Shown here: one piece after another, positions 1-64,000 of the stretch | Numbering within the stretch: position 1 is the stretch's first letter | Layout: each line of letters opens with the position of its first letter | IMG/VR virus record: IMGVR_UViG_3300017987_000005 | Coordinates: 1-64,000 of that record | Origin: a virus | Strand: one strand, 5' to 3' | DNA length: 64,000 nucleotides | Position numbers and translations under genes: made by a program | Notes under the pieces: generated by a model | Told to the model about the DNA's origin: nothing | Databases searched by the model: none | The model's input: the letters and a program-made list of their open reading frames with translations, nothing else

Positions 1-33
1 AACCTAGCGTGTCTGCCATTCCACCACAAGGAC
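1..33 (-). tRNA. tRNA-Leu, 5' part only (cut by window edge)
   Basis: The minus strand begins at 33 with an acceptor-like strand, followed by a D arm reading TGGTGGAATGGCAGACACG, the typical start of a bacterial tRNA-Leu. The anticodon arm and 3' half lie outside the window, so the anticodon is unknown. Confidence 0.6.
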
Positions 34-61
34 AAATCTCTATATTTCAAAGAGCGATATT

Positions 62-139
62 TGGTCGGGGTGAGAAGATTCGAACTTCCGACCTCAGCGT
101 CCCGAACGCTGCGCGCTAGCCAAACTGCGCTACACCCCG
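62..139 (-). tRNA. tRNA-Pro (CGG)
   Basis: Complete cloverleaf. The acceptor pair is CGGGGTG/CACCCCG, the T loop is TTCGAAT and the anticodon loop is TTCGGGA (anticodon CGG). Discriminator A and CCA are encoded. Confidence 0.93.
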
Positions 140-147
140 GAATAATC

Positions 148-222
148 TGGTACCCTCGGCAGGAGTCGAACCTGAACTAAGACGTTCGTAGCGTCTCGTG
201 CTATCCATTACACTACGAGGGC
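148..222 (-). tRNA. tRNA-Arg (ACG)
   Basis: The acceptor is GCCCTCG/CGAGGGT. The anticodon stem AGACG/CGTCT holds loop CTACGAA, giving anticodon ACG. The T loop is TTCGACT and CCA is encoded. An ACG anticodon would need A34-to-inosine editing by host TadA to read CGC. Confidence 0.93.
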
Positions 223-223
223 A

Positions 224-246
224 TGGAGCTGCGAGCCGGACTCGAA
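224..246 (-). pseudogene. 3' fragment of a broken tRNA-Cys
   Basis: Only a T loop (TTCGAGT), the 3' strand of the T stem, acceptor strand TCGCAGC, discriminator T and CCA are present. There is no matching 5' strand of the T stem. The acceptor strand pairs over all seven positions (one G-T) with the orphan 5' half that ends at 885, on the far side of the HNH gene. Confidence 0.6.
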
Positions 247-253
247 CGAACAA

Positions 254-330
254 TGGAGCCCCGGTCCGGATTCGAACCGGAAAATAACGGATTTGCAATC
301 CGTCCCCTTAAGCCATTTGGGTACCGGGGC
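254..330 (-). tRNA. tRNA-Cys (GCA)
   Basis: The acceptor is GCCCCGG/CCGGGGC. The anticodon stem ACGGA/TCCGT holds loop TTGCAAA (anticodon GCA). The T arm is canonical and CCA is encoded. The 3' end of the HNH gene, including its stop codon, runs into the first 23 bases of this tRNA. Confidence 0.93.
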
Positions 331-772
331 TTATTCGTCCGCGTTTCCATCCCAGCTCTTTAGCTGTTCTCCGGCGATGGCAATTAGCGCATACAATTAC
401 GCATTTAGCTATCTCCTTGGAAATCTTATCCCAAGAATATCTGCTCAACTTAGCGCAAATATTAAACGACTTCTTCTTACGGTCACGATGATGAAAATCG
501 AGAACGATAACATCGTCTTCTCCGCAATCTACGCACGGATGTTTTTCAAGATATGTTACGATTTTCTCGAAATTATCCGCGTACAGCCGTCGTTTACGCG
601 CTTTTGCTCTCTCAATGTACTGGTCGCGATATTTCTCATAATGCTTACGAGAGTGTCGTTTATCGCGATAGCAGTCCTTACACTGAGCATGACGCCTCCC
701 CGTCTTCTTGTCGCGGAAAAAGAAATCGTCATCCGACTTCTTCTTCTTGCAAACAGTACAAACTTTGCTCAC
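308..772 (-). CDS. HNH homing-type endonuclease
   Basis: 154 aa. Small HNH nuclease, probably cutting DNA for its own spread. Two N-terminal CxxC pairs (CTVCKKK and CKDC) form a zinc site, the middle is strongly basic, and the C-terminal nuclease motif reads CVDCGEDD, then LDFHHRDR, then CANCHRR, the usual order for this family. The GTG start has AGGAG seven bases upstream. It is the only protein gene in this part of the tRNA array and sits between two halves of a broken tRNA-Cys, which suits a mobile endonuclease that entered a tRNA gene. Its stop codon lies inside the intact tRNA-Cys gene. Whether it is still active cannot be told. Confidence 0.88.
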   Translation of the reverse strand: MSKVCTVCKKKKSDDDFFFRDKKTGRRHAQCKDCYRDKRHSRKHYEKYRDQYIERAKARKRRLYADNFEKIVTYLEKHPCVDCGEDDVIVLDFHHRDRKKKSFNICAKLSRYSWDKISKEIAKCVIVCANCHRRRTAKELGWKRGRISPGTQMA

Positions 773-844
773 AATAAGTCTCCTATTAAAGTCATACTTA
801 TTGTAGCAGTAATCCGGGAATCGTCAACTACAAAACCATAAAAA

Positions 845-885
845 GTTTTGCAGACCGACGCCTTAACCAGTTTGGCTACCGCAGC
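845..885 (-). pseudogene. 5' half of a broken tRNA-Cys
   Basis: The acceptor strand GCTGCGG, a D arm with loop AAACTGGTTAA and an anticodon strand with loop CTGCAAA (GCA) are intact. Similarity to a tRNA stops two bases into the 3' strand of the anticodon stem. The missing 3' portion matches the fragment at 224-246, about 600 bases downstream in transcription. Confidence 0.6.
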
Positions 886-886
886 A

Positions 887-962
887 TGGTACCCCCACGG
901 GGAGTCGAACCCCGATTACTGGACTGAGAATCCAGCGTCCTAAACCATTAGACGATGAGGGC
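887..962 (-). tRNA. tRNA-Glu (CTC)
   Basis: The acceptor is GCCCTCA paired with a GGGGGT-type 3' strand. The anticodon stem CTGGA/TCCAG holds loop TTCTCAG (anticodon CTC). The T loop is TTCGACT and CCA is encoded. Confidence 0.9.
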
Positions 963-994
963 AAACAACAAATATAAAAGAACAATAATTGAAA

Positions 995-1142
995 TCCAGG
1001 AAAGTAGCGAATAGAGTAACGCTCTGCTTACGCAGTGCTTGCTCTACCATTGAGCGACGGGGGCATTTATAAAACATCTATAATAACAAGCGCCCCCGAT
1101 TAGAATCGAACTAATGAAGTAACTCTACTCTTCATCACTGGA
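995..1142 (-). ncRNA. Y-RNA-like unit F with tRNA-like module
   Basis: The ends pair as an outer stem (TCCAG/CTGGA), an internal loop (TGATGAA opposite GCTACTTTC) and an inner stem (GAGTAGAG/CTCTATTC). Inside, in permuted order, come a T arm with loop TTCGATT, acceptor strand CGGGGGC, a 26-nt cap, acceptor strand GCCCCCG, a D arm (GCTC/GAGC) and a GTAA-tetraloop hairpin (CTGC/GCAG). There is no true anticodon arm. This is the layout of YrlA-type bacterial Y RNAs, known partners of Ro60. It is the last of six such units. Confidence 0.72.
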
Positions 1143-1165
1143 CATCAATTGTAAAAGAACAAAAT

Positions 1166-1305
1166 AAAAGCAGGAAAGTAGCGCAAGAAGTACGTCAGTG
1201 CTGGATTCGAACCAGCGTCTCCCGTCTTACGACGGGCGCTCTAGCCACTAAGCTAACCGTCTGCGTATGGTAGACGAAGTAACTCCTCACTTCATCACTG
1301 CTTTT
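1166..1305 (-). ncRNA. Y-RNA-like unit E with tRNA-like module
   Basis: The outer stem is AAAAGCAG/CTGCTTTT. The internal loop is TGATGA opposite GCTACTTTC and the inner stem GTGAGGAG/CTTCTTGC contains wobbles. Here the tRNA-like parts stand in normal order: a short hairpin (CGTC/GACG) where the acceptor would be, a D arm, a GTAA-tetraloop hairpin in place of the anticodon arm, and a T arm with loop TTCGAAT. The Ro-type stem therefore joins the module at a different point than in its neighbours. Confidence 0.68.
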
Positions 1306-1319
1306 GAAAGAACAAAAAT

Positions 1320-1471
1320 AAGACAGGAAAGCGGCGAGAAGAGAGACGCCCCGAAGGGCAAGTGCTCTACCAACTGAGCTACTCTCCCATATAAAAGCGG
1401 GAGAGGCTGGACTCGAACCAGCGACCACTCGGTTAAAAGCCGAAGTAACTCTACTCTATCATCACTGTCTT
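1320..1471 (-). ncRNA. Y-RNA-like unit D carrying a permuted tRNA-Lys (TTT)
   Basis: The outer stem AAGACAG/CTGTCTT and internal loop TGATGA opposite GCCGCTTTC frame a complete tRNA body in permuted order. First comes the anticodon arm TTCGG-CTTTTAA-CCGAG (anticodon TTT), then a five-base variable loop, a T arm (GCTGG/CCAGC), acceptor CTCTCCC, a ten-base cap, acceptor GGGAGAG and D arm GCTC/GAGC. A UUCG-type hairpin (GCCC/GGGC) follows the D arm. I saw no linear tRNA-Lys in the window. Confidence 0.75.
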
Positions 1472-1481
1472 AATATCAAAA

Positions 1482-1546
1482 AGGAGGCAAGTGTCCGGAT
1501 AGGCACGTTTGTCTGATACGAAGTATCCCATCCTATCAGCACTCCT
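1482..1546 (-). ncRNA. Y-RNA-like unit C, minimal, no tRNA module
   Basis: 65 nt. The outer stem is AGGAG/CTCCT, the internal loop TGCTGATA opposite GGACACTTG, and the inner stem GGATGGG/CCTATCC. The apical part holds only a small hairpin (GATAC-TTC-GTATC). It has the same stem plan as its neighbours without T or D arms, so it is a plausible stand-alone Ro60 ligand. Confidence 0.62.
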
Positions 1547-1559
1547 ATAAATATTAAAA

Positions 1560-1711
1560 TCCGGGCAAGCGGCGTAAAGAGTTTTGTAGTTTGTAGCTAA
1601 GTAAACTTCAGGGGTATCAGCTACATTTCCCCTGACAGGAATCGAACCTGCTATCTCATTTGTTTCAAAAATGTGTTTAACCGAAGTAACTCATTTACTA
1701 TCAGCACCGGA
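1560..1711 (-). ncRNA. Y-RNA-like unit B carrying a permuted tRNA-Phe (GAA)-like body
   Basis: The outer stem is TCCGG/CCGGA, with TGCTGATA opposite GCCGCTTGC. The upstream half gives the end of a D loop (CGGTT), D-stem strand AAAC, anticodon arm CATTT-TTGAAAC-AAATG (GAA), variable loop, T arm GCAGG/CCTGT and acceptor CAGGGGA. The downstream half gives the CCCCTG acceptor strand and D-stem strand GTTT. The break is thus inside the D loop, unlike unit D. Confidence 0.65.
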
Positions 1712-1741
1712 ATAAATTTCATTGTTAAAGAACAAAAGGTC

Positions 1742-1882
1742 TCGGGCAAGTAGTCGAAAAGAGGACTGTATACGCGTGCTGCCATTACACTATCCCCCGA
1801 TATAAATGGGCGGGGGAGAAGGAATCGAACCTTCACCGCGGCATCCGAATTGCGAAGTATCTCTCTTCTATCAGCACCGATT
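1742..1882 (-). ncRNA. Y-RNA-like unit A with permuted tRNA body ending in CCA
   Basis: The outer stem is TCGG/CCGA and the internal loop TGCTGATA opposite GACTACTTGC. The module has an anticodon-like hairpin with loop ATTCGGA (TCG, Arg-like, imperfect stem), a T arm GAAGG/CCTTC, acceptor TCCCCCG followed by C and CCA, a seven-base cap, acceptor CGGGGGA and a D arm (GTGT/GCAC). It is the first unit transcribed after Ro60. Confidence 0.68.
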
Positions 1883-2013
1883 CCTAATTTTCAAAAAACG
1901 GAGGGAGACAGGAACTAGTAGCCCGCATGGTTCAAAGCAATGCTGATTAACGTCTTAGTCAGCAGTGTGCTCCCAGCTCTTATTACTTTTGGGCTTGCTC
2001 CTGCCACTCCCTC
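1883..2013 (-). terminator. long structured RNA with U-tract directly after Ro60
   Basis: The RNA starts ten bases after the Ro60 stop codon. It can fold as one long interrupted stem (GAGGGAG/CTCCCTC, CAGGA/TCCTG, AGCCC/GGGCT) capped by a second hairpin (GCTGA/TCAGC), and is followed by CGTTTTTTG. It could be a terminator, a processed 3' end or a further Ro60-bound RNA. The bases opposite each other do not match the internal-loop consensus of the six Y-RNA-like units. Confidence 0.5.
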
Positions 2014-2020
2014 TCTATTA

Positions 2021-3523
2021 TCACAGAACAATCTTCTTGATTTCCTCCACGGCATCGCTTCCCTCACGGATAGCGACGAGCATGTCGAAAACCTTGTCAC
2101 TCCATCCGCTGATGAAGTAGACATCGTCGTCCATCACAGACAGCGGAGTCGTTCCGTATCCAGCAAGGTCGAAGAAATACGCTTCCGACTTAGGGCTCTT
2201 CTTCTTGTACTTCTTCCAGATTTCATGGAACTGAGTTCCCGAAGCACGGTGACTCACGCTCCCTTCCATCCCCATGTCACTCCAAAGCTGTGCATCAGAG
2301 AAGAAGAAAACACGGTCAGACTTCACATTCTGCTTGATGAGGTAATCAATTACCTTCCATCCGTTCGTGCTGTATCCGACCTCTCCCTCGATGTCATGCA
2401 GACGCATCGTGTTCGAGAGCGGAGTCTTGCTCGTGAAGCGCTTAACCTTCCAGTCATCTCCGAAGATTCCGACAATCGAATTCTTGGTCTTCAGCTTCAA
2501 GAGCTGACCAAGCAGCAATCCGATGTCGTAATGCTCTACGGACGAACGCGGAGCAATCGGGTCCTGCATTGAACCAGAGACGTCACATGCAATGACGTTA
2601 CGTCCCTCTGCAATCAGCTTCATATTCGAGATACTCAGCTTAGCAGCTTCCTCCAGCGCCTCCATGACAAGCTCTGCGTGGTCATTCTTGTGACTCTCAA
2701 TCATACGGAACGCGCTCAGGTACCTGAACGGGAACTGGCGCGAATTCGCAACAGCCTTCTCGTTCGAAAGGTACGCGCATACCATGTTGATGTGCTTCTC
2801 AGAAACACCGGCATCAAGAATGTTACGCAGGTTCCTCAACAGAGCCATGTAACCAACCTTCTTACTTTCAATGAGCGATTCCCACTTCTGCTTCTTACTG
2901 CGTCCGTCCGGCTTCGACAGGATAGTCTCCCAAGTGAACGGGACTTCCAGGTCTCCGTCCTTGACCTTCCTGAAAAGGTCCGACTGTCCCTTGTCTACCG
3001 GCTTCGGGCGGCAGATACGCAGGGCATCACGCAGGGTAATCTCGTAATCCCTGTTATACTTCGCGAACTGATACTCGTCAAACTTGCTGAACGCGGAAGC
3101 AACTCCCTTACGAATCTGCTTCGCTATAGGCTTCAGCTCCTCGCGTCCGCTCAGCTCCTTGTAGCATGCAAGAATCTCGTAAAGCTCATCCGCACGCTGA
3201 ATGACGCGCTCAGTGACGGTCGAAACCAGTCCCTCCGGCGTATCCAGCTTCGCAAGCTCTACAGCAAGCACAAGCGGTACAGTACGCAGGTACATACTCT
3301 CACGAGCATATACCGCCAGCTTTCCAATGAACTCAGGGCTGACACACTTCATCAGCTCCCGCATCCTGGACATCGTGTTCTTCTCAGAACGATAGAACTG
3401 ATTGTCCAGAACAGTCGTGCAAACAAGCGAGTAAAGCTCCATGTCCTCGGTCATCCCGAAGGCATCGCCTCCCGCGAAGTTCTGCACACGCGACTTACTC
3501 TTCGTCTTCGAATACTTACTCAT
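2021..3523 (-). CDS. rsr: Ro60 / Rsr, TROVE-domain RNA-binding ring protein
   Basis: 500 aa. Ro60 orthologues are ring-shaped proteins that bind Y RNAs and the ends of misfolded RNAs; in Deinococcus a Y RNA tethers Ro60 to PNPase. Residues 1-310 are the helical TROVE region (AVYARESMYLRTVPL, RNLRNILDAG, PFRYLSAF). Residues 312-500 are a vWA domain with an intact MIDAS start, DVSGS at 314-318, and a second metal-site region near FFFSD. Length is close to known Ro60 proteins (about 530). The ATG start follows AGGAGTGATGAC. Six Y-RNA-like units lie directly downstream, and RtcB, an RNase Z-like protein and a GGQ protein lie upstream. Family assignment is secure; the partner RNAs are inferred from position and fold. 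Confidence 0.96.
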   Translation of the reverse strand: MSKYSKTKSKSRVQNFAGGDAFGMTEDMELYSLVCTTVLDNQFYRSEKNTMSRMRELMKCVSPEFIGKLAVYARESMYLRTVPLVLAVELAKLDTPEGLVSTVTERVIQRADELYEILACYKELSGREELKPIAKQIRKGVASAFSKFDEYQFAKYNRDYEITLRDALRICRPKPVDKGQSDLFRKVKDGDLEVPFTWETILSKPDGRSKKQKWESLIESKKVGYMALLRNLRNILDAGVSEKHINMVCAYLSNEKAVANSRQFPFRYLSAFRMIESHKNDHAELVMEALEEAAKLSISNMKLIAEGRNVIACDVSGSMQDPIAPRSSVEHYDIGLLLGQLLKLKTKNSIVGIFGDDWKVKRFTSKTPLSNTMRLHDIEGEVGYSTNGWKVIDYLIKQNVKSDRVFFFSDAQLWSDMGMEGSVSHRASGTQFHEIWKKYKKKSPKSEAYFFDLAGYGTTPLSVMDDDVYFISGWSDKVFDMLVAIREGSDAVEEIKKIVL

Positions 3524-3559
3524 GTCATCACTCCTTTACAAAAAGAGGAAAGTTAAAAA

Positions 3560-3637
3560 TGGTATCCCGGACGGGACTCGAACCCGCAATCTACACCTTG
3601 AAAGGGTGTTGAGTTTAACCAATTACTCTACCGGGAC
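3560..3637 (-). tRNA. tRNA-Glu (TTC)
   Basis: The acceptor is GTCCCGG/CCGGGAT. The anticodon stem ACACC/GGTGT holds loop CTTTCAA (anticodon TTC). The T arm is canonical and CCA is encoded. Confidence 0.93.
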
Positions 3638-3655
3638 ACATCCGCTTATCTTCAA

Positions 3656-3730
3656 TGGTAGGAACGGCGAGAATCGAACTCACATCTTAAGCTCCGGAGG
3701 CTTATGTTCTATCCGTTGAACTACGCTCCC
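3656..3730 (-). tRNA. tRNA-Arg (CCG)
   Basis: The acceptor GGGAGCG/CGTTCCT has two wobbles. The anticodon stem TAAGC/GCTTA holds loop CTCCGGA (anticodon CCG). CCA is encoded. Confidence 0.92.
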
Positions 3731-3731
3731 T

Positions 3732-3818
3732 TGGTAGGCGAGGCGGGATTTGCACCCGCACGAGCTTACGCCCATAGGATTTTAAGTCCTAAACGTCTTC
3801 TAATTCCGCCACTCGCCC
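3732..3818 (-). tRNA. tRNA-Leu (TAA)
   Basis: Class II tRNA with a long variable arm. The acceptor is GGGCGAG/CTCGCCT. The anticodon stem TAGGA/TCCTA holds loop CTTAAAA (anticodon TAA). The T loop is TGCAAAT and CCA is encoded. Confidence 0.92.
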
Positions 3819-3821
3819 GTA

Positions 3822-3894
3822 TACCCCGAGAGGGATTCGAACCCCCAAATTCTCCGTCTTGAGCGGAGCGCCTATGCCGTTCGGCTACCGGGGC
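3822..3894 (-). tRNA. tRNA-Leu (CAA)-like with short variable loop
   Basis: The anticodon stem CTCCG/CGGAG holds loop CTCAAGA (anticodon CAA). The acceptor GCCCCGG/TCGGGGT and T arm are complete. Leucine tRNAs normally have a long variable arm, but this one has only about five bases, and CCA is not encoded. Its identity is therefore less certain than that of its neighbours. Confidence 0.78.
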
Positions 3895-3899
3895 GTATC

Positions 3900-3961
3900 T
3901 GGCGGGGCACTGAGTCATTTCTCCGGCGAGCGTTCCTTCTCGCTTGCGTACGCATGCCCCG
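3900..3961 (-). ncRNA. 62-nt tRNA-like RNA with CCA end and no T loop
   Basis: A perfect seven-pair acceptor-like stem (CGGGGCA/TGCCCCG) is followed directly by CCA. Inside are three small hairpins: TGCG/CGCA, GCGAG/CTCGC and GAG/CTC. There is no GTTCGAATC-type T loop and no clear anticodon. It occupies a normal slot in the tRNA array, with ordinary tRNAs 5 and 7 bases away. It could be a degenerate tRNA or a tRNA mimic. Confidence 0.5.
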
Positions 3962-3968
3962 TAATTTC

Positions 3969-4055
3969 TGGTGGGCCGGGGAAGACTCGAACTTCCAACG
4001 TCACTCGGAACCTGATTTACAGTCAGGGGCAATACCAGTTATGCTCTACCGACCC
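3969..4055 (-). tRNA. tRNA-Tyr (GTA)
   Basis: Class II variable arm. The acceptor is GGGTCGG/CCGGCCC. The anticodon stem CCTGA/TCAGG holds loop CTGTAAA (anticodon GTA). CCA is encoded. Confidence 0.93.
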
Positions 4056-4056
4056 G

Positions 4057-4134
4057 TGGTGGACTCGGGGGATATCGACTCCCCAACCTCTCGGGCTTCA
4101 ACCGAGCGCTCTACCAAAAATGAGCTACAAGTCC
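4057..4134 (-). tRNA. tRNA-Phe (GAA)
   Basis: The acceptor is GGACTTG/CGAGTCC. The anticodon stem CTCGG/CCGAG holds loop TTGAAGC (anticodon GAA). The T loop is GTCGATA rather than TTCGANN. CCA is encoded. Confidence 0.88.
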
Positions 4135-4137
4135 GTA

Positions 4138-4213
4138 TGGTGGGCACAGCAGGGCTTGAACCTGCGACTTTCAGCGTGTCGAGCTGACGCTCTTCCAACT
4201 GAGCTATGCGCCC
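4138..4213 (-). tRNA. tRNA-Val (GAC)
   Basis: The acceptor is GGGCGCA/TGTGCCC. The anticodon stem TCAGC/GCTGA holds loop TCGACAC (anticodon GAC). The T loop is TTCAAGC and CCA is encoded. Confidence 0.92.
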
Positions 4214-4245
4214 ACAGTAAACTTTGTTTTCAAAGAACAATATCA

Positions 4246-4334
4246 TGGCGGAGCGGGGGAGACTCGAACTCCCGCAACGGAAATCCGTTGTACTGGGTTC
4301 CAGCCAGTTGCCATAGCCACTAGGCGACCGCTCC
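4246..4334 (-). tRNA. tRNA-Ser (GGA)
   Basis: Class II variable arm. The acceptor is GGAGCGG/CCGCTCC, discriminator G, CCA encoded. The anticodon stem ACTGG/CCAGT holds loop CTGGAAC (anticodon GGA). Confidence 0.93.
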
Positions 4335-4343
4335 GTAAATTCC

Positions 4344-4430
4344 TGGCGGAGGATGAGAGACTCGAACTCTCAAGACGCGAACGTCCACTTGTTTTCGAGA
4401 CAAGCTGCTTACCAGTTAGCAAAATCCTCC
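4344..4430 (-). tRNA. tRNA-Ser (CGA)
   Basis: Class II. The acceptor is GGAGGAT/ATCCTCC, discriminator G, CCA encoded. The anticodon stem CTTGT/ACAAG holds loop CTCGAAA (anticodon CGA). Confidence 0.93.
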
Positions 4431-4431
4431 G

Positions 4432-4520
4432 TGGCGGAGAGGACAGGACTCGAACCTGCAAAGCATTGCTGCCTCCTTGTTTTCAAAACAAGTCCCCACA
4501 CCTACTGGGTCAACCTCTCC
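4432..4520 (-). tRNA. tRNA-Ser (TGA)
   Basis: Class II. The acceptor is GGAGAGG/CCTCTCC, discriminator G, CCA encoded. The anticodon stem CTTGT/ACAAG holds loop TTTGAAA (anticodon TGA). The anticodon stem is the same as in the CGA tRNA beside it, suggesting duplication. Confidence 0.93.
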
Positions 4521-4554
4521 ATATTTGCAATCAATTTCAAAAGAACAATATATA

Positions 4555-4643
4555 TGGCGGAGCGACCGAGAGTTGAACTCGGAAGGGCGTATCTCATCCC
4601 GACAGATTAGCAATCTGTTGCCATACCGTTAGGCGACCGCTCC
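4555..4643 (-). tRNA. tRNA-Ser (GCT)
   Basis: Class II. The acceptor GGAGCGG/TCGCTCC has one wobble, discriminator G, CCA encoded. The anticodon stem ACAGA/TCTGT holds loop TTGCTAA (anticodon GCT). It is the fourth serine tRNA; together they cover all serine codons. Confidence 0.93.
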
Positions 4644-4653
4644 GCGTTATTTC

Positions 4654-4728
4654 TGGCTCCAGGGAGAGGACTCGAACCTCCAACCGTCGGCTTAACAGGC
4701 CGCCACACTACCGTTGTGCTACCCTGGA
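4654..4728 (-). tRNA. tRNA-Asn (GTT)
   Basis: The acceptor is TCCAGGG/CCCTGGA, discriminator G, CCA encoded. The anticodon loop is CTGTTAA (GTT) on a four-pair stem GCGGC/GCCGA. Confidence 0.9.
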
Positions 4729-4742
4729 ATATCAGCTAATTG

Positions 4743-4870
4743 TAAAAAAACGTGCAGCTTCTAGGCGCTCAGTTATTCCCCGACAGGAAGCGCTCCACGA
4801 AATTGTCGGGCCAGATGTCCTCATGTCAAAGCTGCTGGAGGACCCACGATTCTTCAAACGTCTCGCGACG
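4743..4870 (-). ncRNA. structured RNA ending in a U-tract
   Basis: There is no gene between tRNA-Trp and tRNA-Asn. The minus strand folds with an enclosing stem GCAGCTT/AAGCTGC and inner hairpins such as CCCGACA/TGTCGGG, and is followed by ACGTTTTTTT. It may be an intrinsic terminator or attenuator, or a small RNA of its own. Confidence 0.45.
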
Positions 4871-4879
4871 ATTATTGCT

Positions 4880-4953
4880 TGGCAGGCCGTGCAGGAATCG
4901 AACCCGCATAAAGAGTTTTGGAGGCTCTCGTGTTACCATTACACTAACGACCT
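4880..4953 (-). tRNA. tRNA-Trp (CCA)
   Basis: The acceptor is AGGTCGT/ACGGCCT, discriminator G, CCA encoded. The anticodon loop is CTCCAAA (anticodon CCA) on stem AGAGC/ACTCT with one mismatch at the loop end. Confidence 0.88.
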
Positions 4954-4989
4954 AAATTTTATCAAAGAACATATGCTAGGCTCAAGCCT

Positions 4990-5320
4990 GCGTCCGAAAA
5001 GGGGTTAGCCCGGAGCGGACTCCATCGTGGAGTTGTCCGTGAAGGGAAAATTAAGCTAAGGGGTTTCTTTTCGGAGCTGCTGGCTTGCGCTTAGCTTAAT
5101 CCCACTCCTGGGACGACTCCCTGTTCCGCGAGTAATATATCATTACTCGGTCGGGAATCTTCCCATTTGGGATTATCGAACAAATACGATGACGCGCATT
5201 TGCACAGATTCCCTGTACCGGCAATGGCATTACCCATCACGGTGTGGAGGGATTGTCTGGTTGTGCAAATAGAATTAGTCATCATCGTACTCGTCCTTAA
5301 ACACAAAAGTCCGAAAAGGT
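4990..5320 (-). ncRNA. large ornate structured RNA of unknown class
   Basis: About 330 nt without a credible protein gene, first in the transcript from the promoter at 5342-5369. Long perfect helices are visible: TACGATGA/TCATCGTA enclosing TTTGCACA/TGTGCAAA, CGAGTAAT/ATTACTCG, GATTCCC/GGGAGTC, TTAAGCTAAG/CTTAGCTTAA and ACTCCA/TGGAGT. The 11-mer CCTTTTCGGAC occurs near both ends. I do not recognise tmRNA, RNase P or 6S features. Phage tRNA arrays are known to hold large ncRNAs such as GOLLD and ROOL, but I cannot match it to either from memory. Confidence 0.6.
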
Positions 5321-5341
5321 ACTTTATCAACTTACGCTATC

Positions 5342-5369
5342 ATTGTAGCATATAAAAAAGATATGTCAA
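5342..5369 (-). promoter_or_regulatory. promoter for the tRNA/Ro60 region
   Basis: -35 TTGACA, 16-bp spacer ending TGC, -10 TACAAT, preceded by an A/T-rich block (AGTTTTTTTATTTTTT). It would transcribe the large ncRNA, the tRNAs, Ro60 and the Y-RNA-like units. Confidence 0.8.
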
Positions 5370-5390
5370 GATAAAAAATAAAAAAACTTT

Positions 5391-5603
5391 TCAGCGCACC
5401 TGTATCCGAGATTTGTTACTACCCGTTTTCTTATCGATACGCCGCTGTGAACACTCGTCTGCATAATTATCAGAAATTTCGTATCCGGCCCGAAATCCTA
5501 TCTCGATTAGATTGGTCAGGACTCCAAAAAGGAAGAAAGGGAGCATCCACAACAGCATTAAAACATGCATGAAAAACAGTGGTATTACTTTAATGAAGCT
5601 CAT
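5391..5603 (-). CDS. small membrane protein
   Basis: 70 aa. The N-terminal half is a long hydrophobic stretch with two possible membrane segments (residues about 5-22 and 24-40), followed by a charged tail rich in K and R. The start ATG overlaps the end of the gene upstream (5590-5877), so the two are translationally coupled. It is the last gene before the promoter of the RNA region. Function unknown. Confidence 0.6.
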   Translation of the reverse strand: MSFIKVIPLFFMHVLMLLWMLPFFLFGVLTNLIEIGFRAGYEISDNYADECSQRRIDKKTGSNKSRIQVR

Positions 5604-5877
5604 ATATAACTCCGTCAATCTCAGTCATTACATTCGTATATCTCAGGTCGGTAATTATCTTCCCTTTAGCTGGTCCCTTAGATGGGTCCTCATGCTTAGC
5701 GGTGACGGATATCTCTGCTGCAACCTCTATCCTCGACTTCCCGCACTCGCATATAATAGGCAACTCAATCCGGTCCCCATTACGATAAAGCACTCGCCGA
5801 CAGATTGAGCACTGCATAGTCTTGAGTGGGGATATCGGTTTTCCATCTTTATCCATCGGTGTAATATTTTCATTCAT
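5590..5877 (-). CDS. zinc-ribbon protein, unknown function
   Basis: 95 aa from the ATG that overlaps the upstream stop; a second ATG 15 bases further upstream is possible. The centre carries CSICRR and, 19 residues on, CECGK, a short treble-clef or rubredoxin-like zinc site. It lies in a run of overlapping small genes with its neighbours on both sides. No family recognised. Confidence 0.6.
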   Translation of the reverse strand: MNENITPMDKDGKPISPLKTMQCSICRRVLYRNGDRIELPIICECGKSRIEVAAEISVTAKHEDPSKGPAKGKIITDLRYTNVMTEIDGVIYELH

Positions 5878-6392
5878 TATGTCATTCTCCATGCAAACCA
5901 CATCGAAAAAAGTTCCGCATCACCATTAGTATATCTTCCAGATGATGATGGAAACGGATAATACTCATATTTCCTATACTCCCCATTATTATAACGAATC
6001 TTCCTGATTTTCATATCCAAAAGCTTAGCTGCGGCGCCGCGCAATACGTCCTTCATCAAAGAAATAACTTTATCCAGAATATCGAAGCACTCTTCCCGCA
6101 AAGCAAAAAACCATACTATATGTCCAAGCTCATGCATCCGGATATACCGCGATACTCCGTTGTCTCTTAAATCAATATCGTTCAGCACCATCTCTATGTC
6201 GCAATCATCCCAATCATCATGATGCCATACCCAGGGTGGCAACCCTTCGACCCACGAACGCTTCGGATATAATAATATTCGCGCAGTAGTCGAATCATCT
6301 TTAACTACGGTGACTCTGGACACCCTGCTATCTTCGACCCCGAAATCTCTCAATAAATTCCGAGCTTCCTCCTGAACTTCAAACTGGGTCAT
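5877..6392 (-). CDS. HExxH metallopeptidase-like protein
   Basis: 171 aa. A single zincin signature HELGH at residues 87-91 follows a region like the ImmA/IrrE and SprT families, in which phage proteins of this size occur. No signal peptide is seen, so a cytoplasmic role is likely. The start ATG overlaps the upstream TGA (ATGA). A third zinc ligand cannot be placed with confidence. Substrate unknown; two more HExxH proteins occur at 31501 and 38703. Confidence 0.6.
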   Translation of the reverse strand: MTQFEVQEEARNLLRDFGVEDSRVSRVTVVKDDSTTARILLYPKRSWVEGLPPWVWHHDDWDDCDIEMVLNDIDLRDNGVSRYIRMHELGHIVWFFALREECFDILDKVISLMKDVLRGAAAKLLDMKIRKIRYNNGEYRKYEYYPFPSSSGRYTNGDAELFSMWFAWRMT

Positions 6393-6871
6393 GCGAACCA
6401 CTTCTTCAATCCGGATTCCTCAAACCACCGGCTCACAGTCGTCTGAGATATCCCGAAATGGTCTGCTACCTGCTGCATCGACAGTGTCGGGTTACATTTT
6501 ATCAATCCGATTACTTTATCGTAATACTTCTCACGAAGTTTCGGAGGACGTCCCTTTGGCGTATTAGATTTATTCGGGGTCTTACATGAAACGCGTCCTG
6601 AAACTATGTTCCGAAATCCTAAAGGATTATCCGGACGATACCTCTCGCATAACTGGGCTACAGTCAGATTATCCCGCGTCATCTCCTCCAGGTCAGCTTC
6701 AGATAAATCAGCTAATCTGACAATCTCTCCGCAGCACTTATAACAAGATACTCCTCCGAACCCTACTTCACGCTGATGTCCGCATACAATACAGAACGCG
6801 TAGCGGGTGACGGCTTTCCCCGTATCGTGACGGGCATACGTATTAGTATCGTCCCAGTCTCTTCCTATCAT
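6389..6871 (-). CDS. zinc-ribbon and helix-turn-helix DNA-binding protein
   Basis: 160 aa. The N-terminal part has CIVCGHQ...CYKCCG, a zinc ribbon. The C-terminal 40 residues form a clear helix-turn-helix (SMQQVADHFGISQTTVSRWF) with a basic linker before it (KGRPPKLREKYYDK). It is probably a transcription regulator or a recombinase-derived DNA binder. It ends LKKWFA, which resembles a shortened form of the W-F tail found elsewhere in the window. The ATG start overlaps the upstream gene by 29 bases. Confidence 0.65.
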   Translation of the reverse strand: MIGRDWDDTNTYARHDTGKAVTRYAFCIVCGHQREVGFGGVSCYKCCGEIVRLADLSEADLEEMTRDNLTVAQLCERYRPDNPLGFRNIVSGRVSCKTPNKSNTPKGRPPKLREKYYDKVIGLIKCNPTLSMQQVADHFGISQTTVSRWFEESGLKKWFA

Positions 6872-7085
6872 CCCCACTCTCCTTGTGCTTACGGCGCTCG
6901 TTACCGGCGCTCTCAAATATCATCGCAATAAAAATACACCCAAGCGCTAACAGAAACCACTGCCAATTATCCATAAGCAGTTGGGTCTCCGTTCGGTCAG
7001 GCGTCATAAAACGGCGTATCAAAGCTGCGTAAAACAATGCGCATGCTCCGATAATATAAAGCGTACAGGTAATAATACTTCTCAT
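6843..7085 (-). CDS. small two-helix membrane protein
   Basis: 80 aa. Two hydrophobic segments, residues 4-22 and 43-60, are separated by a short polar loop (MTPDRTETQ), with a basic C-terminal tail. The ATG overlaps the upstream stop. Function unknown. Confidence 0.6.
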   Translation of the reverse strand: MRSIITCTLYIIGACALFYAALIRRFMTPDRTETQLLMDNWQWFLLALGCIFIAMIFESAGNERRKHKESGDDRKRLGRY

Positions 7086-7282
7086 TCTATCGGTCCCCGA
7101 CCCAACAAATAATCCTCGGTCCTCTTCTCACTGTGTACGATAGTGCTGAAAAAGTATGCTTTCTGCTTCTCATACTCAGCCTTGCACTTCTCATCACAGG
7201 CAAAATCCCCATCAATATTGACGCAGATGGCGTTAGGACTGTTCAGCGGATTTTTTCCGCACTTTTCGTTCACGCAACTCAT
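7082..7282 (-). CDS. small cysteine-rich protein
   Basis: 66 aa. Four cysteines (CVNEKC, C, CDEKC) resemble a MYM or treble-clef zinc finger. It overlaps the upstream gene by 50 bases and the downstream gene by four. Function unknown. Confidence 0.55.
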   Translation of the reverse strand: MSCVNEKCGKNPLNSPNAICVNIDGDFACDEKCKAEYEKQKAYFFSTIVHSEKRTEDYLLGRGPIE

Positions 7283-7844
7283 GCTTTCTCGCTTTCCAAT
7301 AAGTCCACGGTTTATATTTTTTATCTATCCTGAGCTGCCCCATTAACTCCGGTACAGTCGCCTGCATCCCGAACCACAGGACAAACGGTATATTCGCGAA
7401 CAAGTACAGCCACGTAAACGGATGCCATATCCTGAATCGCGCTTTCCATACTTGGCAGTCGAGATAAAGCTGCATGGCTCCTGTGTAATACAGAAACCAT
7501 CCAAACAGCTTTACCTGTTGTTTCGCAGTCTTAATACAGTAATAGCGCATATCCGGCATATATTCTTTGTCACGCGGAATAAATCCGCACTCAGGACAAT
7601 AATAATTCTTGTGCTTCCCGACATCCTCTTCATCACCGAACATGTGCATATCAGCATTACACTCTTCGCACTTATACGGAAGTCCGATGACGGCTCCGTC
7701 GATGTACTTCTTCACAACTTCGACGTCATCAAAATCTTCATCGGGCCATCCGCAATCTTCACAGTATGCATCATCTCCGCGCGGAAATACGAGCAGTTCT
7801 CCGCACTGAGGGCAATTCGGGCTTACTTTATCTGAATCGGACAT
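7233..7844 (-). CDS. double zinc-ribbon protein with a membrane segment
   Basis: 203 aa. An acidic N-terminal half carries two zinc ribbons (CPQCGE...CEDCG and CEECNA...CPECG). The C-terminal half has a hydrophobic segment near WLYLFANIPFVLWFGM and ends strongly basic. It follows the RtcB gene, from which it is one base apart. A membrane-bound metal or RNA-binding protein is possible, but no family is recognised. Confidence 0.6.
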   Translation of the reverse strand: MSDSDKVSPNCPQCGELLVFPRGDDAYCEDCGWPDEDFDDVEVVKKYIDGAVIGLPYKCEECNADMHMFGDEEDVGKHKNYYCPECGFIPRDKEYMPDMRYYCIKTAKQQVKLFGWFLYYTGAMQLYLDCQVWKARFRIWHPFTWLYLFANIPFVLWFGMQATVPELMGQLRIDKKYKPWTYWKARKHELRERKVRKKSAEQS

Positions 7845-7845
7845 G

Positions 7846-9009
7846 CTATCCCTTTACAACTGCGAGCGGGGTCAGCTTCTCAACAATCTTCACGAGGTCA
7901 GTCTGCGACTCCATGACTTCATCTATATCCTTATAAGCGCCTGCCGCTTCGTCCAGGTCCTTCTTTCCGCGAATCGAGTGAAGAATCCCCTGGTCGTCGA
8001 GACGCCTCTGCTCCGCAACAAGGTCAAGCTCACGCTGAGCAGCTTTACGCCCCATCTTACGTCCGGCTCCGTGACTACAGGACTCGAATGAATCGCGACA
8101 TCCTTTTCCTTCAACGATATACGACGCAGTTCCCTGCGACCCTGGGATAATCCCGAGCTGTCCCTTCTTCGCAGAAGTAGCTCCCTTACGATGAACCCAT
8201 ACGTTCTTCCCGAAATGGTTCTCAAGAACAGCGTAGTTGTGATGGATATTGATTGCACCATCAAACCCACACGTAGTAATGTCGTTGACAATATCTTTTA
8301 ACGTGTCCATCATAACTCCCCGATTCGCTGCTGCGAATGCGAGGGCATAGTTCATTCCGTCAATATAGAGCCCGGCATCGCGCTCCCCGGTAGGCAGGAA
8401 CGCAAGGTCTTTGTCCGGAAGGTCTGAGAACCATCGGTTACAAAGCTCCAGAGCTTTCTTGTGGAAGAAGTTCGCAATCTTCAGTCCAAAGTTACGAGAA
8501 CCGCTGTGAATCATCAGCCACAGCATCCCTTCCTCACTCTTCTGCAACTCAATGAAATGGTTTCCTCCCCCGAGAGTTCCGAGCTGCTTCGTAGCAGATT
8601 CAAGCTCCTCCCGAACAGGCTGGACGTGGTCAGCAGGTTCGTTGAACACTTCATGTTCAATAGGATTATCCTGATGATTGAATCCAACCGGAATACGGTC
8701 ACGTACTTCCGAAAGAATCTTCTTCAGGGTATCGGTATCGACATCATCAGCTTTAATGTCAGTCTTAACTGCGCACATGCCGCACCCAATATCTACTCCG
8801 ACAGCATTCGGGACAATGACACAATCAGCGGCAAGAACTCCGCCGATAGGCATCCCGTACCCCTGATGACAATCCGGCATCAATGCGATATGACTATGTG
8901 CAAACGGAAGGTTCGACAGGTTCTTCGCCTGCTCGAGCGCTCCCGGCTCAACGTAATCACACCACGACTTTACTGGTAATCCACATCCTTCTTTAATCAC
9001 CCACTTCAT
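7846..9009 (-). CDS. rtcB: RNA-splicing ligase RtcB
   Basis: 387 aa. RtcB joins RNA 2',3'-cyclic-phosphate or 3'-phosphate ends to 5'-OH ends, using GTP and Mn2+. Numbering from the first of three ATGs: a metal Cys in VDIGCGM (78), GGNHF (about 150-154), IHSGSR (170) and IHHN (257-260), then the histidine that takes GMP in CSHGAGR (about 315). Length is close to bacterial RtcB. The third ATG has AGAGGA eight bases upstream and is preferred. The gene overlaps the RNase Z-like gene. Natural substrates could be tRNAs or rRNA cut by host anticodon nucleases, or ends made within the permuted tRNA units near 1-2 kb; the sequence does not decide. Confidence 0.95.
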   Translation of the reverse strand: MKWVIKEGCGLPVKSWCDYVEPGALEQAKNLSNLPFAHSHIALMPDCHQGYGMPIGGVLAADCVIVPNAVGVDIGCGMCAVKTDIKADDVDTDTLKKILSEVRDRIPVGFNHQDNPIEHEVFNEPADHVQPVREELESATKQLGTLGGGNHFIELQKSEEGMLWLMIHSGSRNFGLKIANFFHKKALELCNRWFSDLPDKDLAFLPTGERDAGLYIDGMNYALAFAAANRGVMMDTLKDIVNDITTCGFDGAINIHHNYAVLENHFGKNVWVHRKGATSAKKGQLGIIPGSQGTASYIVEGKGCRDSFESCSHGAGRKMGRKAAQRELDLVAEQRRLDDQGILHSIRGKKDLDEAAGAYKDIDEVMESQTDLVKIVEKLTPLAVVKG

Positions 9010-9868
9010 CATCATTCCTCTCGAATCTATAAATCATTCCTTCTTCGGCCCATCCCGCGAAATCGCTGATATCCTGCTCGTCGTAATTATCGGCATAATG
9101 CATAAGATACATCTTATTCTTCACTTCCTCGGGAAGTCCCTTTAACTCCTCCAATGAAGCGTGAACTGCTCCGGGGAAAAACTGGACATCGTGGAACATC
9201 ACTTCGGACTTATCTGCATACTGGTCAATCAGCTCGGTATCGAATCGAGTATCTCCCGAGACAAAGACGCGACCGTCAATAAAAAGTCCATAAGATACAA
9301 ACGAAGCTTCCCATGCCATTGACTGCTCCGGTATATGCATCGTCCTGAACAGCTCTATTGTCAGGCCATCCAGCTTTACGCTCCAGGTCTCCCTCGGCTG
9401 CATGGTCTTCCACTTCGGTCTGACAATATCAAAAAAGTCCGCCATATGAAGGCACTGACCCCCTCCGTCCGGTGACTCATTCCACTCAAGCCCCCCGCGA
9501 AGCGTCTGGTCCCAAAGTACTCGCTGATACTCCTCGGTTAGTACGATATTGACTTTGGGCTTATCCATGAAACGCATTCCGACGTATCTGTTCATCAAGG
9601 CAATACACTCGAGTCCCCCGACATGGTCAGCATGCGAATGTGTCGGCAACACACATTCTATATTCGTCACGTCCAATCCGGTATTCTTCTTCAGCGCTGC
9701 TGGTCCGGTCATCCCGAAATCGACCATAATATGCTGGTCGCCCTTGACGATGAGAAAATTCGTCTGACAATTCTTCTGTGCAAATGCGGAGCCTACCCCG
9801 ATGAAACAGATATCTAGTTCTCCATCATTCGTCAGCGACAGCTTGTCTGCTACTTTAATCTTTTCCAC
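8993..9868 (-). CDS. RNase Z-like metallo-beta-lactamase-fold hydrolase
   Basis: 291 aa. The zinc motif THSHADHVGG (about residues 76-85), the downstream Asp in VSGDTRFD and the last His in LMHYAD give a full metallo-beta-lactamase metal set. The N-terminal GVGSAFAQKN and VDFG order is that of the RNase Z/ElaC and arylsulfatase-like branch. RNase Z cuts pre-tRNA 3' ends, which would suit a phage with a large tRNA array, but a phosphodiesterase role is equally possible. A GTG start with AGGAG seven bases upstream is chosen. The gene overlaps rtcB by 17 bases. Confidence 0.85.
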   Translation of the reverse strand: MEKIKVADKLSLTNDGELDICFIGVGSAFAQKNCQTNFLIVKGDQHIMVDFGMTGPAALKKNTGLDVTNIECVLPTHSHADHVGGLECIALMNRYVGMRFMDKPKVNIVLTEEYQRVLWDQTLRGGLEWNESPDGGGQCLHMADFFDIVRPKWKTMQPRETWSVKLDGLTIELFRTMHIPEQSMAWEASFVSYGLFIDGRVFVSGDTRFDTELIDQYADKSEVMFHDVQFFPGAVHASLEELKGLPEEVKNKMYLMHYADNYDEQDISDFAGWAEEGMIYRFERNDDEVGD

Positions 9869-10244
9869 TAACACTCTCCTTTTTGAACTTATTCCCTACG
9901 AATACTTCCATCTCACTCCAATCAAAATCAACTACTGAAGCGCAACGTTTGCAAATCCCGTGCTCCTCCGCGCACTCCGGGCAAACATCGTCAGTATTCG
10001 TACTTCCGAACGTCATGTCTTTCCCACACACTCCACAAGGCTTCATTGTTATTGCCTGACCTCCGATTCGAGACGTATGGATATAAAAACAGAGCGGACA
10101 TAAATTCTCTTCGAGTCGCTTATCGCGCTCTACATCATACTTCGCGCGTTCAGATGCTTCGATGTGTTTACGCACACCCTTCTTTGCCCAGTGAGTCTGG
10201 CTACGCACACGCTCGTTATCTACTTTAACAGCTTTGTATTCCAT
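9855..10244 (-). CDS. zinc-ribbon protein, unknown function
   Basis: 129 aa. A basic N-terminal half is followed by three CxxC pairs (CPLC, CGVC, CPEC and CKRC), probably two zinc ribbons. It overlaps the RNase Z-like gene by 14 bases and is probably co-translated with it. Function unknown. Confidence 0.6.
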   Translation of the reverse strand: MEYKAVKVDNERVRSQTHWAKKGVRKHIEASERAKYDVERDKRLEENLCPLCFYIHTSRIGGQAITMKPCGVCGKDMTFGSTNTDDVCPECAEEHGICKRCASVVDFDWSEMEVFVGNKFKKESVSGKD

Positions 10245-10594
10245 TATTCGTCCTCCGAACTATTCTCCGCTAACTGACGTAGAATGCTATTCGTGCTTCT
10301 CGCCATATCCCATCCGATACGAAAAGCTTCATTAACTTCCATATCCGGCTTATCAGGCCAGACAGTTTTCTTATAATCTTCTATATCCTTGTACATGTAA
10401 TCGTGCTTATCCTCAGACTCCTTTAAGTTCATAATAAGCGTTCCGATAATTTCCATCCGCAACCAGTTCATCGAATCTTTCTGTCCCGTAGATTCGAGCT
10501 GTTCAGGCAGCAAGTCCAAATCATACAAAATAGACTGGGCATCGGTGTCGGTACATATAAACTTCATTACGGCATCTTTGTCAAATTCTTTCAT
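10244..10594 (-). CDS. helical protein, unknown function
   Basis: 116 aa, acidic, mostly predicted helix (ESEDKHDYMYKDIEDYKK). The second of two close ATGs is preferred because AAGGAA lies five bases before it. The stop overlaps the next start. No family recognised. Confidence 0.55.
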   Translation of the reverse strand: MKEFDKDAVMKFICTDTDAQSILYDLDLLPEQLESTGQKDSMNWLRMEIIGTLIMNLKESEDKHDYMYKDIEDYKKTVWPDKPDMEVNEAFRIGWDMARSTNSILRQLAENSSEDE

Positions 10595-11381
10595 CTTCAT
10601 TCCTTACAAGCTCATAGTCTTTAACTACTTTTCCTTTTTTCTTATTCCCGCGTACGTGAGGAGGGCACCACATGTTACCTACAAATCCGCTGACATGCGG
10701 TTTCTCGGGAGTATAGTGCATAATGTGTCCACGACAAAGATGGACTCTATTAGTCCATCCTCCAGCTCCTCTCGACTCACTTATTGAAGTGCTACCACTA
10801 GTAATCTCGAGCGTGTAATAAGAAACTAATGGAAGCTTCCCGTTCTTACGCCGCTTCTTTTGAATATTCTTATGCGGATTATTTTTAACAGTTCGTATGT
10901 TCTTGCACGATAAGAACTCAAGGAACTTCTTCAACAGCGATATTCCAGACATGAATGCAGTAACCTGAAAGAACTCGAACTTAACTGACGTTGCATTATG
11001 GGCGTCGTCAAAATCAAGAAAATCCTTATGCTCCAATCGCAAATCTTCGTGATTAAACGCATACGACATGAATCTTCCAATAGCCATTCCTGGAGCGTCC
11101 GGCTTTTTGAAATGAGAATTGAGCGCAATTAGTCCTATGCGGTATCTCCCCGAATCATAATACGCATCATCGCTTACTTCAAATGCCCATATAAGTGTGT
11201 CGCTAAAAGCTATAACTGTATTAGGATAAGGAAGTCTGGATGGGAGAATAAAAGGGTCTTCCCACATCATGCTCTTAGGGATAAGCATATCTTCGTCAGC
11301 CCTGAACACTACGGCGTCGTTCAGCCTCACTCCGGCTGCTTGTATATCGTGCTCTCTCCACGTATCAATATACACGGTCAT
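10581..11381 (-). CDS. phage protein with C-terminal HxxRGHxxxY-type repeat domain
   Basis: 266 aa. The N-terminal two thirds are unrecognised. The last 60 residues (HLCRGHIMHYTPEKPH, then WCPPHVRGNKKKG) match a common phage and prophage pattern, R-x-H-x-V-R-G-H followed by W-x-x-x-H-x-R-G, seen at the ends of many proteins of unknown function. It starts with an ATGA overlap to the small gene upstream. Confidence 0.6.
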   Translation of the reverse strand: MTVYIDTWREHDIQAAGVRLNDAVVFRADEDMLIPKSMMWEDPFILPSRLPYPNTVIAFSDTLIWAFEVSDDAYYDSGRYRIGLIALNSHFKKPDAPGMAIGRFMSYAFNHEDLRLEHKDFLDFDDAHNATSVKFEFFQVTAFMSGISLLKKFLEFLSCKNIRTVKNNPHKNIQKKRRKNGKLPLVSYYTLEITSGSTSISESRGAGGWTNRVHLCRGHIMHYTPEKPHVSGFVGNMWCPPHVRGNKKKGKVVKDYELVRNEDERI

Positions 11382-11554
11382 TTCTCCAGCGTACTTGCGT
11401 ACTCAATACATTTGGTCTCGGCTTCCGATTTCGATTCAAATGGCCCGTAGCAAAAAGACTCGGTCTCATCCCAAAAATACCATCCCGGCCCTTCGTACCC
11501 GGCGTCCTTAAGTCCCTGAGACTCCTCGTCATAATATCGAACAGATTTACTCAT
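11378..11554 (-). CDS. small acidic protein
   Basis: 58 aa, starting MSKSVRYYDEESQGL. It contains an aromatic stretch (GPGWYFWDETESFCYGPF) followed by a short helix. Both ends overlap neighbouring genes by one to four bases, as expected for a real gene in this operon. The pattern WYF...GPFES...A resembles phage proteins annotated only as hypothetical. Confidence 0.6.
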   Translation of the reverse strand: MSKSVRYYDEESQGLKDAGYEGPGWYFWDETESFCYGPFESKSEAETKCIEYASTLEK

Positions 11555-12054
11555 CATGTGCTCACTTTCTCTTTCTTCTTAAGGAAAAGCTCAGCTTCCT
11601 TACAATCCATACACATCCCGCTGAATACTTTTTTGAAGGGCCACCCTTTATCCCCAGGCTCCCCTCTCGATACTACGCACTTGCTCGTAGCTCCGCGAAT
11701 ACACGAATGCTTCTGCTTCGCTGCTTTGCATTTTACATAATCAACATCTTCCGGATGCGGTCCGGTCGTATCGCTGCGCAACGATTTAAGCTCCTCAATC
11801 TGGCGCTTAGTGTCCGCAATATCCTCTTCAACAGCTTCGAGATGACGAATTTTCTTATGAATAAGTCGCTCAAGCTCCTTCCGTGGGAACTTACTCACTT
11901 TACGAATCTTCCATACTGGAAAATCCCAGTGAGTACTGTCAATCTCAAACTCCGCATAAGAAATAGCTTCCTCGCGATTATCAGCTTCGAGATACCAAAC
12001 ATGGTGTCCCTGATGTCCGGGTCCATGACGGCAATCTACTTTGTACCACGGCAT
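11554..12054 (-). CDS. coiled-coil protein with C-terminal cysteine cluster
   Basis: 166 aa. The N-terminal 50 residues (WYKVDCRHGPGHQGH...A.SYAEFE) form a small alpha/beta unit. A coiled coil covers about 58-95, and the C-terminal part has five cysteines (CKAAKQKHSC, SKC, CMDC). The stop overlaps the next start. Function unknown. Confidence 0.55.
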   Translation of the reverse strand: MPWYKVDCRHGPGHQGHHVWYLEADNREEAISYAEFEIDSTHWDFPVWKIRKVSKFPRKELERLIHKKIRHLEAVEEDIADTKRQIEELKSLRSDTTGPHPEDVDYVKCKAAKQKHSCIRGATSKCVVSRGEPGDKGWPFKKVFSGMCMDCKEAELFLKKKEKVST

Positions 12055-12242
12055 TTCTCGTCCTTTCTGTACTGCTCTGAAAGCTCATTCTGTAAATCAA
12101 CTAGTAAATCTCGCAACTGATGCGGAACTTCTATTTCGAAATGGCTGAAATCCTCCGCCCAACATGCGTCTATTTTATCCGGGGCTTCTTTCGGCTTCCA
12201 GGCAGTATGAAGAAGCGCTCCGTATTTCTTCAAGTTCAGCAT
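12036..12242 (-). CDS. small protein, unknown function
   Basis: 68 aa. Mixed N-terminal part with W and H, then a helical end (LRDLLVDLQNELSEQY). It overlaps both neighbours by a few bases. Nothing recognisable. Confidence 0.5.
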   Translation of the reverse strand: MLNLKKYGALLHTAWKPKEAPDKIDACWAEDFSHFEIEVPHQLRDLLVDLQNELSEQYRKDEKCRGTK

Positions 12243-12472
12243 GGGAGATTCTCCTTGTACTTATCCAGCTTTTTGCGAAGCTTCTTTTCGTCATTAAGAA
12301 TCTCGCACAACGTATCATATAAAAACAGTCCAAGAAGATACGGATGAATATCATCGCCGAAATCACGACAAGTAAAAGCACTATCAACAACTTCGTTATC
12401 GTCGCCGTCAAGCTGACTGCTGACTTCGAATCCATGTGGAACAAGTCCCACGCGCACTACTGATGATTTCAT
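12236..12472 (-). CDS. small protein, unknown function
   Basis: 78 aa. A beta-rich N-terminus is followed by a helix ending KKLRKKLDKYKENL. Seven-base overlap with the gene downstream. No family recognised. Confidence 0.5.
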   Translation of the reverse strand: MKSSVVRVGLVPHGFEVSSQLDGDDNEVVDSAFTCRDFGDDIHPYLLGLFLYDTLCEILNDEKKLRKKLDKYKENLPC

Positions 12473-12475
12473 CGC

Positions 12476-12667
12476 TCACTCTCCTTTAATATCGCGGCTA
12501 ATCGAATCTAAGTTGACTCGAATATATTCATAAACTTCAGGATAATTCTCACGGACCCACCAAAAATCACACTTATACAGCCAGACTAAATATGCTGCGG
12601 GTACGTCCTTGAGTCTCTCTCCTCCATGTGCTCCAAATCTAAGTATATAGTTTCCATCAACATTCAT
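12476..12667 (-). CDS. DUF3820-like small protein (copy 2)
   Basis: 63 aa. Residues 9-35 (LRFGAHGGERLKDVPAAYLVW) match the FG.hkG..l.dvP.dYl.WL core of the DUF3820 family, whose role is unknown. The start ATG lies within the last codons of the paralogous gene upstream, so the pair looks like a tandem duplication. Confidence 0.6.
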   Translation of the reverse strand: MNVDGNYILRFGAHGGERLKDVPAAYLVWLYKCDFWWVRENYPEVYEYIRVNLDSISRDIKGE

Positions 12668-12833
12668 CTTCCAAAGCATCCCAGTTATCCTCGATATACT
12701 TCTCGAGGTCGGGGTAGCTCTCCTGCCAATCGCTATCACAATCTTCGTACAGCCACATCAGATAGTCCGCTGGAACATCCTTCAATGGGACTCCTACGTG
12801 GGTCCCGAACGGCATAGGCGTATTATCATTCAT
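12657..12833 (-). CDS. DUF3820-like small protein (copy 1)
   Basis: 58 aa. It begins MNDNTPMPFGTHVG and continues PLKDVPADYLMWLYED, a clear DUF3820 core; the C-terminal half is acidic. The start is immediately preceded by the TAA of the gene upstream (TAATG). It shares P-x-x-YL-x-WLY with copy 2 directly downstream. Confidence 0.65.
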   Translation of the reverse strand: MNDNTPMPFGTHVGVPLKDVPADYLMWLYEDCDSDWQESYPDLEKYIEDNWDALEDEC

Positions 12834-12982
12834 TACTTAAACCACCAAAAACAACAGGTCATGCGATATCTACTTCCTCCTGGTCCATCCATCAAGGCTG
12901 ACCTCCATCCGGTCACTTTGTATATCCTGTGTCCGGGGTCAATCCATTTTCTCCAGATTAAACGAAACAAAAATTTCCTCAT
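12833..12982 (-). CDS. very small basic protein ending WWFK
   Basis: 49 aa, starting MRKFLFRLIWRKWIDPGHRI and ending CCFWWFK. It is basic and aromatic. The junction TGGTTTAAGTAATG, which holds the end of this gene and the start of the next, is nearly the same as the W-F tail junctions elsewhere in the window. Function unknown. Confidence 0.55.
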   Translation of the reverse strand: MRKFLFRLIWRKWIDPGHRIYKVTGWRSALMDGPGGSRYRMTCCFWWFK

Positions 12983-13326
12983 GTCAGCTCCTCTGTAGGA
13001 TGGTGCATCCCGTGATGCTCTTTAAGCTCGGAATACTGCTTCCCTATATCATCGAATAATTCGCTGACGCATACTGCGCATAGGCGGTTCTCAATCTCTT
13101 CCTCGAAACGATACGCGCGTCCGCAACGAGGACAATGCTCCTCAATCGTTCCGTCCTTTATTATCTCGACAAAATCTTTGATATAATGAATCTTCCCGTA
13201 CTTACTGTCCTTAATGACCCAACACCGGTCCGTACTATTCGGAAGATATCGAACTTCTCCTCTAAGAGAACTTCCAACAAACAGTACGGTAACAATATCC
13301 CCGCGCTCTATCTGGTCATTAGTCAT
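12979..13326 (-). CDS. zinc-ribbon protein, unknown function
   Basis: 115 aa from the ATG inside the end of the upstream gene. The N-terminal half (ERGDIVTVLFVGSSLRGEV) looks like a small beta barrel; the C-terminal half has a zinc ribbon CPRCGRAYR...CAVC. Function unknown. Confidence 0.55.
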   Translation of the reverse strand: MTNDQIERGDIVTVLFVGSSLRGEVRYLPNSTDRCWVIKDSKYGKIHYIKDFVEIIKDGTIEEHCPRCGRAYRFEEEIENRLCAVCVSELFDDIGKQYSELKEHHGMHHPTEELT

Positions 13327-13654
13327 CTTTGAAAATCTCCCCGCGACAGTAACAGCATTTATAATTATATCGCTCAGTTCCATCTTCCTGAGTATTTATG
13401 CATATAAGCAAACGGTGCTTCTCAGGCATTCGTTTCCCGCAATCCTCGCACTTATACCACGGCTCCTCTCCGTCAAGAAGCTCGCAGGTGTCTGCAAGAT
13501 GAAGCAAGACGTCGCGAACACTATCCCGAGTCATGGCTTCATTATCACACTTTATTTTCCCGTCAGCCATGTAGAAAATAAAGTTCCCAAACCCCTTATC
13601 GGACTCCCAGTAAAGACTGATGTCCCGATTGAGTTTTACATTACTTACTTTCAT
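13319..13654 (-). CDS. zinc-binding protein, unknown function
   Basis: 111 aa. Four cysteines in two CxxC pairs (CEDCGKR and CCYCRGE) form a zinc site in the C-terminal half. The start ATG lies within the last codons of the release-factor-like gene upstream, so the two are coupled. Function unknown. Confidence 0.55.
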   Translation of the reverse strand: MKVSNVKLNRDISLYWESDKGFGNFIFYMADGKIKCDNEAMTRDSVRDVLLHLADTCELLDGEEPWYKCEDCGKRMPEKHRLLICINTQEDGTERYNYKCCYCRGEIFKDD

Positions 13655-13997
13655 CTTTAACCCACTTTCCATCCTTCCGGACTTCGACTTTAAGGTTCTT
13701 CGGCTGCATGGCACGCTGAACAGCTTGTTCGACAGTTTCTCCGCTTAGGCATTCATGCACTCTTCGGTTATGCCATACTTTCCACTTCGGGTGCTTGACA
13801 AGTCTCCGCAAAGCTTCCTTCTTATTCTGAGCTTGTGAGCGGTGCGTACGGCTCTCTCCAACAGCCCCCGACTCCGAATGAGTAATCCGTACAGCAGAAG
13901 CAGTCTTATTCTGATGCTGTCCTCCCGGACCGCCGGCTTTGAAAGTCTCAATTTTCAAATCCTTCTTTGTTACACTGAATAATAGTTCTTTAGACAT
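13641..13997 (-). CDS. GGQ-domain release-factor-like protein
   Basis: 118 aa. A catalytic GGQ (residues 25-27, in AGGPGGQHQNK) is followed by KTASAVRITH and RSQAQNKKEAL, the class I release-factor core that hydrolyses peptidyl-tRNA. No codon-recognition domains are present, so this is a rescue-type factor of ArfB or PrfH size. In bacteria PrfH is often paired with an RtcB; here rtcB lies 4.6 kb away on the same strand, which fits a ribosome-rescue or RNA-repair role but does not prove it. The basic C-terminus (KVEVRKDGKWVKDESK) could enter the empty mRNA channel as in ArfB. SD AAGGAA precedes the ATG. Confidence 0.85.
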   Translation of the reverse strand: MSKELLFSVTKKDLKIETFKAGGPGGQHQNKTASAVRITHSESGAVGESRTHRSQAQNKKEALRRLVKHPKWKVWHNRRVHECLSGETVEQAVQRAMQPKNLKVEVRKDGKWVKDESK

Positions 13998-14017
13998 TTT
14001 TAATTCCTTTATGTTAA

Positions 14018-14106
14018 GGTGGCGAGGATGTTAGCACATCCCTGCGCACACAGCATATTAGTGATTTACGCAAATTTTGCAGTCAGGCGCTACCCTGCCC
14101 GCCACC
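14018..14106 (-). ncRNA. tRNA-like RNA between two protein genes
   Basis: A perfect seven-pair end stem (GGTGGCG/CGCCACC) encloses a D-arm-like hairpin with loop AGGGTAGC and a T-arm-like hairpin GGATG/CATCC with loop TGCTAA. The middle contains CTGCAAA, like a Cys anticodon loop, followed by ATTTGCGTAAAT, which forms its own hairpin. CCA is not encoded. It could be a diverged tRNA-Cys, an interrupted tRNA or a tRNA mimic. Confidence 0.45.
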
Positions 14107-14116
14107 TAACATAGCT

Positions 14117-14287
14117 TCAGACGTCTTTCGTCCAACCTCCTTTTATAATCCCCTGGACTATACATCCGGTCATATCAGCTTCCTCTTCCATCTCTTCGGC
14201 GCGAGCCTTAGCTTCTTCAAGAGTATCGCACTCTTCTACTCCCCCGCCGTCTCCGTCGCTAAACGCTATAAAATACTTGTCGCTCAT
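14117..14287 (-). CDS. small acidic protein
   Basis: 56 aa, starting MSDKYFIAFSDGDGGG, with a glutamate-rich helix (CDTLEEAKARAEEMEEEAD). The start overlaps the TGA of the FmdB-like gene. The layout of strand, strand, helix and strand resembles small phage proteins of unknown role. Confidence 0.6.
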   Translation of the reverse strand: MSDKYFIAFSDGDGGGVEECDTLEEAKARAEEMEEEADMTGCIVQGIIKGGWTKDV

Positions 14288-14469
14288 AACTTCGCGTCCT
14301 TTGTGAAAAAATCACTCCCCTCCTTTACGAATCCCGAAACAGTGCTGATAATGCTATTAGCACGCTTCCCGCACTTCTCGCACTTCGTCCACTTCTTCTT
14401 TTTGCTTATTGAAAAATCACGCTGCTGCACGTGATTGCAATTAACACATTGATATTCATATGTCGGCAT
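14284..14469 (-). CDS. FmdB-family zinc-ribbon protein
   Basis: 61 aa. MPTYEYQCVNCNHVQQ followed by CEKCGKRA is the standard FmdB/putative regulatory zinc-ribbon pattern. Such proteins are common in phages and bacteria; their function is unclear. It starts at the ATG overlapping the upstream TAA (TAATG). Confidence 0.75.
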   Translation of the reverse strand: MPTYEYQCVNCNHVQQRDFSISKKKKWTKCEKCGKRANSIISTVSGFVKEGSDFFTKDAKL

Positions 14470-15359
14470 TACCACTTCTCCTTATCAAATATTACTTCAG
14501 GAGAATCGCACTTCGGATTAGGGAATTCCCGAAATAGTGCTTTCCTCGATATCTTCCTCGGAAGAGCTTTCTTCGCAGCAGCAATGCGACGTTTCAGTGC
14601 AGCTTGTCCATTAGCATTATCTTCCATATAACGACGATATGAACGATGCTCCTCCAACCAAACATTAAACGAAAGCTTCTTCTTTCCTCTAAACTTCTTC
14701 TTAATATGGTCATCAAACATCTTCGCTTTTGCTACTGACTCAGCGCGTTTACTGTGTGCAGGTATAAGCTTCAGTATTTCATCGGCGTCGGGACGTCCAG
14801 TATACTTTGTCGTACAGTCTATGCTGAATCCGTTCATGGACGGGATTCCTCCGAAATGCTCGAGAGCAATATCCCAGTCTTTTCTGCGCCTATCCCACTG
14901 ACGATTCGTAAGCTCATCCGGCTTATCGGTATTATTCCAATATCCGTACTCTTTAACAAATGGCTTATCAAACCATAACTGCTGAAACTCTGCCTGCTCC
15001 GTATAAATGATTCCGAGCATCTTCATAGGAATAGGTATAATAGCCATGCTCACTTCAAAATCTATAATCGGGTCACGCTGATTGGTTTTACGCATCCTGC
15101 GGATACGCTCCTCAAACTCACAAAAAGCTTGAACAAGTACTCCGTGCTTATACGCATTCTCCTCATGCTCCCCATCGCATCCAGGATGCATCCCCATAAC
15201 TAAACGGTCATGCATCGTAGTACAACGAATGGCTAAGAATTTGGAATACTTCGCTTGAATAAGCGGTTCAAGCTCCAGACGGAACTCCATCAGATATTTG
15301 TGAATCTTGCGAAAGTCCATTGTAGTGAATCTGAATCCATTATAAATCTTCGTGCTCAT
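14469..15359 (-). CDS. protein of unknown function
   Basis: 296 aa with no recognised domain. It is basic in the C-terminal third (KKKFRGKKKLSFNV, RRIAAAKKALPRKISRKAL). The N-terminal half has several histidines and cysteines (HPGCDGEHEE) but no standard motif. It overlaps the metallophosphoesterase gene by four bases and may be translated with it. Confidence 0.6.
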   Translation of the reverse strand: MSTKIYNGFRFTTMDFRKIHKYLMEFRLELEPLIQAKYSKFLAIRCTTMHDRLVMGMHPGCDGEHEENAYKHGVLVQAFCEFEERIRRMRKTNQRDPIIDFEVSMAIIPIPMKMLGIIYTEQAEFQQLWFDKPFVKEYGYWNNTDKPDELTNRQWDRRRKDWDIALEHFGGIPSMNGFSIDCTTKYTGRPDADEILKLIPAHSKRAESVAKAKMFDDHIKKKFRGKKKLSFNVWLEEHRSYRRYMEDNANGQAALKRRIAAAKKALPRKISRKALFREFPNPKCDSPEVIFDKEKW

Positions 15360-15922
15360 TTACGCTTCCTCCGCTTGTCCAGTGGAATAAAGTTCTCATT
15401 CTCTGGCAAAGTTTTCATTATATCAACAATCCTCGTCTGCGCTACTAGTTCGAAATCATTATTATCAATCCCGACATCGTATTGCTTTCCGCGAGGTCCA
15501 ATCTTTCCATGCGTATGTCCATATAGCTGCCATGAGCCGAAGTGACTTTCTCTCCAAACACGTCCGGCAAAATGGTCAAGAACAATCCCCTGCCCATCCA
15601 CGCGTATAAACAAACGCTCTGCGCATGTTTTACTTCGGTCCTTAATAACTTTAAGAACTCGTTTGTTATCCTTATCTTGGTCATGATTCCCGAATACGAA
15701 ATAAACATCGACTCCGAGTTTATCAGTCAAGTCAAAAAATCGAACTGCTAGATTCTTCCGGAAAGTAAGGTCTCCGATAACGTAAAGGTTATCTCCGGGA
15801 TTCATAATAGACAGCTCGTTAAAAATTGATTCGTTCATCTCCTCAACATCTTTGAACGGACGGTTACAATACGTCATTATGTTCTTATGTCCAAGGTGCA
15901 AATCTGCGGTAAAAAAATTCAT
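15356..15922 (-). CDS. calcineurin-like metallophosphoesterase
   Basis: 188 aa. All classic metal motifs are present in order: DLHLGH (7-12), GDLTF (about 50), GNHDQ (about 78), the His in VLDHFAG and GHTHG (about 135). The family hydrolyses phosphomonoesters or diesters, including cyclic nucleotides and RNA 2',3'-cyclic phosphates. It lies near rtcB and the RNase Z-like gene, so an RNA-end processing role is possible but not shown. The MNFFTADLHLGH start is typical of phage members. Confidence 0.9.
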   Translation of the reverse strand: MNFFTADLHLGHKNIMTYCNRPFKDVEEMNESIFNELSIMNPGDNLYVIGDLTFRKNLAVRFFDLTDKLGVDVYFVFGNHDQDKDNKRVLKVIKDRSKTCAERLFIRVDGQGIVLDHFAGRVWRESHFGSWQLYGHTHGKIGPRGKQYDVGIDNNDFELVAQTRIVDIMKTLPENENFIPLDKRRKRK

Positions 15923-16206
15923 TATTCCTTATCTTCCTTCTTAACAAATTCTGTGTCCGAGCACAATCTCGGCTTCTTCTTTTTCTTCTTATGCTCTGGT
16001 TCTCTCGGCATATGTTTTGGAAGCTTCAGTCCAACCCAGTCAGATATGGAAGCTCCAATAGTAATTTTCCCTCCGTCCTTGGTATGAACGGCTTGTTCGA
16101 GATGGTATATAATATCTTGATTCAGTCGTGTCAGGAATTCTTTCCCTGCACGTCGTCCGTGCTTCTTACAATAATCACGGATTGACTTCATATTGATAAA
16201 CTGCAT
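15922..16206 (-). CDS. small basic protein, possibly histone-fold-like
   Basis: 94 aa. Residues 5-50 (KSIRDYCKKHGRRAGKEFL then LNQDIIYHLEQAV) resemble the single histone-fold proteins of some bacteria and phages, in which a basic first helix is followed by a long central helix. A lysine run (KKKKKKPR) follows. It may bind nucleic acid. The ATG with GGAG seven bases upstream is chosen. Confidence 0.5.
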   Translation of the reverse strand: MQFINMKSIRDYCKKHGRRAGKEFLTRLNQDIIYHLEQAVHTKDGGKITIGASISDWVGLKLPKHMPREPEHKKKKKKPRLCSDTEFVKKEDKE

Positions 16207-16254
16207 TCTCACTCTCCATTAAAATAGAAAACTAGAGCGGCGGTAACAGCAGAC

Positions 16255-16494
16255 TCACGCTCCAGATTCTAAAGAACCATCTATTCCAATATGATTCTTT
16301 TCTACCCACTTCTTAATAGCATTGCTGAACGCATCGAAGGCTTCTTTGCTCCCCTCCTCACGCGAAAGCTCAGTAACATTGTTGTCACCATACTCAATAA
16401 GAATCACTTCCTCCCCAGGGGGAATCTGAATCTTAGTCGCCTGCTCAAGATTGAGCATTAATCCTTCTTCTTCAAAATGTATCCAAGCGGACAT
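16255..16494 (-). CDS. small acidic protein, first gene after a promoter
   Basis: 79 aa, acidic, with a helical C-terminal half (SKEAFDAFSNAIKKWVEKN). The leader GGAGAGTGAATATG gives a strong ribosome-binding site directly below the promoter at 16522-16549. Function unknown. Confidence 0.6.
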   Translation of the reverse strand: MSAWIHFEEEGLMLNLEQATKIQIPPGEEVILIEYGDNNVTELSREEGSKEAFDAFSNAIKKWVEKNHIGIDGSLESGA

Positions 16495-16521
16495 ATTCAC
16501 TCTCCGAATATAGCTACTTAT

Positions 16522-16549
16522 ATTATATCATATACTTCTGATATGTCAA
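16522..16549 (-). promoter_or_regulatory. promoter for the 16.5 kb to 5.4 kb operon
   Basis: -35 TTGACA, 16-bp spacer, extended -10 TGATATAAT, with an upstream A/T block. It reads into the gene at 16255-16494 and possibly on towards rtcB. Confidence 0.85.
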
Positions 16550-16568
16550 CACAAAAATAAAAAAAGTT

Positions 16569-16931
16569 TCATTTGCAGTTGTTAAACCACGCTACCGGAA
16601 CTGTCCGTTTTTTGGGTTTCCACTCACGAAATAGCGGTTGGAACGAAACGTCACTTCCAACCAACATAACGCCATCAACATCAGCTCTACGCGTCACTGA
16701 TAGCTGAAACTCTCCTGGAATGCGCTCACTATACTTCTGAGCATAGAACTTCTTGGCTAGCTCCGGAAAAGTCGCCCACGCAGCTTCCGGTACATCGCTA
16801 GCCTCCTCGTATGACACGATAAGCTTTACTGTAGAAACGTTCTGCTTTATAGCCTGTCGTAATCGTGACGTAAATTCGTCAAATATATTGACAACTTTTT
16901 TTGTCCATATAGTCGTTTTAATGGAGGCCAT
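16569..16931 (-). CDS. W-F tail protein (ends WFNNCK)
   Basis: 120 aa. A helical N-terminus is followed by a strand-rich C-terminal half and the tail VPVAWFNNCK. The start codon lies inside the tail codons of the gene upstream (TTTAACAATGG). It is the last gene of its operon, and the tail is kept although no gene follows within 300 bases, which argues for a role in the protein itself. Confidence 0.7.
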   Translation of the reverse strand: MASIKTTIWTKKVVNIFDEFTSRLRQAIKQNVSTVKLIVSYEEASDVPEAAWATFPELAKKFYAQKYSERIPGEFQLSVTRRADVDGVMLVGSDVSFQPLFREWKPKKRTVPVAWFNNCK

Positions 16932-17313
16932 TGTTAAACCATCCGTTACAAACTCCCATATTATATCCCGGAGGAATAAAGTGTATCCGGACTTCTTTCA
17001 TATCGGACACGTATGCTTGGTCATGCGACTTGAATGCTATCTTATGGTCACCACTTCCCATATTATGTTGAGTAACTATGGCGCAGTTCCACAGAGCTTC
17101 AGCAACTTCGGTGTCTCCCTTATACTTACTCTTAATAACACTCGTAAAATAATCCTGGAACCACGAGTCAACAGTAAACGGAAGTCGTTTAAGAAGGCTC
17201 TGGCTTATCACCGCGACCTTATTCTTGAGCATGGCGTCTACAAGCTGGTCAAGTATTGCGCCGACTTCAGCATGCGTAAACTGCTGCTCGTCACTATTCC
17301 TATGCCACGCCAT
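16918..17313 (-). CDS. W-F tail protein (ends GWFNNGLH)
   Basis: 131 aa, beginning MAWHRNSDEQQ. The start is set by the ATG buried in the AAT-AAT-GGC of the upstream tail; longer starts would run far into the upstream gene. A coiled or helical N-terminal half is followed by strands and the tail. No known family. Confidence 0.7.
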   Translation of the reverse strand: MAWHRNSDEQQFTHAEVGAILDQLVDAMLKNKVAVISQSLLKRLPFTVDSWFQDYFTSVIKSKYKGDTEVAEALWNCAIVTQHNMGSGDHKIAFKSHDQAYVSDMKEVRIHFIPPGYNMGVCNGWFNNGLH

Positions 17314-17641
17314 TATTAAACCACCCCCGTCCGGCGTCATTACGCAGTCTAAATATCTTCCCGTGCTCATCGTCTCCGACAAACGCATACGAACGTTTAT
17401 CAATAGCTTTATGGTGCGGATATTTCACAATAAGGTATACCATAAATAATGGAATAAAAGTCTCTTTGGTCCGCTTAGGCATAGAACTCCATAAAGCATG
17501 CGATATAGTTACGCGCAGCTCTCCCTTCTTACGACGTTTATCCAGCTCGTCAAAAATCCCACGCGTATTCTTATCAAGCTTTTTAATAGTCCTGATGAAT
17601 CCCTCCATCATCTTACGTCCACTTTTATGGCGTTTCATCAT
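17300..17641 (-). CDS. W-F tail protein (ends GWFNNGVA)
   Basis: 113 aa, strongly basic N-terminus (MMKRHKSGRKM), then helices and strands. The upstream tail codons GGG-AGG give its Shine-Dalgarno sequence. Function unknown. Confidence 0.7.
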   Translation of the reverse strand: MMKRHKSGRKMMEGFIRTIKKLDKNTRGIFDELDKRRKKGELRVTISHALWSSMPKRTKETFIPLFMVYLIVKYPHHKAIDKRSYAFVGDDEHGKIFRLRNDAGRGWFNNGVA

Positions 17642-17922
17642 GACCTCCCGTTGTTAAACCAGGGGTAAACAGCAACGATGTCATAACGGACTATCTTCCG
17701 ACCATCTTCCTTCATGTGTCCTTTGCGCACGACTAGAATACGGTCGTCTATAAAAGGGATATCTTCTTTACGTACTTCGCGGATAACAATCTGAAGAAAC
17801 TTCTTTATATCCTTGACTCCGTTCTTCTTGAATAGCTGATAAGAAGCTCCGACTTTGGCTTTATTTTTACCGAACCTGCTCCTGCAACCGCCAAGTGCTA
17901 GTTCCAGGGCCATATCGCTCAT
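17638..17922 (-). CDS. W-F tail protein (ends PWFNNGRS)
   Basis: 94 aa. Helical N-terminus with a basic stretch (CRSRFGKNKAKVGASY), then beta-rich (RILVVRKGH, IVRYDIVAVY) and the tail. It overlaps the helicase stop by four bases and is the first of four tail genes between the helicase and the promoter at 16.5 kb. Confidence 0.7.
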   Translation of the reverse strand: MSDMALELALGGCRSRFGKNKAKVGASYQLFKKNGVKDIKKFLQIVIREVRKEDIPFIDDRILVVRKGHMKEDGRKIVRYDIVAVYPWFNNGRS

Positions 17923-19250
17923 TTTCTTTCCGCTATCTCAAATCCAAGTCTATTATAAATACGTAAATGTTTCTGAGCATATCCGCGTGCACGGTTGCTC
18001 CAGGTATCGACTATCTCAGTCACTATCGGGCGCTTCTTCTTAACAGTCGTACGCGTCAAACGTCCTATCGCCTGTTCGATGTTCGAGTGAGGCGTAGCGA
18101 GTATCATCCCGTTTAATTCCGGAATGTCCACGGCTTCACTGATGAACTGATATGTTCCGACTACAATGTCATAGTCTGAAAACGCTTTGAATACTTTTTC
18201 AGCGTTCATTCCTCCGACAGTTTTGGTCGCTTCCTCCCCTAATTCTTTTACTTGCTCAATTATCTCGGATACATGGTTAAGTCTGTGCGTCAGCACCATA
18301 ACTTTACGACCACTCTTCTTCATTTTTACGGCATGCTTCGCAATAATCGCAGTACGCTGTTTTATCTTGGCGATAGAACTTATCCACCGCGAGATGTTGA
18401 ACTTGCCGGCACGATTCCTAAATATACGGTCATCTAATCTCCCCGTAACTCCGATTTGATGCACGAGTCCTCCAACATCCATAACGCGATTCTCAGCAAG
18501 AATCGGTCCGATATGCTTAAAGAATACTCCATGTAATCCGTCTCCTCGATACGGTGTCGCAGTAAGCCCCATCATAAACTCAGGATTGAATCGAGAAGTC
18601 ACATCAAAAAACGTCGGCGCGCTGATGTGATGCGTCTCGTCCGTAACGACAAGTCCAAATGACTTATACATGCGGTCAGGATACTTCCGCGCATTAAATG
18701 ACTGAAGCATCCCGACAACAATATCCTCGGTGTACTCGCACTTATCCTGCTGAATCTTCCCAACAGTGAAATTCCCCTTGAGGAACTGCTGTATCCGGTC
18801 AAACCACTGCTGCATAATGAACTCTTTATTCACGAGTACGAGTGTGTGTACTTTGAATTGGGCTAACAAATATAACGACATCACGGTCTTTCCCGTGCCG
18901 GGCCCCGAACAGAGTATCCCTCCGACAGTCTGCTCTGCTTTACGCAAAAACTCGCTGGTCAGGCTCACTTGATTCTTACGGTCTTCATCAAGTTCCCCGT
19001 CGAACTCGACATCAATCTCCCACCCTTTAATAAGGTCGCGCTCGTCAGGCTCTCCAAACGTATCGAGTCCGTATTGACGAGGTACTCGAAAGTACTTTCC
19101 ATCCTCACGATATAAAACCATGTTCTCTTTATCGGCTATCGTCAGTCCAAAACTATTCGGACTTTCAATAAGCTCCTTCTTTATCTTCAGAACATCGTAA
19201 TCCTTCAGACGCTCCCGCTCAAGATAATACCAGTTCGACAGTATACTCAT
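17919..19250 (-). CDS. SF2 DNA helicase, UvsW/XPB-like
   Basis: 443 aa. ATP-driven helicase of superfamily 2; T4 UvsW unwinds branched DNA and R-loops during recombination-dependent replication. Motif I is SGPGTGKT (115-122), motif II DETH (204-207), motif III GLTATPYR (about 228-235), and motif VI is QAIGRLTRT near the C-terminus. An N-terminal domain of about 100 residues precedes the core. Upstream lie the gene at 19247 and the DNA polymerase, so it belongs to the replication block. The start overlaps the upstream stop (ATGA). Confidence 0.92.
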   Translation of the reverse strand: MSILSNWYYLERERLKDYDVLKIKKELIESPNSFGLTIADKENMVLYREDGKYFRVPRQYGLDTFGEPDERDLIKGWEIDVEFDGELDEDRKNQVSLTSEFLRKAEQTVGGILCSGPGTGKTVMSLYLLAQFKVHTLVLVNKEFIMQQWFDRIQQFLKGNFTVGKIQQDKCEYTEDIVVGMLQSFNARKYPDRMYKSFGLVVTDETHHISAPTFFDVTSRFNPEFMMGLTATPYRGDGLHGVFFKHIGPILAENRVMDVGGLVHQIGVTGRLDDRIFRNRAGKFNISRWISSIAKIKQRTAIIAKHAVKMKKSGRKVMVLTHRLNHVSEIIEQVKELGEEATKTVGGMNAEKVFKAFSDYDIVVGTYQFISEAVDIPELNGMILATPHSNIEQAIGRLTRTTVKKKRPIVTEIVDTWSNRARGYAQKHLRIYNRLGFEIAERK

Positions 19251-19504
19251 TTCTCACCATTCCGACAAGGCAACAAAGCATGCTCAGTATTAGCGATAAG
19301 TACGAGCATTTCAACTACGTCATCAATTCGTACGGCTGCGTTCAAAGGAAAATATGCGATAGTAAGCTTACACTGGTCATTGAATTGTATAATCTTCTTC
19401 ACAGTTTCCTTATCAATCTCCTTTGCAGTACGCATATACAACTTAATGGCATCGACACTGTACAGTTTCTCTGCTAATACTCTCAATAAATCTGTACTAG
19501 GCAT
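19247..19504 (-). CDS. small protein between polymerase and helicase
   Basis: 85 aa, largely helical (AEKLYSVDAIKLYMRTAKEIDKETVKKI). It overlaps both the polymerase stop and the helicase start, so it is translated with the replication proteins. No domain recognised. Confidence 0.55.
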   Translation of the reverse strand: MPSTDLLRVLAEKLYSVDAIKLYMRTAKEIDKETVKKIIQFNDQCKLTIAYFPLNAAVRIDDVVEMLVLIANTEHALLPCRNGEK

Positions 19505-21416
19505 AACAAATCTTAGCTCCGCAACAAGACGTAACTACATATTCTTCTTTATCGTCCGGGTCCCACGCTTTCGCTACATCCGCCCTCACGTCAATCTCAT
19601 CATCCTCGTGTGCTCCGCACTTTCCTGGGCACGTCATCGCTTTAACCCAGCGGTCACCGATATATCCATCCACTACAACAGGAACGCGAAGCTTTACTGC
19701 GTCCTCCATACATTTCGCTATTTCACAATACGTCTGAAACGGATGGTGGCGCTCATCAATCGAAAATAACAGCTCATCATGAACTTGAATCAAGGGCTTG
19801 CAATCAATTTCCGGATGAGACATCAAATAGTCGCGAACACGTTTAATAGCAACTCCCATAATATCGGCGGCGCCGCCCTGAATCGCAGAATTAAAATACT
19901 GGCGAAATGCGCGCTCACGCTCATAATCGTCCATAGAACGGTCATACGGAACTCGTCTGAATCGTCCGCTGATAAGCTTATACGGCTTTTCATCCCACAG
20001 TTTCTCACGCATATGGTCCATGAACTTCTTTATTCCCGCATACTGCTCAAAGAACTGGTCAATAAACTTGTATGCTTTGGTCTTGGATATCCCGGCTTGT
20101 TCTGAAAGGGAATTTGCTCCCATCCCATAAACAATCCCGAAGTTAATGACTTTCGCATGGCGGCGGTCATCTGTCTCCAGGAGCTTCTGAGTAGTTGCGT
20201 GAATATCGTCTCCCTTATTAAACGCCTCAATCATCCTCGGCTCGCGACTCAAATGCGCAAGTATCCGAAGCTCAATCTGACTAAAGTCCAATCCGATAAA
20301 TAGGCGCCCAGGCTCGGGAACAAATACATTCCGGAAATTCCCGTGCGTCGGCATCTGCTGCAAGTTCGGGTTGGATGCGCTCATCCGCCCCGTAACTGTG
20401 CGAACCTGATGAAATGATGGGTGTATCCGTCCGTCTGGAGAATCCTTGATAAAATGGATAAACGGCTCTGCAAACGAATCAATAAACTTCGTCAACTCAC
20501 GATGCTGAAGAAGAAGCTCCGGTATCCTATCCTTACGCTTCACTTCCCGCGCAAGCTTCTTCAGTACGGCTGCGCCGGTCCCGTAATATCCGTTCTTCCC
20601 CTTCCGGGTAATTTCGTCTACTCGAGTCCCCTTAGTAATCGCTACGGGGTATCCGAGTCCTCCTTCCTTTTTATCGCTAAACAATACTTGTGATACTTGC
20701 TGAGAAGAGGTCAAAAGAAACTTCTTTCCGACAGTCTCATAAATGAGATTCGTTACTTTCTCAATATCTCCGCGAACACGTATGCGGAAATCGCTGAGTT
20801 CTTTCGGGTCAACTTTGATTCCGTTATACTCCATATCAGAGATATATCTCGCAACATCCATCTCGAGTTCAAGAAGAACGCGCAGTAAATTCTGATTTTC
20901 AATCTCTTTAATCAGAGCTTTGAACAGCATAAAAGTATAATGCCCGTCCTCTTTCGCATACTCTTCTAATGAAGGTACTTCCTCACTCTCCTCAAAAAAC
21001 GTTCCCTCCATCTCCGCAATAGCTTCATACGGAATCATATCATGGTCAAAAAAACGCTTAACCAAATGGTCAAGCGAATACTGCTTATAATTTTCGTCCA
21101 GTAGCCACGCAGCAATCATGGTACATACGAGCTGACAATCGGGTTCAATTCCCCACTTGTACTTCAGCCACTTATAATCGAATACCATGTTGTGCGCTAT
21201 CAACCACGCATCTTTTCGCTTGCACACTGCTTCAAGCACAGGCTTCCCATCGTCCTTGGGGAACCAGAAGTCGCCATCTACAGTTGAGATGGCGACTCCT
21301 TTAATTTCCCCTGTACGTGGAGTAAGACTGGTAGTCTCGAAATCGAAAACTACGTGTTCACGCGACGATACGGAGTCGAGGCACTTAGAAAGGGACGGCT
21401 CCGGGGTCGTCGTCAT
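19497..21416 (-). CDS. polA: DNA polymerase I (family A) with 3'-5' exonuclease and C-terminal zinc ribbon
   Basis: 639 aa. Replicative phage-type polymerase. Exonuclease motifs: DFETTS (25-30), NMVFDYKW (76-83) and YAKEDGHY (about 153-160). Polymerase motif A is DFSQIELR (377-384), motif B RRHAKVINFGIVYG (418-431, Phe at the sugar-discriminating position) and motif C QVHDELL (544-550). There is no 5' nuclease domain. Unusual is a C-terminal addition of about 45 residues with cysteines at 596, 600, 631-632 and 637, a likely zinc ribbon, not part of the usual fold. It overlaps the SSB-like gene by 32 bases. Confidence 0.95.
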   Translation of the reverse strand: MTTTPEPSLSKCLDSVSSREHVVFDFETTSLTPRTGEIKGVAISTVDGDFWFPKDDGKPVLEAVCKRKDAWLIAHNMVFDYKWLKYKWGIEPDCQLVCTMIAAWLLDENYKQYSLDHLVKRFFDHDMIPYEAIAEMEGTFFEESEEVPSLEEYAKEDGHYTFMLFKALIKEIENQNLLRVLLELEMDVARYISDMEYNGIKVDPKELSDFRIRVRGDIEKVTNLIYETVGKKFLLTSSQQVSQVLFSDKKEGGLGYPVAITKGTRVDEITRKGKNGYYGTGAAVLKKLAREVKRKDRIPELLLQHRELTKFIDSFAEPFIHFIKDSPDGRIHPSFHQVRTVTGRMSASNPNLQQMPTHGNFRNVFVPEPGRLFIGLDFSQIELRILAHLSREPRMIEAFNKGDDIHATTQKLLETDDRRHAKVINFGIVYGMGANSLSEQAGISKTKAYKFIDQFFEQYAGIKKFMDHMREKLWDEKPYKLISGRFRRVPYDRSMDDYERERAFRQYFNSAIQGGAADIMGVAIKRVRDYLMSHPEIDCKPLIQVHDELLFSIDERHHPFQTYCEIAKCMEDAVKLRVPVVVDGYIGDRWVKAMTCPGKCGAHEDDEIDVRADVAKAWDPDDKEEYVVTSCCGAKICYA

Positions 21417-22122
21417 AGTCTACATCTCCTTCATCTGAAAAATCACTGTCATCGTCACTGGAAGAGCTTTTTCCGTGCTTCTTCCCACGCCATTCCGCAA
21501 GGTGAGCAATCTCCTTCATATCACTCTTTGAATAAGGCTGGAGAATCTCTTCGTAATCAATGGAATCATAATCGTCCACGTCTTCTTTCTCAACGTAGTC
21601 CCAATCATCCCCGACTACGGGCGCTTGCTTTGCTCCGGTACGCGTGACAGAGAACCGCTTCCCTACAATCCCCTTGAGTTTCTTATGCTTTGCGCGCAGA
21701 AGCTCCAGAGTGTAGTACTTCGCGGGGAGGAGGCAGACAATGTCCTTTACTTCGTCTCCGTCCTTGTTTGTGTAGCCCGTGTGGTCTACAATGGTGAAAA
21801 ATCCGGTATGCGAGGCTTTGTTCCCCGCGTCACACAACGGGCATGTTCCCTTTTTGGGATTCCCCCGACCATCGCGTCTTGCGATGCAAGTCGCATGTCC
21901 AGGACTGTCATCAATCCAATAGGTATGCTCAAATACTCTGAAGCACTTGTCATCAACGAAAGAAAGCTCTTTCGTCTCATCCTTCGGAATCCAGAAACGC
22001 TTCGGGACAGGTTCATCATTCTTGTCCTTCTTCTGCCACCACGCATATCCGCTTCCACCCCCTCCTGATGAGGGGAAATCTTCCGACGACGGCATCCCGG
22101 TATCAAACCATTTGTCTCCCAT
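21385..22122 (-). CDS. ssDNA-binding protein, T4 gp32-like type
   Basis: 245 aa. It has a short glycine-rich N-terminus, a core with a zinc-type pattern (CFRVFEHTYW..H.TC.....CPLCD) and KKLKGIVGKRFSVTRTG, and a long acidic tail (SSSSDDDSDFSDEGDVDYDDD), the layout of phage single-strand binding proteins whose tail recruits polymerase and helicase. It is encoded directly before the polymerase and after the primase. Assignment rests on layout and context. Confidence 0.7.
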   Translation of the reverse strand: MGDKWFDTGMPSSEDFPSSGGGGSGYAWWQKKDKNDEPVPKRFWIPKDETKELSFVDDKCFRVFEHTYWIDDSPGHATCIARRDGRGNPKKGTCPLCDAGNKASHTGFFTIVDHTGYTNKDGDEVKDIVCLLPAKYYTLELLRAKHKKLKGIVGKRFSVTRTGAKQAPVVGDDWDYVEKEDVDDYDSIDYEEILQPYSKSDMKEIAHLAEWRGKKHGKSSSSDDDSDFSDEGDVDYDDDPGAVPF

Positions 22123-22174
22123 AACTTGTTCCTTTCTGTCTTAGTAAGACATCACGCTAACTCAAAATGAGTTG

Positions 22175-23164
22175 CTACTTATGGACTTTCTTTTTAGTCC
22201 GGCTTTTCGGTTCTCTTCGAACCACTGTTCTGTTGTCGAACAATTCGACAAGCTCTTCTCTGGATAAATCGCAAGGGTCTTTTCCTTCGGGCAACTCGCA
22301 CTTAAAAAGCATCGGCACATGGTCATACAGATACTTCTTCACGGAACGCTCAAGCTTCTTTCCTCCTTCGTCACCGTCCGCCATAGTAGTCAGACTGTTC
22401 ACTCTCTTGAGGATATCCACTTGATACTCGCTGACTGAACTTCCGTTAGCTCCTAACGGTCTTACCCCATCCTTGAATCCATCCAGGTGTAAAACATCCA
22501 ACTGTCCTTCGACGAGCACTACATCATCACCCCCTTTCAAAAACTGCTCTCCAAACAGACAAAGTTCTGCGCAAGTTCCTTTCTCGTACAGCCAACGTTT
22601 TCGACGGTCATCTTTATCCGTCGATAATAATCTCTTAGCAGCACCGACTATGTTTCCCAATGAATCCTTCATTGGTAAAACAAGGTAGTCTCCGTGCTGT
22701 TGGATATCGAACTTATCGATGCAATCAATTGCAATTCCGCGATATATGAGATAATCATAAACGCGAGAACTGGCAGGCGTGTAACGCGCCATCCACTCAA
22801 CATTAAACTCTAGTGTCTCCCCTTCTCCGAACAACCCATCATCCCACGTAAAATCCCGCTCATCTTCGTCAAGCATCTCTTCGAGTTTATCGCACTTCTC
22901 TTCAGGAAATCCAAGCTCCTTCAAAACTGCGACCATATAACCCAAAGAACCCCCGCCAGTCTCGCAGGAAAAACAATGAAATAAATGCGGCTCCTCAATA
23001 CGGATAGATGCGTTACCGAGCTTCTTATCCACTCCGTTCTTATGTTTCCAATGAGCAAATGGACAGCTTATCACGATATTCTCGATACGATGTTTACGAA
23101 AATCGTGTAATTGGTACTTTACTCCCAATATATTCAAGAATTTGATAAGCTCTTCGCGCTTCAT
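22175..23164 (-). CDS. DnaG-like primase
   Basis: 329 aa. The N-terminal zinc site has CPFAH (34-38) and HCFSC (63-67). The Toprim domain has VLVEGQLDVL (Glu 219, Asp 223) and MADGDEGGKK (Asp 263, 265). It is shorter than bacterial DnaG and lacks its helicase-binding domain. It is the first gene below the promoter at 23199-23226 and heads the replication block. It makes RNA primers for the polymerase downstream. Confidence 0.9.
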   Translation of the reverse strand: MKREELIKFLNILGVKYQLHDFRKHRIENIVISCPFAHWKHKNGVDKKLGNASIRIEEPHLFHCFSCETGGGSLGYMVAVLKELGFPEEKCDKLEEMLDEDERDFTWDDGLFGEGETLEFNVEWMARYTPASSRVYDYLIYRGIAIDCIDKFDIQQHGDYLVLPMKDSLGNIVGAAKRLLSTDKDDRRKRWLYEKGTCAELCLFGEQFLKGGDDVVLVEGQLDVLHLDGFKDGVRPLGANGSSVSEYQVDILKRVNSLTTMADGDEGGKKLERSVKKYLYDHVPMLFKCELPEGKDPCDLSREELVELFDNRTVVRREPKSRTKKKVHK

Positions 23165-23198
23165 GCATCACTCTCACGATACTAAATAGACTGCTTGT

Positions 23199-23226
23199 AT
23201 GATAGCATACATTTCGGATTTGTCAA
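23199..23226 (-). promoter_or_regulatory. promoter upstream of the primase
   Basis: -35 TTGACA, 16-bp spacer ending ATGC, -10 TATCAT, with an A/T-rich block upstream. It reads into the primase, SSB, polymerase and helicase genes. Confidence 0.8.
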
Positions 23227-23239
23227 GTAAAAAATAACT

Positions 23240-23809
23240 TTAATTTTCCGCTATTTTACGCGCTAAACTCAGCGCCTCCACGCACTTACGTACTTTCTCA
23301 GGATTTTTCCCGCTTCTGAGGACCGCTGAGGGGTGGAGGCATGGGATAAGGGTACATGTATGCTCTCCCCCTAAAAGTGGCTCAGAATTGAAATGACGGG
23401 GCTTACCGCACGTCTTAGATATCCCTGCAAACTCCCCTGTCAATGCTCCTGTAGAGCTGTTTCCGAGGGTCACGATAGCTTTCGGCTTAATACTGTCGAT
23501 TTCGGCAGCAAGAAAGCACTTGCATCGGTCAATCTCCTTCTTTGTCGGCTTGCGGGGTTTCCCGTCCTTTGCAGGAAAACATTTCACGATATTCGTGATA
23601 TAATAATGCTCAAGTTCGGCTGCTTCGATAAACTCGTCTAGGAGTTTTCCAGCGCGTCCGACAAAAGCGTGCCCCTCAACATCTTCAGAATTTCCCGGCG
23701 CTTCCCCGATAATCATTACTGCATCGTGCGGGAGTCCGTGAGCACGCGGTTTCACGTGCATCGTCCGAGCAGCTTCTCCGAGATGACATCCTTTACAAAC
23801 ATCGTCCAT
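23240..23809 (-). CDS. uracil-DNA glycosylase, family 4 (Fe-S type)
   Basis: 189 aa. Removes uracil from DNA. It has the family-4 cysteines VCKGC near the N-terminus and RCKCFL and CxxxxPC further on, motif GEAPGNSEDVEGHAFVGRAG (about 35-54) and the C-terminal HPSA. Length is typical. Its presence suggests that the phage genome does not contain uracil in place of thymine. The last gene of its operon, just upstream of the primase promoter. Confidence 0.92.
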   Translation of the reverse strand: MDDVCKGCHLGEAARTMHVKPRAHGLPHDAVMIIGEAPGNSEDVEGHAFVGRAGKLLDEFIEAAELEHYYITNIVKCFPAKDGKPRKPTKKEIDRCKCFLAAEIDSIKPKAIVTLGNSSTGALTGEFAGISKTCGKPRHFNSEPLLGGEHTCTLIPCLHPSAVLRSGKNPEKVRKCVEALSLARKIAEN

Positions 23810-24180
23810 CAGACATTCCCTTTATACCACGGCAGAAAATTGTCAATCTCAAGCTTCGAAGGGAACGTTCCGTTGAATCTGAATCCCCGGTCATCGATTG
23901 ACATAATCGCTGGAACTTTCTCAGTCGGGAAAAAGATACTCTCATCCTCGATATGCTGATATGTTACACCATGCTCCAAAACATACTTCCGCATAGCTTC
24001 TATCCCGCCCTCCTGATGTGAACGTGAAGATAGTATCGCAATCTTAAAATCGCGCGCCATATTATTCAACCACTCGATAGCTCCTTCAACAGGCTGGTCC
24101 GGGCATACGTCGGCTCCCTTCCATCCCGATTTATACGAATGGATAACTCCATCAAAATCACATATAATTGTCTGCTTCAT
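23809..24180 (-). CDS. HAD-superfamily phosphatase-like protein
   Basis: 123 aa. It begins MKQTIICDFDGVIHSY, the HAD nucleophile motif DxDG, then AILSSRSHQ (motif II) and MSIDDRGF (motif IV). A small cap-less HAD hydrolase, perhaps acting on nucleotides or DNA-end phosphates. Overlaps the glycosylase start by one base. Confidence 0.75.
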   Translation of the reverse strand: MKQTIICDFDGVIHSYKSGWKGADVCPDQPVEGAIEWLNNMARDFKIAILSSRSHQEGGIEAMRKYVLEHGVTYQHIEDESIFFPTEKVPAIMSIDDRGFRFNGTFPSKLEIDNFLPWYKGNV

Positions 24181-24221
24181 TACATTCTCCAAAAGTATTA
24201 AAAAAAGAAGTAAGCTTGATT

Positions 24222-24494
24222 TTAAGGCGGCTCCCTTATGATTCCGAAATAGTCTCTTATCGTTGGAAGATGTTCATCGCTTGGCAACTCAAAAGACTCC
24301 TCCTCAATGAAGACCTCCTCCTCTTCTTCTTTATCACAATAACAATCCGGCACAATACTGGTAGCATAGCAATCTCCGTCCCCGTCGCCGTAAACATCGT
24401 CAGTAAGTTCATTGGTAGCTGACGTGGTGGCTCCCCCGGACGTATTCGTCCAGGAACGCGACGTCCCCTGCGTACTATCAGCATAAGGTATCAC
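24222..24494 (-). CDS. acidic low-complexity protein
   Basis: 90 aa, GTG start overlapping the coaD stop. It has a Ser/Thr/Gly-rich first third, then a very acidic middle (DKEEEEEVFIEEES). No domain. A competing frame in the same stretch gives a basic arginine-rich product and is less likely. Confidence 0.45.
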   Translation of the reverse strand: MIPYADSTQGTSRSWTNTSGGATTSATNELTDDVYGDGDGDCYATSIVPDCYCDKEEEEEVFIEEESFELPSDEHLPTIRDYFGIIREPP

Positions 24495-25027
24495 AAAATT
24501 AAACTCCGTTCAGAGTCAGTAAGTTCCCCATATCGTCCGAACTTCGCATATAACTGTATGCGGACAAACGGGCTAACAAATTCCTCGACTGACCCGCCGG
24601 CCCCCATAACCTCCCGGACCATGCTCGAACTAATATACGATATTGACGGGTCTGACATGACAAACACTGTTTCTATGCTCGGGTCAAGCTTACTGTTCAC
24701 AGTCGCAATCGGGTATTCGTACTCAAAGTCCAGTTGATTGCGGATACCACGAAGAATTATATCAATATCGTGCTTCTTACAGAAATCTACAGTCAATCCT
24801 TCGTATGTAAATATCTCGACTTTCGCACTTGCATACTTTCCGGAATGACATTCTGCGGCATAATCGTTAATATGCTGAACGCGTTCCTCTACGCTGAATA
24901 TGGGGTCTTTCTTATTAGTCAGGGCAATGCCGATAACAAGCTCGTCAAATATACGCAGACCGCGCCTTATGATATCCTGGTGCCCTCTTGTCAAAGGGTC
25001 AAATGTTCCTGGGTATAAAGCTTTCAT
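24491..25027 (-). CDS. coaD: phosphopantetheine adenylyltransferase
   Basis: 178 aa. Transfers AMP from ATP to 4'-phosphopantetheine to form dephospho-CoA. Diagnostic segments are YPGTFDPLTRGH (5-16), the substrate loop ILRGIRNQLDFEYE (about 89-102) and YISSSMVREV near the C-terminus. Length is slightly above the bacterial enzyme (about 160) owing to a C-terminal extension (SERSLIL). It is uncommon in phages; here it stands alone without other CoA genes, so it may relieve a host step. Overlaps the acidic gene downstream. Confidence 0.93.
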   Translation of the reverse strand: MKALYPGTFDPLTRGHQDIIRRGLRIFDELVIGIALTNKKDPIFSVEERVQHINDYAAECHSGKYASAKVEIFTYEGLTVDFCKKHDIDIILRGIRNQLDFEYEYPIATVNSKLDPSIETVFVMSDPSISYISSSMVREVMGAGGSVEEFVSPFVRIQLYAKFGRYGELTDSERSLIL

Positions 25028-25035
25028 AACTACTC

Positions 25036-25302
25036 CTACGGATTTATAGGCGGGAACAGCTTGTCAAATTTCCGAGCCATATCATAACTGCATATGCGAA
25101 GCTCACGACCATCAGTAAGAATAATACTTCCAGGCTGCTTTCCGTGTCCGCAGCAGCAAGCATCAGTATAAACTCCGGCATCATTCAATGCTTGAACTAT
25201 CGGAGCGATGCACCGGTCAATACTTCTCGGCTCCTCAATATAATTAAAATCATCAAGCTTGATGACTAAATTCAGGGTGACGGTGTCTCCCCATTCGCAC
25301 AT
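25036..25302 (-). CDS. conserved phage-type protein (CEWGDTV family)
   Basis: 88 aa. The start MCEWGDTVTLNL, the middle IDRCIAPIVQALNDAG and CCCGHGKQPGSI follow a pattern seen in many phage and bacterial proteins of unknown function. The cysteine and histidine cluster could bind metal. It overlaps the upstream gene by 50 bases. Confidence 0.65.
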   Translation of the reverse strand: MCEWGDTVTLNLVIKLDDFNYIEEPRSIDRCIAPIVQALNDAGVYTDACCCGHGKQPGSIILTDGRELRICSYDMARKFDKLFPPINP

Positions 25303-25489
25303 CCGATTTCCTTTTCTTACAAACAAGCCTGTGGTTTATCTCGCAGTCCGGCTCTGAACAATGTCGCCCCTGATTATCCCACCAAGGAACGTGGTAACGC
25401 GCCCCTTCTTTTATAACATGCTTTATCATCTTCTCCCCGCAATGCGGACACTCGACTTCCTCATGCGGGACTCTCTCAAAACTACTCAC
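25253..25489 (-). CDS. zinc-binding small protein
   Basis: 78 aa from a GTG with GGGAG upstream. CPHCGEKM and CSEPDC give a zinc site around an aromatic stretch (YHVPWWDNQGRH). Both ends overlap neighbours. A start further upstream would lie inside the receiver-like gene. Confidence 0.45.
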   Translation of the reverse strand: MSSFERVPHEEVECPHCGEKMIKHVIKEGARYHVPWWDNQGRHCSEPDCEINHRLVCKKRKSDVRMGRHRHPEFSHQA

Positions 25490-25802
25490 TCTTTTTCTCC
25501 CTGAAAAAATCTCCCTCATTCTGCATCTTAAATCCAGCCCCGTTGAGAACTCCGTACATATTCTTCCGTCCCGCTGGATTTGCCGTGCATATTTGGACAT
25601 GGTCAGGAAGCAGGTCTTTAATATCAAGCATCCCGAGTATCTCGTATCCGTTGATATCGTCATCGCCTAAATCGTGGTCCATGACAAGACATTCAATCTG
25701 TCCCTTCAGGGCTTCGATTGTCCGAACTGCCGCATACGGACTTCGTATAATGACGTCACAATCAAGTTCGCGCTCGTCATCAACTATCACCCACATGCTC
25801 AT
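25482..25802 (-). CDS. receiver-like domain protein
   Basis: 106 aa. WVIVDDERELD at the N-terminus, CLVMDHDLGDD with a central Asp (about 43), and YEILGML follow the layout of stand-alone receiver domains (cyclic-phosphate receiver type). There is no output domain. It may sense a ligand rather than a kinase. Confidence 0.65.
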   Translation of the reverse strand: MSMWVIVDDERELDCDVIIRSPYAAVRTIEALKGQIECLVMDHDLGDDDINGYEILGMLDIKDLLPDHVQICTANPAGRKNMYGVLNGAGFKMQNEGDFFREKKSE

Positions 25803-26160
25803 CCCCTTTAACTTTCCGTATATTACTTCTCGCTATAACGTCGTCTTCCCACGAACGTCTCGTCATATCGGGCGGCATACTGGAAGGCTTCTGGTCTTCC
25901 CAATCATCCGGCTTCGGTCGCATACTGCACTTACACTGAATCGGCATTCCGGTCTCAGTATCTTTTCCGATATACCCTTTCCCGAAACACTTCTTACAAT
26001 TCTTCTTCGGATATCCGAACGTTACTCCCATAAAAGACGATTGTGACAACTTTGCTTTCCCGAGTCGCTTCGGTTTTTCATCGTCCTTCTTATCATGAAT
26101 GGATGAGCACAGCTCGTTAAGCTCCTCCTGCGACATTCTTCCATGAAACTTTCCGTCCAT
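25780..26160 (-). CDS. zinc-finger protein, DnaJ-type motif
   Basis: 126 aa. The centre has CKKCFGKGYIG and, after an 11-residue gap, CKC, like one half of a DnaJ zinc centre. The ends are charged. Overlaps the receiver-like gene by 23 bases. Function unknown. Confidence 0.55.
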   Translation of the reverse strand: MDGKFHGRMSQEELNELCSSIHDKKDDEKPKRLGKAKLSQSSFMGVTFGYPKKNCKKCFGKGYIGKDTETGMPIQCKCSMRPKPDDWEDQKPSSMPPDMTRRSWEDDVIARSNIRKVKGDEHVGDS

Positions 26161-26167
26161 ACCGTCC

Positions 26168-26992
26168 CTAAAATAATATGCTGGCTGGAGAATCCCAACT
26201 CGTATACATGTGTCCGTCCTCCTGGTATATCAGGCTCCGGATATCTTCATTGTGATTCACGCTCTGGACACACTCGTCAAACATCGTAACAGCAATCCCC
26301 TCGAAATCATATACAACTGCTCCGAAAGGAAGCGTACGAAGAACTCGCGCGTCGTCCTTCAAATAACTGAACTGGTCTATAACGCGCTGATACGCTTCTG
26401 CGCACTTATGCTCAGTTATCCACTTGATTACATCAATACACCCTTCGGTCAATCCTTTCGGAACAACAATATTCCTGAAGGATAGTTGGTGTACGTTGGT
26501 CTCTTTGGCAAGTTCGATGGCATATCCGAAATCAAAGTCTTCGGAAAATTTATCAGTCAGGTTCAACGTTGCTCTGACTAACATTCCGTACTTTCTAATG
26601 AACTTCATCATATCAGAAAGCTCTTTCCACTGAGCTAAAGAATCAATTGAAAATGCTACGGTGCTCAGATAGTCGCTCCCGAATATCGTTTTATTTTTTG
26701 TCCAGTTTTTGAGCATGCTTATCCCGTTAGTCTGCATCTCAATAGGGAACTCTGAAAAAACTTCCCCGATTCGTTCACAAGCATTTTTGTTAAGAGTAGG
26801 CTCACCCTTCCCTGTAATCAGGATAGAACTCACTTGAGCAGCTTTAGCTACTGTCCGAGCTTTGACCATATTCCAATAAAACTGCTCGTCATCGTCCGTG
26901 TCCATGTACCCAGTCATCTTAGAGACGCAATAAGGGCAGTCCTTATCGCATCCTTTATAAGGTACACTGATTGTCAGGTTTTGCGCTCTCAC
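26168..26992 (-). CDS. radical SAM enzyme
   Basis: 274 aa. The cluster motif CDKDCPYC (cysteines at 15, 19 and 22) binds a 4Fe-4S cluster. Then come the GKGEPTLN SAM-binding loop (about 61-68) and a (beta/alpha) pattern to the end. No extra cluster domain is seen. The product is unknown; phage members often act in modified-base or tRNA-base synthesis. Confidence 0.88.
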   Translation of the reverse strand: MRAQNLTISVPYKGCDKDCPYCVSKMTGYMDTDDDEQFYWNMVKARTVAKAAQVSSILITGKGEPTLNKNACERIGEVFSEFPIEMQTNGISMLKNWTKNKTIFGSDYLSTVAFSIDSLAQWKELSDMMKFIRKYGMLVRATLNLTDKFSEDFDFGYAIELAKETNVHQLSFRNIVVPKGLTEGCIDVIKWITEHKCAEAYQRVIDQFSYLKDDARVLRTLPFGAVVYDFEGIAVTMFDECVQSVNHNEDIRSLIYQEDGHMYTSWDSPASILF

Positions 26993-26995
26993 TAC

Positions 26996-27172
26996 TCATT
27001 CCTCTAAAAGTTCCGGGTACTCCGCATACAAATCATCAAGCATCTTCTTCTTTTGTTTCTTATCTGATTCTATTACTCTATCCAACGCCTCGTCCCACCT
27101 ACGGCTATGCTCCTCCTGCTCACGCTTAGACTTGGTTCTTTTTTCAAAATAACGGCGTATGAAATTAAACAA
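26996..27172 (-). CDS. small charged helical protein
   Basis: 58 aa if it starts at the TTG after GGGAGAACCTG. It is a single long charged helix (EKRTKSKREQEEHSRRWDEALDR). The start is uncertain; it overlaps the upstream gene by eight bases. Unknown function. Confidence 0.45.
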   Translation of the reverse strand: MFNFIRRYFEKRTKSKREQEEHSRRWDEALDRVIESDKKQKKKMLDDLYAEYPELLEE

Positions 27173-27398
27173 CAGGTTCTCCCATGATAGCGAGGTCGTC
27201 TGGACAAGTCGCCTGTGCAGTATACGGCTCATCTCCGGTAACCATTTTGCAATCCAGATTATCATACTTCACGAATACCCACTGGTCATTCGTAGAAGAT
27301 ACGACCCCGTTCTCACAGTCCTCGTGTCGAATATTCCCATTAGCATGAATCGGAATGTACCGTACTCTCATTCCCTTCTTGAACATGCTCGTCTTCAC
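27165..27398 (-). CDS. small beta-barrel-like protein
   Basis: 77 aa from a GTG with GGAG upstream (GGAGAGTGAGAGTG). KKGMRVRYIPIHANG and GVVSSTNDQWVFVKYD have an SH3/KOW-like rhythm common in small phage proteins. Function unknown. Confidence 0.55.
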   Translation of the reverse strand: MKTSMFKKGMRVRYIPIHANGNIRHEDCENGVVSSTNDQWVFVKYDNLDCKMVTGDEPYTAQATCPDDLAIMGEPVV

Positions 27399-27540
27399 TC
27401 TCACTCTCCTTTACAAATGCACTCCCGTGAACATTGTACTCCTGCCCATCTGGAGTCCTTATGCGGAGGTAGTTATCGGTTCCCCCGATAACTTCTCCTT
27501 CTTTAATTCTTCCATCAACGTCCCGGAACTTTTGACGCAT
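27340..27540 (-). CDS. small protein, unknown function
   Basis: 66 aa. A beta-rich first half (GRIKEGEVIGGTDNYLRIRT) is followed by an acidic tail (KESESEDEHVQEGNES). Overlaps both neighbours. Nothing recognisable. Confidence 0.5.
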   Translation of the reverse strand: MRQKFRDVDGRIKEGEVIGGTDNYLRIRTPDGQEYNVHGSAFVKESESEDEHVQEGNESTVHSDSC

Positions 27541-27985
27541 CGCGCTTCCCCCATCTCTTTTCGCGGTCTTCGTTAATAAATTCCATCAGACGCCCTTCTT
27601 CTCGAGCTTTTTTCATCTGAGCTAACCACTCATCAGCTTTACGATTCTCTTCATCAATGAATGCTTTTTCTTCTTCCTCATTCATCCCGAAAATCTTTAT
27701 GTGCTCACAACATCCGTTATAATCATTACCTGCCCAGTTATCTCGGGCGTTCTGTGTCAATGCTCTGATGAACATTCGTCCGACATATCCTGAATTGTGG
27801 TCAGGGTATTCTTCATCTGCTGGCTCATCAACTTGAAACAAAACTCCATCAGACAAATCTTCCGGTATGTGCGAATCACAGAATACTTCTATTTCATCCC
27901 GACGAGTATCAAAATCCGACAGGTGTAGATACAGGCGTACCTCACACTCAGGATGGTCGCATTGATGAAAATAAACATCGCACAT
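27515..27985 (-). CDS. acidic protein, first gene below a promoter
   Basis: 156 aa. The N-terminus has a possible zinc site (HQCDHPEC...CDSH); the C-terminus is a long charged helix. SD AGGAG precedes the ATG, with the promoter at 28012-28039 just upstream. Function unknown. Confidence 0.6.
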   Translation of the reverse strand: MCDVYFHQCDHPECEVRLYLHLSDFDTRRDEIEVFCDSHIPEDLSDGVLFQVDEPADEEYPDHNSGYVGRMFIRALTQNARDNWAGNDYNGCCEHIKIFGMNEEEEKAFIDEENRKADEWLAQMKKAREEGRLMEFINEDREKRWGKRDASKVPGR

Positions 27986-28011
27986 TTTCGCTCTCCTATA
28001 TCTACGCTTAT

Positions 28012-28039
28012 ATTATATCATATATATTATATATGTCAA
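28012..28039 (-). promoter_or_regulatory. promoter for the 28 kb to 23.2 kb operon
   Basis: -35 TTGACA, 16-bp spacer, extended -10 TGATATAAT. It lies just after the last gene of a tail-protein operon. Confidence 0.85.
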
Positions 28040-28047
28040 GTTAAAAA

Positions 28048-28248
28048 TCAAAAATTATTAAACCATGCTTTCGGCCTTGGCGGAACAAACGGCATTAGCG
28101 TGAAATCTATATTGATTACATCAACAGGGCGCGGATTCAACAACACGGTGGCTTTAATAGCTCCGTCCTCAACGCGAACCTCGTTAATGCTCTTAACTCC
28201 TCGACCGAGCATGTCCTGAATTATTTCTTCAGTAAACTTTTCTACCAT
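28048..28248 (-). CDS. W-F tail protein (ends AWFNNF)
   Basis: 66 aa, starting at the ATG nested in the upstream tail codons (GAC-AAT-GGT). A short helix is followed by strands (AIKATVLLNPR, INIDFTL) and PFVPPRPKAWFNNF. It is the last gene before the promoter; here the tail lacks the glycine and ends in Phe. Confidence 0.65.
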   Translation of the reverse strand: MVEKFTEEIIQDMLGRGVKSINEVRVEDGAIKATVLLNPRPVDVINIDFTLMPFVPPRPKAWFNNF

Positions 28249-28669
28249 TGTCAAACCACGCTCCCGTTCCACTTGAAACTGTAACAACAGGCTCCGGCTC
28301 TTCCGCTGGAGGGAAATCCATTCCGTGACGTTCAGCCATAACAGCACTGGAGTCGATGCGGTCTACAAGTATCTTAGTCTCATAAATAACTTCTGACGGC
28401 CCCGCTGCGTTGGCGTAAAACTCTATTACCATCCCTTCCCCTACAACGTATCCCCCAGGCTTCTCTGTCCCCCAATTGCGCCCATCAAAATACACCTTCT
28501 CTCCGGGAGCGGCTATATCTTCGTTACTCTGAACAGTACAATAAATCTCCGGTGGGCGCATAGGAAGAAAAGAGTGCTCTCCTGTAGCATAGCAAATCTC
28601 CTCGCTATGCGGGTCTCCGGTCTGCTCCCACGTAAGCGCCTGGCGTTCAGAAAATCTACTTAAAGGCAC
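28229..28669 (-). CDS. W-F tail protein (ends AWFDNGRKVY)
   Basis: 146 aa, GTG start with GGGAGAAG supplied by the upstream tail codons. It is a beta-rich protein with an acidic, proline-containing linker (PPAEEPEPVVTV) before the tail. No known family. Confidence 0.65.
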   Translation of the reverse strand: MPLSRFSERQALTWEQTGDPHSEEICYATGEHSFLPMRPPEIYCTVQSNEDIAAPGEKVYFDGRNWGTEKPGGYVVGEGMVIEFYANAAGPSEVIYETKILVDRIDSSAVMAERHGMDFPPAEEPEPVVTVSSGTGAWFDNGRKVY

Positions 28670-28891
28670 TTATCTTCTCCCGTTATCAAACCATGCGTTC
28701 GTAGGTACATACGGCTTATAGTATCTAAAATTATCCAGAGCTTTTTTCAAGTTATCACACTTAACTGCTACTGGCGTCATCGCGGAAAATGCGTAACTCA
28801 ACGCATCTACCATGTGGTCAGCAGTAGTTCCGACTGCTCGGCTAAACTCTGACAAGCTCTTGCTTAAAGCGGCAATGCTATCCACGTCCAT
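28670..28891 (-). CDS. W-F tail protein (ends AWFDNGRR)
   Basis: 73 aa, beginning MDVDSIAALSKS at the ATG nested in the upstream WFNNG codons. Mostly helical (TADHMVDALSYAFS), then the tail. Function unknown. Confidence 0.65.
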   Translation of the reverse strand: MDVDSIAALSKSLSEFSRAVGTTADHMVDALSYAFSAMTPVAVKCDNLKKALDNFRYYKPYVPTNAWFDNGRR

Positions 28892-29066
28892 TGTTAAACC
28901 ACGCCCCGACAGTCGTTTTTTTAATGAAAGACACTTCGGATTCAATTCCCATCTCCACAGACATTGACTCAGCTTTTATTTTTCTTCTTCGTTCCAGTTC
29001 TTTTTCTACTAGTTTGAGTTTTCCGAGGTCTTTTGCTATCGCTCGTGCGCTTCTTTTCCCAGCCAT
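28878..29066 (-). CDS. W-F tail protein (ends AWFNNGRG)
   Basis: 62 aa, very basic helical N-terminus (MAGKRSARAIAKDLGKL) and the tail after VSFIKKTTVG. It overlaps the upstream gene by 98 bases in another frame, long for this genome, so either may be shorter than drawn. Confidence 0.6.
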   Translation of the reverse strand: MAGKRSARAIAKDLGKLKLVEKELERRRKIKAESMSVEMGIESEVSFIKKTTVGAWFNNGRG

Positions 29067-29244
29067 GTTTATTCATCATCTCCTCGGACAAGACTTTGAC
29101 ACTCATCCCGACAATGACCATAATGTTCTTACGCCCCATATCATCACGAAGCTTCGTGACTAATCGCTCAACCTGACCTATATCAGTATAATTCGATACG
29201 AGAAGGATATCCCCGTCCTTTATATCAAGCTTCTCAATATCCAT
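28969..29244 (-). CDS. small protein with basic tail
   Basis: 91 aa. The first 55 residues (DGDILLVSNYTDIGQVERL, NIMVIVGMSVKVL) look like a compact alpha/beta unit also seen in other phages; the last 30 residues are strongly basic and overlap the next gene. Start overlaps the upstream stop. Confidence 0.55.
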   Translation of the reverse strand: MDIEKLDIKDGDILLVSNYTDIGQVERLVTKLRDDMGRKNIMVIVGMSVKVLSEEMMNKHGWEKKRTSDSKRPRKTQTSRKRTGTKKKNKS

Positions 29245-29516
29245 TACACCGCGCCTCTCGCGATACGCTCATACTTCTCAATTTTGTCTTTCCAGTCCTC
29301 GATACGCTCAACGACAGCATCGACACTCTCGTCCTCATACTCAATGGTAATCTCAGAACGAATGTCGTCTTCATCGTTACCGGTATTCGCCTGCACTCTC
29401 AGCGAAGATTTCTGGTTCTCTCCAGTGTCATGCTGAAAGAACATGGCTCTGTGAGGATGCTCCATCCGCCACTCGTGAAGGTCCAAAAGCATATGAACAA
29501 TCTCGTGCTTCTCCAT
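29244..29516 (-). CDS. small protein, unknown function
   Basis: 90 aa, acidic. An N-terminal helix with histidines (MEKHEIVHMLLDLHEW) is followed by strands (IRSEITIEY) and a helix. No family recognised. Confidence 0.55.
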   Translation of the reverse strand: MEKHEIVHMLLDLHEWRMEHPHRAMFFQHDTGENQKSSLRVQANTGNDEDDIRSEITIEYEDESVDAVVERIEDWKDKIEKYERIARGAV

Positions 29517-29525
29517 CTCACTCCC

Positions 29526-29840
29526 CTACTTCAAAAACTCGTGACAATTCCCGCAATAACGATGCTCAACATCGTTCCGGCTATAGCTGGTCATCCCGCA
29601 TTTTTTGCAAGTGATTGCAGTTCCGTTCTCAACAATCTCGAATTCCGGCTCCGGAGCATCTCCGAGATACATCGTCTCCCCGCAACACACGGGCCATCCA
29701 CTAATAAGACATTCCTTCAGGTCAACAATCACAGTCTTTCGACAGAATCGGCACTGGCACGTCTTCGGCATCTTATCCGATGCTTCTGCATACATGTACT
29801 GCAAACGTTCTCGACTTGGAAGTGCTTCTCCGATTTCCAT
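29526..29840 (-). CDS. double zinc-ribbon protein
   Basis: 104 aa. Two zinc ribbons: CQCRFCRK...CC and CKKCGMTS...CGNC. Starts just after the stop of a W-F tail gene, whose tail codons (GGGAGG) supply its ribosome-binding site. It may bind nucleic acid. Confidence 0.6.
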   Translation of the reverse strand: MEIGEALPSRERLQYMYAEASDKMPKTCQCRFCRKTVIVDLKECLISGWPVCCGETMYLGDAPEPEFEIVENGTAITCKKCGMTSYSRNDVEHRYCGNCHEFLK

Positions 29841-30082
29841 TACTTCCTCCCGTTCTCAAACCAATACTTACGCGGGTATATTCGAACAATCCGAAGCTTA
29901 TACGGCTCTCCGGAATTCTCATTAAAATTATCTACAAAGTTTTCAATATTTTCTTCATCTACAAAACTAGCTAAATCATTAAGAGCCGTATGATTAACGG
30001 GGGTCAGAACAGAACCGTCGGTAATCGACAACAAATCTTCCCCGCCTACCGCATGTACTGAAGCGTGTTCCGAATCGCTCAT
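29840..30082 (-). CDS. W-F tail protein (ends YWFENGRK)
   Basis: 80 aa, acidic N-terminal two thirds, then basic strands (EPYKLRIVRIYPRK) and the tail with Glu at the variable position. Function unknown. Confidence 0.65.
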   Translation of the reverse strand: MSDSEHASVHAVGGEDLLSITDGSVLTPVNHTALNDLASFVDEENIENFVDNFNENSGEPYKLRIVRIYPRKYWFENGRK

Positions 30083-30405
30083 ACGACAATTTCCTTTTCA
30101 CGACGCTTTCTGCGTAACTTGATGACAAATATCAGTACAAGAATTATCAGCGCAGCGACCATCAAAACAGTTCCCCACGGAAATGCTGCGGGTGCTTCGC
30201 TCTCAACTCCCATCGACACTCCTGGAAATTCATAAGTTACTGGTCCTTCGGCTGTCGGCTCAATAACTACGTGTACTGGGTCAGCGCTATCTTTAGTCGG
30301 CGCGATGTAACTCAAAACCTTATCAACAATAGTAGTCAAAAAAGTCAACAAAGCTGTCCAGAATGTTAAATTCTCACCCCATCGTTTTTTCTTAGAGTCC
30401 GGCAT
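30079..30405 (-). CDS. membrane protein with two hydrophobic segments
   Basis: 108 aa. One weak segment (NLTFWTALLTFLTTIV, about 11-27) and a strong one near the C-terminus (VLMVAALIILVLIFVI), followed by a very basic end (KLRRKRREKE). Function unknown; a holin or spanin-like role cannot be judged. Confidence 0.6.
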   Translation of the reverse strand: MPDSKKKRWGENLTFWTALLTFLTTIVDKVLSYIAPTKDSADPVHVVIEPTAEGPVTYEFPGVSMGVESEAPAAFPWGTVLMVAALIILVLIFVIKLRRKRREKEIVV

Positions 30406-30595
30406 GTCTTTCCCCTCTTATGTGTTTGGCATATTCGATATTACTCATATTCATCTTATCTCGCTCATCCTCCCACTCGCGGCACCTGCTACAGGCAAGC
30501 TCTCCAGAATGCTCTTCAACAGGGGTGAGGTATCTCGTACAGTAAATACACTGCTGTCTGCTGAATCGTCTTTTCTTCCGTCTCTTTTTGCTCAT
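30392..30595 (-). CDS. small basic zinc-ribbon protein
   Basis: 67 aa. Basic N-terminus (MSKKRRKKRRFSRQQ), then CIYC...CSRC. Overlaps both neighbours. Function unknown. Confidence 0.55.
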   Translation of the reverse strand: MSKKRRKKRRFSRQQCIYCTRYLTPVEEHSGELACSRCREWEDERDKMNMSNIEYAKHIRGERHAGL

Positions 30596-30690
30596 TCATC
30601 CAGCTCCCGTATTTTACGTCCAAGATAAATAACTAGTATTCCGGATATAATCGCTGCAAACGCGACTAATGCTCTCAGACTAATTTTCAC
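30592..30690 (-). CDS. 32-residue single-pass membrane peptide
   Basis: GTG start, MKISLRALVAFAAIISG..., one hydrophobic segment (about 6-24) and a short charged end (RKIRELDE). Both ends overlap genes by a few bases (the GTG lies in the upstream stop region, the TGA in the next ATG), as for other genes of the operon. Confidence 0.5.
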   Translation of the reverse strand: MKISLRALVAFAAIISGILVIYLGRKIRELDE

Positions 30691-30979
30691 TCCCAGGATT
30701 TCCACTCGATGCCTCCGCTGATTCCTCGGGATATTCAACGACTTTTCCATCCTCGACAAGCTGCGCTATTAAATGCGCAGTATGACGGTCATACAACTCC
30801 GCTACCTGGACTCCCTCCTTCTGGCCCTGCTGGTTAATCATGATGCGAACAAGTATAAATACGTTATCCGCTCCATTCCTTCCGATAGGATTCTGCTCAA
30901 TCAACCTCCACTCAGAATACTCTCCGCGAGCCCAGGTCATCACCCCGCGCTCGTTATCCTTATTCCATGTCAACTTCAC
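30680..30979 (-). CDS. small protein, unknown function
   Basis: 99 aa from the GTG within the last codons of the upstream gene. Beta-rich centre (WRLIEQNPIGRNGADNVFILV) and an acidic serine-rich end. Nothing recognisable. Confidence 0.5.
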   Translation of the reverse strand: MKLTWNKDNERGVMTWARGEYSEWRLIEQNPIGRNGADNVFILVRIMINQQGQKEGVQVAELYDRHTAHLIAQLVEDGKVVEYPEESAEASSGNPGSEN

Positions 30980-31136
30980 TGTCGTCTCCTTTAGATTCGA
31001 GCACATCGTCCACGGCGGCTTCAACGGCGTCGCGAACCATTTTCTTAAATTTCCTTTTTCGTAACAACTGCTTAACGACATTGTCTGTCACGTCGTCAAT
31101 CAGAGCTTCGCGTTTCTTTCTTTCCATCTTTTCCAT
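30960..31136 (-). CDS. small charged helical protein
   Basis: 58 aa, basic then acidic (EKMERKKREALIDDV, KFKKMVRDAVEAAVDDVL). Probably one or two helices. Overlaps both neighbours. Confidence 0.5.
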   Translation of the reverse strand: MEKMERKKREALIDDVTDNVVKQLLRKRKFKKMVRDAVEAAVDDVLESKGDDSEVDME

Positions 31137-31308
31137 CCTTATCGTTAAACACCACCCACGTACACATAAACAGCAACCCAAACATCCACCACGGATTTCT
31201 GGTTACATTTATAGCAAGTGCGCAACACCCGCATACTCCGAGTATGAATGTCGCCCTGTCCACGTTAAAAAGTATTTTGAATTTTCCGTGACTATGCTCA
31301 CTCTCCAT
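31096..31308 (-). CDS. small two-segment membrane protein
   Basis: 70 aa. Hydrophobic segments at about 20-38 (ATFILGVCGCCALAI) and 44-58 (WWMFGLLFMCTWVV). The ATG with GGAGG upstream is chosen. Function unknown. Confidence 0.5.
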   Translation of the reverse strand: MESEHSHGKFKILFNVDRATFILGVCGCCALAINVTRNPWWMFGLLFMCTWVVFNDKDGKDGKKETRSSD

Positions 31309-31309
31309 A

Positions 31310-31504
31310 CTATCCTCCAATTTTCTTTAATCGATACATTTTGAATAAATCGTGAAGTCTTTTACCGGTAAAACTCTTTTTGAATATCGGACACGTATCG
31401 ACCACGACTCCATTAATCACAGCAATAGCTCCGCATCCCCATTTCGTATCCATCCAGTAAAGTTCTTCTCCTTCTCTAATCTTCATTACGTGCTGCTTCC
31501 TCAT
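31310..31504 (-). CDS. small protein, unknown function
   Basis: 64 aa. The pattern GEELYWMDTKWGCGAIAV and a basic C-terminus resemble a small beta barrel. ATGA overlap with the upstream stop. Confidence 0.5.
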   Translation of the reverse strand: MRKQHVMKIREGEELYWMDTKWGCGAIAVINGVVVDTCPIFKKSFTGKRLHDLFKMYRLKKIGG

Positions 31505-31908
31505 GCCAGCATAACTCCCATCTTCTCAAGCTCATTTAATATCGCTGTCTTAGCTTCTTCTCTGGTCACGTCAAGACCATACTTATCAGCAATGAATCCC
31601 GCAAACAAATCAACACGACTAAGCATCAAATGTTCCGGGCAATAAGTAACCTGTACTGCATACGCTTCTACTTCCGACTTGAATATATGCTTCTTGCATC
31701 GAAATAAAACAAGCCATCCGTGAATCCCTAAAGTCCTCCACCACTGCTTCGCGTGTGTCAATTCGTGCTGAAGCAGTCCTTCGTCGTGCTTATATTCCGG
31801 TCGTATCTTGACCCAAGGTCCCACACATACCCCGGCAAACCCCTCCTTAACTTTATCGGTATAAAATACAGGTACGGGTATAAATCCATAAATACGTTTA
31901 ATCTTCAT
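31501..31908 (-). CDS. HExxH metallopeptidase-like protein
   Basis: 135 aa. Metal motif HELTHAKQWW (about 48-57), preceded by a beta strand and followed by an acidic segment (FKSEVEAYAVQ) that could give the third ligand. Phage proteins with this motif are often annotated as structural or tail-associated peptidase-like proteins. The substrate is unknown. Confidence 0.6.
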   Translation of the reverse strand: MKIKRIYGFIPVPVFYTDKVKEGFAGVCVGPWVKIRPEYKHDEGLLQHELTHAKQWWRTLGIHGWLVLFRCKKHIFKSEVEAYAVQVTYCPEHLMLSRVDLFAGFIADKYGLDVTREEAKTAILNELEKMGVMLA

Positions 31909-32318
31909 CATATCTCCCTATTTGGGTCGTATTCTCTGAGTATAATCTCATACATCCTCCCATTCTTCTTAACAATAATCCGATTCCGGTCAGTATTGAA
32001 CACAAGCTGACCCTCTGAAACATCGTAGTCATTTACTTTCCCATACCGGTCCTGCATTACTAAGGATTCTCCATCAACAAGAGCCCTATCCTCACTCACG
32101 CGCGCAACGGCTGCTTCTACCTCACAGCGGACGTCATAATCAGACATAAGCGCACTTTTAATCTCCTCTTTAACAAGAATCTTCCAATCATCATCGAAAG
32201 CGCTCTTTACTACTTCGACTTCCTCGCGAACTTCCTTCTTCCAGTCGCCGATTACCTCTGCCGCAACCTCCTTGACAATTCTGACGAACTCGTCTTTTTT
32301 AATCATCATTTTCGTCAT
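31908..32318 (-). CDS. coiled-coil protein, unknown function
   Basis: 136 aa. A long charged helical region (residues 8-80) is followed by a small beta-rich end (QLVFNTDRNRIIVKKNGRMYEI). Overlaps the downstream gene by one base. Confidence 0.55.
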   Translation of the reverse strand: MTKMMIKKDEFVRIVKEVAAEVIGDWKKEVREEVEVVKSAFDDDWKILVKEEIKSALMSDYDVRCEVEAAVARVSEDRALVDGESLVMQDRYGKVNDYDVSEGQLVFNTDRNRIIVKKNGRMYEIILREYDPNREI

Positions 32319-32404
32319 AAAGATTCTCCTACGGACATTCTGTCGGCAGTCTCCTCAACACCCCTGGCTTCGGATGCTGAGGACACGGTCGCACCGATGC
32401 TCAC
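32315..32404 (-). CDS. 29-residue peptide
   Basis: GTG start, MSIGATVSSASEARG..., ending with the TGA that overlaps the next ATG. It fills an otherwise empty gap between two overlapping genes. Coding is suggested only by this fit. Confidence 0.35.
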   Translation of the reverse strand: MSIGATVSSASEARGVEETADRMSVGESL

Positions 32405-32408
32405 TCTC

Positions 32409-32870
32409 TCACTCTCCTGAAACGCGAATACTTTTTTCGCGTTTCATCCTTTCAAACATTTCTGCCGGCAACGTCTGCTCCACGTCTCCTGCTTTCAACG
32501 TAACATAACTCGAAGGGTCAAATCCAAACAACCCGGAAATAATCCCGGTTATAATCCGGTCGATATTATGTATCTGCTCAAGGCACTCATCCCGAGTCTG
32601 GCGATGTTTCTCGCGGAGCCTGTTACCGTTATCAATAGTATGCTCAAACATCTCACGGGACGTGCATAACGATTTTACATACGTATTAACAACATCTAAT
32701 CCCGTTGTTTTGTTCTCAGACATACCTACATCCTCCGATTTGATAATATCGTCAGTATTCCTCCAGTTATTAAACCACTTTCTCGGTTCCGAAGGTCTGC
32801 CCTGTAAAGATAGAACATCATCGATGCACTTCTTTACATGCGCAGTTGATAATATCCTATGCTCCTGCAT
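32409..32870 (-). CDS. protein with an internal W-F motif (possible fusion)
   Basis: 153 aa as one reading frame. WFNN lies at residues 32-35 instead of at the end, and 15 residues later comes an ATG (32,723) with GGAGG eight bases upstream. The layout is that of two genes joined across a tail junction: a short tail protein of about 40 residues and a second protein starting MSENKTTGLDVV. The C-terminal part is helical. Translation may begin at either start. Confidence 0.55.
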   Translation of the reverse strand: MQEHRILSTAHVKKCIDDVLSLQGRPSEPRKWFNNWRNTDDIIKSEDVGMSENKTTGLDVVNTYVKSLCTSREMFEHTIDNGNRLREKHRQTRDECLEQIHNIDRIITGIISGLFGFDPSSYVTLKAGDVEQTLPAEMFERMKREKSIRVSGE

Positions 32871-33066
32871 CCTTCTTTTCCAATTCCATTATAAGGTTTC
32901 CGTGGTCACAAATAATAGCCCCGGTCACAGTATACCCCACAAGCTCCCCCGGCTTCATTCTCGGAAGTCCCTTGTTAGCATCTACAAGATGAACTTCCAT
33001 ATTCTCATTATCGGTGTCAAACGACACCCCCTTTCTCTTTACAACTACGGTTATCGTCTTTCCCAT
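32857..33066 (-). CDS. small beta-rich protein
   Basis: 69 aa. Strands TITVVVKRKGV, EVHLVDAN and YTVTGAIICDHGNLIME suggest a small barrel. Overlaps both neighbours. Confidence 0.5.
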   Translation of the reverse strand: MGKTITVVVKRKGVSFDTDNENMEVHLVDANKGLPRMKPGELVGYTVTGAIICDHGNLIMELEKKDAGA

Positions 33067-33217
33067 GACAAAACTCCCCTTTGTCCACTTTGAGACCCTC
33101 CTTCACAGACCTCCGTATTGATTTATGTAATATACGCTTCGCTTCCCGGCGCAAGTGTCTCCACCAGCTCCAGTTCGCTCTCTGAGAACTTCTCGGCGCA
33201 TCCGGTTCTTTATGCAT
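33017..33217 (-). CDS. small basic protein
   Basis: 66 aa, strongly basic, tryptophan-rich N-terminus (SSQRANWSWWRHLRREAKR). It starts at the ATG just before the upstream tail gene's stop. It overlaps the next gene by 50 bases. Unknown. Confidence 0.45.
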   Translation of the reverse strand: MHKEPDAPRSSQRANWSWWRHLRREAKRILHKSIRRSVKEGLKVDKGEFCHGKDDNRSCKEKGGVV

Positions 33218-33638
33218 AAGCTTCAACCTTACTGTTATTAAACCACGCTTTGATAGGAAATATTCGCTTAATCATCCAGGCGTGCCCACACTTTACGGGG
33301 CTAAGTCTGCTATCCCTGTGAGGTCTTAGTGTTACGGTCACTTGTATTCGGCGCTGTATGTGACGCTCCCCGTAGCCAAGGTCCTTTATAAAAATATTCA
33401 CACGAAAATCCCTATCTGGCTGCATGGTCGTATTCACTTCAATCGCTACTTCAATAGAAGTCTTAAAATCTTCTTCAGTCCATCGTGCGGCAAACTTACT
33501 TCCAATGGTGTCAAGACGCAATCCAACTATCTGCATCAACTCGATATGCTCAAGAATCTCGGCGGGCATCTTTCCGCTCTCAAGTTCACGAGCTATCTCT
33601 TCGACGCGCGTCCTCCCTAGTGCATCCACATAAGCCAC
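33210..33638 (-). CDS. W-F tail protein (AWFNNSKVEAYA end)
   Basis: 142 aa, GTG start with GGAGAG from the upstream tail. A helical first third is followed by strands (DFRVNIFIKDL, RIQVTVTLRPH) and FPIKAWFNNSKVEAYA, where the glycine is replaced and eight residues follow. Function unknown. Confidence 0.65.
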   Translation of the reverse strand: MAYVDALGRTRVEEIARELESGKMPAEILEHIELMQIVGLRLDTIGSKFAARWTEEDFKTSIEVAIEVNTTMQPDRDFRVNIFIKDLGYGERHIQRRIQVTVTLRPHRDSRLSPVKCGHAWMIKRIFPIKAWFNNSKVEAYA

Positions 33639-34093
33639 TACTTCTCTCCGTTATCAAACCACGCGTCATTCGTATTAGACAACGCTGGCACGAATTTTTT
33701 ATTCTTATCGATAACGTATGACGCGCTCGGAGTCGTCATCCAATCGTCTACAAATACTCTCGCGCTAACATTTATGACATCCGTATCAAAATGACTATAT
33801 GCGATATCGATAATAAACGAACCGGCAGGAAATCCGAACTCCTTCATCCGGTCATTAATGTAATCAGTATACATTTTAAGCTCGCTGTGCTGAATGTATG
33901 CAAGACACCTAGCAACATATTCCTCGACTCCCGCAATAATATCCTTGACTTTCTCACATACCATATCTGCAACGCGGAGCGGGTCTCCATCTCTGAAGTC
34001 TTCTTCATTAACTTCAAATAATTGTCGCAACTTAGCTGAGTCCAAGTCTCTACTCCATCCAACTACTCGATTGTACTTATATTCCGATTCCAT
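33638..34093 (-). CDS. W-F tail protein (ends AWFDNGEK)
   Basis: 151 aa, beginning MESEYKYNRVVGW at the ATG nested in GAA-AAT-GGA of the upstream tail. Helical middle, then strands (SFIIDIAYSHF, INVSARVFVDD) and the tail. Confidence 0.68.
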   Translation of the reverse strand: MESEYKYNRVVGWSRDLDSAKLRQLFEVNEEDFRDGDPLRVADMVCEKVKDIIAGVEEYVARCLAYIQHSELKMYTDYINDRMKEFGFPAGSFIIDIAYSHFDTDVINVSARVFVDDWMTTPSASYVIDKNKKFVPALSNTNDAWFDNGEK

Positions 34094-34532
34094 TTTCAAA
34101 CCACCGCTGGCGGTCCCATACTTTCAACTTATACTTCATCCGGACTCCCGGATATCCAAGCTTGTAATTAACTTCAAATATCCCGATATATATTTCCTGA
34201 CGAATCCGAGAGTCGTATACTTTTATACTTCCTTCAACAACAGGTCCCATCCGATGCTGGTTAGCTATACGTTTATCAGATATGTCAAGGTCTACCTCAC
34301 AAATAATCGGCTCAAAGCGATTACTATACATTCTTCGATTAACTTCCCCATCGACAATATTCTCAACAAGAAACATCAACTTCCGACGCTCACTAAGTAT
34401 ATCAAGGTCTCCATACTCAACACGGTCATAGTCAGCCGCCAAAACAGCGTAGTGAACTGCATTCAACAATTCAGCATACGTCTCCGGATGTGGCGTCGGT
34501 ACAGGTCTCCTGTGTAAATCAGAAGGACGCAT
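34077..34532 (-). CDS. W-F tail protein (ends RWFENGIGI)
   Basis: 151 aa. Helical first half, strand-rich second half (YIGIFEVNYKLGYPG, MKYKLKVWDRQ) and the tail. Overlaps the upstream gene by 14 bases. Confidence 0.68.
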   Translation of the reverse strand: MRPSDLHRRPVPTPHPETYAELLNAVHYAVLAADYDRVEYGDLDILSERRKLMFLVENIVDGEVNRRMYSNRFEPIICEVDLDISDKRIANQHRMGPVVEGSIKVYDSRIRQEIYIGIFEVNYKLGYPGVRMKYKLKVWDRQRWFENGIGI

Positions 34533-35007
34533 CTGCTATCACCTTTCCGAACCACGGGTCGCGCTTCGATATCTTGAAATTCCCAGTCCCGAGATGTCTA
34601 TGGATGGCTGGATTGTATCCGTGCATCTCGCTTTGCTTCGACCACTCAAACTCGACATGAACTCGAGAAGGAGCTTTCAGCGGTCCGACACAAAGCGTCC
34701 ATAAAAACGCTCCCATCATATCCCCCTCAACGCGAACAAGGACATATCCCTTATACATATCCAGCTCAGGATATGCGGCGTTTCGCGCTGCCATCAGCTC
34801 AACTCTGTTGAACATTGAATCACTCTTCTTGTTCTTGTGATAAGTGGTCGTCATAAGCGTCGTCAGTTTAGTCGAGTTCTCTTTGCTGATGTCGCGAATA
34901 TCCTCATCGAATGCATAGACATTCTGGAGTGATTTTTCCATTACCGACTTCAATCGTGTCCCGATAATCTCCAGGTCCATAGCTAAAGCAAGTTCTTCTC
35001 TATTCAT
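34519..35007 (-). CDS. relative of the tail proteins with degenerate tail (PWFGKVIADASF)
   Basis: 162 aa. It has the same plan as its neighbours, a helical first half then strands (YVLVRVEGDMMGAFLW, RVHVEFEWSK), but ends DPWFGKVIADASF, keeping W-F and losing N-N. ATGA overlap with the upstream tail gene. Confidence 0.62.
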   Translation of the reverse strand: MNREELALAMDLEIIGTRLKSVMEKSLQNVYAFDEDIRDISKENSTKLTTLMTTTYHKNKKSDSMFNRVELMAARNAAYPELDMYKGYVLVRVEGDMMGAFLWTLCVGPLKAPSRVHVEFEWSKQSEMHGYNPAIHRHLGTGNFKISKRDPWFGKVIADASF

Positions 35008-35297
35008 GCTGACATTCCATTATCAAACCAACGCTCAGTCCGCCCTTGAGTCAATGCCCATATAAAACGCTCTCTCAACTGACGGTCAGTATACTCGTGA
35101 CGACAATGCTCATGGATATGCTGACGTAACCAGCCATTGGCGAGTTGGAGTTCAAAGCGGTCATCCCCCGGATGAATCGGTTGACGACATATCATACAAG
35201 GGTACGTCAACTGATGTCCCGCAGCTTCATCAAAACGCACTTCAAGATAGGCGTCTCTCAGCACACTTCGAACAAACTGCTGTCGCGTCAAAATCAC
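35004..35297 (-). CDS. W-F tail protein with zinc site (ends RWFDNGMSA)
   Basis: 97 aa. A treble-clef-like pattern CMICRQPIHPGDDRFE then HIHEHC, as in several zinc-type tail proteins. It is the first gene below the promoter at 35319-35346. Confidence 0.68.
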   Translation of the reverse strand: MILTRQQFVRSVLRDAYLEVRFDEAAGHQLTYPCMICRQPIHPGDDRFELQLANGWLRQHIHEHCRHEYTDRQLRERFIWALTQGRTERWFDNGMSA

Positions 35298-35318
35298 TCT
35301 CCTAAAAGCTTCACTTAT

Positions 35319-35346
35319 ATTATATCATATAATAATGATATGTCAA
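35319..35346 (-). promoter_or_regulatory. promoter for the 35.3 kb to 28 kb operon
   Basis: -35 TTGACA, 16-bp spacer, extended -10 TGATATAAT. It follows the helicase gene stop. Confidence 0.85.
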
Positions 35347-35353
35347 CTAAATT

Positions 35354-36649
35354 TTAAGAAAAAATCCCTCCCTCATCGTCAAAATCGTCATCTCCGCCGA
35401 CAGGAGCAGTCTCCTCTTCATCGTCTCCCGCTGGTGAGCCCCCTTCATACGAGATGAATGTGAAATCTGTCGGAATATCCCACTTGACTTTTATTCCGCG
35501 AGCTTTCTTTGATATCTCACGCCCTTTGATGATGTCAAACAGCATCTCATTACGGAGCAGGTCATAGTCATCCTGCTTGAGTGCGATACATACGTCCGCA
35601 GCTTGGGCAATCGCGTATGAATATCCAATATCCTCGACCCCACCCTTCTCGGACGCTTTTTTCGCTCCCTTCTTAATCTCCTTCCGGAACTGACTGGTGG
35701 CGATGATTGGAAGCTTCGTTCGATTTGCAATCAACTGCAATTGACGAACAACATCGGCGACTTTCTCCCAGGTCCCTCCTCGAATATAGCTCTGAAGCAG
35801 ATATAATCCATCGAGCAAAATCAGTTTTGGGTTAAGTCGATGAGCCATGAATTCAATGTCAGCGGGCTTGCTGACATGCGACGCATCAACAATCCACCCC
35901 TTCTGGTCGCGCATGCTGAGTTCGTCCATTTTCTCGCGAAACGTCTTCTCGTTAAATCCGTCAAGCGTTCCCCGACGCAAATCCTCGTAAGGGACTCCGG
36001 TGTAAATGGAGTCGTGTCGAGACGCTACGGTCTTGGCTATCAACTCAACTGAAATGAAGAGAGGTTTATCCCCATTATTACACGAGTGCTCAAACTGTTT
36101 CGTCAACCACCACGACTTCCCGATTTCAGTCGGACCGACAACAATTATGACGTTCCCGTCACACCATCCCGACGTAATCTCGTCCAGCTCTTCCCACGGA
36201 GAACTGAGTCCGATATCCCCTCCGAACTTCGCGCGCTCATCATACTCGACGAGACGATTAGCAGCATCGGAACTGATTTCTATAATCCCCTCATCATCCC
36301 CAGTCTCTTCAATCTCGATTAGAGCTGTCTTGATGCTGGCGATGGCGTCGGTAATCGGCTTCTTGTCTTTGAGCGCTTCTTCAGCTTCCTGGAACGCGGT
36401 CTTGAGGAGATTTTTCTTATGTCGCTCCTCAATCTTCTTGATGTAATAATCAGAAGGCTCGACTTTACTGAGGGGCTTTACTCCGAGGTCGGTGCAAAAT
36501 GTTTCCTCTTCAGGTAACTTCCCGTGAGCAACTACAAATCTTGTCGCGTAATCAAAAGCATCTTTGTCAACAAGTAATTCCGGGTCCAGACTCAGTAAAC
36601 CGTCTATATCTTCTTCGCGAATAAACGCGATGATTAAATCTATGTCCAT
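35354..36649 (-). CDS. replicative DNA helicase, DnaB/gp4-like
   Basis: 431 aa. RecA-fold hexameric helicase. Residues 1-120 form a helical N-terminal domain like that of DnaB. Walker A is GPTEIGKSW (172-180), Walker B region LILLDGLYLL, followed by ATSQFRKE (motif H3/sensor) and a C-terminal core ending in a long acidic tail (DDEEETAPVGGDDDFDDEGG). A DnaC-like loader is encoded two genes upstream. Confidence 0.9.
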   Translation of the reverse strand: MDIDLIIAFIREEDIDGLLSLDPELLVDKDAFDYATRFVVAHGKLPEEETFCTDLGVKPLSKVEPSDYYIKKIEERHKKNLLKTAFQEAEEALKDKKPITDAIASIKTALIEIEETGDDEGIIEISSDAANRLVEYDERAKFGGDIGLSSPWEELDEITSGWCDGNVIIVVGPTEIGKSWWLTKQFEHSCNNGDKPLFISVELIAKTVASRHDSIYTGVPYEDLRRGTLDGFNEKTFREKMDELSMRDQKGWIVDASHVSKPADIEFMAHRLNPKLILLDGLYLLQSYIRGGTWEKVADVVRQLQLIANRTKLPIIATSQFRKEIKKGAKKASEKGGVEDIGYSYAIAQAADVCIALKQDDYDLLRNEMLFDIIKGREISKKARGIKVKWDIPTDFTFISYEGGSPAGDDEEETAPVGGDDDFDDEGGIFS

Positions 36650-36658
36650 TTATATTCC

Positions 36659-36847
36659 TCACTCGAACAAATCTCCTATGAAATCGTCCGGGTTGGTAGT
36701 GGGTTCGGGTTTCTCCCTCTTCTCCTTTTTCGGTGGATTCAAAATATCATCCGCCATCTTAACGCAAGTGGGTTCTTCGTCGAACAATGCTACCGGCCCA
36801 TACAGTCCGTCTACATCAATGCGCTTAAGGTCGGCCCATAAATCCAT
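36659..36847 (-). CDS. small protein between loader and helicase
   Basis: 62 aa from the first ATG past the loader stop. Proline- and lysine-rich middle (PPKKEKREKPEPTTNP) and an end (DDFIGDLFE) like SSB or helicase-binding C-terminal peptides. No ribosome site is obvious; the start is uncertain. Confidence 0.5.
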   Translation of the reverse strand: MDLWADLKRIDVDGLYGPVALFDEEPTCVKMADDILNPPKKEKREKPEPTTNPDDFIGDLFE

Positions 36848-36863
36848 GACCGATTTAGCAAGC

Positions 36864-37511
36864 TTAGTCAGCTTCTTTGATGTCGCCAAGAGCTTCCCTC
36901 CAGTTGTATTCGCTGACGTCAACGAACATGGCTTTTTCGACGGTCATGCTTATAACTTTCCCGGTCAGGAATTCTTTAATCTCATCTCCCTCGGGGTCTA
37001 AATTAGTCGTGATAATAAGCGAACGGTCATTGTTGTAACGAGTCGAGCAAACCCACTCAAGAAGCTCAACTACAACTTCCTTGTTACGACCGCTGCCGAT
37101 ATCATCAAGCAGCAGAATATTAGCATCGCGAATCACTTGCTCAAGCGAATACTGTCCGAACGGAACATGGTCTGAATTCAGCTTGTAGTCAACAAGCTCG
37201 TTCTGCGTAATCATGAACGCGCTTCCGTCATGAAGCAAAACTTCTTTCAAGATGATAGCTCCCGCTCCAGTCTTACCGGTCCCGAAAGGTCCGTTCATAA
37301 ACAACCACCTGCCGGCGTCTACGTACTTCTTGATATTGTCCGCCCACTCCTGGACAATCTCCCGATACATGCACGTATCCGGAATCTGTTCAATCGAGCA
37401 TCCCCTGAACTTCAGAGGAACGTTCCCGAGGTCGAGAAGACGATTAACAAGAAGTGCATCTTCTTTCGTCTTCCGGTCCCTACCCTTGGTTAACACTCTT
37501 CCTAGCATCAC
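36864..37511 (-). CDS. DnaC/DnaI-like helicase loader ATPase
   Basis: 215 aa. AAA+ ATPase: Walker A NGPFGTGKT (73-81), Walker B ILLLDDIG (about 132-139), then the sensor region (SLIITTNL). DnaC-type proteins load the replicative helicase, which is encoded next but one. It overlaps the initiator-like gene by 32 bases. Confidence 0.88.
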   Translation of the reverse strand: MMLGRVLTKGRDRKTKEDALLVNRLLDLGNVPLKFRGCSIEQIPDTCMYREIVQEWADNIKKYVDAGRWLFMNGPFGTGKTGAGAIILKEVLLHDGSAFMITQNELVDYKLNSDHVPFGQYSLEQVIRDANILLLDDIGSGRNKEVVVELLEWVCSTRYNNDRSLIITTNLDPEGDEIKEFLTGKVISMTVEKAMFVDVSEYNWREALGDIKEAD

Positions 37512-38601
37512 CTGGTCTCCTTACTAAGCCTTTTGGCATACTGTAATCATAATCCGAACGTCGGTCTATAAAATGTTTTGACTTTGGTTTTCCTGCGTGC
37601 ATCATCGCTTGAAAAGTCCCAAACCACTGCGAGAACACAAGGCTGATAGTCGGGAACTGCTGAAAGTCATTCTTCTTGGCTATGGCTTTCCAGTTATCGA
37701 ATACAAAATCAATCACGTCCCTAATCTCTTCGATATCGCTGGTACGTTCAAGCATGTTCTTTATCAGCTTCCGTTCCTTCGCAAAATTTATGTTGAGCTT
37801 CTTTCCGGAAAGCTCGTGGTAACGATGTTTGAAGTAGGTCTCGAAATCAACCGTCTCCCAACTGTGGACGTCTTTCGGTCTTTCTCTTTTTGGCTTCGGC
37901 TCCTTCATGGCTTCGGTCAAGCTTCTTTTTTCATCTTCCATGTATCCGTACTTGCTTGAATGTTTCAGCGTACTACCTGTGCTCAAACGAGCTAATTTTT
38001 GGTCTTTCTCTGATAAAGAAGAATTATACGCTTTATCACTTGAGCCGTGAGGCTCAAGTTTTTCTTTTTTCTCTTCTTCTCTTTCTTCTTTTCTTTGTAT
38101 TACTTTCTTTTCTTCTTTCTCTTCTTCTCTTTTTTCTTTTTGCTGATTGGTGACATTTTTGTCACGTGTGGTATTTTCGTCACATATCGCCATCGCAGAA
38201 ATCACGTTAAAATCAGACACCTGAACGTCCAGCAATGTGTTCAGCAGATTCTCAGCCTGTCCAGAAAACTTTAGCGATGAGGTCGAATGGTCGTGGATAA
38301 TATATTTATTCCGACGACTGTTCAGTCCGGCAGGTATCTCGAGAAGATTTTTCTCGCACAGCTCTTCGATAGCTCGCATGATTGTCCGGCGATTTTTCTG
38401 AACAGCATCAGAAAGAACTTGCTGCGTCGGGAACTCTAGCGGCTCCTGGTAAACGTAGCTCATCATCGTCGCAAAAACAATCTTGGACGTGCTCGAAATG
38501 TTACTGGCATAGATAGTCGCCCACAACGTCTCAATCCACTTTGAATCGTGATGGAAAGTGAACTTTTTTGAGTACGGGTCGTATGAGACAATAGTTCCCA
38601 C
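37480..38601 (-). CDS. replication initiator-like protein with winged helix
   Basis: 373 aa. Starts at a GTG with GGAG seven bases upstream; the -10 of the promoter at 38631-38658 overlaps any longer start. The N-terminal region carries a winged-helix (PTQQVLSDAVQKNRRTIMRAIEELCEKNLLEI), then a lysine/glutamate-rich linker (EEEKEEKKVIQ), and a C-terminal helical domain as in DnaD/phage replication proteins. It comes directly before the loader, as an origin-binding protein would, but the origin is not identified. Confidence 0.65.
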   Translation of the reverse strand: MGTIVSYDPYSKKFTFHHDSKWIETLWATIYASNISSTSKIVFATMMSYVYQEPLEFPTQQVLSDAVQKNRRTIMRAIEELCEKNLLEIPAGLNSRRNKYIIHDHSTSSLKFSGQAENLLNTLLDVQVSDFNVISAMAICDENTTRDKNVTNQQKEKREEEKEEKKVIQRKEEREEEKKEKLEPHGSSDKAYNSSLSEKDQKLARLSTGSTLKHSSKYGYMEDEKRSLTEAMKEPKPKRERPKDVHSWETVDFETYFKHRYHELSGKKLNINFAKERKLIKNMLERTSDIEEIRDVIDFVFDNWKAIAKKNDFQQFPTISLVFSQWFGTFQAMMHAGKPKSKHFIDRRSDYDYSMPKGLVRRPGDARKSVNQG

Positions 38602-38630
38602 GCATTTTCTCCAAAAGGGGTTATGAGGAC

Positions 38631-38658
38631 ATTCTATCACCATGTCCCCGACTGTCAA
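38631..38658 (-). promoter_or_regulatory. promoter for initiator, loader and helicase
   Basis: -35 TTGACA, 16-bp spacer ending TGA, -10 TAGAAT. The -10 ends about 30 bases before the GTG start. Confidence 0.78.
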
Positions 38659-38702
38659 GCAAAAAATATAAAAAATGTGACAAAAATGTCACGCATCGTG
38701 GA

Positions 38703-39230
38703 TTAATTGGTGACAAAAACGCGCAATCGGTCCCAATTTTTGATGAAAACAGCAAAATAATCGCAAAAAAACTCATTATCAGCTCTGGTAAATTCTCGGT
38801 AATCTTCTGAAAAATTCTCGTCATACAGGTCGCTCGCTTTGTAACTGATTGGAAAACTGAACCCGAACCATGACTTGATTTTGCGTATCAGCGGATTCCA
38901 GTAATAGAATTTTTCCAGGAATGAGAACCATCGTTTCTTCCGCATCTTTGTCATCACATTTGCTAGCGTTCCGTACTCGTTATAGTACATCTCGTTGAAT
39001 AACACGTGACCGAGTTCGTGCAGCAAACTCAGTCGCGTCAACACTGACAGTTTAGCAAGTTTTTCCGGGACAAAAACTGTGTAGTGAGTCGATTCTCCGC
39101 GACGAATCCACTGCACGTAAAATCCTTTTCCATTATGCAGTTTTATTTCGATGCGCTCGCGTATATTTTTGCACTCGATTGCACTGCTGACAAACTCTTC
39201 AATCATCTTCAACAAGTTCTGCTTCTCCAC
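38703..39230 (-). CDS. ImmA/IrrE-like HExxH metallopeptidase
   Basis: 175 aa. HELGH at 71-75 in a helix (LSLLHELGHVLFNEM), with a C-terminal acidic segment (TRADNEFFCDYFAVF) that may give the third zinc ligand, the standard order of small phage/ICE peptidases that cut repressors. GTG start with AGGAG upstream, overlapping the upstream stop. No cognate repressor recognised next to it. Confidence 0.7.
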   Translation of the reverse strand: MEKQNLLKMIEEFVSSAIECKNIRERIEIKLHNGKGFYVQWIRRGESTHYTVFVPEKLAKLSVLTRLSLLHELGHVLFNEMYYNEYGTLANVMTKMRKKRWFSFLEKFYYWNPLIRKIKSWFGFSFPISYKASDLYDENFSEDYREFTRADNEFFCDYFAVFIKNWDRLRVFVTN

Positions 39231-39426
39231 TCATAACTCCTTTCCAATCCGGTCGTTCTTTAGTCGAATTATCACAGATATAAAGACTCCTACTCGCTGT
39301 ATCATAATAGAACTCTCCGACACTCGGGTTGTCAGGATAATTCGGTACCAATTCAATCTCGTCAACAATCACATTTTTAATTTGAAAACGATTGTTGAAC
39401 CAGATGTATTTTCGGTCTACACTCAT
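39199..39426 (-). CDS. small protein with N-terminal W-F motif
   Basis: 75 aa. It begins MSVDRKYIWFNNRFQIKNV: the motif lies at residues 9-12 instead of the end, with TTC-AAC-AAT codons. The rest is beta-rich, including SVGEFYYDTASRSLYICDNSTKE, a motif of tail-fibre and baseplate-type proteins (G-x-x-Y-x-D-x-x-x-x-x-L-Y). ATGA overlap with a tail gene upstream. Confidence 0.58.
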   Translation of the reverse strand: MSVDRKYIWFNNRFQIKNVIVDEIELVPNYPDNPSVGEFYYDTASRSLYICDNSTKERPDWKGVMSGEAELVEDD

Positions 39427-39776
39427 ATCGAAACTGCCCGTCCATTATCAAACCAACTTGAATGAATACTCGACGCGGTTTTCATCCCGGTTACGTGTCT
39501 GTAAACAGTCCCGTCCGGGTCAAAATCAAAGACGAATTCGCACACCGCATGCTGACGATTATCGGTCGTCCAAAGTCGCCACGTATAGTCACGATTTCTT
39601 TTGAAATGATAACGATGTTTTAATGTCGTTTCAACAAGCGTTTCGAATATGTCGAGACGCTTATTTGTACGCGGAATCTCCTCCGATTTTTTGACAGCAC
39701 TACACCAGTTGCGGTCCAAGAATACGCGGAAAGTTCCCGCCTCCCACGCAGCTATAATTTGCTCTTCTTCAGACAT
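39423..39776 (-). CDS. W-F tail protein (SWFDNGRAVSI end)
   Basis: 117 aa. Helical N-terminus, strands (YTWRLWTTDN, HAVCEFVFDFD) and tail. Starts at the second ATG of ATGATG, overlapping the end of the glycosyltransferase-like gene. Confidence 0.66.
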   Translation of the reverse strand: MSEEEQIIAAWEAGTFRVFLDRNWCSAVKKSEEIPRTNKRLDIFETLVETTLKHRYHFKRNRDYTWRLWTTDNRQHAVCEFVFDFDPDGTVYRHVTGMKTASSIHSSWFDNGRAVSI

Positions 39777-40336
39777 CATAACCACTTCAAATTCCCATGC
39801 TTTACAAAGTGCTCATATTCAGTATACTCTGCTTCAAAATTGTGCCGTCCTTTTTTGTGCTCTTTGTTGTAATAATGACCGCCGCCGTCTCCAAATCCGG
39901 CAATAAAAATCTCCGCTTTTGGAAATGCTTCCCGAGCAGTCATTACTCCCATAAATCCGGTCGAAGGTATCGTACCAAAACGCTTCTCATACTTCGCCCA
40001 AACTTTCTCCGAATAGAATCTGATATCATCATTCGACACGCCCGCATAGCGAAGTAAAAACTGGACAATATTTCCATCAAGATTGAAGTGAACTCCGTTC
40101 ATCCACAGCTCTTCAATCGCACCTGAATTCGCGTCACATTTTCCGGCTTGTCTATAGAGTAAGTTGTACACAGAGTGATGCGCTACACACCAGTGAGTCG
40201 TCCTGCTTCCAAGGTCTTTTTCAAACCCCTGGATTCTGAAATCATTAAACCGGACAATTTTACTGCACCGGTCTATTTTCTTTCCTAAGTTTGAGCCGAT
40301 TAAACTCGGGGCATTTCCTATAATAACTACTTTCAT
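39776..40336 (-). CDS. GT29/sialyltransferase-like glycosyltransferase
   Basis: 186 aa. The N-terminus MKVVIIGNAPSLIGSNLGK and IVRFNDFRI match the first sialylmotif of GT29-type enzymes (G-N-x-x-S and R-F-N), and IPSTGFMGVMTA matches the second; the end has a histidine-rich YEHFVKHG. Such proteins transfer sugars to glycans; in phages they may alter host surface sugars or virion proteins. It ends KWL, where a W-F tail would stand, and sits inside the tail-protein operon. ATGA overlap with the upstream gene. Confidence 0.78.
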   Translation of the reverse strand: MKVVIIGNAPSLIGSNLGKKIDRCSKIVRFNDFRIQGFEKDLGSRTTHWCVAHHSVYNLLYRQAGKCDANSGAIEELWMNGVHFNLDGNIVQFLLRYAGVSNDDIRFYSEKVWAKYEKRFGTIPSTGFMGVMTAREAFPKAEIFIAGFGDGGGHYYNKEHKKGRHNFEAEYTEYEHFVKHGNLKWL

Positions 40337-40668
40337 GCTTGACGTCTCCTTCCGTTACTGAACCATTGGCGCAAGCGTAAGCGCAGAGCTAGCTCCTGTT
40401 TATTATATTGTCTGACAAGCTCGTGCTCAACCATCGCTTCAAGCGCTCCGGTCTCTCCCTTTTTGTAGCACTCGTCTACGCATTCCGGACACATTGAGAC
40501 TCTCATAAAGATATACTTTTTCCTAATAAAAGTCCAGTGACATGTGCCGCGAGTCCTCACGCAGTCCCCGGCTACGAGTGGTTTCCTGCATATAAAACAC
40601 GTCGTGTCACACCCTTTATTTACAAGTGTGGAGCAGTGCGTAATCGTTCCTAAATCTTCGACTTGCAT
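40333..40668 (-). CDS. W-F tail protein with zinc site (QWFSNGRRRQA end)
   Basis: 111 aa. Two cysteine pairs (CFICRKPLVAGD and CPECVDEC) around strands form a zinc fold seen in other tail proteins. The tail has Ser at the variable position and TTC for Phe. The tail codons GGA-AGG-AGA give the next gene its ribosome-binding site. Confidence 0.66.
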   Translation of the reverse strand: MQVEDLGTITHCSTLVNKGCDTTCFICRKPLVAGDCVRTRGTCHWTFIRKKYIFMRVSMCPECVDECYKKGETGALEAMVEHELVRQYNKQELALRLRLRQWFSNGRRRQA

Positions 40669-41087
40669 ATACCATTCTCGAACCAAGGAATCACTTCTAA
40701 ACTCATCAACGTATCACTCCACTTCGGCACATGTTTCCAGCTATCGTGCTTAAAAAACGTATAACGCACTTCCGGGTCATCGGTACCCACTTCGTAAAAA
40801 ACGCATAATCCGATATCCAGCTCCCAGTCGTGAAAAGTAAGCATCCCCATTTTTCCGTCGCGACGAAGACTGGTTCCCGTAAGTGCGAATCGCTGCCTGT
40901 ACTCCATCAGTTCTTTGTGAATAAATGATTCGACATGGAGAGCTACTCCATGAGAAACATAAAACGGACTTTCATACAGAGAATGATTAAAACTCGCCAC
41001 GTACACGGCATGCTTAAGCGGGTCTGCTATCTTATACAGGAATTCCCGTATTTCTTTCAAATCCTCTTCAGCAATCTCGATAGTCAC
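40650..41087 (-). CDS. W-F tail protein (PWFENGICKSKI end)
   Basis: 145 aa, GTG start. N-terminal helix (AEEDLKEIREFLYKIADPLK), then strands (WELDIGLCVFYEV, EVRYTFFKHDSWK) and tail VIPWFENGICKSKI. It overlaps the downstream gene by 19 bases. Confidence 0.66.
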   Translation of the reverse strand: MTIEIAEEDLKEIREFLYKIADPLKHAVYVASFNHSLYESPFYVSHGVALHVESFIHKELMEYRQRFALTGTSLRRDGKMGMLTFHDWELDIGLCVFYEVGTDDPEVRYTFFKHDSWKHVPKWSDTLMSLEVIPWFENGICKSKI

Positions 41088-41530
41088 TGTCGCGTCCTCT
41101 GATTATTAAACCACGCCGGCTTATAATCCGGCACTATCTTTCCCTCATTAAATCGTTTCTTAATCTTTGTGCGCTCATCCTCATTCGTGAAATAATCGAC
41201 AAGTATCTTATGGGGATTCCCGTAACTCTTTCTGAATATAATTAAAATCCCCCCTCTTTTTCCTCCGCCGTCTCGATAATCAACGATTATCATATCTCCA
41301 TGAACAAGTCCCGGCACAAGATTCTTTGTTGTGAATGATTTCTTGTTATACCCAAAACGCTTCTCGTACATTGGATTACGAAGAAGACGGTCAATCTTCG
41401 CACACACATTCCGTCGTATCCGCCGCTTAAACGTATGCGCAGCATGTTCCCCCGAGTCAGAGTTCTTCAGTACAACACTGACGACAGCTTTAGCTGAGCG
41501 CATAAAAGCTTTGAGAACAGTATCGCTCAC
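41084..41530 (-). CDS. W-F tail protein (AWFNNQRTRQ end)
   Basis: 148 aa, basic. GTG start in the upstream TGA. Helical first half rich in arginine (FKRRIRRNVCAKIDRLLR), strands (GDMIIVDYRDGGGKRGG, ILIIFRKS), then YKPAWFNNQRTRQ. Confidence 0.66.
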   Translation of the reverse strand: MSDTVLKAFMRSAKAVVSVVLKNSDSGEHAAHTFKRRIRRNVCAKIDRLLRNPMYEKRFGYNKKSFTTKNLVPGLVHGDMIIVDYRDGGGKRGGILIIFRKSYGNPHKILVDYFTNEDERTKIKKRFNEGKIVPDYKPAWFNNQRTRQ

Positions 41531-42021
41531 GATTTACCTTTCCCCATAATGTCAAGAAGTTTCTGTAAATTATCCGCATGCTGTAACAGCTTATCCAATA
41601 CTTTTTTAACTGGGCTGACGTCCACTTTCATGTCGTGCTCCCCGATAAACTCCAGGGCGAGCTTGCACGAAGAAAATGTTATCTGATATTCGTTGTCATC
41701 ATAATGGAAGTATATCTCTTCTTCGCGATTCAAATAAAATCCGCCATGATGCATCCCGTCATAAATGAGGTCAAAAAACGGGTCAAGCGATTCGTTGTCT
41801 TTGGGGTCAAGTACGAGGCATCCTTCTGCATGACCCTCGCGCAAAACCCACTCTACGCATCCAACAAACTCATCAAGAAATAACGCAGTCGCAGCCTCCT
41901 CTACTTCGGGGCTCATTTTCATTGCTTCGTCCCAGTACGGGCGAGCGAGGCCGTTTGCTTTATCGTTCAACTCCTGCTGCTTCTTTCGAAGCTCCTTATA
42001 TCTATCTCGTAAAGCAGACAT
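41527..42021 (-). CDS. helical protein without tail
   Basis: 164 aa. Coiled-coil N-terminus (SALRDRYKELRKKQQELND), a beta-rich middle (EEIYFHYDDNEYQITFS) and a helical end. Preceded by the leader GGAGAGTGATTATG. It ends MGKGKS, not a W-F tail, although it lies among tail genes. Confidence 0.6.
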   Translation of the reverse strand: MSALRDRYKELRKKQQELNDKANGLARPYWDEAMKMSPEVEEAATALFLDEFVGCVEWVLREGHAEGCLVLDPKDNESLDPFFDLIYDGMHHGGFYLNREEEIYFHYDDNEYQITFSSCKLALEFIGEHDMKVDVSPVKKVLDKLLQHADNLQKLLDIMGKGKS

Positions 42022-42031
42022 AATCACTCTC

Positions 42032-42514
42032 CTAAACTATATGGACGTCTTCGCTACCGTCAGATTTTTTGATTGTGATTTTTGCAAGTGGCGTGTTGTC
42101 CTTCGGAGGCCCGTCCTCTTTTGGCTCAATGACGGCTCCGGTCTCGGGATACTCTCCTCCGAGGGTATACTCAAGTTCCGGTCCATCAAATTCCCCGTAC
42201 GCCATCCCATCCTGATACATTGCTCGCAAAATAGACAGCCACGGCTCCTGGACATAATAATAAAACTGGTTCTCATGACGTCCGAGACTCCCGTCAGGAT
42301 GACGGAGCAGAACAAGGTCAGTACCGAACGCTCCGGCTTTCTTCCTTACTTGGCAGACATATCCGACATACATACTCCACCCGCGCTCTCCATGATGATT
42401 CCCATGCTGTAACGCGGTTATAACATATCGTCCCGGCTCGGGGTGAGTACTAAGACCCACTCCGAACTCAGGGTCTTTTGAGTCAATAATCTTCTTAAGA
42501 ACTTTTTCGTCCAT
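42032..42514 (-). CDS. beta-rich protein without tail
   Basis: 160 aa. The middle (GYVCQVRKKAGAFGTDLVLLRHPDGSLGRHENQ) and the C-terminal acidic segment (KEDGPPKDNTPL) resemble phage proteins with a small beta barrel. The start lies inside the upstream gene's tail extension. Unknown function. Confidence 0.58.
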   Translation of the reverse strand: MDEKVLKKIIDSKDPEFGVGLSTHPEPGRYVITALQHGNHHGERGWSMYVGYVCQVRKKAGAFGTDLVLLRHPDGSLGRHENQFYYYVQEPWLSILRAMYQDGMAYGEFDGPELEYTLGGEYPETGAVIEPKEDGPPKDNTPLAKITIKKSDGSEDVHIV

Positions 42515-43022
42515 CACACTCTCCTAATCCGTTATTAAACCACTTCCCCGATGAAGGTATCATCCGAGATGCTAATGAATACATAAATACTCTAACTTGT
42601 TCGTCAGCTTCTTCTTTTGTACTTGTTCCGAATATTGTCATATTATAACTGCCCCACTTTACGCTTTTCAGAAATATCCTAAATACGCAGATGGCATATC
42701 CGTCGTGCGGGTCACTGACATACTCTTCCTTCTCATAGTACGGGCATATCACTGCTATGCGAAGAATCCCCTGACAAAGGTCAATCTCCTTTATGGAATC
42801 AGCTCCGACTACAGCGTGCCCCTCCTCAAGCTCATTATATAACGCGCTAGCCAACTCGGTCTTCAAGATAGTCTCTATCTTGTCAATTATCCTGAATCCG
42901 TGTTCAAGCGCATTATCATCGAGACCGTAAATCGCTTCCTCGATAGCAAATGCTATCGATGTCTCAATCTCTCCGAATAAGTCCGAATCCAGGGGTCGCA
43001 TCCTGCTTCTCCAATTTTCCAT
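42495..43022 (-). CDS. W-F tail protein (KWFNNGLGECDGRKSS end)
   Basis: 175 aa, from the ATG nested in the GAT-AAT-GGA of the upstream tail (MENWRSRMRPL). Helical start, strands (YAICVFRIFLKSVKWG, YNMTIFGTS) and tail followed by eleven more residues. Confidence 0.67.
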   Translation of the reverse strand: MENWRSRMRPLDSDLFGEIETSIAFAIEEAIYGLDDNALEHGFRIIDKIETILKTELASALYNELEEGHAVVGADSIKEIDLCQGILRIAVICPYYEKEEYVSDPHDGYAICVFRIFLKSVKWGSYNMTIFGTSTKEEADEQVRVFMYSLASRMIPSSGKWFNNGLGECDGRKSS

Positions 43023-43374
43023 TATCATACCATCGCGCTTCCGGCGCGACCATGTTCTTCAACGACACGTGCGAAATAATATACTTTTTATCAACTCTCC
43101 ATCTGAATCCGATTCCCGGATTCGTAATCATAACTTTCACATGCGCATCATAAAATTCCTCATGCCACTGCGTGCTCGGATACACTATCTGTACTTTAAC
43201 TGCAACGTGGCACTCGTTCTCAATAACGGGAACTTCACTCAAACGCTTCTCAATGTGCTTCTTCAGGTTATACTCAGGCTGCTCGTCAGCCCAAACAAAA
43301 TCCGATAGCTTATCAAATGAAATCTCGTCAAGAATTCGATTCACGTTAGTTTGTACTACATCGCTCCAACTCAT
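42964..43374 (-). CDS. W-F tail relative (RWYDNGKLEKQ...)
   Basis: 136 aa. The tail is present as WYDNG, Phe replaced by Tyr, and is followed by 19 extra residues that overlap the next gene. Strand-rich centre (CHVAVKVQIVYPS, DAHVKVMITNPG). The conservative Phe-to-Tyr change supports selection on the protein. Confidence 0.65.
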   Translation of the reverse strand: MSWSDVVQTNVNRILDEISFDKLSDFVWADEQPEYNLKKHIEKRLSEVPVIENECHVAVKVQIVYPSTQWHEEFYDAHVKVMITNPGIGFRWRVDKKYIISHVSLKNMVAPEARWYDNGKLEKQDATPGFGLIRRD

Positions 43375-43739
43375 CAAGAAACTCCGACTCCATTGTCAAA
43401 CCACGCTCTGCTCATGTCGCATCTGGCAGGGTTATTCACGTCAACAAACGGCGCGGCACACTGATAGCACAACTCCGATGTCGGACTGTCAGGTCCTCCT
43501 CCGGCATAGGCGGACTTGCGAACATAATAATACTCTTCTCTCTTACGTATCTGTGCTCCACACGAATCGCAAAATTCCTCGTTATCAGATATCACTGGAT
43601 TAACGATGAAGCTTGTGCGTAATCCAGAGGCGCGTCCGGCAGCAATCTTTTCAAAAGCCCTTACCGCCGTAGCAACTCTATCCCGGAAAGAAGAGCGTTT
43701 CGGGTGCTTTAGATATCGCTTCCACGCTTCTTTACGCAT
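43374..43739 (-). CDS. W-F tail protein with zinc site (AWFDNGVGVS end)
   Basis: 121 aa. Basic N-terminal helix, then CDSCGAQIRKREEYYYVRK and LCYQCAAPF, a zinc fold, then NPARCDMSRAWFDNGVGVS. AAGGA supplied by the upstream gene's last codons. Confidence 0.67.
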   Translation of the reverse strand: MRKEAWKRYLKHPKRSSFRDRVATAVRAFEKIAAGRASGLRTSFIVNPVISDNEEFCDSCGAQIRKREEYYYVRKSAYAGGGPDSPTSELCYQCAAPFVDVNNPARCDMSRAWFDNGVGVS

Positions 43740-43741
43740 AC

Positions 43742-44113
43742 TCAGTCCTTCTTATTATTAAACCATCCGCGCGTACGAACACGTCCGCACGGAAACTCCA
43801 TATTCAACTCGTACGTATCTCCAGCTTCCAACACTTGTATCGACACCTTCGCTCGTAACAGGTTGTTAGCAAGACTTTTCTCGGTGTTATTCCGGCGACT
43901 GCACTCAACTGTCCATCTATTAATCTTGTTTCTATTAAACAGCTCCCGACACCTCTCCTGAAGAATGGTGCGGTAATTCTGTATCGATACGATGTCCGCA
44001 GGTTCATATTCGAAATGCTTTCCGGCTTCCATGAACTCGTCCTGGAGATTCTCTATAAAACTTTCCGCATCTATCTTGCGCGCTATCTTTTTACGCTTCG
44101 AAAACTTAGCCAT
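43742..44113 (-). CDS. W-F tail protein (GWFNNKKD end)
   Basis: 123 aa. Basic start (MAKFSKRKKIARKID), helices, strands (RAKVSIQVLEAGDTYELNMEF) and the tail with Lys in place of Gly. The start overlaps the upstream tail's last codons. Confidence 0.67.
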   Translation of the reverse strand: MAKFSKRKKIARKIDAESFIENLQDEFMEAGKHFEYEPADIVSIQNYRTILQERCRELFNRNKINRWTVECSRRNNTEKSLANNLLRAKVSIQVLEAGDTYELNMEFPCGRVRTRGWFNNKKD

Positions 44114-44364
44114 CACATCTTCCCGTTATTAAACCACTTTTTCGGACCAGCATGATATTCTGAATAACAGCAATGACACACAACAACGGTGTGAACAATA
44201 TCGCAATCAACGCGAGGATTGTATGTCGAGTTCTCAACTACGTGCAGCATTTCTCCGTAACCGATATTACCGGCGCACTTCTGACACGTCGAACCCTCCA
44301 AAGCTTCGCACACAATCGAGCTTCGGTCTGCATCCCTTAATAAATATCTGGTATAACTGCTCAC
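44113..44364 (-). CDS. W-F tail protein with zinc site (KWFNNGKM end)
   Basis: 83 aa, GTG start. CQKCAGNIGYGEMLHVVEN then CHCC form a zinc fold like those at 43374 and 45336; tail GPKKWFNNGKM. Confidence 0.67.
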   Translation of the reverse strand: MSSYTRYLLRDADRSSIVCEALEGSTCQKCAGNIGYGEMLHVVENSTYNPRVDCDIVHTVVVCHCCYSEYHAGPKKWFNNGKM

Positions 44365-44912
44365 AAGCTCCTCCGGTTATTAAACCACGTCAAAGGAACG
44401 GGTACAACGAACGTCCCGTTCGGGCACTTAAGTCCAAAACGTACTGACTTATACTCATCCGTCTCCGTCATCCCCTGGACGACAATCTTCAATACAAAAT
44501 CTTCGCGAGCTTCCGTATATACGCGGAACTCGTCAATACTTATCCCATAGTATTTCGAGATAGACTTCTTTAGCGTCCTATCAAACTCAACTGAAGGGTT
44601 CTTCACTCCCGTAAACGCCATTCTGTCAAGTATGTCCTGATGCGCGTCGGCGGCTAATTTATGCAGAGTGCTTATCAGCGTATCTGATTCAAGCATCTCC
44701 TTAAACATTTTCTTTATCGGTCCTCTTGACGCTGCTTTGGACTCTTCTCCGAGTACGTCTTCGATAGCTGTCCACGATTCTCCCATGTACATATACATCG
44801 TATTAGTCGTAGCGTCGTAATGCAGGTCTCCCATGTTAGGCGACTTGGGAAAACTCCCGTCCCCATATCCGTACGACGGCCCTTCCTTAGACACACTCAC
44901 AGCACTTCCCAT
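44361..44912 (-). CDS. W-F tail protein (TWFNNRRSL end)
   Basis: 183 aa, from the ATG nested in AAC-AAT-GGG of the upstream tail (MGSAVSVSKEGP). N-terminal segment MGDLHYDATTNTMYMYMGESWTA is a beta-hairpin motif of fibre-like proteins and resembles the one in the 39199 gene. Then a helical part, strands and VPVPLTWFNNRRSL. Confidence 0.67.
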   Translation of the reverse strand: MGSAVSVSKEGPSYGYGDGSFPKSPNMGDLHYDATTNTMYMYMGESWTAIEDVLGEESKAASRGPIKKMFKEMLESDTLISTLHKLAADAHQDILDRMAFTGVKNPSVEFDRTLKKSISKYYGISIDEFRVYTEAREDFVLKIVVQGMTETDEYKSVRFGLKCPNGTFVVPVPLTWFNNRRSL

Positions 44913-45336
44913 TGTTAAACCAATCCTTATTCGGTGCATGGTGATATCTGCGAAGGTAAATCCGCATCTCATCAGGCTTGTCCCCTATCTCGTTGTCATA
45001 GCAGTGTCGGCACAGGTACGCACAATCAGAATCCGTCTCAGCATCGCACTCCACTTTGACAGCAAACATGTCGGGCTTAAGCGCGTTTCCGCACAACATG
45101 CAGAACTCATCCTTCCGCATTACATGACTCTCAGTGTATACGCGGTAATCAGTCTCCTGCTTCTTATACTTCACTGCGCACAGCGTACAGACTATTTTTG
45201 AGCGGGAAGGCCCGCGTCTTTTCCCGATAATGTAAAATCCCGGCATATCACGAATCGGCACGAGACAATCCATGCACGTATACTGGTCATGGTCTTCTTC
45301 CATCCCTTTTGTCATAACGTATACTGGATGGTCCAT
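44887..45336 (-). CDS. W-F tail protein, cysteine-rich (DWFNNGKCCECV end)
   Basis: 149 aa. Three zinc-type pairs (CMDCLVPIRDMPG, CTLC, CMLCGNAL, CRHC) in two or three modules, then NKDWFNNGKCCECV. The zinc pattern repeats within the protein. Confidence 0.67.
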   Translation of the reverse strand: MDHPVYVMTKGMEEDHDQYTCMDCLVPIRDMPGFYIIGKRRGPSRSKIVCTLCAVKYKKQETDYRVYTESHVMRKDEFCMLCGNALKPDMFAVKVECDAETDSDCAYLCRHCYDNEIGDKPDEMRIYLRRYHHAPNKDWFNNGKCCECV

Positions 45337-45743
45337 TATCGCTCACTCCTGTTATTAAACCACGCATTCGGAATAGCCGGCTCCACAGGCGGCTCGACTC
45401 TGAGATATTTAGCAGTGCACCATATGCATCTGAATCCGTCTCTCCGAAGGTCCTGCTTTCCTTTATACACGATGAACATATACTTCGGTGAATCCTCAAG
45501 CGGTATTACTTCTCCGCACGCTTGGCACGTCGGCTCTTCCTCAGACGTCCAGTCAGTCCGCGAAATAGTATACTGTCTGCTGGTCCCTTTATTGAACTCG
45601 TCTATCGCTTCACGTATCCGCTGCTGGAATACTTTCCACGGGTCAACAATACTCCAGGGGTCTCCTCCACAACGGCAGAAGTATCCCTCGTATGTCTGTT
45701 CCCCACACTCCGGGCACGGACGAAGCATTCTATCAGTCCCCAT
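45336..45743 (-). CDS. W-F tail protein, zinc ribbons (AWFNNRSER end)
   Basis: 135 aa. N-terminal ribbon CPECGEQTYEGYFCRCGG, second site CQACGEVIPLEDSPKYMF then CIWC, then VEPAIPNAWFNNRSER. The second module resembles those at 43374 and 44887. Confidence 0.67.
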   Translation of the reverse strand: MGTDRMLRPCPECGEQTYEGYFCRCGGDPWSIVDPWKVFQQRIREAIDEFNKGTSRQYTISRTDWTSEEEPTCQACGEVIPLEDSPKYMFIVYKGKQDLRRDGFRCIWCTAKYLRVEPPVEPAIPNAWFNNRSER

Positions 45744-45924
45744 CACGCATCCCGTTATCAAACCAAGCTCCCGAACACTTCCGGCGCTTCAGGTTCTCAG
45801 CATACACGATGAACTCGGTAAGGGCTTCCTCCCCCATCTCCTTACATTCGTGTATCGTCAGGTCATACTCAAAAGAAGCAAACGCTGACAATGCGTCGAA
45901 ATTCACTTTTCGTTTCTTATTCAC
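45733..45924 (-). CDS. W-F tail protein, small (AWFDNGMRDGD end)
   Basis: 63 aa, GTG start with GGGAG from the upstream tail. Helical, then KRRKCSGAWFDNGMRDGD. One of the smallest members. Confidence 0.63.
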   Translation of the reverse strand: MNKKRKVNFDALSAFASFEYDLTIHECKEMGEEALTEFIVYAENLKRRKCSGAWFDNGMRDGD

Positions 45925-46262
45925 ACTGCTCTCCCATTATTAAACCAAAACATCTCCATCGGGACAAACTTAAATTCCCGAAGGACATATCTGCTCTTTC
46001 CAAACTCGTCTTTGAACGACACTTTCACAATGACTTTGTTATACAGGCGTCGTCCGCACATCGCATCATCAACAGCAAGAACAGTAAATCCCTCCGGCAG
46101 CGGAGGTCTAATCTCATTATTGAGCTTTATCTTCGCAAGGCTCCGATAACGCTTTGCATTATGAATCCATCTGTTCCTGCGGACATGTTTATTGACGCGT
46201 ATCAGAGCAGCATCAATCTGCGCGTTCCAATCCTCATCCCGTACATACATCCCGGCATCCAT
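45921..46262 (-). CDS. W-F tail protein (FWFNNGRAV end)
   Basis: 113 aa, from the ATG nested in the AAT-AAT-GGA of the upstream tail (MDAGMYVRDEDW). It shares REFKFVPMEMFWFNNG with RKFKFVPEKMLWFNNG of the gene upstream, and both have a helical first half and central strands, so they are paralogues. Confidence 0.7.
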   Translation of the reverse strand: MDAGMYVRDEDWNAQIDAALIRVNKHVRRNRWIHNAKRYRSLAKIKLNNEIRPPLPEGFTVLAVDDAMCGRRLYNKVIVKVSFKDEFGKSRYVLREFKFVPMEMFWFNNGRAV

Positions 46263-46566
46263 TATTAAACCACAACATCTTCTCCGGAACAAACTTGAAC
46301 TTCCGTATGGCAAGTCGTCTGCTTCCGGCATCGTTCGTAAATCTGACAACTACGCTTACAGCAACATACGGGAAATCCGGAGTCGGCTGGATATCCGAGG
46401 TTTGTATGGTCGCGTCCCGGATACGCTCGGCATCAATAGTATCCCTCATCTCCTCCTTCACGAGATTCGCATACTCGAATGAGGCTTTCATACGCTTCTC
46501 CCGGCAGATGCGCTGATGCGCTCGGGTAATAGCGACATTAATCAGTGACAGCACGCTCTGGCTCAT
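46234..46566 (-). CDS. W-F tail protein (LWFNNGCRDVCTG end)
   Basis: 110 aa from an ATG with GGAG seven bases upstream; a nested start 21 bases earlier is also possible. Helical start (SVLSLINVAITRAHQRICREK), strands and the tail. Paralogue of the gene downstream. Confidence 0.7.
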   Translation of the reverse strand: MSQSVLSLINVAITRAHQRICREKRMKASFEYANLVKEEMRDTIDAERIRDATIQTSDIQPTPDFPYVAVSVVVRFTNDAGSRRLAIRKFKFVPEKMLWFNNGCRDVCTG

Positions 46567-46900
46567 CCCGCAACTCCTCACATCCATTATCAAACCAAGC
46601 TCCCGGAAAGTACGTCGGGTATAAATGGCGGTATATCACGCTCTCACTCTCATCGTTTTCCATGTACAGCAGCTCAACGCGAATATGCGGCTGAGGCACA
46701 TTCTTGCTCTTGGTCATCTGGATACAGTCAACGCTCCATCCGTGGGGATAGTTCCATCCCTTCACAAGCATGTTAATCATTGTCCGTATGGCTTTCTTAT
46801 ACGTCGTGGGGCGTCTTGACTCCCCCACACGTATCACCCACGCATGCGCTTGATTGATAGCGTACTGCAACTGTCCGCGTATGGTTCCTCGTATCGTCAT
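46538..46900 (-). CDS. W-F tail protein, first gene of its operon
   Basis: 120 aa. Leader GGAGAGTGAACATG just below the promoter at 46926-46953. Helical first half (GQLQYAINQAHAWVIR), strands (HIRVELLYMENDE), YFPGAWFDNG and twelve more residues. As it heads the operon, its own start is not inside a tail. Confidence 0.68.
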   Translation of the reverse strand: MTIRGTIRGQLQYAINQAHAWVIRVGESRRPTTYKKAIRTMINMLVKGWNYPHGWSVDCIQMTKSKNVPQPHIRVELLYMENDESESVIYRHLYPTYFPGAWFDNGCEELRDEPERAVTD

Positions 46901-46925
46901 GTTCACTCTCCGACTGTACGCTTAT

Positions 46926-46953
46926 ATTATAGCGTATAAAATACATTTGTCAA
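46926..46953 (-). promoter_or_regulatory. promoter for the main tail-protein operon
   Basis: -35 TTGACA, 16-bp spacer, extended -10 TATAAT with TACGC before it, and a TTTTCTCATTTTTT block upstream. It would drive the genes from 46.9 to 38.7 kb. Confidence 0.85.
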
Positions 46954-46974
46954 GTAAAAAATGAGAAAACTTCC

Positions 46975-47655
46975 CATATCTTAATCTTAAAAAAGGAGAC
47001 GCTCGCGATTTTAGGGCAAAATCACGTGTGCGCACAGGCGCGCGCGAAAATGGGAGGATTATGAGGGGGCAGACAGGGCAGAACAGGCATCCTGGCGCGC
47101 TGACCGGGACTGTACGGGGCTGAAAGGATGGTCGAAGGGGTAAGAGACGGCTGGAGCGGACACGGGCTTGACGGGGCAGTAAGAGGGCTGGCGTGATACA
47201 AGGGTGTTGCCGGCTCCTTTACGGAGTGATAAGAAGAGCTTTTCAGCGTGGGTGGTTCCCGGAATTTTTTGCCGGGTACGGGTGGGGGGTATTACCCCCT
47301 TTGGGACGGGCATTGGACGGGCATTGTTTCTTATGGGTTCTTATAGGGTAGTATGGGGGGACATGGGGGTGGTTGTAAGGTTCCCGACTTCTACGGCAGC
47401 ATCCCCGCCGCCCTTGACAGCGTTACCTTTCGTTAAAAGCGTGATTTCACCCTTTTTGACCTCAGCCTATAGAGGTACGTGGAACGTAAAACGGGGGGTG
47501 GGGGTATCTCGGTTTTGAGGAAGCATTATTTTTTATTCTGCATTGCTTCCCCCCTTCTTCCCCTTCCCCTGCATACGGGGGGAAGGGGTTCCGGTGCGGG
47601 TTGTTTGGTTTTATCCTCTGATATTGTCCGGCGCTTCCCCCTGAATAATTACGGG
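46975..47655. other. G-rich stretch without credible genes
   Basis: About 680 bases, strongly G-rich on the plus strand with many runs of four or more G (for example GGGGGGTATTACCCCC), unlike the A/T-leaning coding regions. Open frames here lack ribosome sites and have unnatural composition. No tRNA or repeat seen. Origin, packaging site or foreign insert are possible. Confidence 0.4.
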
Positions 47656-47656
47656 G

Positions 47657-47923
47657 TCAAGTACAATCCGGCTTTCCCTGAAGGCTTCCCCCCGTTGCTG
47701 TCTGTAGTCTTTTGATATAGTCGGGTGAATGGCGGTCAAGGCTTTTCCGTATATGGTCGGCTTTGTCGATTTCTCCCGATACTGCAAGAGTGCAGGCGCG
47801 CGCGGTTAGTTCGTGATATTCTTCCATAGTGTACGGCTTGACAGGCTGATACAATCCCGATTTTTCGAGAGTGTCGGCAATTATTCCCATTGCTTCCGGC
47901 TTCGTGTAAGTGTCTTTTTTCAT
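47657..47923 (-). CDS. small protein behind the common leader
   Basis: 88 aa, starting MKKDTYTKPEAMGIIADT, preceded by the leader AGGAGACAAGACAATG. Helical, with a C-terminus rich in R, D and S. No family recognised. Confidence 0.6.
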   Translation of the reverse strand: MKKDTYTKPEAMGIIADTLEKSGLYQPVKPYTMEEYHELTARACTLAVSGEIDKADHIRKSLDRHSPDYIKRLQTATGGSLQGKPDCT

Positions 47924-47999
47924 TGTCTTGTCTCCTGTTCCTGTAGTGAGAAGGAAAGAGGGGGGAAGGGGTTTTAATTCCCCTTCCCCCTTCTGCGGT

Positions 48000-48605
48000 T
48001 TATTTCTTTTCCGGCTTTTCTGACAGGCTTGTAAGTGCAAAGTGATTCCATGTCTTACAATCCTGTGTGCAGGTGCTTTTCACGTTTGAAAAAAAGTACT
48101 TGGCGCAAGTATTCAGATTTCCGGCTTTGTTGTCGCTGTTCCTTCCCTTCCATCTGATGACGGTTCCGGCTTTGAGTTTCTTTCCCAAAGTCTTTTTAAT
48201 ATAGTCGATAGCTTCCCCCCTGCGCTTTTTCGGGCTGTCGTATTCTGTGACATTCATTTCCTGACAGGCTTTGAAGCTGTCAAGGGTTATACAGTGCTTT
48301 CCTTCTGTCTCACTGTCTGCAAGGTGTATTCCTCTGTTCTTGGCGCTTTTCCTGTAGCTACTCCCTTCCTGCTGATAAAGGTTATAGCTTTCCTGTACTT
48401 CGCTGGAAAATCCGGTTTTTGATTTCTTGGCTTTGTCTGCGGTCTGCTGTGCAAGGCTGATTCTTACGGCTTTGTCTTTTCCGGCTTTGGCTTTTTTGTC
48501 TGTCTTTTTCATTGTCTTGTCTCCTGTGTTAAAAGAAAAAATATTGTTAGTGGTTTCCGGCTCGGTTCCTTTTTCCGGCTCGGTTCTAAAGTCTCTTTTT
48601 TTCAT
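48000..48605 (-). CDS. lysine-rich protein, paralogue of the 51605 gene
   Basis: 201 aa from ATG 48605, or 170 aa from ATG 48512; both have the common leader in frame, so the first 31 residues may be an added copy of the leader region. The conserved C-terminal half has YIKKTLGKKLKAG, IRWKGRNSDNKAGN and CAKYFFSNVKS, also present in the gene at 51605. The basic N-terminus suggests nucleic-acid binding. No known family. Confidence 0.65.
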   Translation of the reverse strand: MKKRDFRTEPEKGTEPETTNNIFSFNTGDKTMKKTDKKAKAGKDKAVRISLAQQTADKAKKSKTGFSSEVQESYNLYQQEGSSYRKSAKNRGIHLADSETEGKHCITLDSFKACQEMNVTEYDSPKKRRGEAIDYIKKTLGKKLKAGTVIRWKGRNSDNKAGNLNTCAKYFFSNVKSTCTQDCKTWNHFALTSLSEKPEKK

Positions 48606-48659
48606 TGTCTTATCTCCTTGTCTATATATATTATGAAACGAAAAACGGCTTTTTTCCAA

Positions 48660-49020
48660 CTATTCCAAAAAAACTTTGGCTTATAAAGTCTTTATTATCA
48701 ATAGTTTATGAAGGTGATATATTTTATTTATAAGGTATGATTTTTCAATGGTTTATGTCGGTTCCGATTTTCCGGGCAGGTTCCGGGCAGGTCACATGTG
48801 ATTGAAAAATTTCGGAGCCCGAACATCCACCACCAACGCCACACCCATGCCGAGCGCAAATACACAAGACCGCCGCCACCAACCACAGCCGTACGCGAAT
48901 ACACATGCGCCACCACCGCCAAGGCCAAACCTCGCGCGAATACACATAGCCGTACCGCCCCGGCCCATCACGCTCACGAATACACATAACCGACGGAGCA
49001 GGAGGTTAGTCCTGCCGCCG
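48660..49020. other. intergenic region with four AATACACA iterons
   Basis: No gene. Four copies of a motif, [CA]CG[CA]AATACACA[TA] with small changes, start at 48859, 48898, 48939 and 48979, spaced 39, 41 and 40 bases. Between the iterons and the downstream gene lies an A/T-rich stretch that may hold its promoter, but no clear -35/-10 pair was found. Confidence 0.6.
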
Positions 49021-49021
49021 G

Positions 49022-49366
49022 CTACATGTTCCAAGTATTAACGTATGAGGAAAAGTCGCAATATATTGCATCCCAACAATATTTTTTATTGTCGTATATG
49101 GTGACTTCCCGAAAGTCTCTTTTTTTGTTCGTGACAGTGAGTATTAAAAGACAAGGTTTATACTCGCTGTCGGTCACTCCCTGCAATAAAAAATGTATCT
49201 CTTCCCCTTCCCCGTCTACTGCATCAATGGAATATATCTCCGTCCCGTCATGTGGCTTTGCGTCGTAAACTTGTTTTATTGTTAGAGTCACTCCCCTGTC
49301 TGTAATATCATTGACAATTCCCCCGAGTACTTCCCCGACGTCTTCCATTTTTCTCCTGTCTTCCAT
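49022..49366 (-). CDS. small protein behind the common leader
   Basis: 114 aa (an alternative ATG 18 bases on also has AGGAG). Beta-rich (GVTLTIKQVYD, EIHFLLQGV, PCLLILTVTNKKRDF). Leader AGGAGACAAGACAATG present. Function unknown. Confidence 0.58.
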   Translation of the reverse strand: MEDRRKMEDVGEVLGGIVNDITDRGVTLTIKQVYDAKPHDGTEIYSIDAVDGEGEEIHFLLQGVTDSEYKPCLLILTVTNKKRDFREVTIYDNKKYCWDAIYCDFSSYVNTWNM

Positions 49367-49381
49367 TGTCTTGTCTCCTGT

Positions 49382-49666
49382 CTAAATCCAATAATCCGGC
49401 TTTGTGACTATGTCCTGCACATAGTCAAGAATTTTATTATAGTCTGAATCAGGAACGGGCATTCCTGTATTTTCCTGTATAGGTTCCGTATAAAAATCCC
49501 CGATAAATCCCCCGTCCTCGCTGTCAATATCAAAGTATACAGGAACATCTATATTGATTGAATCATCATTGACAGTATCAAAAGTCCATTCTACTATGTA
49601 TTCTTGATAGTAAAATATCTCTATCGGTCTTCCCAAAGTTTTGATTGCTTCCGCTTCATTCCTCAT
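49382..49666 (-). CDS. acidic small protein behind the common leader
   Basis: 94 aa, acidic, beta-rich (EYIVEWTFDTV, VPVYFDIDSEDGG). Leader present and the promoter at 49705-49733 just upstream. Unknown. Confidence 0.58.
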   Translation of the reverse strand: MRNEAEAIKTLGRPIEIFYYQEYIVEWTFDTVNDDSINIDVPVYFDIDSEDGGFIGDFYTEPIQENTGMPVPDSDYNKILDYVQDIVTKPDYWI

Positions 49667-49704
49667 TGTCTTGTCTCCTGTTAATGTCTTATTTGTATAC
49701 TATT

Positions 49705-49733
49705 AGTATAGCATATAAAAGTGATAATGACAA
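49705..49733 (-). promoter_or_regulatory. promoter
   Basis: -35 TTGTCA, 17-bp spacer, extended -10 TGCTATACT. Drives the genes at 49382 and 49022. Confidence 0.75.
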
Positions 49734-49739
49734 GCAGAA

Positions 49740-50018
49740 AATAAAAAAACTTCCCGCCCATCAGCTCACTCGTCTCTACCTCGTTGACTCACGCTGCCCG
49801 CGCCGACTGCAATCACGTGCAATGCCGACCACCGCCACGCTTACGCGTACACACTTACACATCGCCTACCACAGCCACCTCGACCGCAGCCACTTACACA
49901 TACAGATAAAAAAGAGGCGAGGTTGTTACGCCTCGCCTCAACATCTCGTTCTTTCTCGAACTGAATATCACACGCTCACCCTACTTCATAGTTATCTCCT
50001 TTCATCAGGGCATAACCG
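49740..50018. other. intergenic region with terminator and two motif copies
   Basis: No gene. A terminator hairpin (GAGGCGAGG/CCTCGCCTC followed by T6) lies at about 49907-49939 on the minus strand, ending the upstream operon. Two relatives of the iteron (TTACACAT) lie at 49855 and 49894, 39 bases apart. Confidence 0.55.
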
Positions 50019-50019
50019 G

Positions 50020-50256
50020 TTACTCGACATAAAAGATTGAATCCAGAAAATGCTCCGTCACGCTACCACTCTGTAGTTCCTCCACCGTGACGACTCCACG
50101 TACCTCATCATCCATCTCAACGATGTCAACCTCCACAACACGGGCTCTGAGATATTTCCATCCGGCCTCAGTCTCTCTGGTCAAGGTTCGTGATTTAATC
50201 ACACTGCCGGGATAAACACTCTTCGCTTGTGCTGTGACCATGCTCTTAACTCCCAT
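50020..50256 (-). CDS. small beta-rich protein
   Basis: 78 aa, strand-rich (VIKSRTLTRETEAGWKYLRA, VVEVDIVEMDDEVRGVV). Last gene of its operon. Overlaps the upstream gene by 11 bases. Unknown. Confidence 0.55.
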   Translation of the reverse strand: MGVKSMVTAQAKSVYPGSVIKSRTLTRETEAGWKYLRARVVEVDIVEMDDEVRGVVTVEELQSGSVTEHFLDSIFYVE

Positions 50257-50503
50257 GAAAGTTACGATACGCTAACCTGTCCTGAGTCCCCTTACCCAGT
50301 ATATTATCCATCACTCTGCCCTCCCGGAACAGAGCATCATCCGTAGCTTCTCTCACCAAGCTGGCTACGGCTTCAAATCCCGATGCATTCAGCTTCGACC
50401 GCTGATGCAGCAATGCTTGCGATGTCTGATGCAGCAGCCCCCACCGTATCAGCAGGCTGTGCTTGTTGCACGCCTTGTTCTCAACGCTGTACTTATCATC
50501 CAT
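50246..50503 (-). CDS. small helical protein
   Basis: 85 aa, helical (SLLIRWGLLHQTSQALLHQRSK). Overlaps the next gene's start. Unknown function. Confidence 0.52.
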   Translation of the reverse strand: MDDKYSVENKACNKHSLLIRWGLLHQTSQALLHQRSKLNASGFEAVASLVREATDDALFREGRVMDNILGKGTQDRLAYRNFHGS

Positions 50504-50510
50504 CATAGTT

Positions 50511-50702
50511 CTACCTCACTCTCTTCGCAAACTCCGGTGCGACATACGTCCCGCCACCGATATATTCATTGTTCTCCCGTACATATCGTAACGTCTGCCG
50601 GCTGTAATGTCGGCGGACGTTAATGGGCGCTGTGCCCCGAGTGGAACATCCGGTTCCAATCAGGGCACCCGCTACCAACAGGAGAAGACATAATCTCTTC
50701 AT
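50511..50702 (-). CDS. small lipoprotein
   Basis: 63 aa. Signal peptide MKRLCLLLLVAGALIG followed by TGC, a lipobox whose Cys would be lipidated by the host, then a short polar mature part. Very small phage lipoproteins may be outer-membrane spanins or exclusion proteins; no partner gene is obvious. The lipobox suggests a Gram-negative host but does not prove it. Confidence 0.65.
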   Translation of the reverse strand: MKRLCLLLLVAGALIGTGCSTRGTAPINVRRHYSRQTLRYVRENNEYIGGGTYVAPEFAKRVR

Positions 50703-50944
50703 CACATTACCTCTACACTTCCGCTGTACACCTTCACGTCTATCCCGTCCGACCTGAAGACATAGTATCCATCATCACCGAGCGGCTGGAGTGACCGGTC
50801 CTGGGTCAGTCCGCCAAGCGGGTCAACGTATATATCTTCACGGAAAAAGTGCATATCCTGCTGAGCCCGCAGCATAATGAAATGGTCACTCTCGGACGAC
50901 TTGACCTCGATGTCGGTCCCGACCTTTACTGTAAACATTCTCAT
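50702..50944 (-). CDS. small beta-rich protein
   Basis: 80 aa. Repeated strands (MFTVKVGTDIEVKSS, YYVFRSDGIDVKVYSGSVEV) suggest a compact barrel. The stop overlaps the lipoprotein start. Unknown. Confidence 0.55.
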   Translation of the reverse strand: MRMFTVKVGTDIEVKSSESDHFIMLRAQQDMHFFREDIYVDPLGGLTQDRSLQPLGDDGYYVFRSDGIDVKVYSGSVEVM

Positions 50945-50947
50945 CGC

Positions 50948-51130
50948 TTACCCTTTCACTGGCTGAACGTGTCCGAGCGGGACAGTCCTGACCTCTTCCT
51001 TGGCGACTTTGACGCGCGCCAAGCAGTCAGCGGTGACTTCCTGTAGAATCCCGAACACTGGGCGAGCCTTCCCGCTCACGATACGAACTGCCATCCCCTT
51101 GCGTGCTTTCCGGCTTTCCTTTTTTGTCAT
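50948..51130 (-). CDS. small basic protein behind the common leader
   Basis: 60 aa, basic, beginning MTKKESRKARKGMAVRIV, an SH3/KOW-like strand pattern (GKARPVFGILQEVTADCLARV). Leader AGGAGACAGGACAATG and promoter at 51183-51211. Confidence 0.6.
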   Translation of the reverse strand: MTKKESRKARKGMAVRIVSGKARPVFGILQEVTADCLARVKVAKEEVRTVPLGHVQPVKG

Positions 51131-51182
51131 TGTCCTGTCTCCTGTAAAAAAGTGTCTTGTCTTATCTTTCTTTTCTATAAGT

Positions 51183-51211
51183 ATTATAGCATATAAAAGT
51201 GATAATTGCAA
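51183..51211 (-). promoter_or_regulatory. promoter
   Basis: -35 TTGCAA, 17-bp spacer, extended -10 TGCTATAAT. Drives the five genes down to 50020. Confidence 0.78.
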
Positions 51212-51214
51212 GTA

Positions 51215-51600
51215 AAAAAATAAAAAGATTCTACCTGACTTCGCACCATCACCCTCCCCTCCAAACCCAATGTTTCATTGGGTGCGCCGCCGCCAGCCGC
51301 GTACACGTCTACCGAGCATACACAAGGACCTCACGCGCCCGCTCATCGCCCCACGGCCCTACCACAGTCTCGCTCGCCATTCCCGACCACCACTCCAACT
51401 ACCTTACCAGCAACCGCGACCGAGCTGTACCATATCTGTCGTCACCTCAGCGCCGCGCTGTGCCCACCGGCCCTGCAAGTGATTGCAATCGGCTATCGCC
51501 AAACATGTGATTGTACCACCAACCCGTGCCAACTTTGAAAAAAAAATAAAAAAAAGAGGGGCCACCACTCGGTGACCCCTCCACACAGGAGATACATTCA
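51215..51600. other. intergenic region with terminator
   Basis: No gene. One iteron relative (CATACACAAGG) near 51318. A strong terminator hairpin (GAGGGGTCACC/GGTGGCCCCTC then T-run) lies at about 51539-51581 on the minus strand, ending the 51605 transcript. The rest is C-rich on the plus strand with no recognisable content. Confidence 0.55.
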
Positions 51601-51604
51601 GCCG

Positions 51605-52093
51605 TTAGGCTTCGACCTTCGTCTCGGCTGAAGTGATTGCGAAATAATTGGTGGCCTCGCATTTCTGTCCGCTCACCGAGCTTTTCGCATTGCTGAAAAA
51701 ATACTTTGCGCATTTATTGACGTTACCGCTCTTGGTATCGCCATTGCGTCCCGCCCATGCAACAACGTCGCCCTTCTTCAGTTTCCCGAGCTGACCGGCG
51801 ATATAGGCGACAACCTCCTGCCGGCGCTTCTTGTTGACGTCATACTGGGAAATCCCGAGCGCCTGCACCGCGTCGTTGATGTCCAGCACCTTGGCGTCAG
51901 GATGTTCGTCAAGACGCAGCCCGTGATTGGTCTGGCCCCGCTTGTAAGAGTCACCCTGGTCGAGCCCGTCGTGGTTCACGATTTCACGATGCAGCCCCGC
52001 CTTTGTCGTGGCGGCCTCGCGTGTGCGAGTAGCAAGCGAAATGCGCTTGCCCTTGGTTTCTGATTTCTTCTTGGCTTTTTTTGTCTTTGCCAT
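51605..52093 (-). CDS. lysine-rich protein, paralogue of the 48000 gene
   Basis: 162 aa, monocistronic, with leader GGAGACAAGACATG. Basic N-terminus (AKTKKAKKKSETKGKR), central YDVNKKRRQEVVAYI, then VVAWAGRNGDTKSGNVNKC and AKYFFSNAKSS, shared with the 48000 gene. A conserved W-x-GRN-x-D-x-K-x-GN-x-N-x-CAKYFFSN block and two cysteines further on are the core. Function unknown. Confidence 0.65.
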   Translation of the reverse strand: MAKTKKAKKKSETKGKRISLATRTREAATTKAGLHREIVNHDGLDQGDSYKRGQTNHGLRLDEHPDAKVLDINDAVQALGISQYDVNKKRRQEVVAYIAGQLGKLKKGDVVAWAGRNGDTKSGNVNKCAKYFFSNAKSSVSGQKCEATNYFAITSAETKVEA

Positions 52094-52189
52094 GTCTTGT
52101 CTCCAAAAATAAAAGTAAAAAACAAACAACCCGAACTTTGTCTTTGCTCCTAACTAAAGTGATAAAGAACATCTTTCTTTTCTATAAGT

Positions 52190-52218
52190 ATTATAGCATA
52201 TAAAAGTGATAATTGCAA
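52190..52218 (-). promoter_or_regulatory. promoter
   Basis: -35 TTGCAA, 17-bp spacer, extended -10 TGCTATAAT, nearly identical to the promoter at 51183 over more than 30 bases. Drives the gene at 51605. Confidence 0.78.
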
Positions 52219-52339
52219 ATAAAAAATAAAAAAACTTTCAGCCAAAGCCAAGTATATCAACGAGTTACGACGAGCACCGCGCCACCCATCCCGACGAACC
52301 ACCGCGATGTCTTCTTGAGGTCTACCGCCGCCTACGCCT

Positions 52340-52400
52340 ATCGCGCACGTAAATACACATGACCACCAAGTATACCACACGCGTGCGTAAATACACAAGA
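52340..52400. repeat. two AATACACA motif copies
   Basis: Copies start at 52352 and 52390, 38 bases apart, between the end of the gene at 52413 and the promoter at 52190. Context CACGTAAATACACATG and GCGTAAATACACAAG. Confidence 0.6.
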
Positions 52401-52412
52401 AAAACTGCTGCC

Positions 52413-52640
52413 TTACGCAGGCTCGATGTTGTAGACTTTGACTGCGATGATTCCCACCCCGAGCTGGCACTCGGAGATGTGTTCCCGTATCGCACGAGCC
52501 AACTCATACTCAGCACTCCTGCTGACTTTGATGTCGTACGTACCGTGACACTCCATCCCATCTTCAAAGTGAACATCGTATTCACAGGTCACCCGGACTC
52601 TCTCAGGCTTCTGCTCTTTCTTCTTCAACCATCCGAACAT
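52413..52640 (-). CDS. small beta-rich protein
   Basis: 75 aa, MFGWLKKKEQKPERVRV start, strands (CEYDVHFEDGMECHGTYDIKV) and a helix. Leader AGGAGGCAAGACTATG. Unknown. Confidence 0.57.
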   Translation of the reverse strand: MFGWLKKKEQKPERVRVTCEYDVHFEDGMECHGTYDIKVSRSAEYELARAIREHISECQLGVGIIAVKVYNIEPA

Positions 52641-52652
52641 AGTCTTGCCTCC

Positions 52653-53030
52653 TTAAATAAAAACTGCATTGTCTTTGGCATTGAATCGGGCCGGCACCTT
52701 CCCGCGACAGGTCACGTTATGGCTCACAACTTTCCTGCCCGAGTGAAAGCTGATGTGGAATCGCTTTCCATCCGACCCCCGGAACATATCATCAATGTCC
52801 TCAACGTTGATTTCATACGCTACCCCGTCTATGATAGCGGTGTCACGACTCATTAACGTATTCTCCCAGTGCCAGCACTCCAGACAGATAATTTTCTCAT
52901 CCAGCTCAGCCTGCACTCCATCATCCCAATGAGAAGTCCTCTCAGCCCCGCACTTCACGCAATGGTCTGTTCCGTCAAATGTCAGGACCGACTCCTTCTC
53001 CTCATCGAGATTCCAATAATTCTTAAACAT
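52653..53030 (-). CDS. zinc-ribbon protein
   Basis: 125 aa. CVKCGAERTS then CLECWHWEN give a zinc ribbon; the second half is strands with histidines. Leader AGGAGGCAGGACAATG. Unknown. Confidence 0.58.
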   Translation of the reverse strand: MFKNYWNLDEEKESVLTFDGTDHCVKCGAERTSHWDDGVQAELDEKIICLECWHWENTLMSRDTAIIDGVAYEINVEDIDDMFRGSDGKRFHISFHSGRKVVSHNVTCRGKVPARFNAKDNAVFI

Positions 53031-53041
53031 TGTCCTGCCTC

Positions 53042-53695
53042 CTATATCAGTCTTTCCTCATCCGGAATGTCCCCACCCATGCGGCGAGTTTCCTCATCGG
53101 CTTCAGCATCAGTCCGACCATCCTCCTCATATCCCTCATCCGTGAGTGTCCGACCCTTGCATTCTCCGAGGCATTTGTTCCCCTTGCTGTAATCCCCACA
53201 CCCTTCGCAGTAGTAGAAGTCGGGATGCAGATTGTCAAGAGTTTCCTCCTGCCCCTGGTAGATGCAGTCGTAACAGACTTCTTCACAGAGTTCCTGACCT
53301 TCCACATAAACTGGGTAGCGGTGATTCTTGCTCATAGGAACTGGCTCGCCACATATCAGGCATTTGCTGTCGGGTTCTTTCGGCAGTTCAGCTTTTTCCC
53401 GCCGGCGCTCTTCGCGTCTCGCATCGAAGGCTTTCTTCCGGTCAGCACCGTGGATAGCAGCAAGCAAGCACTCTGCCGTGGTATCTGCATCATTGTGGAA
53501 TTCTGTTGAGAAGCGTTCATCGCTCGGACCGCTAACATCGTAGGAGTTGATTGCGAAGCACAACCCCTCATGCAACGGTTCCATATAGTAATGGTATCCC
53601 ATCACAACAATCAATCCTTCATCGGTGTGACCCGCCATTATCCCGCTGTTGTAGCTTTCTTCATCAACAACAAAAGTTACTGTGACCTCTTTCAT
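53042..53695 (-). CDS. protein with zinc sites and acidic tail
   Basis: 217 aa. N-terminal 75 residues are strand-rich (VTVTFVVDEESYNSG, GLIVVMGYHYYME), the centre has CLICGEPVP...CYDC and CEGCGDYSKGNKC, and the end is acidic. Leader AGGAGACAGGACATG below the promoter at 53739. Unknown. Confidence 0.58.
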   Translation of the reverse strand: MKEVTVTFVVDEESYNSGIMAGHTDEGLIVVMGYHYYMEPLHEGLCFAINSYDVSGPSDERFSTEFHNDADTTAECLLAAIHGADRKKAFDARREERRREKAELPKEPDSKCLICGEPVPMSKNHRYPVYVEGQELCEEVCYDCIYQGQEETLDNLHPDFYYCEGCGDYSKGNKCLGECKGRTLTDEGYEEDGRTDAEADEETRRMGGDIPDEERLI

Positions 53696-53738
53696 GTCCT
53701 GTCTCCTGTAAAAAAGTTCTAATCAAACAACTATACAT

Positions 53739-53766
53739 ATTATAGCATATAAATATAATAAGTCAA
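53739..53766 (-). promoter_or_regulatory. promoter
   Basis: -35 TTGACT, 16-bp spacer, extended -10 TGCTATAAT. Drives genes 53042, 52653 and 52413. Confidence 0.8.
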
Positions 53767-53828
53767 GCGCTAAATAAAAGAACTTTCTACCGGGCGGCGC
53801 ACAGCCGTGGAACCTTGCAATTGATTGC

Positions 53829-53862
53829 AAATAAAAGAGCCGGCGGGGGTCACGCCGGCTCC
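53829..53862 (-). terminator. intrinsic terminator
   Basis: GC-rich hairpin GAGCCGGCG/CGCCGGCTC followed by TTTTATTT, just below the gene at 53900. Confidence 0.85.
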
Positions 53863-53899
53863 AGGTGGTTGTTTGATTGTTTTAAGACAAGACTGACCC

Positions 53900-54313
53900 C
53901 TAATCTGTTTCGTCACATCCGCAGAATCCTTTCTTGCGCAACTCTTCGCGCCGCACATCGCGCTCCTTGATGTTATTGACTACCACTTCGACTGCTTTCT
54001 CAGTTGACTCTTTGAGTTCTTTGAGAATATCAATCTTCCTGCCACACTGCGGGCAGTATTTGTGGATACGGAGGCGGTCGCCATAACTGCTATTAAATCC
54101 GTCTGCTTTCTCAACAAGCGTCAGTACTCTGCTGTGGTTTGAACGCTGCACCACCAGCATTCTCAAACTTCCTCCGAACACTCCGAGCATGGGGTGGAAA
54201 CCTCCACTGTGCTCCTCTTCGTACCACCCGAGTTCGCAATCACATTCAGGTTCTTTTTTCTGATTTCTTTTAGCAACCTTCTTTTTCTTAGCGCTACTCT
54301 TTTTCCTTACCAT
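53900..54313 (-). CDS. lysine-rich zinc-binding protein
   Basis: 137 aa. Basic N-terminus (MVRKKSSAKKKKVAKRNQKK), then CDCELGWYEEEHSG and CPQCGRKID, a zinc ribbon, helical end, and CGCDETD. A pattern of phage proteins of unknown role. GTG-rich start region; ATG 54313 with GGAG upstream. Confidence 0.57.
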   Translation of the reverse strand: MVRKKSSAKKKKVAKRNQKKEPECDCELGWYEEEHSGGFHPMLGVFGGSLRMLVVQRSNHSRVLTLVEKADGFNSSYGDRLRIHKYCPQCGRKIDILKELKESTEKAVEVVVNNIKERDVRREELRKKGFCGCDETD

Positions 54314-54569
54314 CACCACTCTCCTCAATCACAGTTCTTCGATTATCCCCGTGTTCGCCAACAATATCCCGCATCTCCTGCTCAATCTCCTTCACCTCGG
54401 TGAGCTTGACCTTCCTGAGCTGGCGCAACCCTTCGTACTTCTTGTTCACCCGCTTCTCAGGGTACTTGCAACGGTCGTACCGTTGGCAGGATGCGCAGTT
54501 ATGGGCAAAGCGCTTCGGTGACCAACAATTAGTCCCGAGTTCACTTGACTTGATTATCTGTGCCTTCAT
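54294..54569 (-). CDS. cysteine-containing helical protein
   Basis: 91 aa. CASCQRYDRCKYPE (Cys-rich) then a long helix (LRQLRKVKLTEVKEIEQEM). Overlaps its neighbour. Unknown. Confidence 0.55.
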   Translation of the reverse strand: MKAQIIKSSELGTNCWSPKRFAHNCASCQRYDRCKYPEKRVNKKYEGLRQLRKVKLTEVKEIEQEMRDIVGEHGDNRRTVIEESGDGKEKE

Positions 54570-54596
54570 AACTTTCTCCTAAAATATAGGGCGTTC

Positions 54597-54818
54597 TCAC
54601 CCCTCCTGGAGCATTCCTTCCTGCATAATACGAGTCTCACCACGGGGAATAATTCCGTGGACTTCAACGCTCACCACGTCGAATCCCGCTTCCGACAGAG
54701 ATTTCCTCACTGCCTCACGGAGTGCTTCAACGGCTTTAAGGTCAGAACGAACCATCCCGGTAATCTCCTCTCCGTTCTTCCCTTTAGCCGAGTACTCAAT
54801 CTTCCGTGCTCGTTTCAT
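54597..54818 (-). CDS. small protein, unknown function
   Basis: 73 aa. Strand-helix-strand (RKIEYSAKGKNGEEITG, AVEALREAVRKSLSEA, FDVVSVEVHG). Unknown. Confidence 0.55.
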   Translation of the reverse strand: MKRARKIEYSAKGKNGEEITGMVRSDLKAVEALREAVRKSLSEAGFDVVSVEVHGIIPRGETRIMQEGMLQEG

Positions 54819-54842
54819 GACTCACCCTCCTTAAACGATTGG

Positions 54843-55223
54843 TTATTCTTTTCCGAACGCGTCAGCCGCAGCAGATGCTCCCTTCGGAGGCTTATAATCA
54901 CTGATGACCACGCTCACTACTTCACTCTCCGTAGTGTACGAACCCTCCTGAAGGTTCTCCACTTCCTCACGTTTCTTCACCGCGAGTCTTTTAAGCGCTT
55001 CCCCCGCCACGCCTTTCCACGCGACATTGGTTCGCTTCGTGGTCTTGATAGCGAGGACCTTATCATCTACGATAACTTCCCCCGCTCCGACCACCAGGGT
55101 CTTCACATCGTCCTTGATTTTATCAAGGGCTTTTTTCGCGGCCTTCTCTGCTTCCTTGGCCTCGACATACTGCTTGACGAGTTCATATTCTTTCGACCCC
55201 GGCTCTACTCTCAATGACCCCAT
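54843..55223 (-). CDS. helical protein after a displaced W-F motif
   Basis: 126 aa, starting MGSLRVEPGSKEY with AAGGAG upstream. Coiled-coil first half, then strands (TTESEVVSVVISDYK). In the same frame upstream of the ATG are codons for YKPAWFNNS, starting about where the previous gene stops, so a tail has been cut off from its gene by a frameshift or the gene shifted. Function unknown. Confidence 0.57.
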   Translation of the reverse strand: MGSLRVEPGSKEYELVKQYVEAKEAEKAAKKALDKIKDDVKTLVVGAGEVIVDDKVLAIKTTKRTNVAWKGVAGEALKRLAVKKREEVENLQEGSYTTESEVVSVVISDYKPPKGASAAADAFGKE

Positions 55224-55269
55224 GTCCTTCTCCTTCAAAATACGGCAACTGTTGTTGAACCACGCAGGC

Positions 55270-55473
55270 TTATAACCCGAACTGTTTGAGGACTTCATCT
55301 TCCTTCGCCTCCTCTTCAAGCTCAACCTGCGACTTAGGGACATGCACCAACCCTTTGCGATGCATCTTCCATACAATATAAGCGAGTGCTTCGGCCTTGG
55401 TCAATACGGCATCTTTCGGCAAGTGATGTTCTTCCGCCTCGACCTCTGCTCTGATTTCTTCTTCAACTGTCAT
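55270..55473 (-). CDS. small acidic protein (tail lost by frameshift?)
   Basis: 67 aa. Helical, acidic (MTVEEEIRAEVEAEEHH). It ends QFGL. If read one frame off at its last codons it would continue SSGYKPAWFNNS, a W-F tail. Leader AGGAGACAAGGCATG below the promoter at 55515. Confidence 0.58.
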   Translation of the reverse strand: MTVEEEIRAEVEAEEHHLPKDAVLTKAEALAYIVWKMHRKGLVHVPKSQVELEEEAKEDEVLKQFGL

Positions 55474-55514
55474 GCCTTGTCTCCTTGAAAACTGTCTAAT
55501 CAAACAACACTATT

Positions 55515-55542
55515 ATTATATCATATAATAGGTATAAGTCAA
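55515..55542 (-). promoter_or_regulatory. promoter
   Basis: -35 TTGACT, 16-bp spacer, extended -10 TGATATAAT. Drives genes from 55270 to 53900. Confidence 0.8.
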
Positions 55543-55545
55543 GAA

Positions 55546-55803
55546 CTATTTTGAAGAAACTTTGGGCCAATAATGTTTCACTTTCGAACCCTTCTTTGGT
55601 CTAACATATCCAACCACCTCACACTTGGGGCATCTCATTCGTCCGCTACCGCCGGTACAGGATGTCATCTCATAATGATTATGTTGATGCTGGCACCGCT
55701 GGTACTGTAACAATTCGCAACTATCAGCCTTGGGGCAACGATATATCGGCTGCCCCGAGGCTATAGCTGATTCAAACCACGGCTTTTTCATTTCTTCGTC
55801 CAT
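55546..55803 (-). CDS. zinc-binding small protein
   Basis: 85 aa. C-x5-C, HxH and CPKCEVVG suggest two zinc sites. Last gene of its operon. Unknown. Confidence 0.55.
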   Translation of the reverse strand: MDEEMKKPWFESAIASGQPIYRCPKADSCELLQYQRCQHQHNHYEMTSCTGGSGRMRCPKCEVVGYVRPKKGSKVKHYWPKVSSK

Positions 55804-56084
55804 CCGAACCGCCCCTCATTGCGGAGCATCTCGCACGCACCCCGGTAAGAAAGGAGGTCTGTGTTCTGAAACATATGTGTCACGCACCCTGGAGACAGGT
55901 ACTCGTGTCCCTCATTCCCATACCGGAGGCATCCGTGAGCATTCCCGCTCACCTTGTCAGTATAAACATAGAGGTCATACTTCTCCTCATCGCCGGGACT
56001 CCTCACAACAACGAATGACCCAACATATTCCTCCGCCGCATGGTCACACTTGTTATCCCACACAGGACCATTTATCTTTATCAT
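55788..56084 (-). CDS. small protein, unknown function
   Basis: 98 aa. Strands in the first half (YVGSFVVVRSPGD, YDLYVYTDK) and a helical end. Overlaps both neighbours. Confidence 0.53.
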   Translation of the reverse strand: MIKINGPVWDNKCDHAAEEYVGSFVVVRSPGDEEKYDLYVYTDKVSGNAHGCLRYGNEGHEYLSPGCVTHMFQNTDLLSYRGACEMLRNEGRFGWTKK

Positions 56085-56401
56085 GCCCGGCTCCTCTCCA
56101 TTACTTCAGCAAGAGTATGGTCATAACCATAGTGTCTGTCACGTTCCATCGGCAGACCCATGATATTGATGCTCTCCAGTTCACGAAGGCTGAAGTACCC
56201 CAGCTCGGGGAAATCTCCCTCAACCCATCCGAAGAACAGCCAATCCCCGTCCTCCTGCTTGCTTCCCTCAGTGGCAAACCACGTCCAATGACTGAACGGA
56301 TGAAAGAACTTCACCACCACGTTAATGTCTTCCGGTTCTTTGTCCTCATTCGCATACAGCGCCGGCAGCTTCGATTCGATTTCTTTTGTCATAAGCTTCA
56401 T
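56081..56401 (-). CDS. DUF2958 protein
   Basis: 106 aa. LPALYANEDKEPEDINVVVKFF, then TWFATEG, DWLFFGWVEGDFPELGYFSL match the DUF2958 family, common on plasmids and phages, function unknown. Leader AGGAGACGAGGCATG. Confidence 0.8.
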   Translation of the reverse strand: MKLMTKEIESKLPALYANEDKEPEDINVVVKFFHPFSHWTWFATEGSKQEDGDWLFFGWVEGDFPELGYFSLRELESINIMGLPMERDRHYGYDHTLAEVMERSRA

Positions 56402-56676
56402 GCCTCGTCTCCTTCTTCCATACCAGTAACGATAAATGTTTCCCGACTCGGCGCCTCGCATACGGCATGGTACAAGTCTGCCGCGTGCTTCAGCCCTTCG
56501 GCTTCTTCAGCAATCTGTTTTGCTTCGAAGGCGACCGTGTGGGTATCCTGACTGTGCATCTTGTTGAGCCGCTTATTTATAGACGACATCTTTGATGCAA
56601 CAGCTCCGCCGAGGACAGTCCTCAACGTTTTGTAATCGACCTCAATCTTTTCCGCATCGAAATGTGATAACTTCAT
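56398..56676 (-). CDS. small helical protein
   Basis: 92 aa, helical (SSINKRLNKMHSQ, FEAKQIAEEAEGLKHAADLY). Overlaps its neighbour by four bases. Unknown. Confidence 0.53.
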   Translation of the reverse strand: MKLSHFDAEKIEVDYKTLRTVLGGAVASKMSSINKRLNKMHSQDTHTVAFEAKQIAEEAEGLKHAADLYHAVCEAPSRETFIVTGMEEGDEA

Positions 56677-56677
56677 C

Positions 56678-56917
56678 CTACCACTCCTCTCCGAACTTGA
56701 AGGCAGGACAGGCGTCATCACCCATCCCAACATTCTCACAGTCCTCAGCCCGACATGCTGAACAATGTGGGTCACACCCGCGTTTCAGCAGGAACTCCAC
56801 ATAACCGGGGCTCAGATATCCCAGCCAACGCTCGATGTCCTTCTTTTTCGGATGGTCCGCCGGATAGCTGACTCTCTGATGTTCCGCATCAACCCGCTCA
56901 ACTTTCAGTATCGTCAT
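56678..56917 (-). CDS. cysteine-rich small protein
   Basis: 79 aa. DPHCSACRAEDCENVG and DACPAF give a cysteine cluster; the first half is basic. The start overlaps the upstream stop. Unknown. Confidence 0.53.
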   Translation of the reverse strand: MTILKVERVDAEHQRVSYPADHPKKKDIERWLGYLSPGYVEFLLKRGCDPHCSACRAEDCENVGMGDDACPAFKFGEEW

Positions 56918-56918
56918 A

Positions 56919-57161
56919 TCATCCCCTTTGACCATAAAGGCTCATAACGAACTCGTGCACCTCGCGATGCAATCTCTGTCCCACCGTCAGACTTTCATCA
57001 GACGTCATTGCGCGCCGCAACTTCTCCGTGATTTCGGGATAGTTTATGACGCGACCTCCGGGATAGCAGTCCATGCGGACACACTTAATCTCGACCGCTA
57101 CGTCCTCCCCGTCAACATTGAACGTATGCGAAAACTTGAACTCTGCCTTGTCTGTCATGTC
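56919..57161 (-). CDS. small protein behind the common leader
   Basis: 80 aa. Strands (FKFSHTFNVDGEDVAVEIKC) and a helical end. Leader AGGAGACAGGACATG below the promoter at 57204. Unknown. Confidence 0.57.
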   Translation of the reverse strand, partial: DMTDKAEFKFSHTFNVDGEDVAVEIKCVRMDCYPGGRVINYPEITEKLRRAMTSDESLTVGQRLHREVHEFVMSLYGQRG

Positions 57162-57203
57162 CTGTCTCCTTGTCAAAAGTAAATAACTTTCTTTTCTATA
57201 AGT

Positions 57204-57232
57204 ATTATATCATATAAATATAATAATTGCAA
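57204..57232 (-). promoter_or_regulatory. promoter
   Basis: -35 TTGCAA, 17-bp spacer, extended -10 TGATATAAT. Drives genes from 56919 to 55546. Confidence 0.78.
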
Positions 57233-57235
57233 GCA

Positions 57236-57446
57236 AAAAATAAAAATTTCGTGCCCGACTTTCGACCGCAGCATTAGAGCAAAATCCCTACCTACCTCAT
57301 TGGCTCAACTCACCACCACCGACACCTAACGCGTACGTAAATACACAACGCCGCCGCCTACACCTAACGTACGCGCAAATACACAAGACCAAAAAAAGGG
57401 CGGAATTGCAATCACGTGCAACTCCGCCCGAAGCAGGAGACAAAAC
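57236..57446. other. intergenic region with two motif copies and a terminator
   Basis: AATACACA motif copies at 57340 and 57378 (38 bases apart). A terminator hairpin on the minus strand at 57391-57429 (GGGCGGAGTTG/CAATTCCGCCC then T7) ends the transcript of gene 57450. Next to it GTTTTGTCTCCTGC is nearly complementary to the common leader. Confidence 0.6.
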
Positions 57447-57449
57447 TGC

Positions 57450-58109
57450 TTATTCTTCGACGAGTTCTTTCACCTCGATAGGTATATAAACTATCTTCAC
57501 TGCGATGACTTCGCCCGCAGCATTTCTTGACACAAAGGCATCGTAACTTCCATCCCCGACACCTGAGCTGCTCACGACTCCATACGGGATAAGACCCCAA
57601 CTGTAGAACGACAGGGTGCGGTCACAACACAGGTTGTACCACTCCCCTCCTTCCTCCCCGTCACCCCTTCCGATATCAGTCTTGGTCAGACGAGGCGCTT
57701 CTTCCGCTACCTTATCGTCACGGAAGTGTTTCATGTCGAATATCCCGCACTGACCGCTATCCACTCCGATGTCAGCAGGTAAACGTTCCCACTCGGCCTG
57801 GGGCAACTCGCCCATATCGCGTTCGAAACTGTCCCGACAGAAATCTTCGTGGTGAGCATGAAGCTCAACGACACGATGGCCCCATCCATCAATGTTCACA
57901 ACTTGTGCTCCAGGGAACCACTGTCCGTTCTTGGCTTCGACACTCCCTTGGCACCACGTCCCTTTCGTGTAGCAGGGGTCTGAAATCATCAGTTCCCCCG
58001 ACACCACTTCGAACTGGCATTTGTCATACGAAAAATCCATCCCGACCACTCCTTCACAAAAGATAAAAAACGAAAACAGTACAACCATCATAATAACAAT
58101 CTTCTTCAC
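57450..58109 (-). CDS. exported or cytosolic protein, DUF4241-like start
   Basis: 219 aa from GTG 58109, which adds a signal-peptide-like MKKIVIMMVVLFSFFIFCEG, or about 196 aa from ATG 58041, which has its own AAGGAG eight bases upstream. Both starts sit behind near-identical 30-base sequences (TTTTGTGAAGGAG), so one may be a duplicate. The mature part SGELMISDPCYTKGTWC matches proteins with a D-P-C-Y motif. Two starts could give exported and cytosolic forms. Function unknown. Confidence 0.6.
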   Translation of the reverse strand: MKKIVIMMVVLFSFFIFCEGVVGMDFSYDKCQFEVVSGELMISDPCYTKGTWCQGSVEAKNGQWFPGAQVVNIDGWGHRVVELHAHHEDFCRDSFERDMGELPQAEWERLPADIGVDSGQCGIFDMKHFRDDKVAEEAPRLTKTDIGRGDGEEGGEWYNLCCDRTLSFYSWGLIPYGVVSSSGVGDGSYDAFVSRNAAGEVIAVKIVYIPIEVKELVEE

Positions 58110-58143
58110 GGCCCACTCTCCTTCACAAAAGAATAAAAAAACA

Positions 58144-58524
58144 TTACCGTTCCTCGCTCGGTATTGACTCTGTAATAACAGCCCGCATGGTCCAATCAAG
58201 TTCCACGCCATTGTGGATAAGTTTGAGGTCATAGTAATCCTCACGCATATCCGCCATACACATTTCTGAAGCATAGTCAGTGAGTTCTGAAAGTGCTTGT
58301 TCTTTTGAATCGCACTCCACCACGCTCAGCTCCCCGTCTACATAACTGTGGACTTGCCACTCCGCGTCATGCGACTCCTTCTCCAGCTCGGCCTTGAGGT
58401 CGTTGTACTCCCCTGACAACTTGCTGGCCTCACGGGACAGTTCGTCCACTTCCCGTGCAATCTGTTCGCGCCGACGCTTATTAGCGTCCATGCACCCTTC
58501 AATTCTTTCTGATTTATCACTCAT
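58144..58524 (-). CDS. coiled-coil protein
   Basis: 126 aa. Coiled coil over residues 10-55 (REQIAREVDELSREASKLSGEY), then a small alpha/beta end. Unknown. Confidence 0.57.
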   Translation of the reverse strand: MSDKSERIEGCMDANKRRREQIAREVDELSREASKLSGEYNDLKAELEKESHDAEWQVHSYVDGELSVVECDSKEQALSELTDYASEMCMADMREDYYDLKLIHNGVELDWTMRAVITESIPSEER

Positions 58525-58832
58525 GACGACGCCCATCCGAAAAAGAGATATTTAGCATTACCATCCTTGTCGGGCGGTTCCAACTGAACTGCTCCGGCAG
58601 GCCCCCACTTATCATCAATCCGTGGGTCACAATCTTCAAGCAACTGATTGGCAAACCGTTCAGGTTTCTCCCCCTCCGGCACCTCGATGGAAACAAAGCA
58701 GTCTTTTTCTGCAATAGTTCCCGTGTACCCGGCATGTCCGTAGTCATACTGCGCTTGCTCAACCGCAGCATTAAAGGCTTTCTGCACTGACTGACCTGAA
58801 GCAGTGCACATAAATTCGCAAGCACCCATCAT
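58521..58832 (-). CDS. small protein behind a shortened leader
   Basis: 103 aa. Leader AGGAGACAATG, a shortened form of the common one. Mixed fold with several cysteines; ends ...KYLFFGWASS. Unknown. Confidence 0.56.
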   Translation of the reverse strand: MMGACEFMCTASGQSVQKAFNAAVEQAQYDYGHAGYTGTIAEKDCFVSIEVPEGEKPERFANQLLEDCDPRIDDKWGPAGAVQLEPPDKDGNAKYLFFGWASS

Positions 58833-58839
58833 TGTCTCC

Positions 58840-59142
58840 TTAAATAAGTCCTTCGTCCCGCGCCGCGTGGTATCTGCGGTCGCCCTCATCCCAATAAGCA
58901 TCCCGAGCTTCTTCAGCAGCCCGCTCCATCACGGCTTCCTCAATATCACAGAGTTCTGCATCGGTCAGTTCCCGACCAAGCAGTTCTTCAATATGTTCGG
59001 TATTGAGAATTTCAACTTCCGGGCCGCTGCCGGGGTATGCTCTGTCCGGTGGGTTCATTATCATCGGCTCACCCGGCGTAATGTTGTAGTCAACTTCAAA
59101 ATCGACTTCTTCGCCTTTGGTATTCTCAAGTGTCCAGTCCAT
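58840..59142 (-). CDS. acidic helical protein behind the common leader
   Basis: 100 aa, acidic, helix-rich (LLGRELTDAELCDIEEAVMER). Leader AGGAGACAAGACTATG below the promoter at 59188. Unknown. Confidence 0.57.
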   Translation of the reverse strand: MDWTLENTKGEEVDFEVDYNITPGEPMIMNPPDRAYPGSGPEVEILNTEHIEELLGRELTDAELCDIEEAVMERAAEEARDAYWDEGDRRYHAARDEGLI

Positions 59143-59187
59143 AGTCTTGTCTCCTATTGAAAAAATGTCTTGTCAAACAATATGTAT

Positions 59188-59215
59188 ATTATATCATATA
59201 AACATCATAAGTCAA
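59188..59215 (-). promoter_or_regulatory. promoter
   Basis: -35 TTGACT, 16-bp spacer, extended -10 TGATATAAT. Drives genes from 58840 to 57450. Confidence 0.8.
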
Positions 59216-59235
59216 GAACTATTTTCAAGTAAGTT

Positions 59236-59427
59236 TCAACCATCGACATCTTCAACGAAACGTTCGTTGACCAGCTCCCCATCCTCGTAATCGAACTCGT
59301 AGATGGCTCCGCCACCATAGTCCTTCGCCTCCTCACGGAGTTCGTTAATGTCGTCGTCCATTGACAACACCGTAGCATCGAAGCTCCCTGTCCCGCCTTT
59401 AGCTCTCGAATCAAAAAGTACAAACAT
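59236..59427 (-). CDS. small acidic protein
   Basis: 63 aa, alternating glycine and acidic residues (RAKGGTGSFDATVLSMDDD). Near AGGAGGTAAGCC. An alternative frame in the same stretch is less likely. Unknown. Confidence 0.5.
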   Translation of the reverse strand: MFVLFDSRAKGGTGSFDATVLSMDDDINELREEAKDYGGGAIYEFDYEDGELVNERFVEDVDG

Positions 59428-59473
59428 GGCTTACCTCCTATCTAGCCTACCCGTAATACCACTCCGGCACGCA

Positions 59474-59481
59474 AATACACA
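59474..59481. repeat. single AATACACA motif copy
   Basis: GCACGCAAATACACAAGG between genes 59485 and 59427, the highest-coordinate copy seen of the motif. Confidence 0.5.
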
Positions 59482-59484
59482 AGG

Positions 59485-59739
59485 TCACTGCTGAATCACC
59501 ACTGCTGAAGGCAGTCCGTGTACGAACGTGACTGCGTGTGGCGGCGGACCAAGTCTCTCAACCGCAGCTTTCATCAAAAACTCAATTACCTCAATGTTCT
59601 CAAACACTGAGTGTCCGCATTTATTGCAGACCAGTGCTGTGATAACTGGGACAGGAGTAATGATTGGTTTCATCTCCGCCCCGCATTTGCATTTGATTAT
59701 CGGCTTCGCCGTTCCATCTACGTTTATTATAAGACTCAT
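59485..59739 (-). CDS. small zinc-ribbon protein
   Basis: 84 aa. CKCGAEMK then CNKCGHS, a zinc ribbon, plus a hydrophobic end. Start ATGA overlap with the upstream gene. Unknown. Confidence 0.55.
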   Translation of the reverse strand: MSLIINVDGTAKPIIKCKCGAEMKPIITPVPVITALVCNKCGHSVFENIEVIEFLMKAAVERLGPPPHAVTFVHGLPSAVVIQQ

Positions 59740-60269
59740 CGCCGTGCTCCTTCAGGATTAGTTATCTGTGCTACAACATCCATCACCGTCTCCAGTTCAG
59801 GATTCCGCCACGCGCTCACGACATAAATATACGGCTTATTGTAATGATAACCGAATGAATCAATGTGTTTCTGAGCAGCCTCCTCGGTGAGAAATATCTC
59901 TCCAGGCACCGGCACCCTGACTTCCTCCCATCCGAACTGGGTTAATCCCAAGTCACCGGCAATCTCACCTGGGTCATCGCCGTCAATGGCGTCATACTGC
60001 TCCGAAGTGATGTCGCAGTTATCCATGACCTCTTCCTTGTTCTTGAACCACTCAACAAGTTCGTCTGACGAGTGGGCGACCTCGAAGAAATCATAAGTGT
60101 TGGCAAAGTAAGCTACCTCCTGCGAATCATCAATGTCGCACCGACGCTCCTCAATCTGATAGACGTGGTACAGCGGCAACCGAGTGGCTCGATTGTCCTG
60201 CGTCTCCATCAGCTCCGCCATGTGTTTTAGGCGGTCATATTGTTCATCAGTGACTTCTATAGTTTTCAT
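59736..60269 (-). CDS. acidic protein, unknown function
   Basis: 177 aa, acidic, helical start (TDEQYDRLKHMAELMETQ) and a beta-rich end (YIYVVSAWRNPELETVMD). Overlaps the upstream gene. Unknown. Confidence 0.55.
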   Translation of the reverse strand: MKTIEVTDEQYDRLKHMAELMETQDNRATRLPLYHVYQIEERRCDIDDSQEVAYFANTYDFFEVAHSSDELVEWFKNKEEVMDNCDITSEQYDAIDGDDPGEIAGDLGLTQFGWEEVRVPVPGEIFLTEEAAQKHIDSFGYHYNKPYIYVVSAWRNPELETVMDVVAQITNPEGARR

Positions 60270-60583
60270 CAGCTCACCCTTTCTTCCGAAGTAATCTGAA
60301 TGTCACGAAAGCACGCCTCACAGATAATATCATCGTGCATCAAATCTTCATGCTTGATGTCACCGCACATCTCACAGGCGTGAAATTCTTTGGATTCATC
60401 CCGGCAGCCGTCGCAGATGTTAATGCATCCGCCAAGGTCGTTGACTTCAACGAGTTTAATCTGTCCTTCCGGGACCCACTCTCCGCAACATTCGCATTGA
60501 AGTTCCCCGTCAAAAAGGTGCCGGTCAGTTTCTTCCGCTTCTTTGGCATCCGCCATAACGTGTTCTCTGTAAACGTCTGTCAT
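60269..60583 (-). CDS. zinc-rich protein behind the common leader
   Basis: 104 aa. Three zinc-type pairs (CECCGEWV, CDGC, CEMCGD...CEAC). Leader AGGAGACAGGACAATG below the promoter at 60615. Unknown. Confidence 0.58.
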   Translation of the reverse strand: MTDVYREHVMADAKEAEETDRHLFDGELQCECCGEWVPEGQIKLVEVNDLGGCINICDGCRDESKEFHACEMCGDIKHEDLMHDDIICEACFRDIQITSEERVS

Positions 60584-60614
60584 TGTCCTGTCTCCTTAAT
60601 TAAAGTGTACTTCT

Positions 60615-60642
60615 ATTATATCATATAATTGTTATAAGTCAA
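60615..60642 (-). promoter_or_regulatory. promoter
   Basis: -35 TTGACT, 16-bp spacer, extended -10 TGATATAAT, preceded by AAGTTTTTTAATTT. Drives genes from 60269 to 59236. Confidence 0.8.
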
Positions 60643-60685
60643 GGGTTAAATTAAAAAACTTCCTACCTCCTTGACTGACGCGGCC

Positions 60686-61024
60686 TCAGCCCTGGTTCGT
60701 AGGGAACATTGAGTGCTGCCGGGCTTCACTCCAATCAAGTTCGAGCCATTCTTTCACTTTCTCCGGGCTGCCCCAGCATGATGAGGGTACCTCATTATAG
60801 ATATACTGGCATATCTCCTTCAGCGCCGCATAGCTCTTATGGTCAGCAGCTCCCACCGCAACCATCAGGTTGTTCTCCAGACACTTCTGGAGGAACCCTC
60901 CCGTGGGGCGTCCTTCATCCGCGTAAACCCGCAGCGAGTGCTCAAGGTTCTCGGGGATAGTCGGATAACGGCGTTCGCCGTCCTTGTCGTAAATAATGTA
61001 AGGTTTTTTGTCGTTGTCGTTCAT
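60686..61024 (-). CDS. small protein behind the common leader
   Basis: 112 aa. Short strands (KPYIIYDKDGERRYPT) then helices. Leader AGGAGGCAGGATTATG. Overlaps the PolX gene. Unknown. Confidence 0.56.
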   Translation of the reverse strand: MNDNDKKPYIIYDKDGERRYPTIPENLEHSLRVYADEGRPTGGFLQKCLENNLMVAVGAADHKSYAALKEICQYIYNEVPSSCWGSPEKVKEWLELDWSEARQHSMFPTNQG

Positions 61025-61563
61025 AATCCTGCCTCCTGAAAATCTTTCCGTGCTTTGTTTACCTCTCCGAATCCGTTACGCATTTCGGGTGGAATAAACT
61101 CCACGCCGAGCGCATTAAATATTCCTTCTTCATCCTGGGTGCCGGGAATCCTTTCCCCTGACTCCCTATCCCACAACCCCTTCTCATTAAGTTTCATCCC
61201 TTTGTCCTTCGCCACGCTGCGCATTGCTCGGTTAAATTCCCCACTTCCCGTGCTCGCCATCATTGCGGCTCCGAAGGCTTCTTTGGTAAAGAACATCAGG
61301 TCCACCTGAACTCCATCAATCTCACCGGTCCTCTTGGGGTTCCCATTCTTGTGCTCACCGAACTTCTCAACAAGTCTGTCGTGATATGCGTCCCACGTAC
61401 CCGGCACGATGATGTCCACATCCCCCGAATCAGGCTTACCGCGTCGATAGCTTCCGCATACAATGATTGGGGCATCCAACCACTCTACAACAATATCCCG
61501 TATGCGTTCTATCTCTTTACGAGTAACGCGTCCACCCTTTCCGGCAATCTTTCCGCCCATCAT
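61021..61563 (-). CDS. DNA polymerase X-like nucleotidyltransferase
   Basis: 180 aa. Polymerase-beta superfamily: GSYRRG (37-42), the metal pair DVD (48-50) and a third Asp in VQVDLMFF (about 88), then a thumb-like end (GEFNRAMRSVAKDKG, GIFNALGVEFIPPEMR) as in PolX of bacteria and viruses. No N-terminal 8-kDa domain. Would fill gaps in DNA repair. It stands apart from the PolA module, in the accessory region. Confidence 0.85.
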   Translation of the reverse strand: MMGGKIAGKGGRVTRKEIERIRDIVVEWLDAPIIVCGSYRRGKPDSGDVDIIVPGTWDAYHDRLVEKFGEHKNGNPKRTGEIDGVQVDLMFFTKEAFGAAMMASTGSGEFNRAMRSVAKDKGMKLNEKGLWDRESGERIPGTQDEEGIFNALGVEFIPPEMRNGFGEVNKARKDFQEAGL

Positions 61564-61739
61564 TCGTCCCTTTCCGAAATAAGCTGAACTACCTTGCGCA
61601 GCTCAACAGGATTTACTTTGGCGATGATGTCGCCCTCCTGAACGTGAGTAACGTCCCGGTCTCCGCCAAGCGGATAAAGCACTACCGGCAGCTCGGGGTC
61701 GCATTCCTGTAAACAGGCAATGAGTTCGCTGACCTTCAC
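61560..61739 (-). CDS. small conserved phage-type protein
   Basis: 59 aa, GTG start, MKVSELIACLQECDPELPV then LGGDRDVTHVQEGDII. This L-x-x-x-x-D-P-x-x-P-V pattern is common in phage and bacterial proteins of unknown function. The start overlaps the upstream stop region and the TGA overlaps the next ATG. Confidence 0.65.
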   Translation of the reverse strand: MKVSELIACLQECDPELPVVLYPLGGDRDVTHVQEGDIIAKVNPVELRKVVQLISERDE

Positions 61740-61741
61740 TG

Positions 61742-62200
61742 TTAATCCTCTCGGTCAAGAATGGTCACACCATCCCCGTATCCGCAGGCTCTCTGACACA
61801 ACTGTTTCCCTGGATACCATTCCCCCTCATCACCGTCACTGTGAATGGCTACGTCATCACCGAAATGATGCTTCAGCGCAATAAGGCAAGCTGTCACCAC
61901 ATCGTCATACGGTTTACGGGCAGTTTTGGTAAAATTGAAAACTCTGCCGGCATCGTCCTTGCTTGAGGAATATCCCCCGCCAGGCGCAACAGCAAATGTT
62001 TCGTGAGCTTCATCTCCCACCCCATTAAGACTGACTGCTCCATCAGTAATCTTGGGGTCTCCACCTTCTCCCATACCATCTCCGATGGCGATTCCATCGG
62101 CCTTGGCACATTCGACAATCTTTTTGCAATCGCTTGCAAACTTGCCGAACTTCTTCGTATCAAGTTCCGGCTTCACATAGTAATAGTGCGTATATCCCAT
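61742..62200 (-). CDS. conserved phage protein (MGYTHYY family)
   Basis: 152 aa. The start MGYTHYYYVKPELD and GGGYSSSKDDAGRVFNFTKTARKPYD define a family common in large phages and plasmids, function unknown. ATGA-type overlap with the upstream gene. Confidence 0.7.
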   Translation of the reverse strand: MGYTHYYYVKPELDTKKFGKFASDCKKIVECAKADGIAIGDGMGEGGDPKITDGAVSLNGVGDEAHETFAVAPGGGYSSSKDDAGRVFNFTKTARKPYDDVVTACLIALKHHFGDDVAIHSDGDEGEWYPGKQLCQRACGYGDGVTILDRED

Positions 62201-62589
62201 CACTCGGCCTCCTTCTCAACAATGTTATGAACGTGGTTCATTGCATCGAACCATATCGTATCTTTTCCTCTGCGGACGCACAGCGCTCCGCCTCCGAATT
62301 CATCAATGCGTGGTTTATCGCAAGTGTATGACCATGACGCGTAGAATGGTTCGTCAATCTCCAACTCCTCGACCAGCGCTTTCGCTATCTGTTCAAGGTG
62401 GTCAATAATAACTCCATCACTGTGGAACCATACTCCGTCACCTTCCATCTCGGCTTCGACTCCGCAATACCCCCAATCTTCATCCTCGTCAAAACTCTCG
62501 ACCTCCCGGTCAACGATTTGAGCAGCCTGCTCTAACTTATCAGCAGGTACATTAAGGAATGCGGAAGTCTCGCAATAGTTGTTTGCCAT
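62200..62589 (-). CDS. conserved phage-type protein, unknown function
   Basis: 129 aa. Acidic N-terminal half and a beta-rich end (EPFYASWSYTCDKPRIDEFGGGALCV) like proteins that accompany MGYTHYY proteins in other phages. Leader AGGAGACAAGATATG below the promoter at 62630. Confidence 0.6.
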   Translation of the reverse strand: MANNYCETSAFLNVPADKLEQAAQIVDREVESFDEDEDWGYCGVEAEMEGDGVWFHSDGVIIDHLEQIAKALVEELEIDEPFYASWSYTCDKPRIDEFGGGALCVRRGKDTIWFDAMNHVHNIVEKEAE

Positions 62590-62629
62590 ATCTTGTCTCC
62601 TTTGTGGCTATCAATTTAACAACACTTAT

Positions 62630-62657
62630 ATTATATCATATAAATGTTATAAGTCAA
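62630..62657 (-). promoter_or_regulatory. promoter
   Basis: -35 TTGACT, 16-bp spacer, extended -10 TGATATAAT. Drives genes from 62200 to 60686. Confidence 0.8.
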
Positions 62658-62674
62658 GTAAGAAATAATAAAAG

Positions 62675-63112
62675 TTACAGCCCCTCCTTCTTCTCGGTTT
62701 CGAGGATAAAATCCTCCCACGGACCAAAGTTAGCTGCATCCACCATTCTAAGACGAGCCTCTTCGACTGTGTATCGCACGGTCTCGTCCTCCCGTACTCC
62801 GCCATAATGATAATACACCTCCCTGGGCAACGTGGAATCATTGTTGTTGGATTTGTCAATACAAAACCACATCTCAAAGTAATCCGGGTGACCTTCCGGG
62901 AGATTCTTATGCATCTCTGCCGGCATGGGCACTTTCTCGCAATACTCCACCCAGGCATGTCCGTGAAGGGGCACATACTCACCCTCAATAATGAATCCCC
63001 CGACAAGTCCGTGAACCACGAAATATTCCCTGTCGTCAGGAGGGCTGAGCACAGCTACCTGCGCTGCTGCTTCGTAGCAGTTCCCGCCGTCCTTGAGTTT
63101 CTTGGTTTTCAT
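62675..63112 (-). CDS. protein with NCYEAA...HGHAWVE pattern
   Basis: 145 aa. GGNCYEAAAQVAV near the N-terminus, LVHGLVGG and then PLHGHAWVEYC give a Cys and His arrangement like small papain-fold or transglutaminase-like proteins of phages. Catalysis is not shown. First ATG; overlaps the upstream gene. Confidence 0.6.
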   Translation of the reverse strand: MKTKKLKDGGNCYEAAAQVAVLSPPDDREYFVVHGLVGGFIIEGEYVPLHGHAWVEYCEKVPMPAEMHKNLPEGHPDYFEMWFCIDKSNNNDSTLPREVYYHYGGVREDETVRYTVEEARLRMVDAANFGPWEDFILETEKKEGL

Positions 63113-63387
63113 TCAGTCTGACCCTCATCACAGGTTCCCGAAGCGCAAGTCTCCTGACCGCAGAACTCGGATTCGTCATTAGAACACATCCTGACCCCTC
63201 CGCAACTCTCCCAAAAGACGCACTCCTCACAATTGACGTCCACCTTAACGAGTCCCAGTCCACCGCAAACAGAGCATTTAATCTGCTCCGGCTTATCTTT
63301 CAAAGAACTCCCGTACCCGTTGCAGTGAGGACACTGCTCATACCCGTACTTCTTCGGGTTCATCATAATTTCCATTTTGTCAACCAT
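63109..63387 (-). CDS. DnaJ-type zinc-finger protein
   Basis: 92 aa. CPHCNGYGSS and CSVCGGLGLV form a DnaJ-like zinc centre, followed by a second cysteine cluster (CEECVFWESCGG, CSNDESEFCGQETC). Leader GGGAGATAGGACAATG. May bind misfolded protein or metal. Confidence 0.62.
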   Translation of the reverse strand: MVDKMEIMMNPKKYGYEQCPHCNGYGSSLKDKPEQIKCSVCGGLGLVKVDVNCEECVFWESCGGVRMCSNDESEFCGQETCASGTCDEGQTE

Positions 63388-63391
63388 TGTC

Positions 63392-63589
63392 CTATCTCCC
63401 TTCATTCATCAACGTTACTACAGCATTGTGGTGGATGCCGTACTTCTCGATAAGTTTATTAAACGCCTCTTCGTCATAAGAGATGCTGTTGTCATTTGCT
63501 AACCTGTGCTGATTCTCTGCGTGCATCCCCATCGCCTCAATCAAAGCGCATATTGATTGTGAAATAATATAAGCATCATTATCACCCAT
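63392..63589 (-). CDS. small helical protein
   Basis: 65 aa, helical (IISQSICALIEAMGMHAENQHR). Unknown function. Separated from the upstream gene by a terminator-like hairpin at 63601-63637. Confidence 0.55.
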   Translation of the reverse strand: MGDNDAYIISQSICALIEAMGMHAENQHRLANDNSISYDEEAFNKLIEKYGIHHNAVVTLMNEGR

Positions 63590-63600
63590 GATATTCTCCT

Positions 63601-63637
63601 AAAATAAAAGCGGGGAGGGTGTGACAAGCACCCTCCC
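63601..63637 (-). terminator. terminator hairpin with anti-leader sequence
   Basis: Minus-strand hairpin GGGGAGGGTG/CACCCTCCCC followed by GCTTTTATTTT. It is preceded by TTGTCTTGTCTCCTG, an exact complement of the common translation leader (63638-63652 on the plus strand). Confidence 0.75.
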
Positions 63638-63697
63638 CAGGAGACAAGACAAGGTAGCCTGGCGGCTACCCGCTTGCGCAGGTGTGACAAGCACCTG

Positions 63698-63913
63698 CTA
63701 TTTTTCTATGAGTTCATAGTCGTCAACAATCTCGATGCCTCTGTCCCGCAACTCACAGCCTATTTCAATCATCCAAAGAACATCGCCAATATCAGGCGAC
63801 TTATTCGTTTCATCTTCAAACCGTGAACGGAGACGTGAGTGTTCTTCAATGAGTTCGTCCAATGACCATTCAGTCATCGGCCTCTCATTTACTTTTTCTC
63901 GTGTGTCGTGCAT
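63698..63913 (-). CDS. small acidic helical protein behind the common leader
   Basis: 71 aa, acidic and helical (SLDELIEEHSRLRSRFEDE). Leader AGGAGACAAGATTATG below the promoter at 63943. Unknown. Confidence 0.57.
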   Translation of the reverse strand: MHDTREKVNERPMTEWSLDELIEEHSRLRSRFEDETNKSPDIGDVLWMIEIGCELRDRGIEIVDDYELIEK

Positions 63914-63942
63914 AATCTTGTCTCCTTCAATTGTCTAATTAT

Positions 63943-63970
63943 ATTATAGCATAAAAACTTGATTTGTCAA
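63943..63970 (-). promoter_or_regulatory. promoter
   Basis: -35 TTGACA, 16-bp spacer, -10 TATAAT with ATGC before it. Drives the gene at 63698. Confidence 0.8.
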
Positions 63971-64000
63971 GGACAAAATCAGATTATTTCTTACCTCGTT

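Follow-up and report, generated by a model that had tools for sequence, protein, structure and literature searches.

A WF[ND]N tail shared by about 40 unlike early-type proteins of a phage, consistent with a docking motif

Clamp-binding motifs and encapsulin cargo-loading peptides are short linear motifs that give unlike proteins one receptor. The capsid-targeting sequence of phage T4 is a short signal on several unlike small proteins; it lies at the N-terminus, is found on few proteins and is cleaved on maturation. The C-terminal tip of bacterial SSB (DDDIPF type) is a short docking peptide at the end of the chain, by which many proteins are brought together at ssDNA. At the other end of an SSB, T4 gp32 carries an N-terminal cooperativity domain with a LAST motif, and through its first 21 residues it binds the core of the next gp32 along the ssDNA (PMC12893549).

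We analysed the first 64,000 nucleotides (the window) of the viral record IMGVR_UViG_3300017987_000005, and the full record of 183,648 bp. It had been predicted from the window alone that 29 genes for unrelated proteins end in W-F-x-N-G or a close variant; all 29 tails were found where predicted (29/29), on the minus strand and in frame. The set is nonetheless larger than this, as the record adds about 11 tails at C-termini that lie beyond the window or cross its end (at 64.0-67.9 and 148-167 kb), 2 N-terminal copies and 1 internal copy, giving a C-terminal share of 40/43. Like the T4 capsid-targeting sequence, this is one short terminal signal on several unlike proteins; in contrast to it, the tag is mostly C-terminal, is borne by about 40 proteins and lies in early-type operons. 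Whereas bacterial SSB bears one peptide to which partners bind, here many partners bear the peptide; the bacterial tip is unlike the tags in sequence, and the SSB of this phage itself ends in DDDPGAVPF. Clamp-binding and encapsulin peptides likewise differ from the tag in sequence, and no link to a clamp or an encapsulin was found in the phage. A literature search recovered no account of either the motif or the phenomenon, and the original prediction likewise knew of no described phage signal of this form. The tagged genes and other motif copies are as follows (strand in brackets where recorded; tails are written up to the stop codon, with the positions of the five motif codons).

16569-16931 (minus): 120 aa, tail WFNNCK (16575-16589); last gene of its operon, then a promoter
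16918-17313 (minus): 131 aa, tail WFNNGLH (16927-16941)
17300-17638 (minus): 112 aa, tail WFNNGVA (17309-17323)
17638-17922 (minus): 94 aa, tail WFNNGRS (17647-17661)
28048-28248 (minus): 66 aa, tail WFNNF (28051-28065); last gene of its operon, then a promoter
28229-28669 (minus): 146 aa, tail WFDNGRKVY (28244-28258)
28670-28891 (minus): 73 aa, tail WFDNGRR (28679-28693)
28878-29066 (minus): 62 aa, tail WFNNGRG (28887-28901)
29840-30082 (minus): 80 aa, tail WFENGRK (29849-29863)
32409-32870 (minus): open frame with WFNNW (32763-32777) upstream of a likelier start at 32723; either an internal tag or one that has become fused or has decayed
33210-33638 (minus): 142 aa, tail WFNNSKVEAYA (33231-33245)
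33638-34045 (minus): 135 aa, tail WFDNGEK (33647-33661)
34077-34469 (minus): 130 aa, tail WFENGIGI (34089-34103)
35004-35297 (minus): 97 aa, tail WFDNGMSA (35016-35030); first gene of its operon
39199-39426 (minus): 75 aa, N-terminal motif copy MSVDRKYIWFNNR (39388-39402)
39423-39779 (minus): 118 aa, tail WFDNGRAVSI (39441-39455)
40333-40686 (minus): 117 aa, Cys-rich body, tail WFSNGRRRQA (40351-40365)
40650-41087 (minus): 145 aa, tail WFENGICKSKI (40671-40685)
41084-41530 (minus): 148 aa, tail WFNNQRTRQ (41099-41113)
42495-43001 (minus): 168 aa, tail WFNNGLGECDGRKSS (42528-42542)
42964-43374 (minus): 136 aa, tail WYDNG (43018-43032), the sole Y; stop 17 residues on
43374-43739 (minus): 121 aa, CxxC body, tail WFDNGVGVS (43389-43403); weak paralogue of 45336-45743
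43742-44113 (minus): 123 aa, tail WFNNKKD (43751-43765)
44113-44313 (minus): 66 aa, tail WFNNGKM (44122-44136)
44361-44912 (minus): 183 aa, tail WFNNRRSL (44373-44387)
44887-45336 (minus): 149 aa, Cys-rich, tail WFNNGKCCECV (44908-44922)
45336-45743 (minus): 135 aa, body rich in Cys pairs, tail WFNNRSER (45348-45362)
45733-45924 (minus): 63 aa, tail WFDNGMRDGD (45751-45765)
45921-46262 (minus): 113 aa, tail WFNNGRAV (45933-45947); paralogue of 46234-46491
46234-46491 (minus): 85 aa, tail WFNNGCRDVCTG (46258-46272); paralogue of 45921-46262
46538-46900 (minus): 120 aa, tail WFDNG (46583-46597); stop 14 residues on
55248-55262 (minus): KPA-WFNNS; its frame is not that of gene 55270-55473 but that of the region upstream of the next gene; probably a decayed tag
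63986-64000 (minus): window part of a further tagged gene, tail WFNNGRPSQRGKK at record positions 64011-64025
158636-159157: internal motif copy
166454-166687: second N-terminal copy, MNMTEWFNNK

The tail is far above chance across the whole phage. The 288 predicted proteins hold 36 copies of WF[NDES]N against 0.4 expected from shuffling; 33 of these lie within the last 30 residues, against 0.04 expected there, an enrichment of about 800-fold. Only 8 comparable tails were recovered from 2.64 Mb of other fetched DNA, against 38 in the phage alone, and all 8 came from loci that the tag pattern itself had been used to retrieve. Since contigs from two other metagenomes carry the same sequence at >99.9% identity, assembly error is ruled out, and the observation is confirmed as real.

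The form of the motif needs some revision. The fourth residue is N in 29/29 window tails and the fifth is G in 20/29, with F replaced by Y in one alone (42964-43374). In an alignment of 39 tagged proteins only W, F and N are conserved and there are essentially no shared families, which bears out the claim that the bodies are unlike. Conservation centres on WF[ND]N and a K or R two residues further along, rather than on W-F-x-N-G. The final G is found in 21/29 tails with a gene start close downstream and in 4/11 without one (P = 0.065), and genes 16569 and 28048, which have no close downstream neighbour, end in WFNNCK and WFNNF; the G thus in part reflects the overlapping Shine-Dalgarno sequence of the next gene. 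The two genes had been cited as keeping the tail, which holds for the core and not for the G. Between 0 and 17 residues separate the motif from the stop, a wider spread than the "usually within ten" first proposed.

Promoter positions place the window tails in three transcription units and not in the four operons first described. Their promoters are:

46918-46953 (minus): early-type promoter, TTGACA ... TATAATATAAG; unit with the tails at 46.9-39.4 kb
35311-35346 (minus): early-type promoter; unit with the tails at 35.0-28.05 kb
28004-28039 (minus): early-type promoter; unit with primase, SSB, DNA polymerase and helicase, ending in the tails at 17.9-16.57 kb

The tagged genes are early-type accessory genes adjoining the replication module, confined to early-type operons, and there is no tagged gene among the 70-odd structural genes at 69-147 kb. 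This distribution argues against a virion-packaging signal of the kind seen in T4 internal head proteins, with the tagged proteins carried in the capsid and injected. Such a signal is the nearest known precedent for several unlike phage proteins sharing a single short terminal sequence, and the tagged bodies are slightly less acidic than small untagged ones; nevertheless, with the tag mostly C-terminal and no sign of a cleavage site, we regard packaging as unlikely, and a T4-type capsid-targeting sequence was rejected.

Selection acts on the peptide, as the original prediction suggested. The DNA motif is read in one frame at nearly every site, and all 38 occurrences of TGGTTYRAYAAY in the genome are on the coding strand, with 0 on the opposite one. 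The tail codons vary at wobble positions, with AAT and AAC at their background ratio, and the tails are kept at 16569, 28048, 66052 and 67916, where there is no downstream gene or RNA start able to use them. RNAalifold predicted no pairs and no consensus structure in 28 tail regions, and an Rfam search gave no match except tRNAs, so that a structured RNA element was rejected. It is the single frame, the wobble variation, the tails in operon-final genes and the lack of RNA structure that together place selection at the level of the peptide. The codon variation noted earlier is nonetheless incomplete: Phe is TTT in 32/34 main-cluster tails (P = 4e-6), which selection on the peptide alone leaves unexplained. 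This bias, and the frequent overlap of tails with the Shine-Dalgarno sequence or start codon of the next gene, might be taken as marks of a DNA or RNA element (a translation enhancer, an operator or a recombination site) translated by accident; given the one frame, the unbiased AAT/AAC choice, the lack of copies on the other strand and the retention of the tail in terminal genes where a promoter follows, this is highly improbable. The same bias hints at recent copying, some tagged genes are paralogous pairs, and the motif copies at 32777 and 55262 may be decayed ones, as would fit a gene-end sequence that has spread neutrally or selfishly through recombination, its peptide being of no use. This too we think very unlikely, as synonymous sites vary while the amino acids stay constant, no conserved DNA flanks the tails, a single frame is used and the motif also occurs at N-termini.

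Comparison with homologues shows that the tail is a graft added in this lineage, since the homologues of two tagged proteins lack it. For gene 154257-154700, WFxN is found in 0/80 IMG/VR homologues, most of which stop at or soon after PGGMPYxV, and those in named phages likewise mostly stop at or near that point without a tag; homologues of gene 161963-162271 are also tagless. Absence from homologues, which the original prediction had set against the tail, is thus read here as its addition to pre-existing bodies. Named phages gave no match to the other tagged proteins, and PADLOC found no defence or anti-defence families among the tagged proteins. The linker before the tag is rich in Pro (11.6% vs 3.6%), with K, R and A raised and D and E lowered, and in the one protein modelled well by AlphaFold2 (154257) the body has a pLDDT of 95-98 and the tag region about 50. 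The tail thus has few conserved residues, on unrelated folds, and a disordered location in that model, which supports its behaving as a short linear motif on a flexible linker. Exposed aromatic residues near the terminus of early-type proteins could also serve as a degradation tag, by which a protease clears early proteins on schedule; however, the 0-17 residues after the motif and the N-terminal copies mean that the C-terminus is not required, and the tag is unlike ssrA-type ends. We therefore consider degradation very unlikely, and an ssrA-like degron, whose signal lies at the extreme C-terminus, was rejected. Modification of the tails by radical SAM enzymes was likewise set aside, as genes 26168-26992 and 176184-177020 match no peptide-maturase model above the cut-off.

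The reading we favour, at a probability of about 0.6, is that the tail is a docking motif gathering about 40 unlike early accessory proteins on one shared receptor, whichever that is; we infer the binding to a single receptor. On this reading WF[ND]N-x-[KR], on a flexible Pro/Lys/Arg/Ala-rich linker, was grafted onto these proteins so that a common receptor collects them during infection. Most early accessory genes of phages are orphans with no hint of what they do. If the reading is true, the shared tag tells where about 40 of them act ahead of any other knowledge of them, and the virus builds modular recruitment by giving each incoming gene a five-residue peptide, a phage counterpart of eukaryotic short linear motifs.

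One candidate for the receptor comes from the phage itself:

21385-22122 (minus): gp32-like SSB, 245 aa, candidate hub; N-terminus MGDKWFDTG, acidic C-tail ending DDDPGAVPF

In a whole-proteome PSSM scan the N-terminus of this protein scored higher than any other sequence outside the tagged proteins (11.7 bits, with 10.3 for the runner-up). Such a match could be due to chance, one being expected in a proteome on average, and the SSB was singled out post hoc. Its sequence is related to phage SSBs: it is homologous to RcZahn gp57, annotated as a T4 gp32-like DNA binding domain, and profile searches matched an SSB family (phrog_14578, E 0.009) and, weakly, RB69 gp32 (E 0.34). As to an OB fold, the structure model is poor (pLDDT 54), with insignificant Foldseek matches that include SSBs and PriB. 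The acidic C-tail (DDDSDFSDEGDVDYDDDPGAVPF) and a place beside primase and helicase are those of a gp32-like SSB; the gene adjoins the primase (22175-23164) and the polymerase (19497-21416), and the primase-SSB-helicase order recurs in DLP_3 and V-YDF132. A motif [WF]-[LMF]-x-[TKR]-G lies near the N-terminus in 8/9 SSB homologues examined, in the same register (positions 5-9) in DLP_3, DLP_5 and L357, and where homologues have W[LM]K the phage SSB has F and D, as in the tag itself. As the likeliest receptor site we tentatively propose the groove that the SSB N-terminal peptide occupies. As in T4 gp32, a short SSB N-terminal peptide would be involved; the essential residues are KRKST there as against WFDTG here, and we found no description of other phage proteins carrying copies of the gp32 peptide. 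By presenting a copy of the SSB peptide, the tagged proteins would attach to SSB-coated ssDNA and thereby gather where phage DNA is replicating; any new gene could join by gaining five residues at its end. That some 40 early proteins are addressed in this way, with the replicating genome as their assembly platform, is possible though rather doubtful. The replication enzymes of the phage carry no tag, and DLP_3 and V-YDF132, which have homologous SSBs, have no matching tails.

In another version of the favoured reading, compatible with its general form, the tag docks elsewhere than on SSB, for instance on a host hub such as RNA polymerase, the clamp or a chaperone, or on a scaffold made by the phage. 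All the peptide-level evidence applies to it equally, and early-type accessory genes that lack annotation, as the tagged genes are, would be expected to encode host-takeover proteins in this case; no candidate sequence was found for such a receptor, however, and the best internal match is the SSB. We hold it to be a serious possibility, short of being the probable one.

Beyond near-identical contigs, no tail-bearing relatives were found. IMG/VR scans with single proteins (polymerase, capsid, portal) returned near-identical contigs only, two DNA-pattern scans for the tag gave isolated coincidences, and an SSB profile search of 42 viral records added almost no further relatives. GTDB scans gave no SSB relative, and only polymerases at about 31% identity. 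The tag pattern was absent from 28 tested records of capsid relatives; the capsid alignment places these relatives at 46-51% identity, all of them short structural contigs.

All 29 of the tails originally predicted, WF[NDES]N(G) peptides lying mostly at the C-termini of otherwise unrelated proteins, were found in frame where they had been placed, and a pattern search over the whole phage recovered further tails at 64.0-67.9 kb and 148-167 kb, for a total of about 40. The tail is far commoner than chance: 33 called proteins have WF[NDES]N among their final 30 residues, where chance would give 0.04. Two genes carry N-terminal copies of the motif and one an internal copy. In 2.64 Mb of other DNA serving as a control there were eight tails, only in loci retrieved with the tag pattern itself, and no precedent for such a tag was found in the searchable literature. 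The tag is a real, highly non-random peptide that one phage has grafted onto about 40 of its early-type proteins; its role is most likely that of a docking signal, for which we can name a candidate receptor.

The full viral record comprises 183,648 bases, of which the window is the first 64,000; the remainder was joined from separate stretches, and gene calling yielded 288 genes, every one on the minus strand. The presence of sheath, portal and capsid genes indicates a contractile-tailed phage, which has no close named relative because its capsid and portal are only about 32% identical to those of known phages (Streptomyces phages and others). It carries about 18 clustered tRNA genes, and the phage sequence is also present in contigs of two other metagenomes. 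The replication module includes:

17919, minus strand, helicase
19497, minus strand, DNA polymerase
21385, minus strand, SSB-like (single-stranded-DNA-binding) protein
22175, minus strand, primase
35354, minus strand, DnaB-like protein
37480, minus strand, DnaD-like protein

The tagged genes lie on either side of the replication genes, often at the ends of units belonging to one promoter class. This class comprises 22 near-identical, sigma70-like promoters, all on the minus strand, with TTGAC followed after 15-18 bases by a TATAATATAAG-like element and with an extended TATGATATAATATAAG. It is confined to 16.5-77.4 and 155-178 kb of the record, with none between 77.4 and 155 kb and none in the main structural block. 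The units with tagged genes are accordingly labeled early-type, a probable assignment that rests on promoter class.

The proposal that selection acts on the peptide rather than only on the DNA is borne out by the codons, as AAT and AAC encode Asn in the proportion seen across the genome, and by the third tail position, which is N, D, E or S. The DNA consensus TGGTTYRAYAAY has 38 sites on the coding strand and 0 on the other; 34 of the 38 share the reading frame of a called gene, those at 64025 and 166707 are tails of two genes missed by the gene caller, and those at 32777 and 55262 resemble tags that have fused or decayed. RNAalifold found no RNA structure in the tail regions. In many cases the tail overlaps the next gene's ribosome-binding site or start, a partial explanation of the Gly; as first noticed, the tail is also kept where no gene follows closely, and some tails end operons with a promoter just after. 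The Phe codon of the tag is TTT in 32/34 tails of the main cluster at 16.5-46.9 kb (P = 4e-6), compared with 350:276 in the same region, and the adjoining Asn codons are without bias; this excess may reflect tag DNA having been copied recently. In several tails (16918-16931, 17300-17313, 28878-28891 and others, minus strand) the N-G codons AATGG contain an ATG at which the next, overlapping gene could start.

The bodies are as unlike as had been claimed: 39 aligned bodies have nothing in common except the tag, almost none matches a known family, and a few pairs are distant paralogues. Homologues elsewhere are known for two tagged proteins, both encoded beyond the window. The first (154257-154700) is a member of a widespread phage family; the tail is absent from 80 IMG/VR and six named-phage homologues, an absence that we read as a graft. 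These homologues mostly stop at or shortly after PGGMPYxV, and the tagged protein runs on with LKRKPRWFDNQKESDTYGKVKCTE; its AlphaFold2 model is confident as far as PGGMPYxV and disordered beyond. The second (161963-162271) shows the same pattern against two homologues. Therefore, genes that arose separately had tags added to them. Pro, Lys, Arg and Ala abound in the eight residues preceding the tag, a composition that suits a flexible linker.

A position-specific scan covering every predicted protein put the N-terminus of the product of 21385-22122, MGDKWFDTG, first among matches in untagged proteins. Homology to RcZahn gp57, synteny with primase and helicase, and an acidic tail identify this as a predicted gp32-like SSB; profile and fold evidence for this identity is weak. 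Its homologues keep, close to the N-terminus, [WF]-[LMF]-x-[TKR]-G (WLKTG, WMKKG, FLMRG, FLKKG, WMKRG, FLKTG), at which alignments from an independent family member begin in many Vibrio phages; Pseudomonas phage SM1 is an exception. In T4 gp32, cooperativity comes from the N-terminal domain, which binds to the core of the adjacent protein (PMC12893549). The SSB of our phage departs from its homologues exactly at its tag-like residues, F and D, which suggests that the tags and the SSB peptide may have a common receptor. Because the SSB was singled out after the fact, and chance alone would supply one tag-like match per proteome, we hold this version of docking to be tentative, at somewhat under one chance in three. 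At the other end of the protein, the homologues (loci L350, L351 and L353-L358) have a common terminus of the type [ND][EQD]L, in place of which this SSB has a bacterial-type tip, DDDPGAVPF.

Other genes of the phage include:

Window 2021-3523 and 7846-9009, minus strand, TROVE (Ro60-like) RNA-binding protein and RtcB RNA ligase, beside tRNA genes
Window 8993-9868, minus strand, match to Apyc1 (phage anti-Pycsar cyclic-nucleotide phosphodiesterase family; Pfam E 2.4e-34)
Window 26168-26992 and record 176184-177020, minus strand, two radical SAM proteins
Window 24491-25027 and record 145517-146689, minus strand, pantetheine-phosphate adenylyltransferase (CoaD) and nicotinate phosphoribosyltransferase
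Record 133560-136871, minus strand, 1,103-residue protein, between the portal and major capsid genes

The TROVE and RtcB genes adjoin the tRNA cluster, with which they might form a tRNA repair or RNA quality-control module. The radical SAM proteins match models of viperin, NrdG, MoaA and QueE weakly, in every case under curated cut-offs. Two metabolic functions are phage-borne, coenzyme A (CoaD) and NAD (nicotinate phosphoribosyltransferase). The 1,103-residue protein has only its first ~177 residues in common with the nearest capsid relatives.
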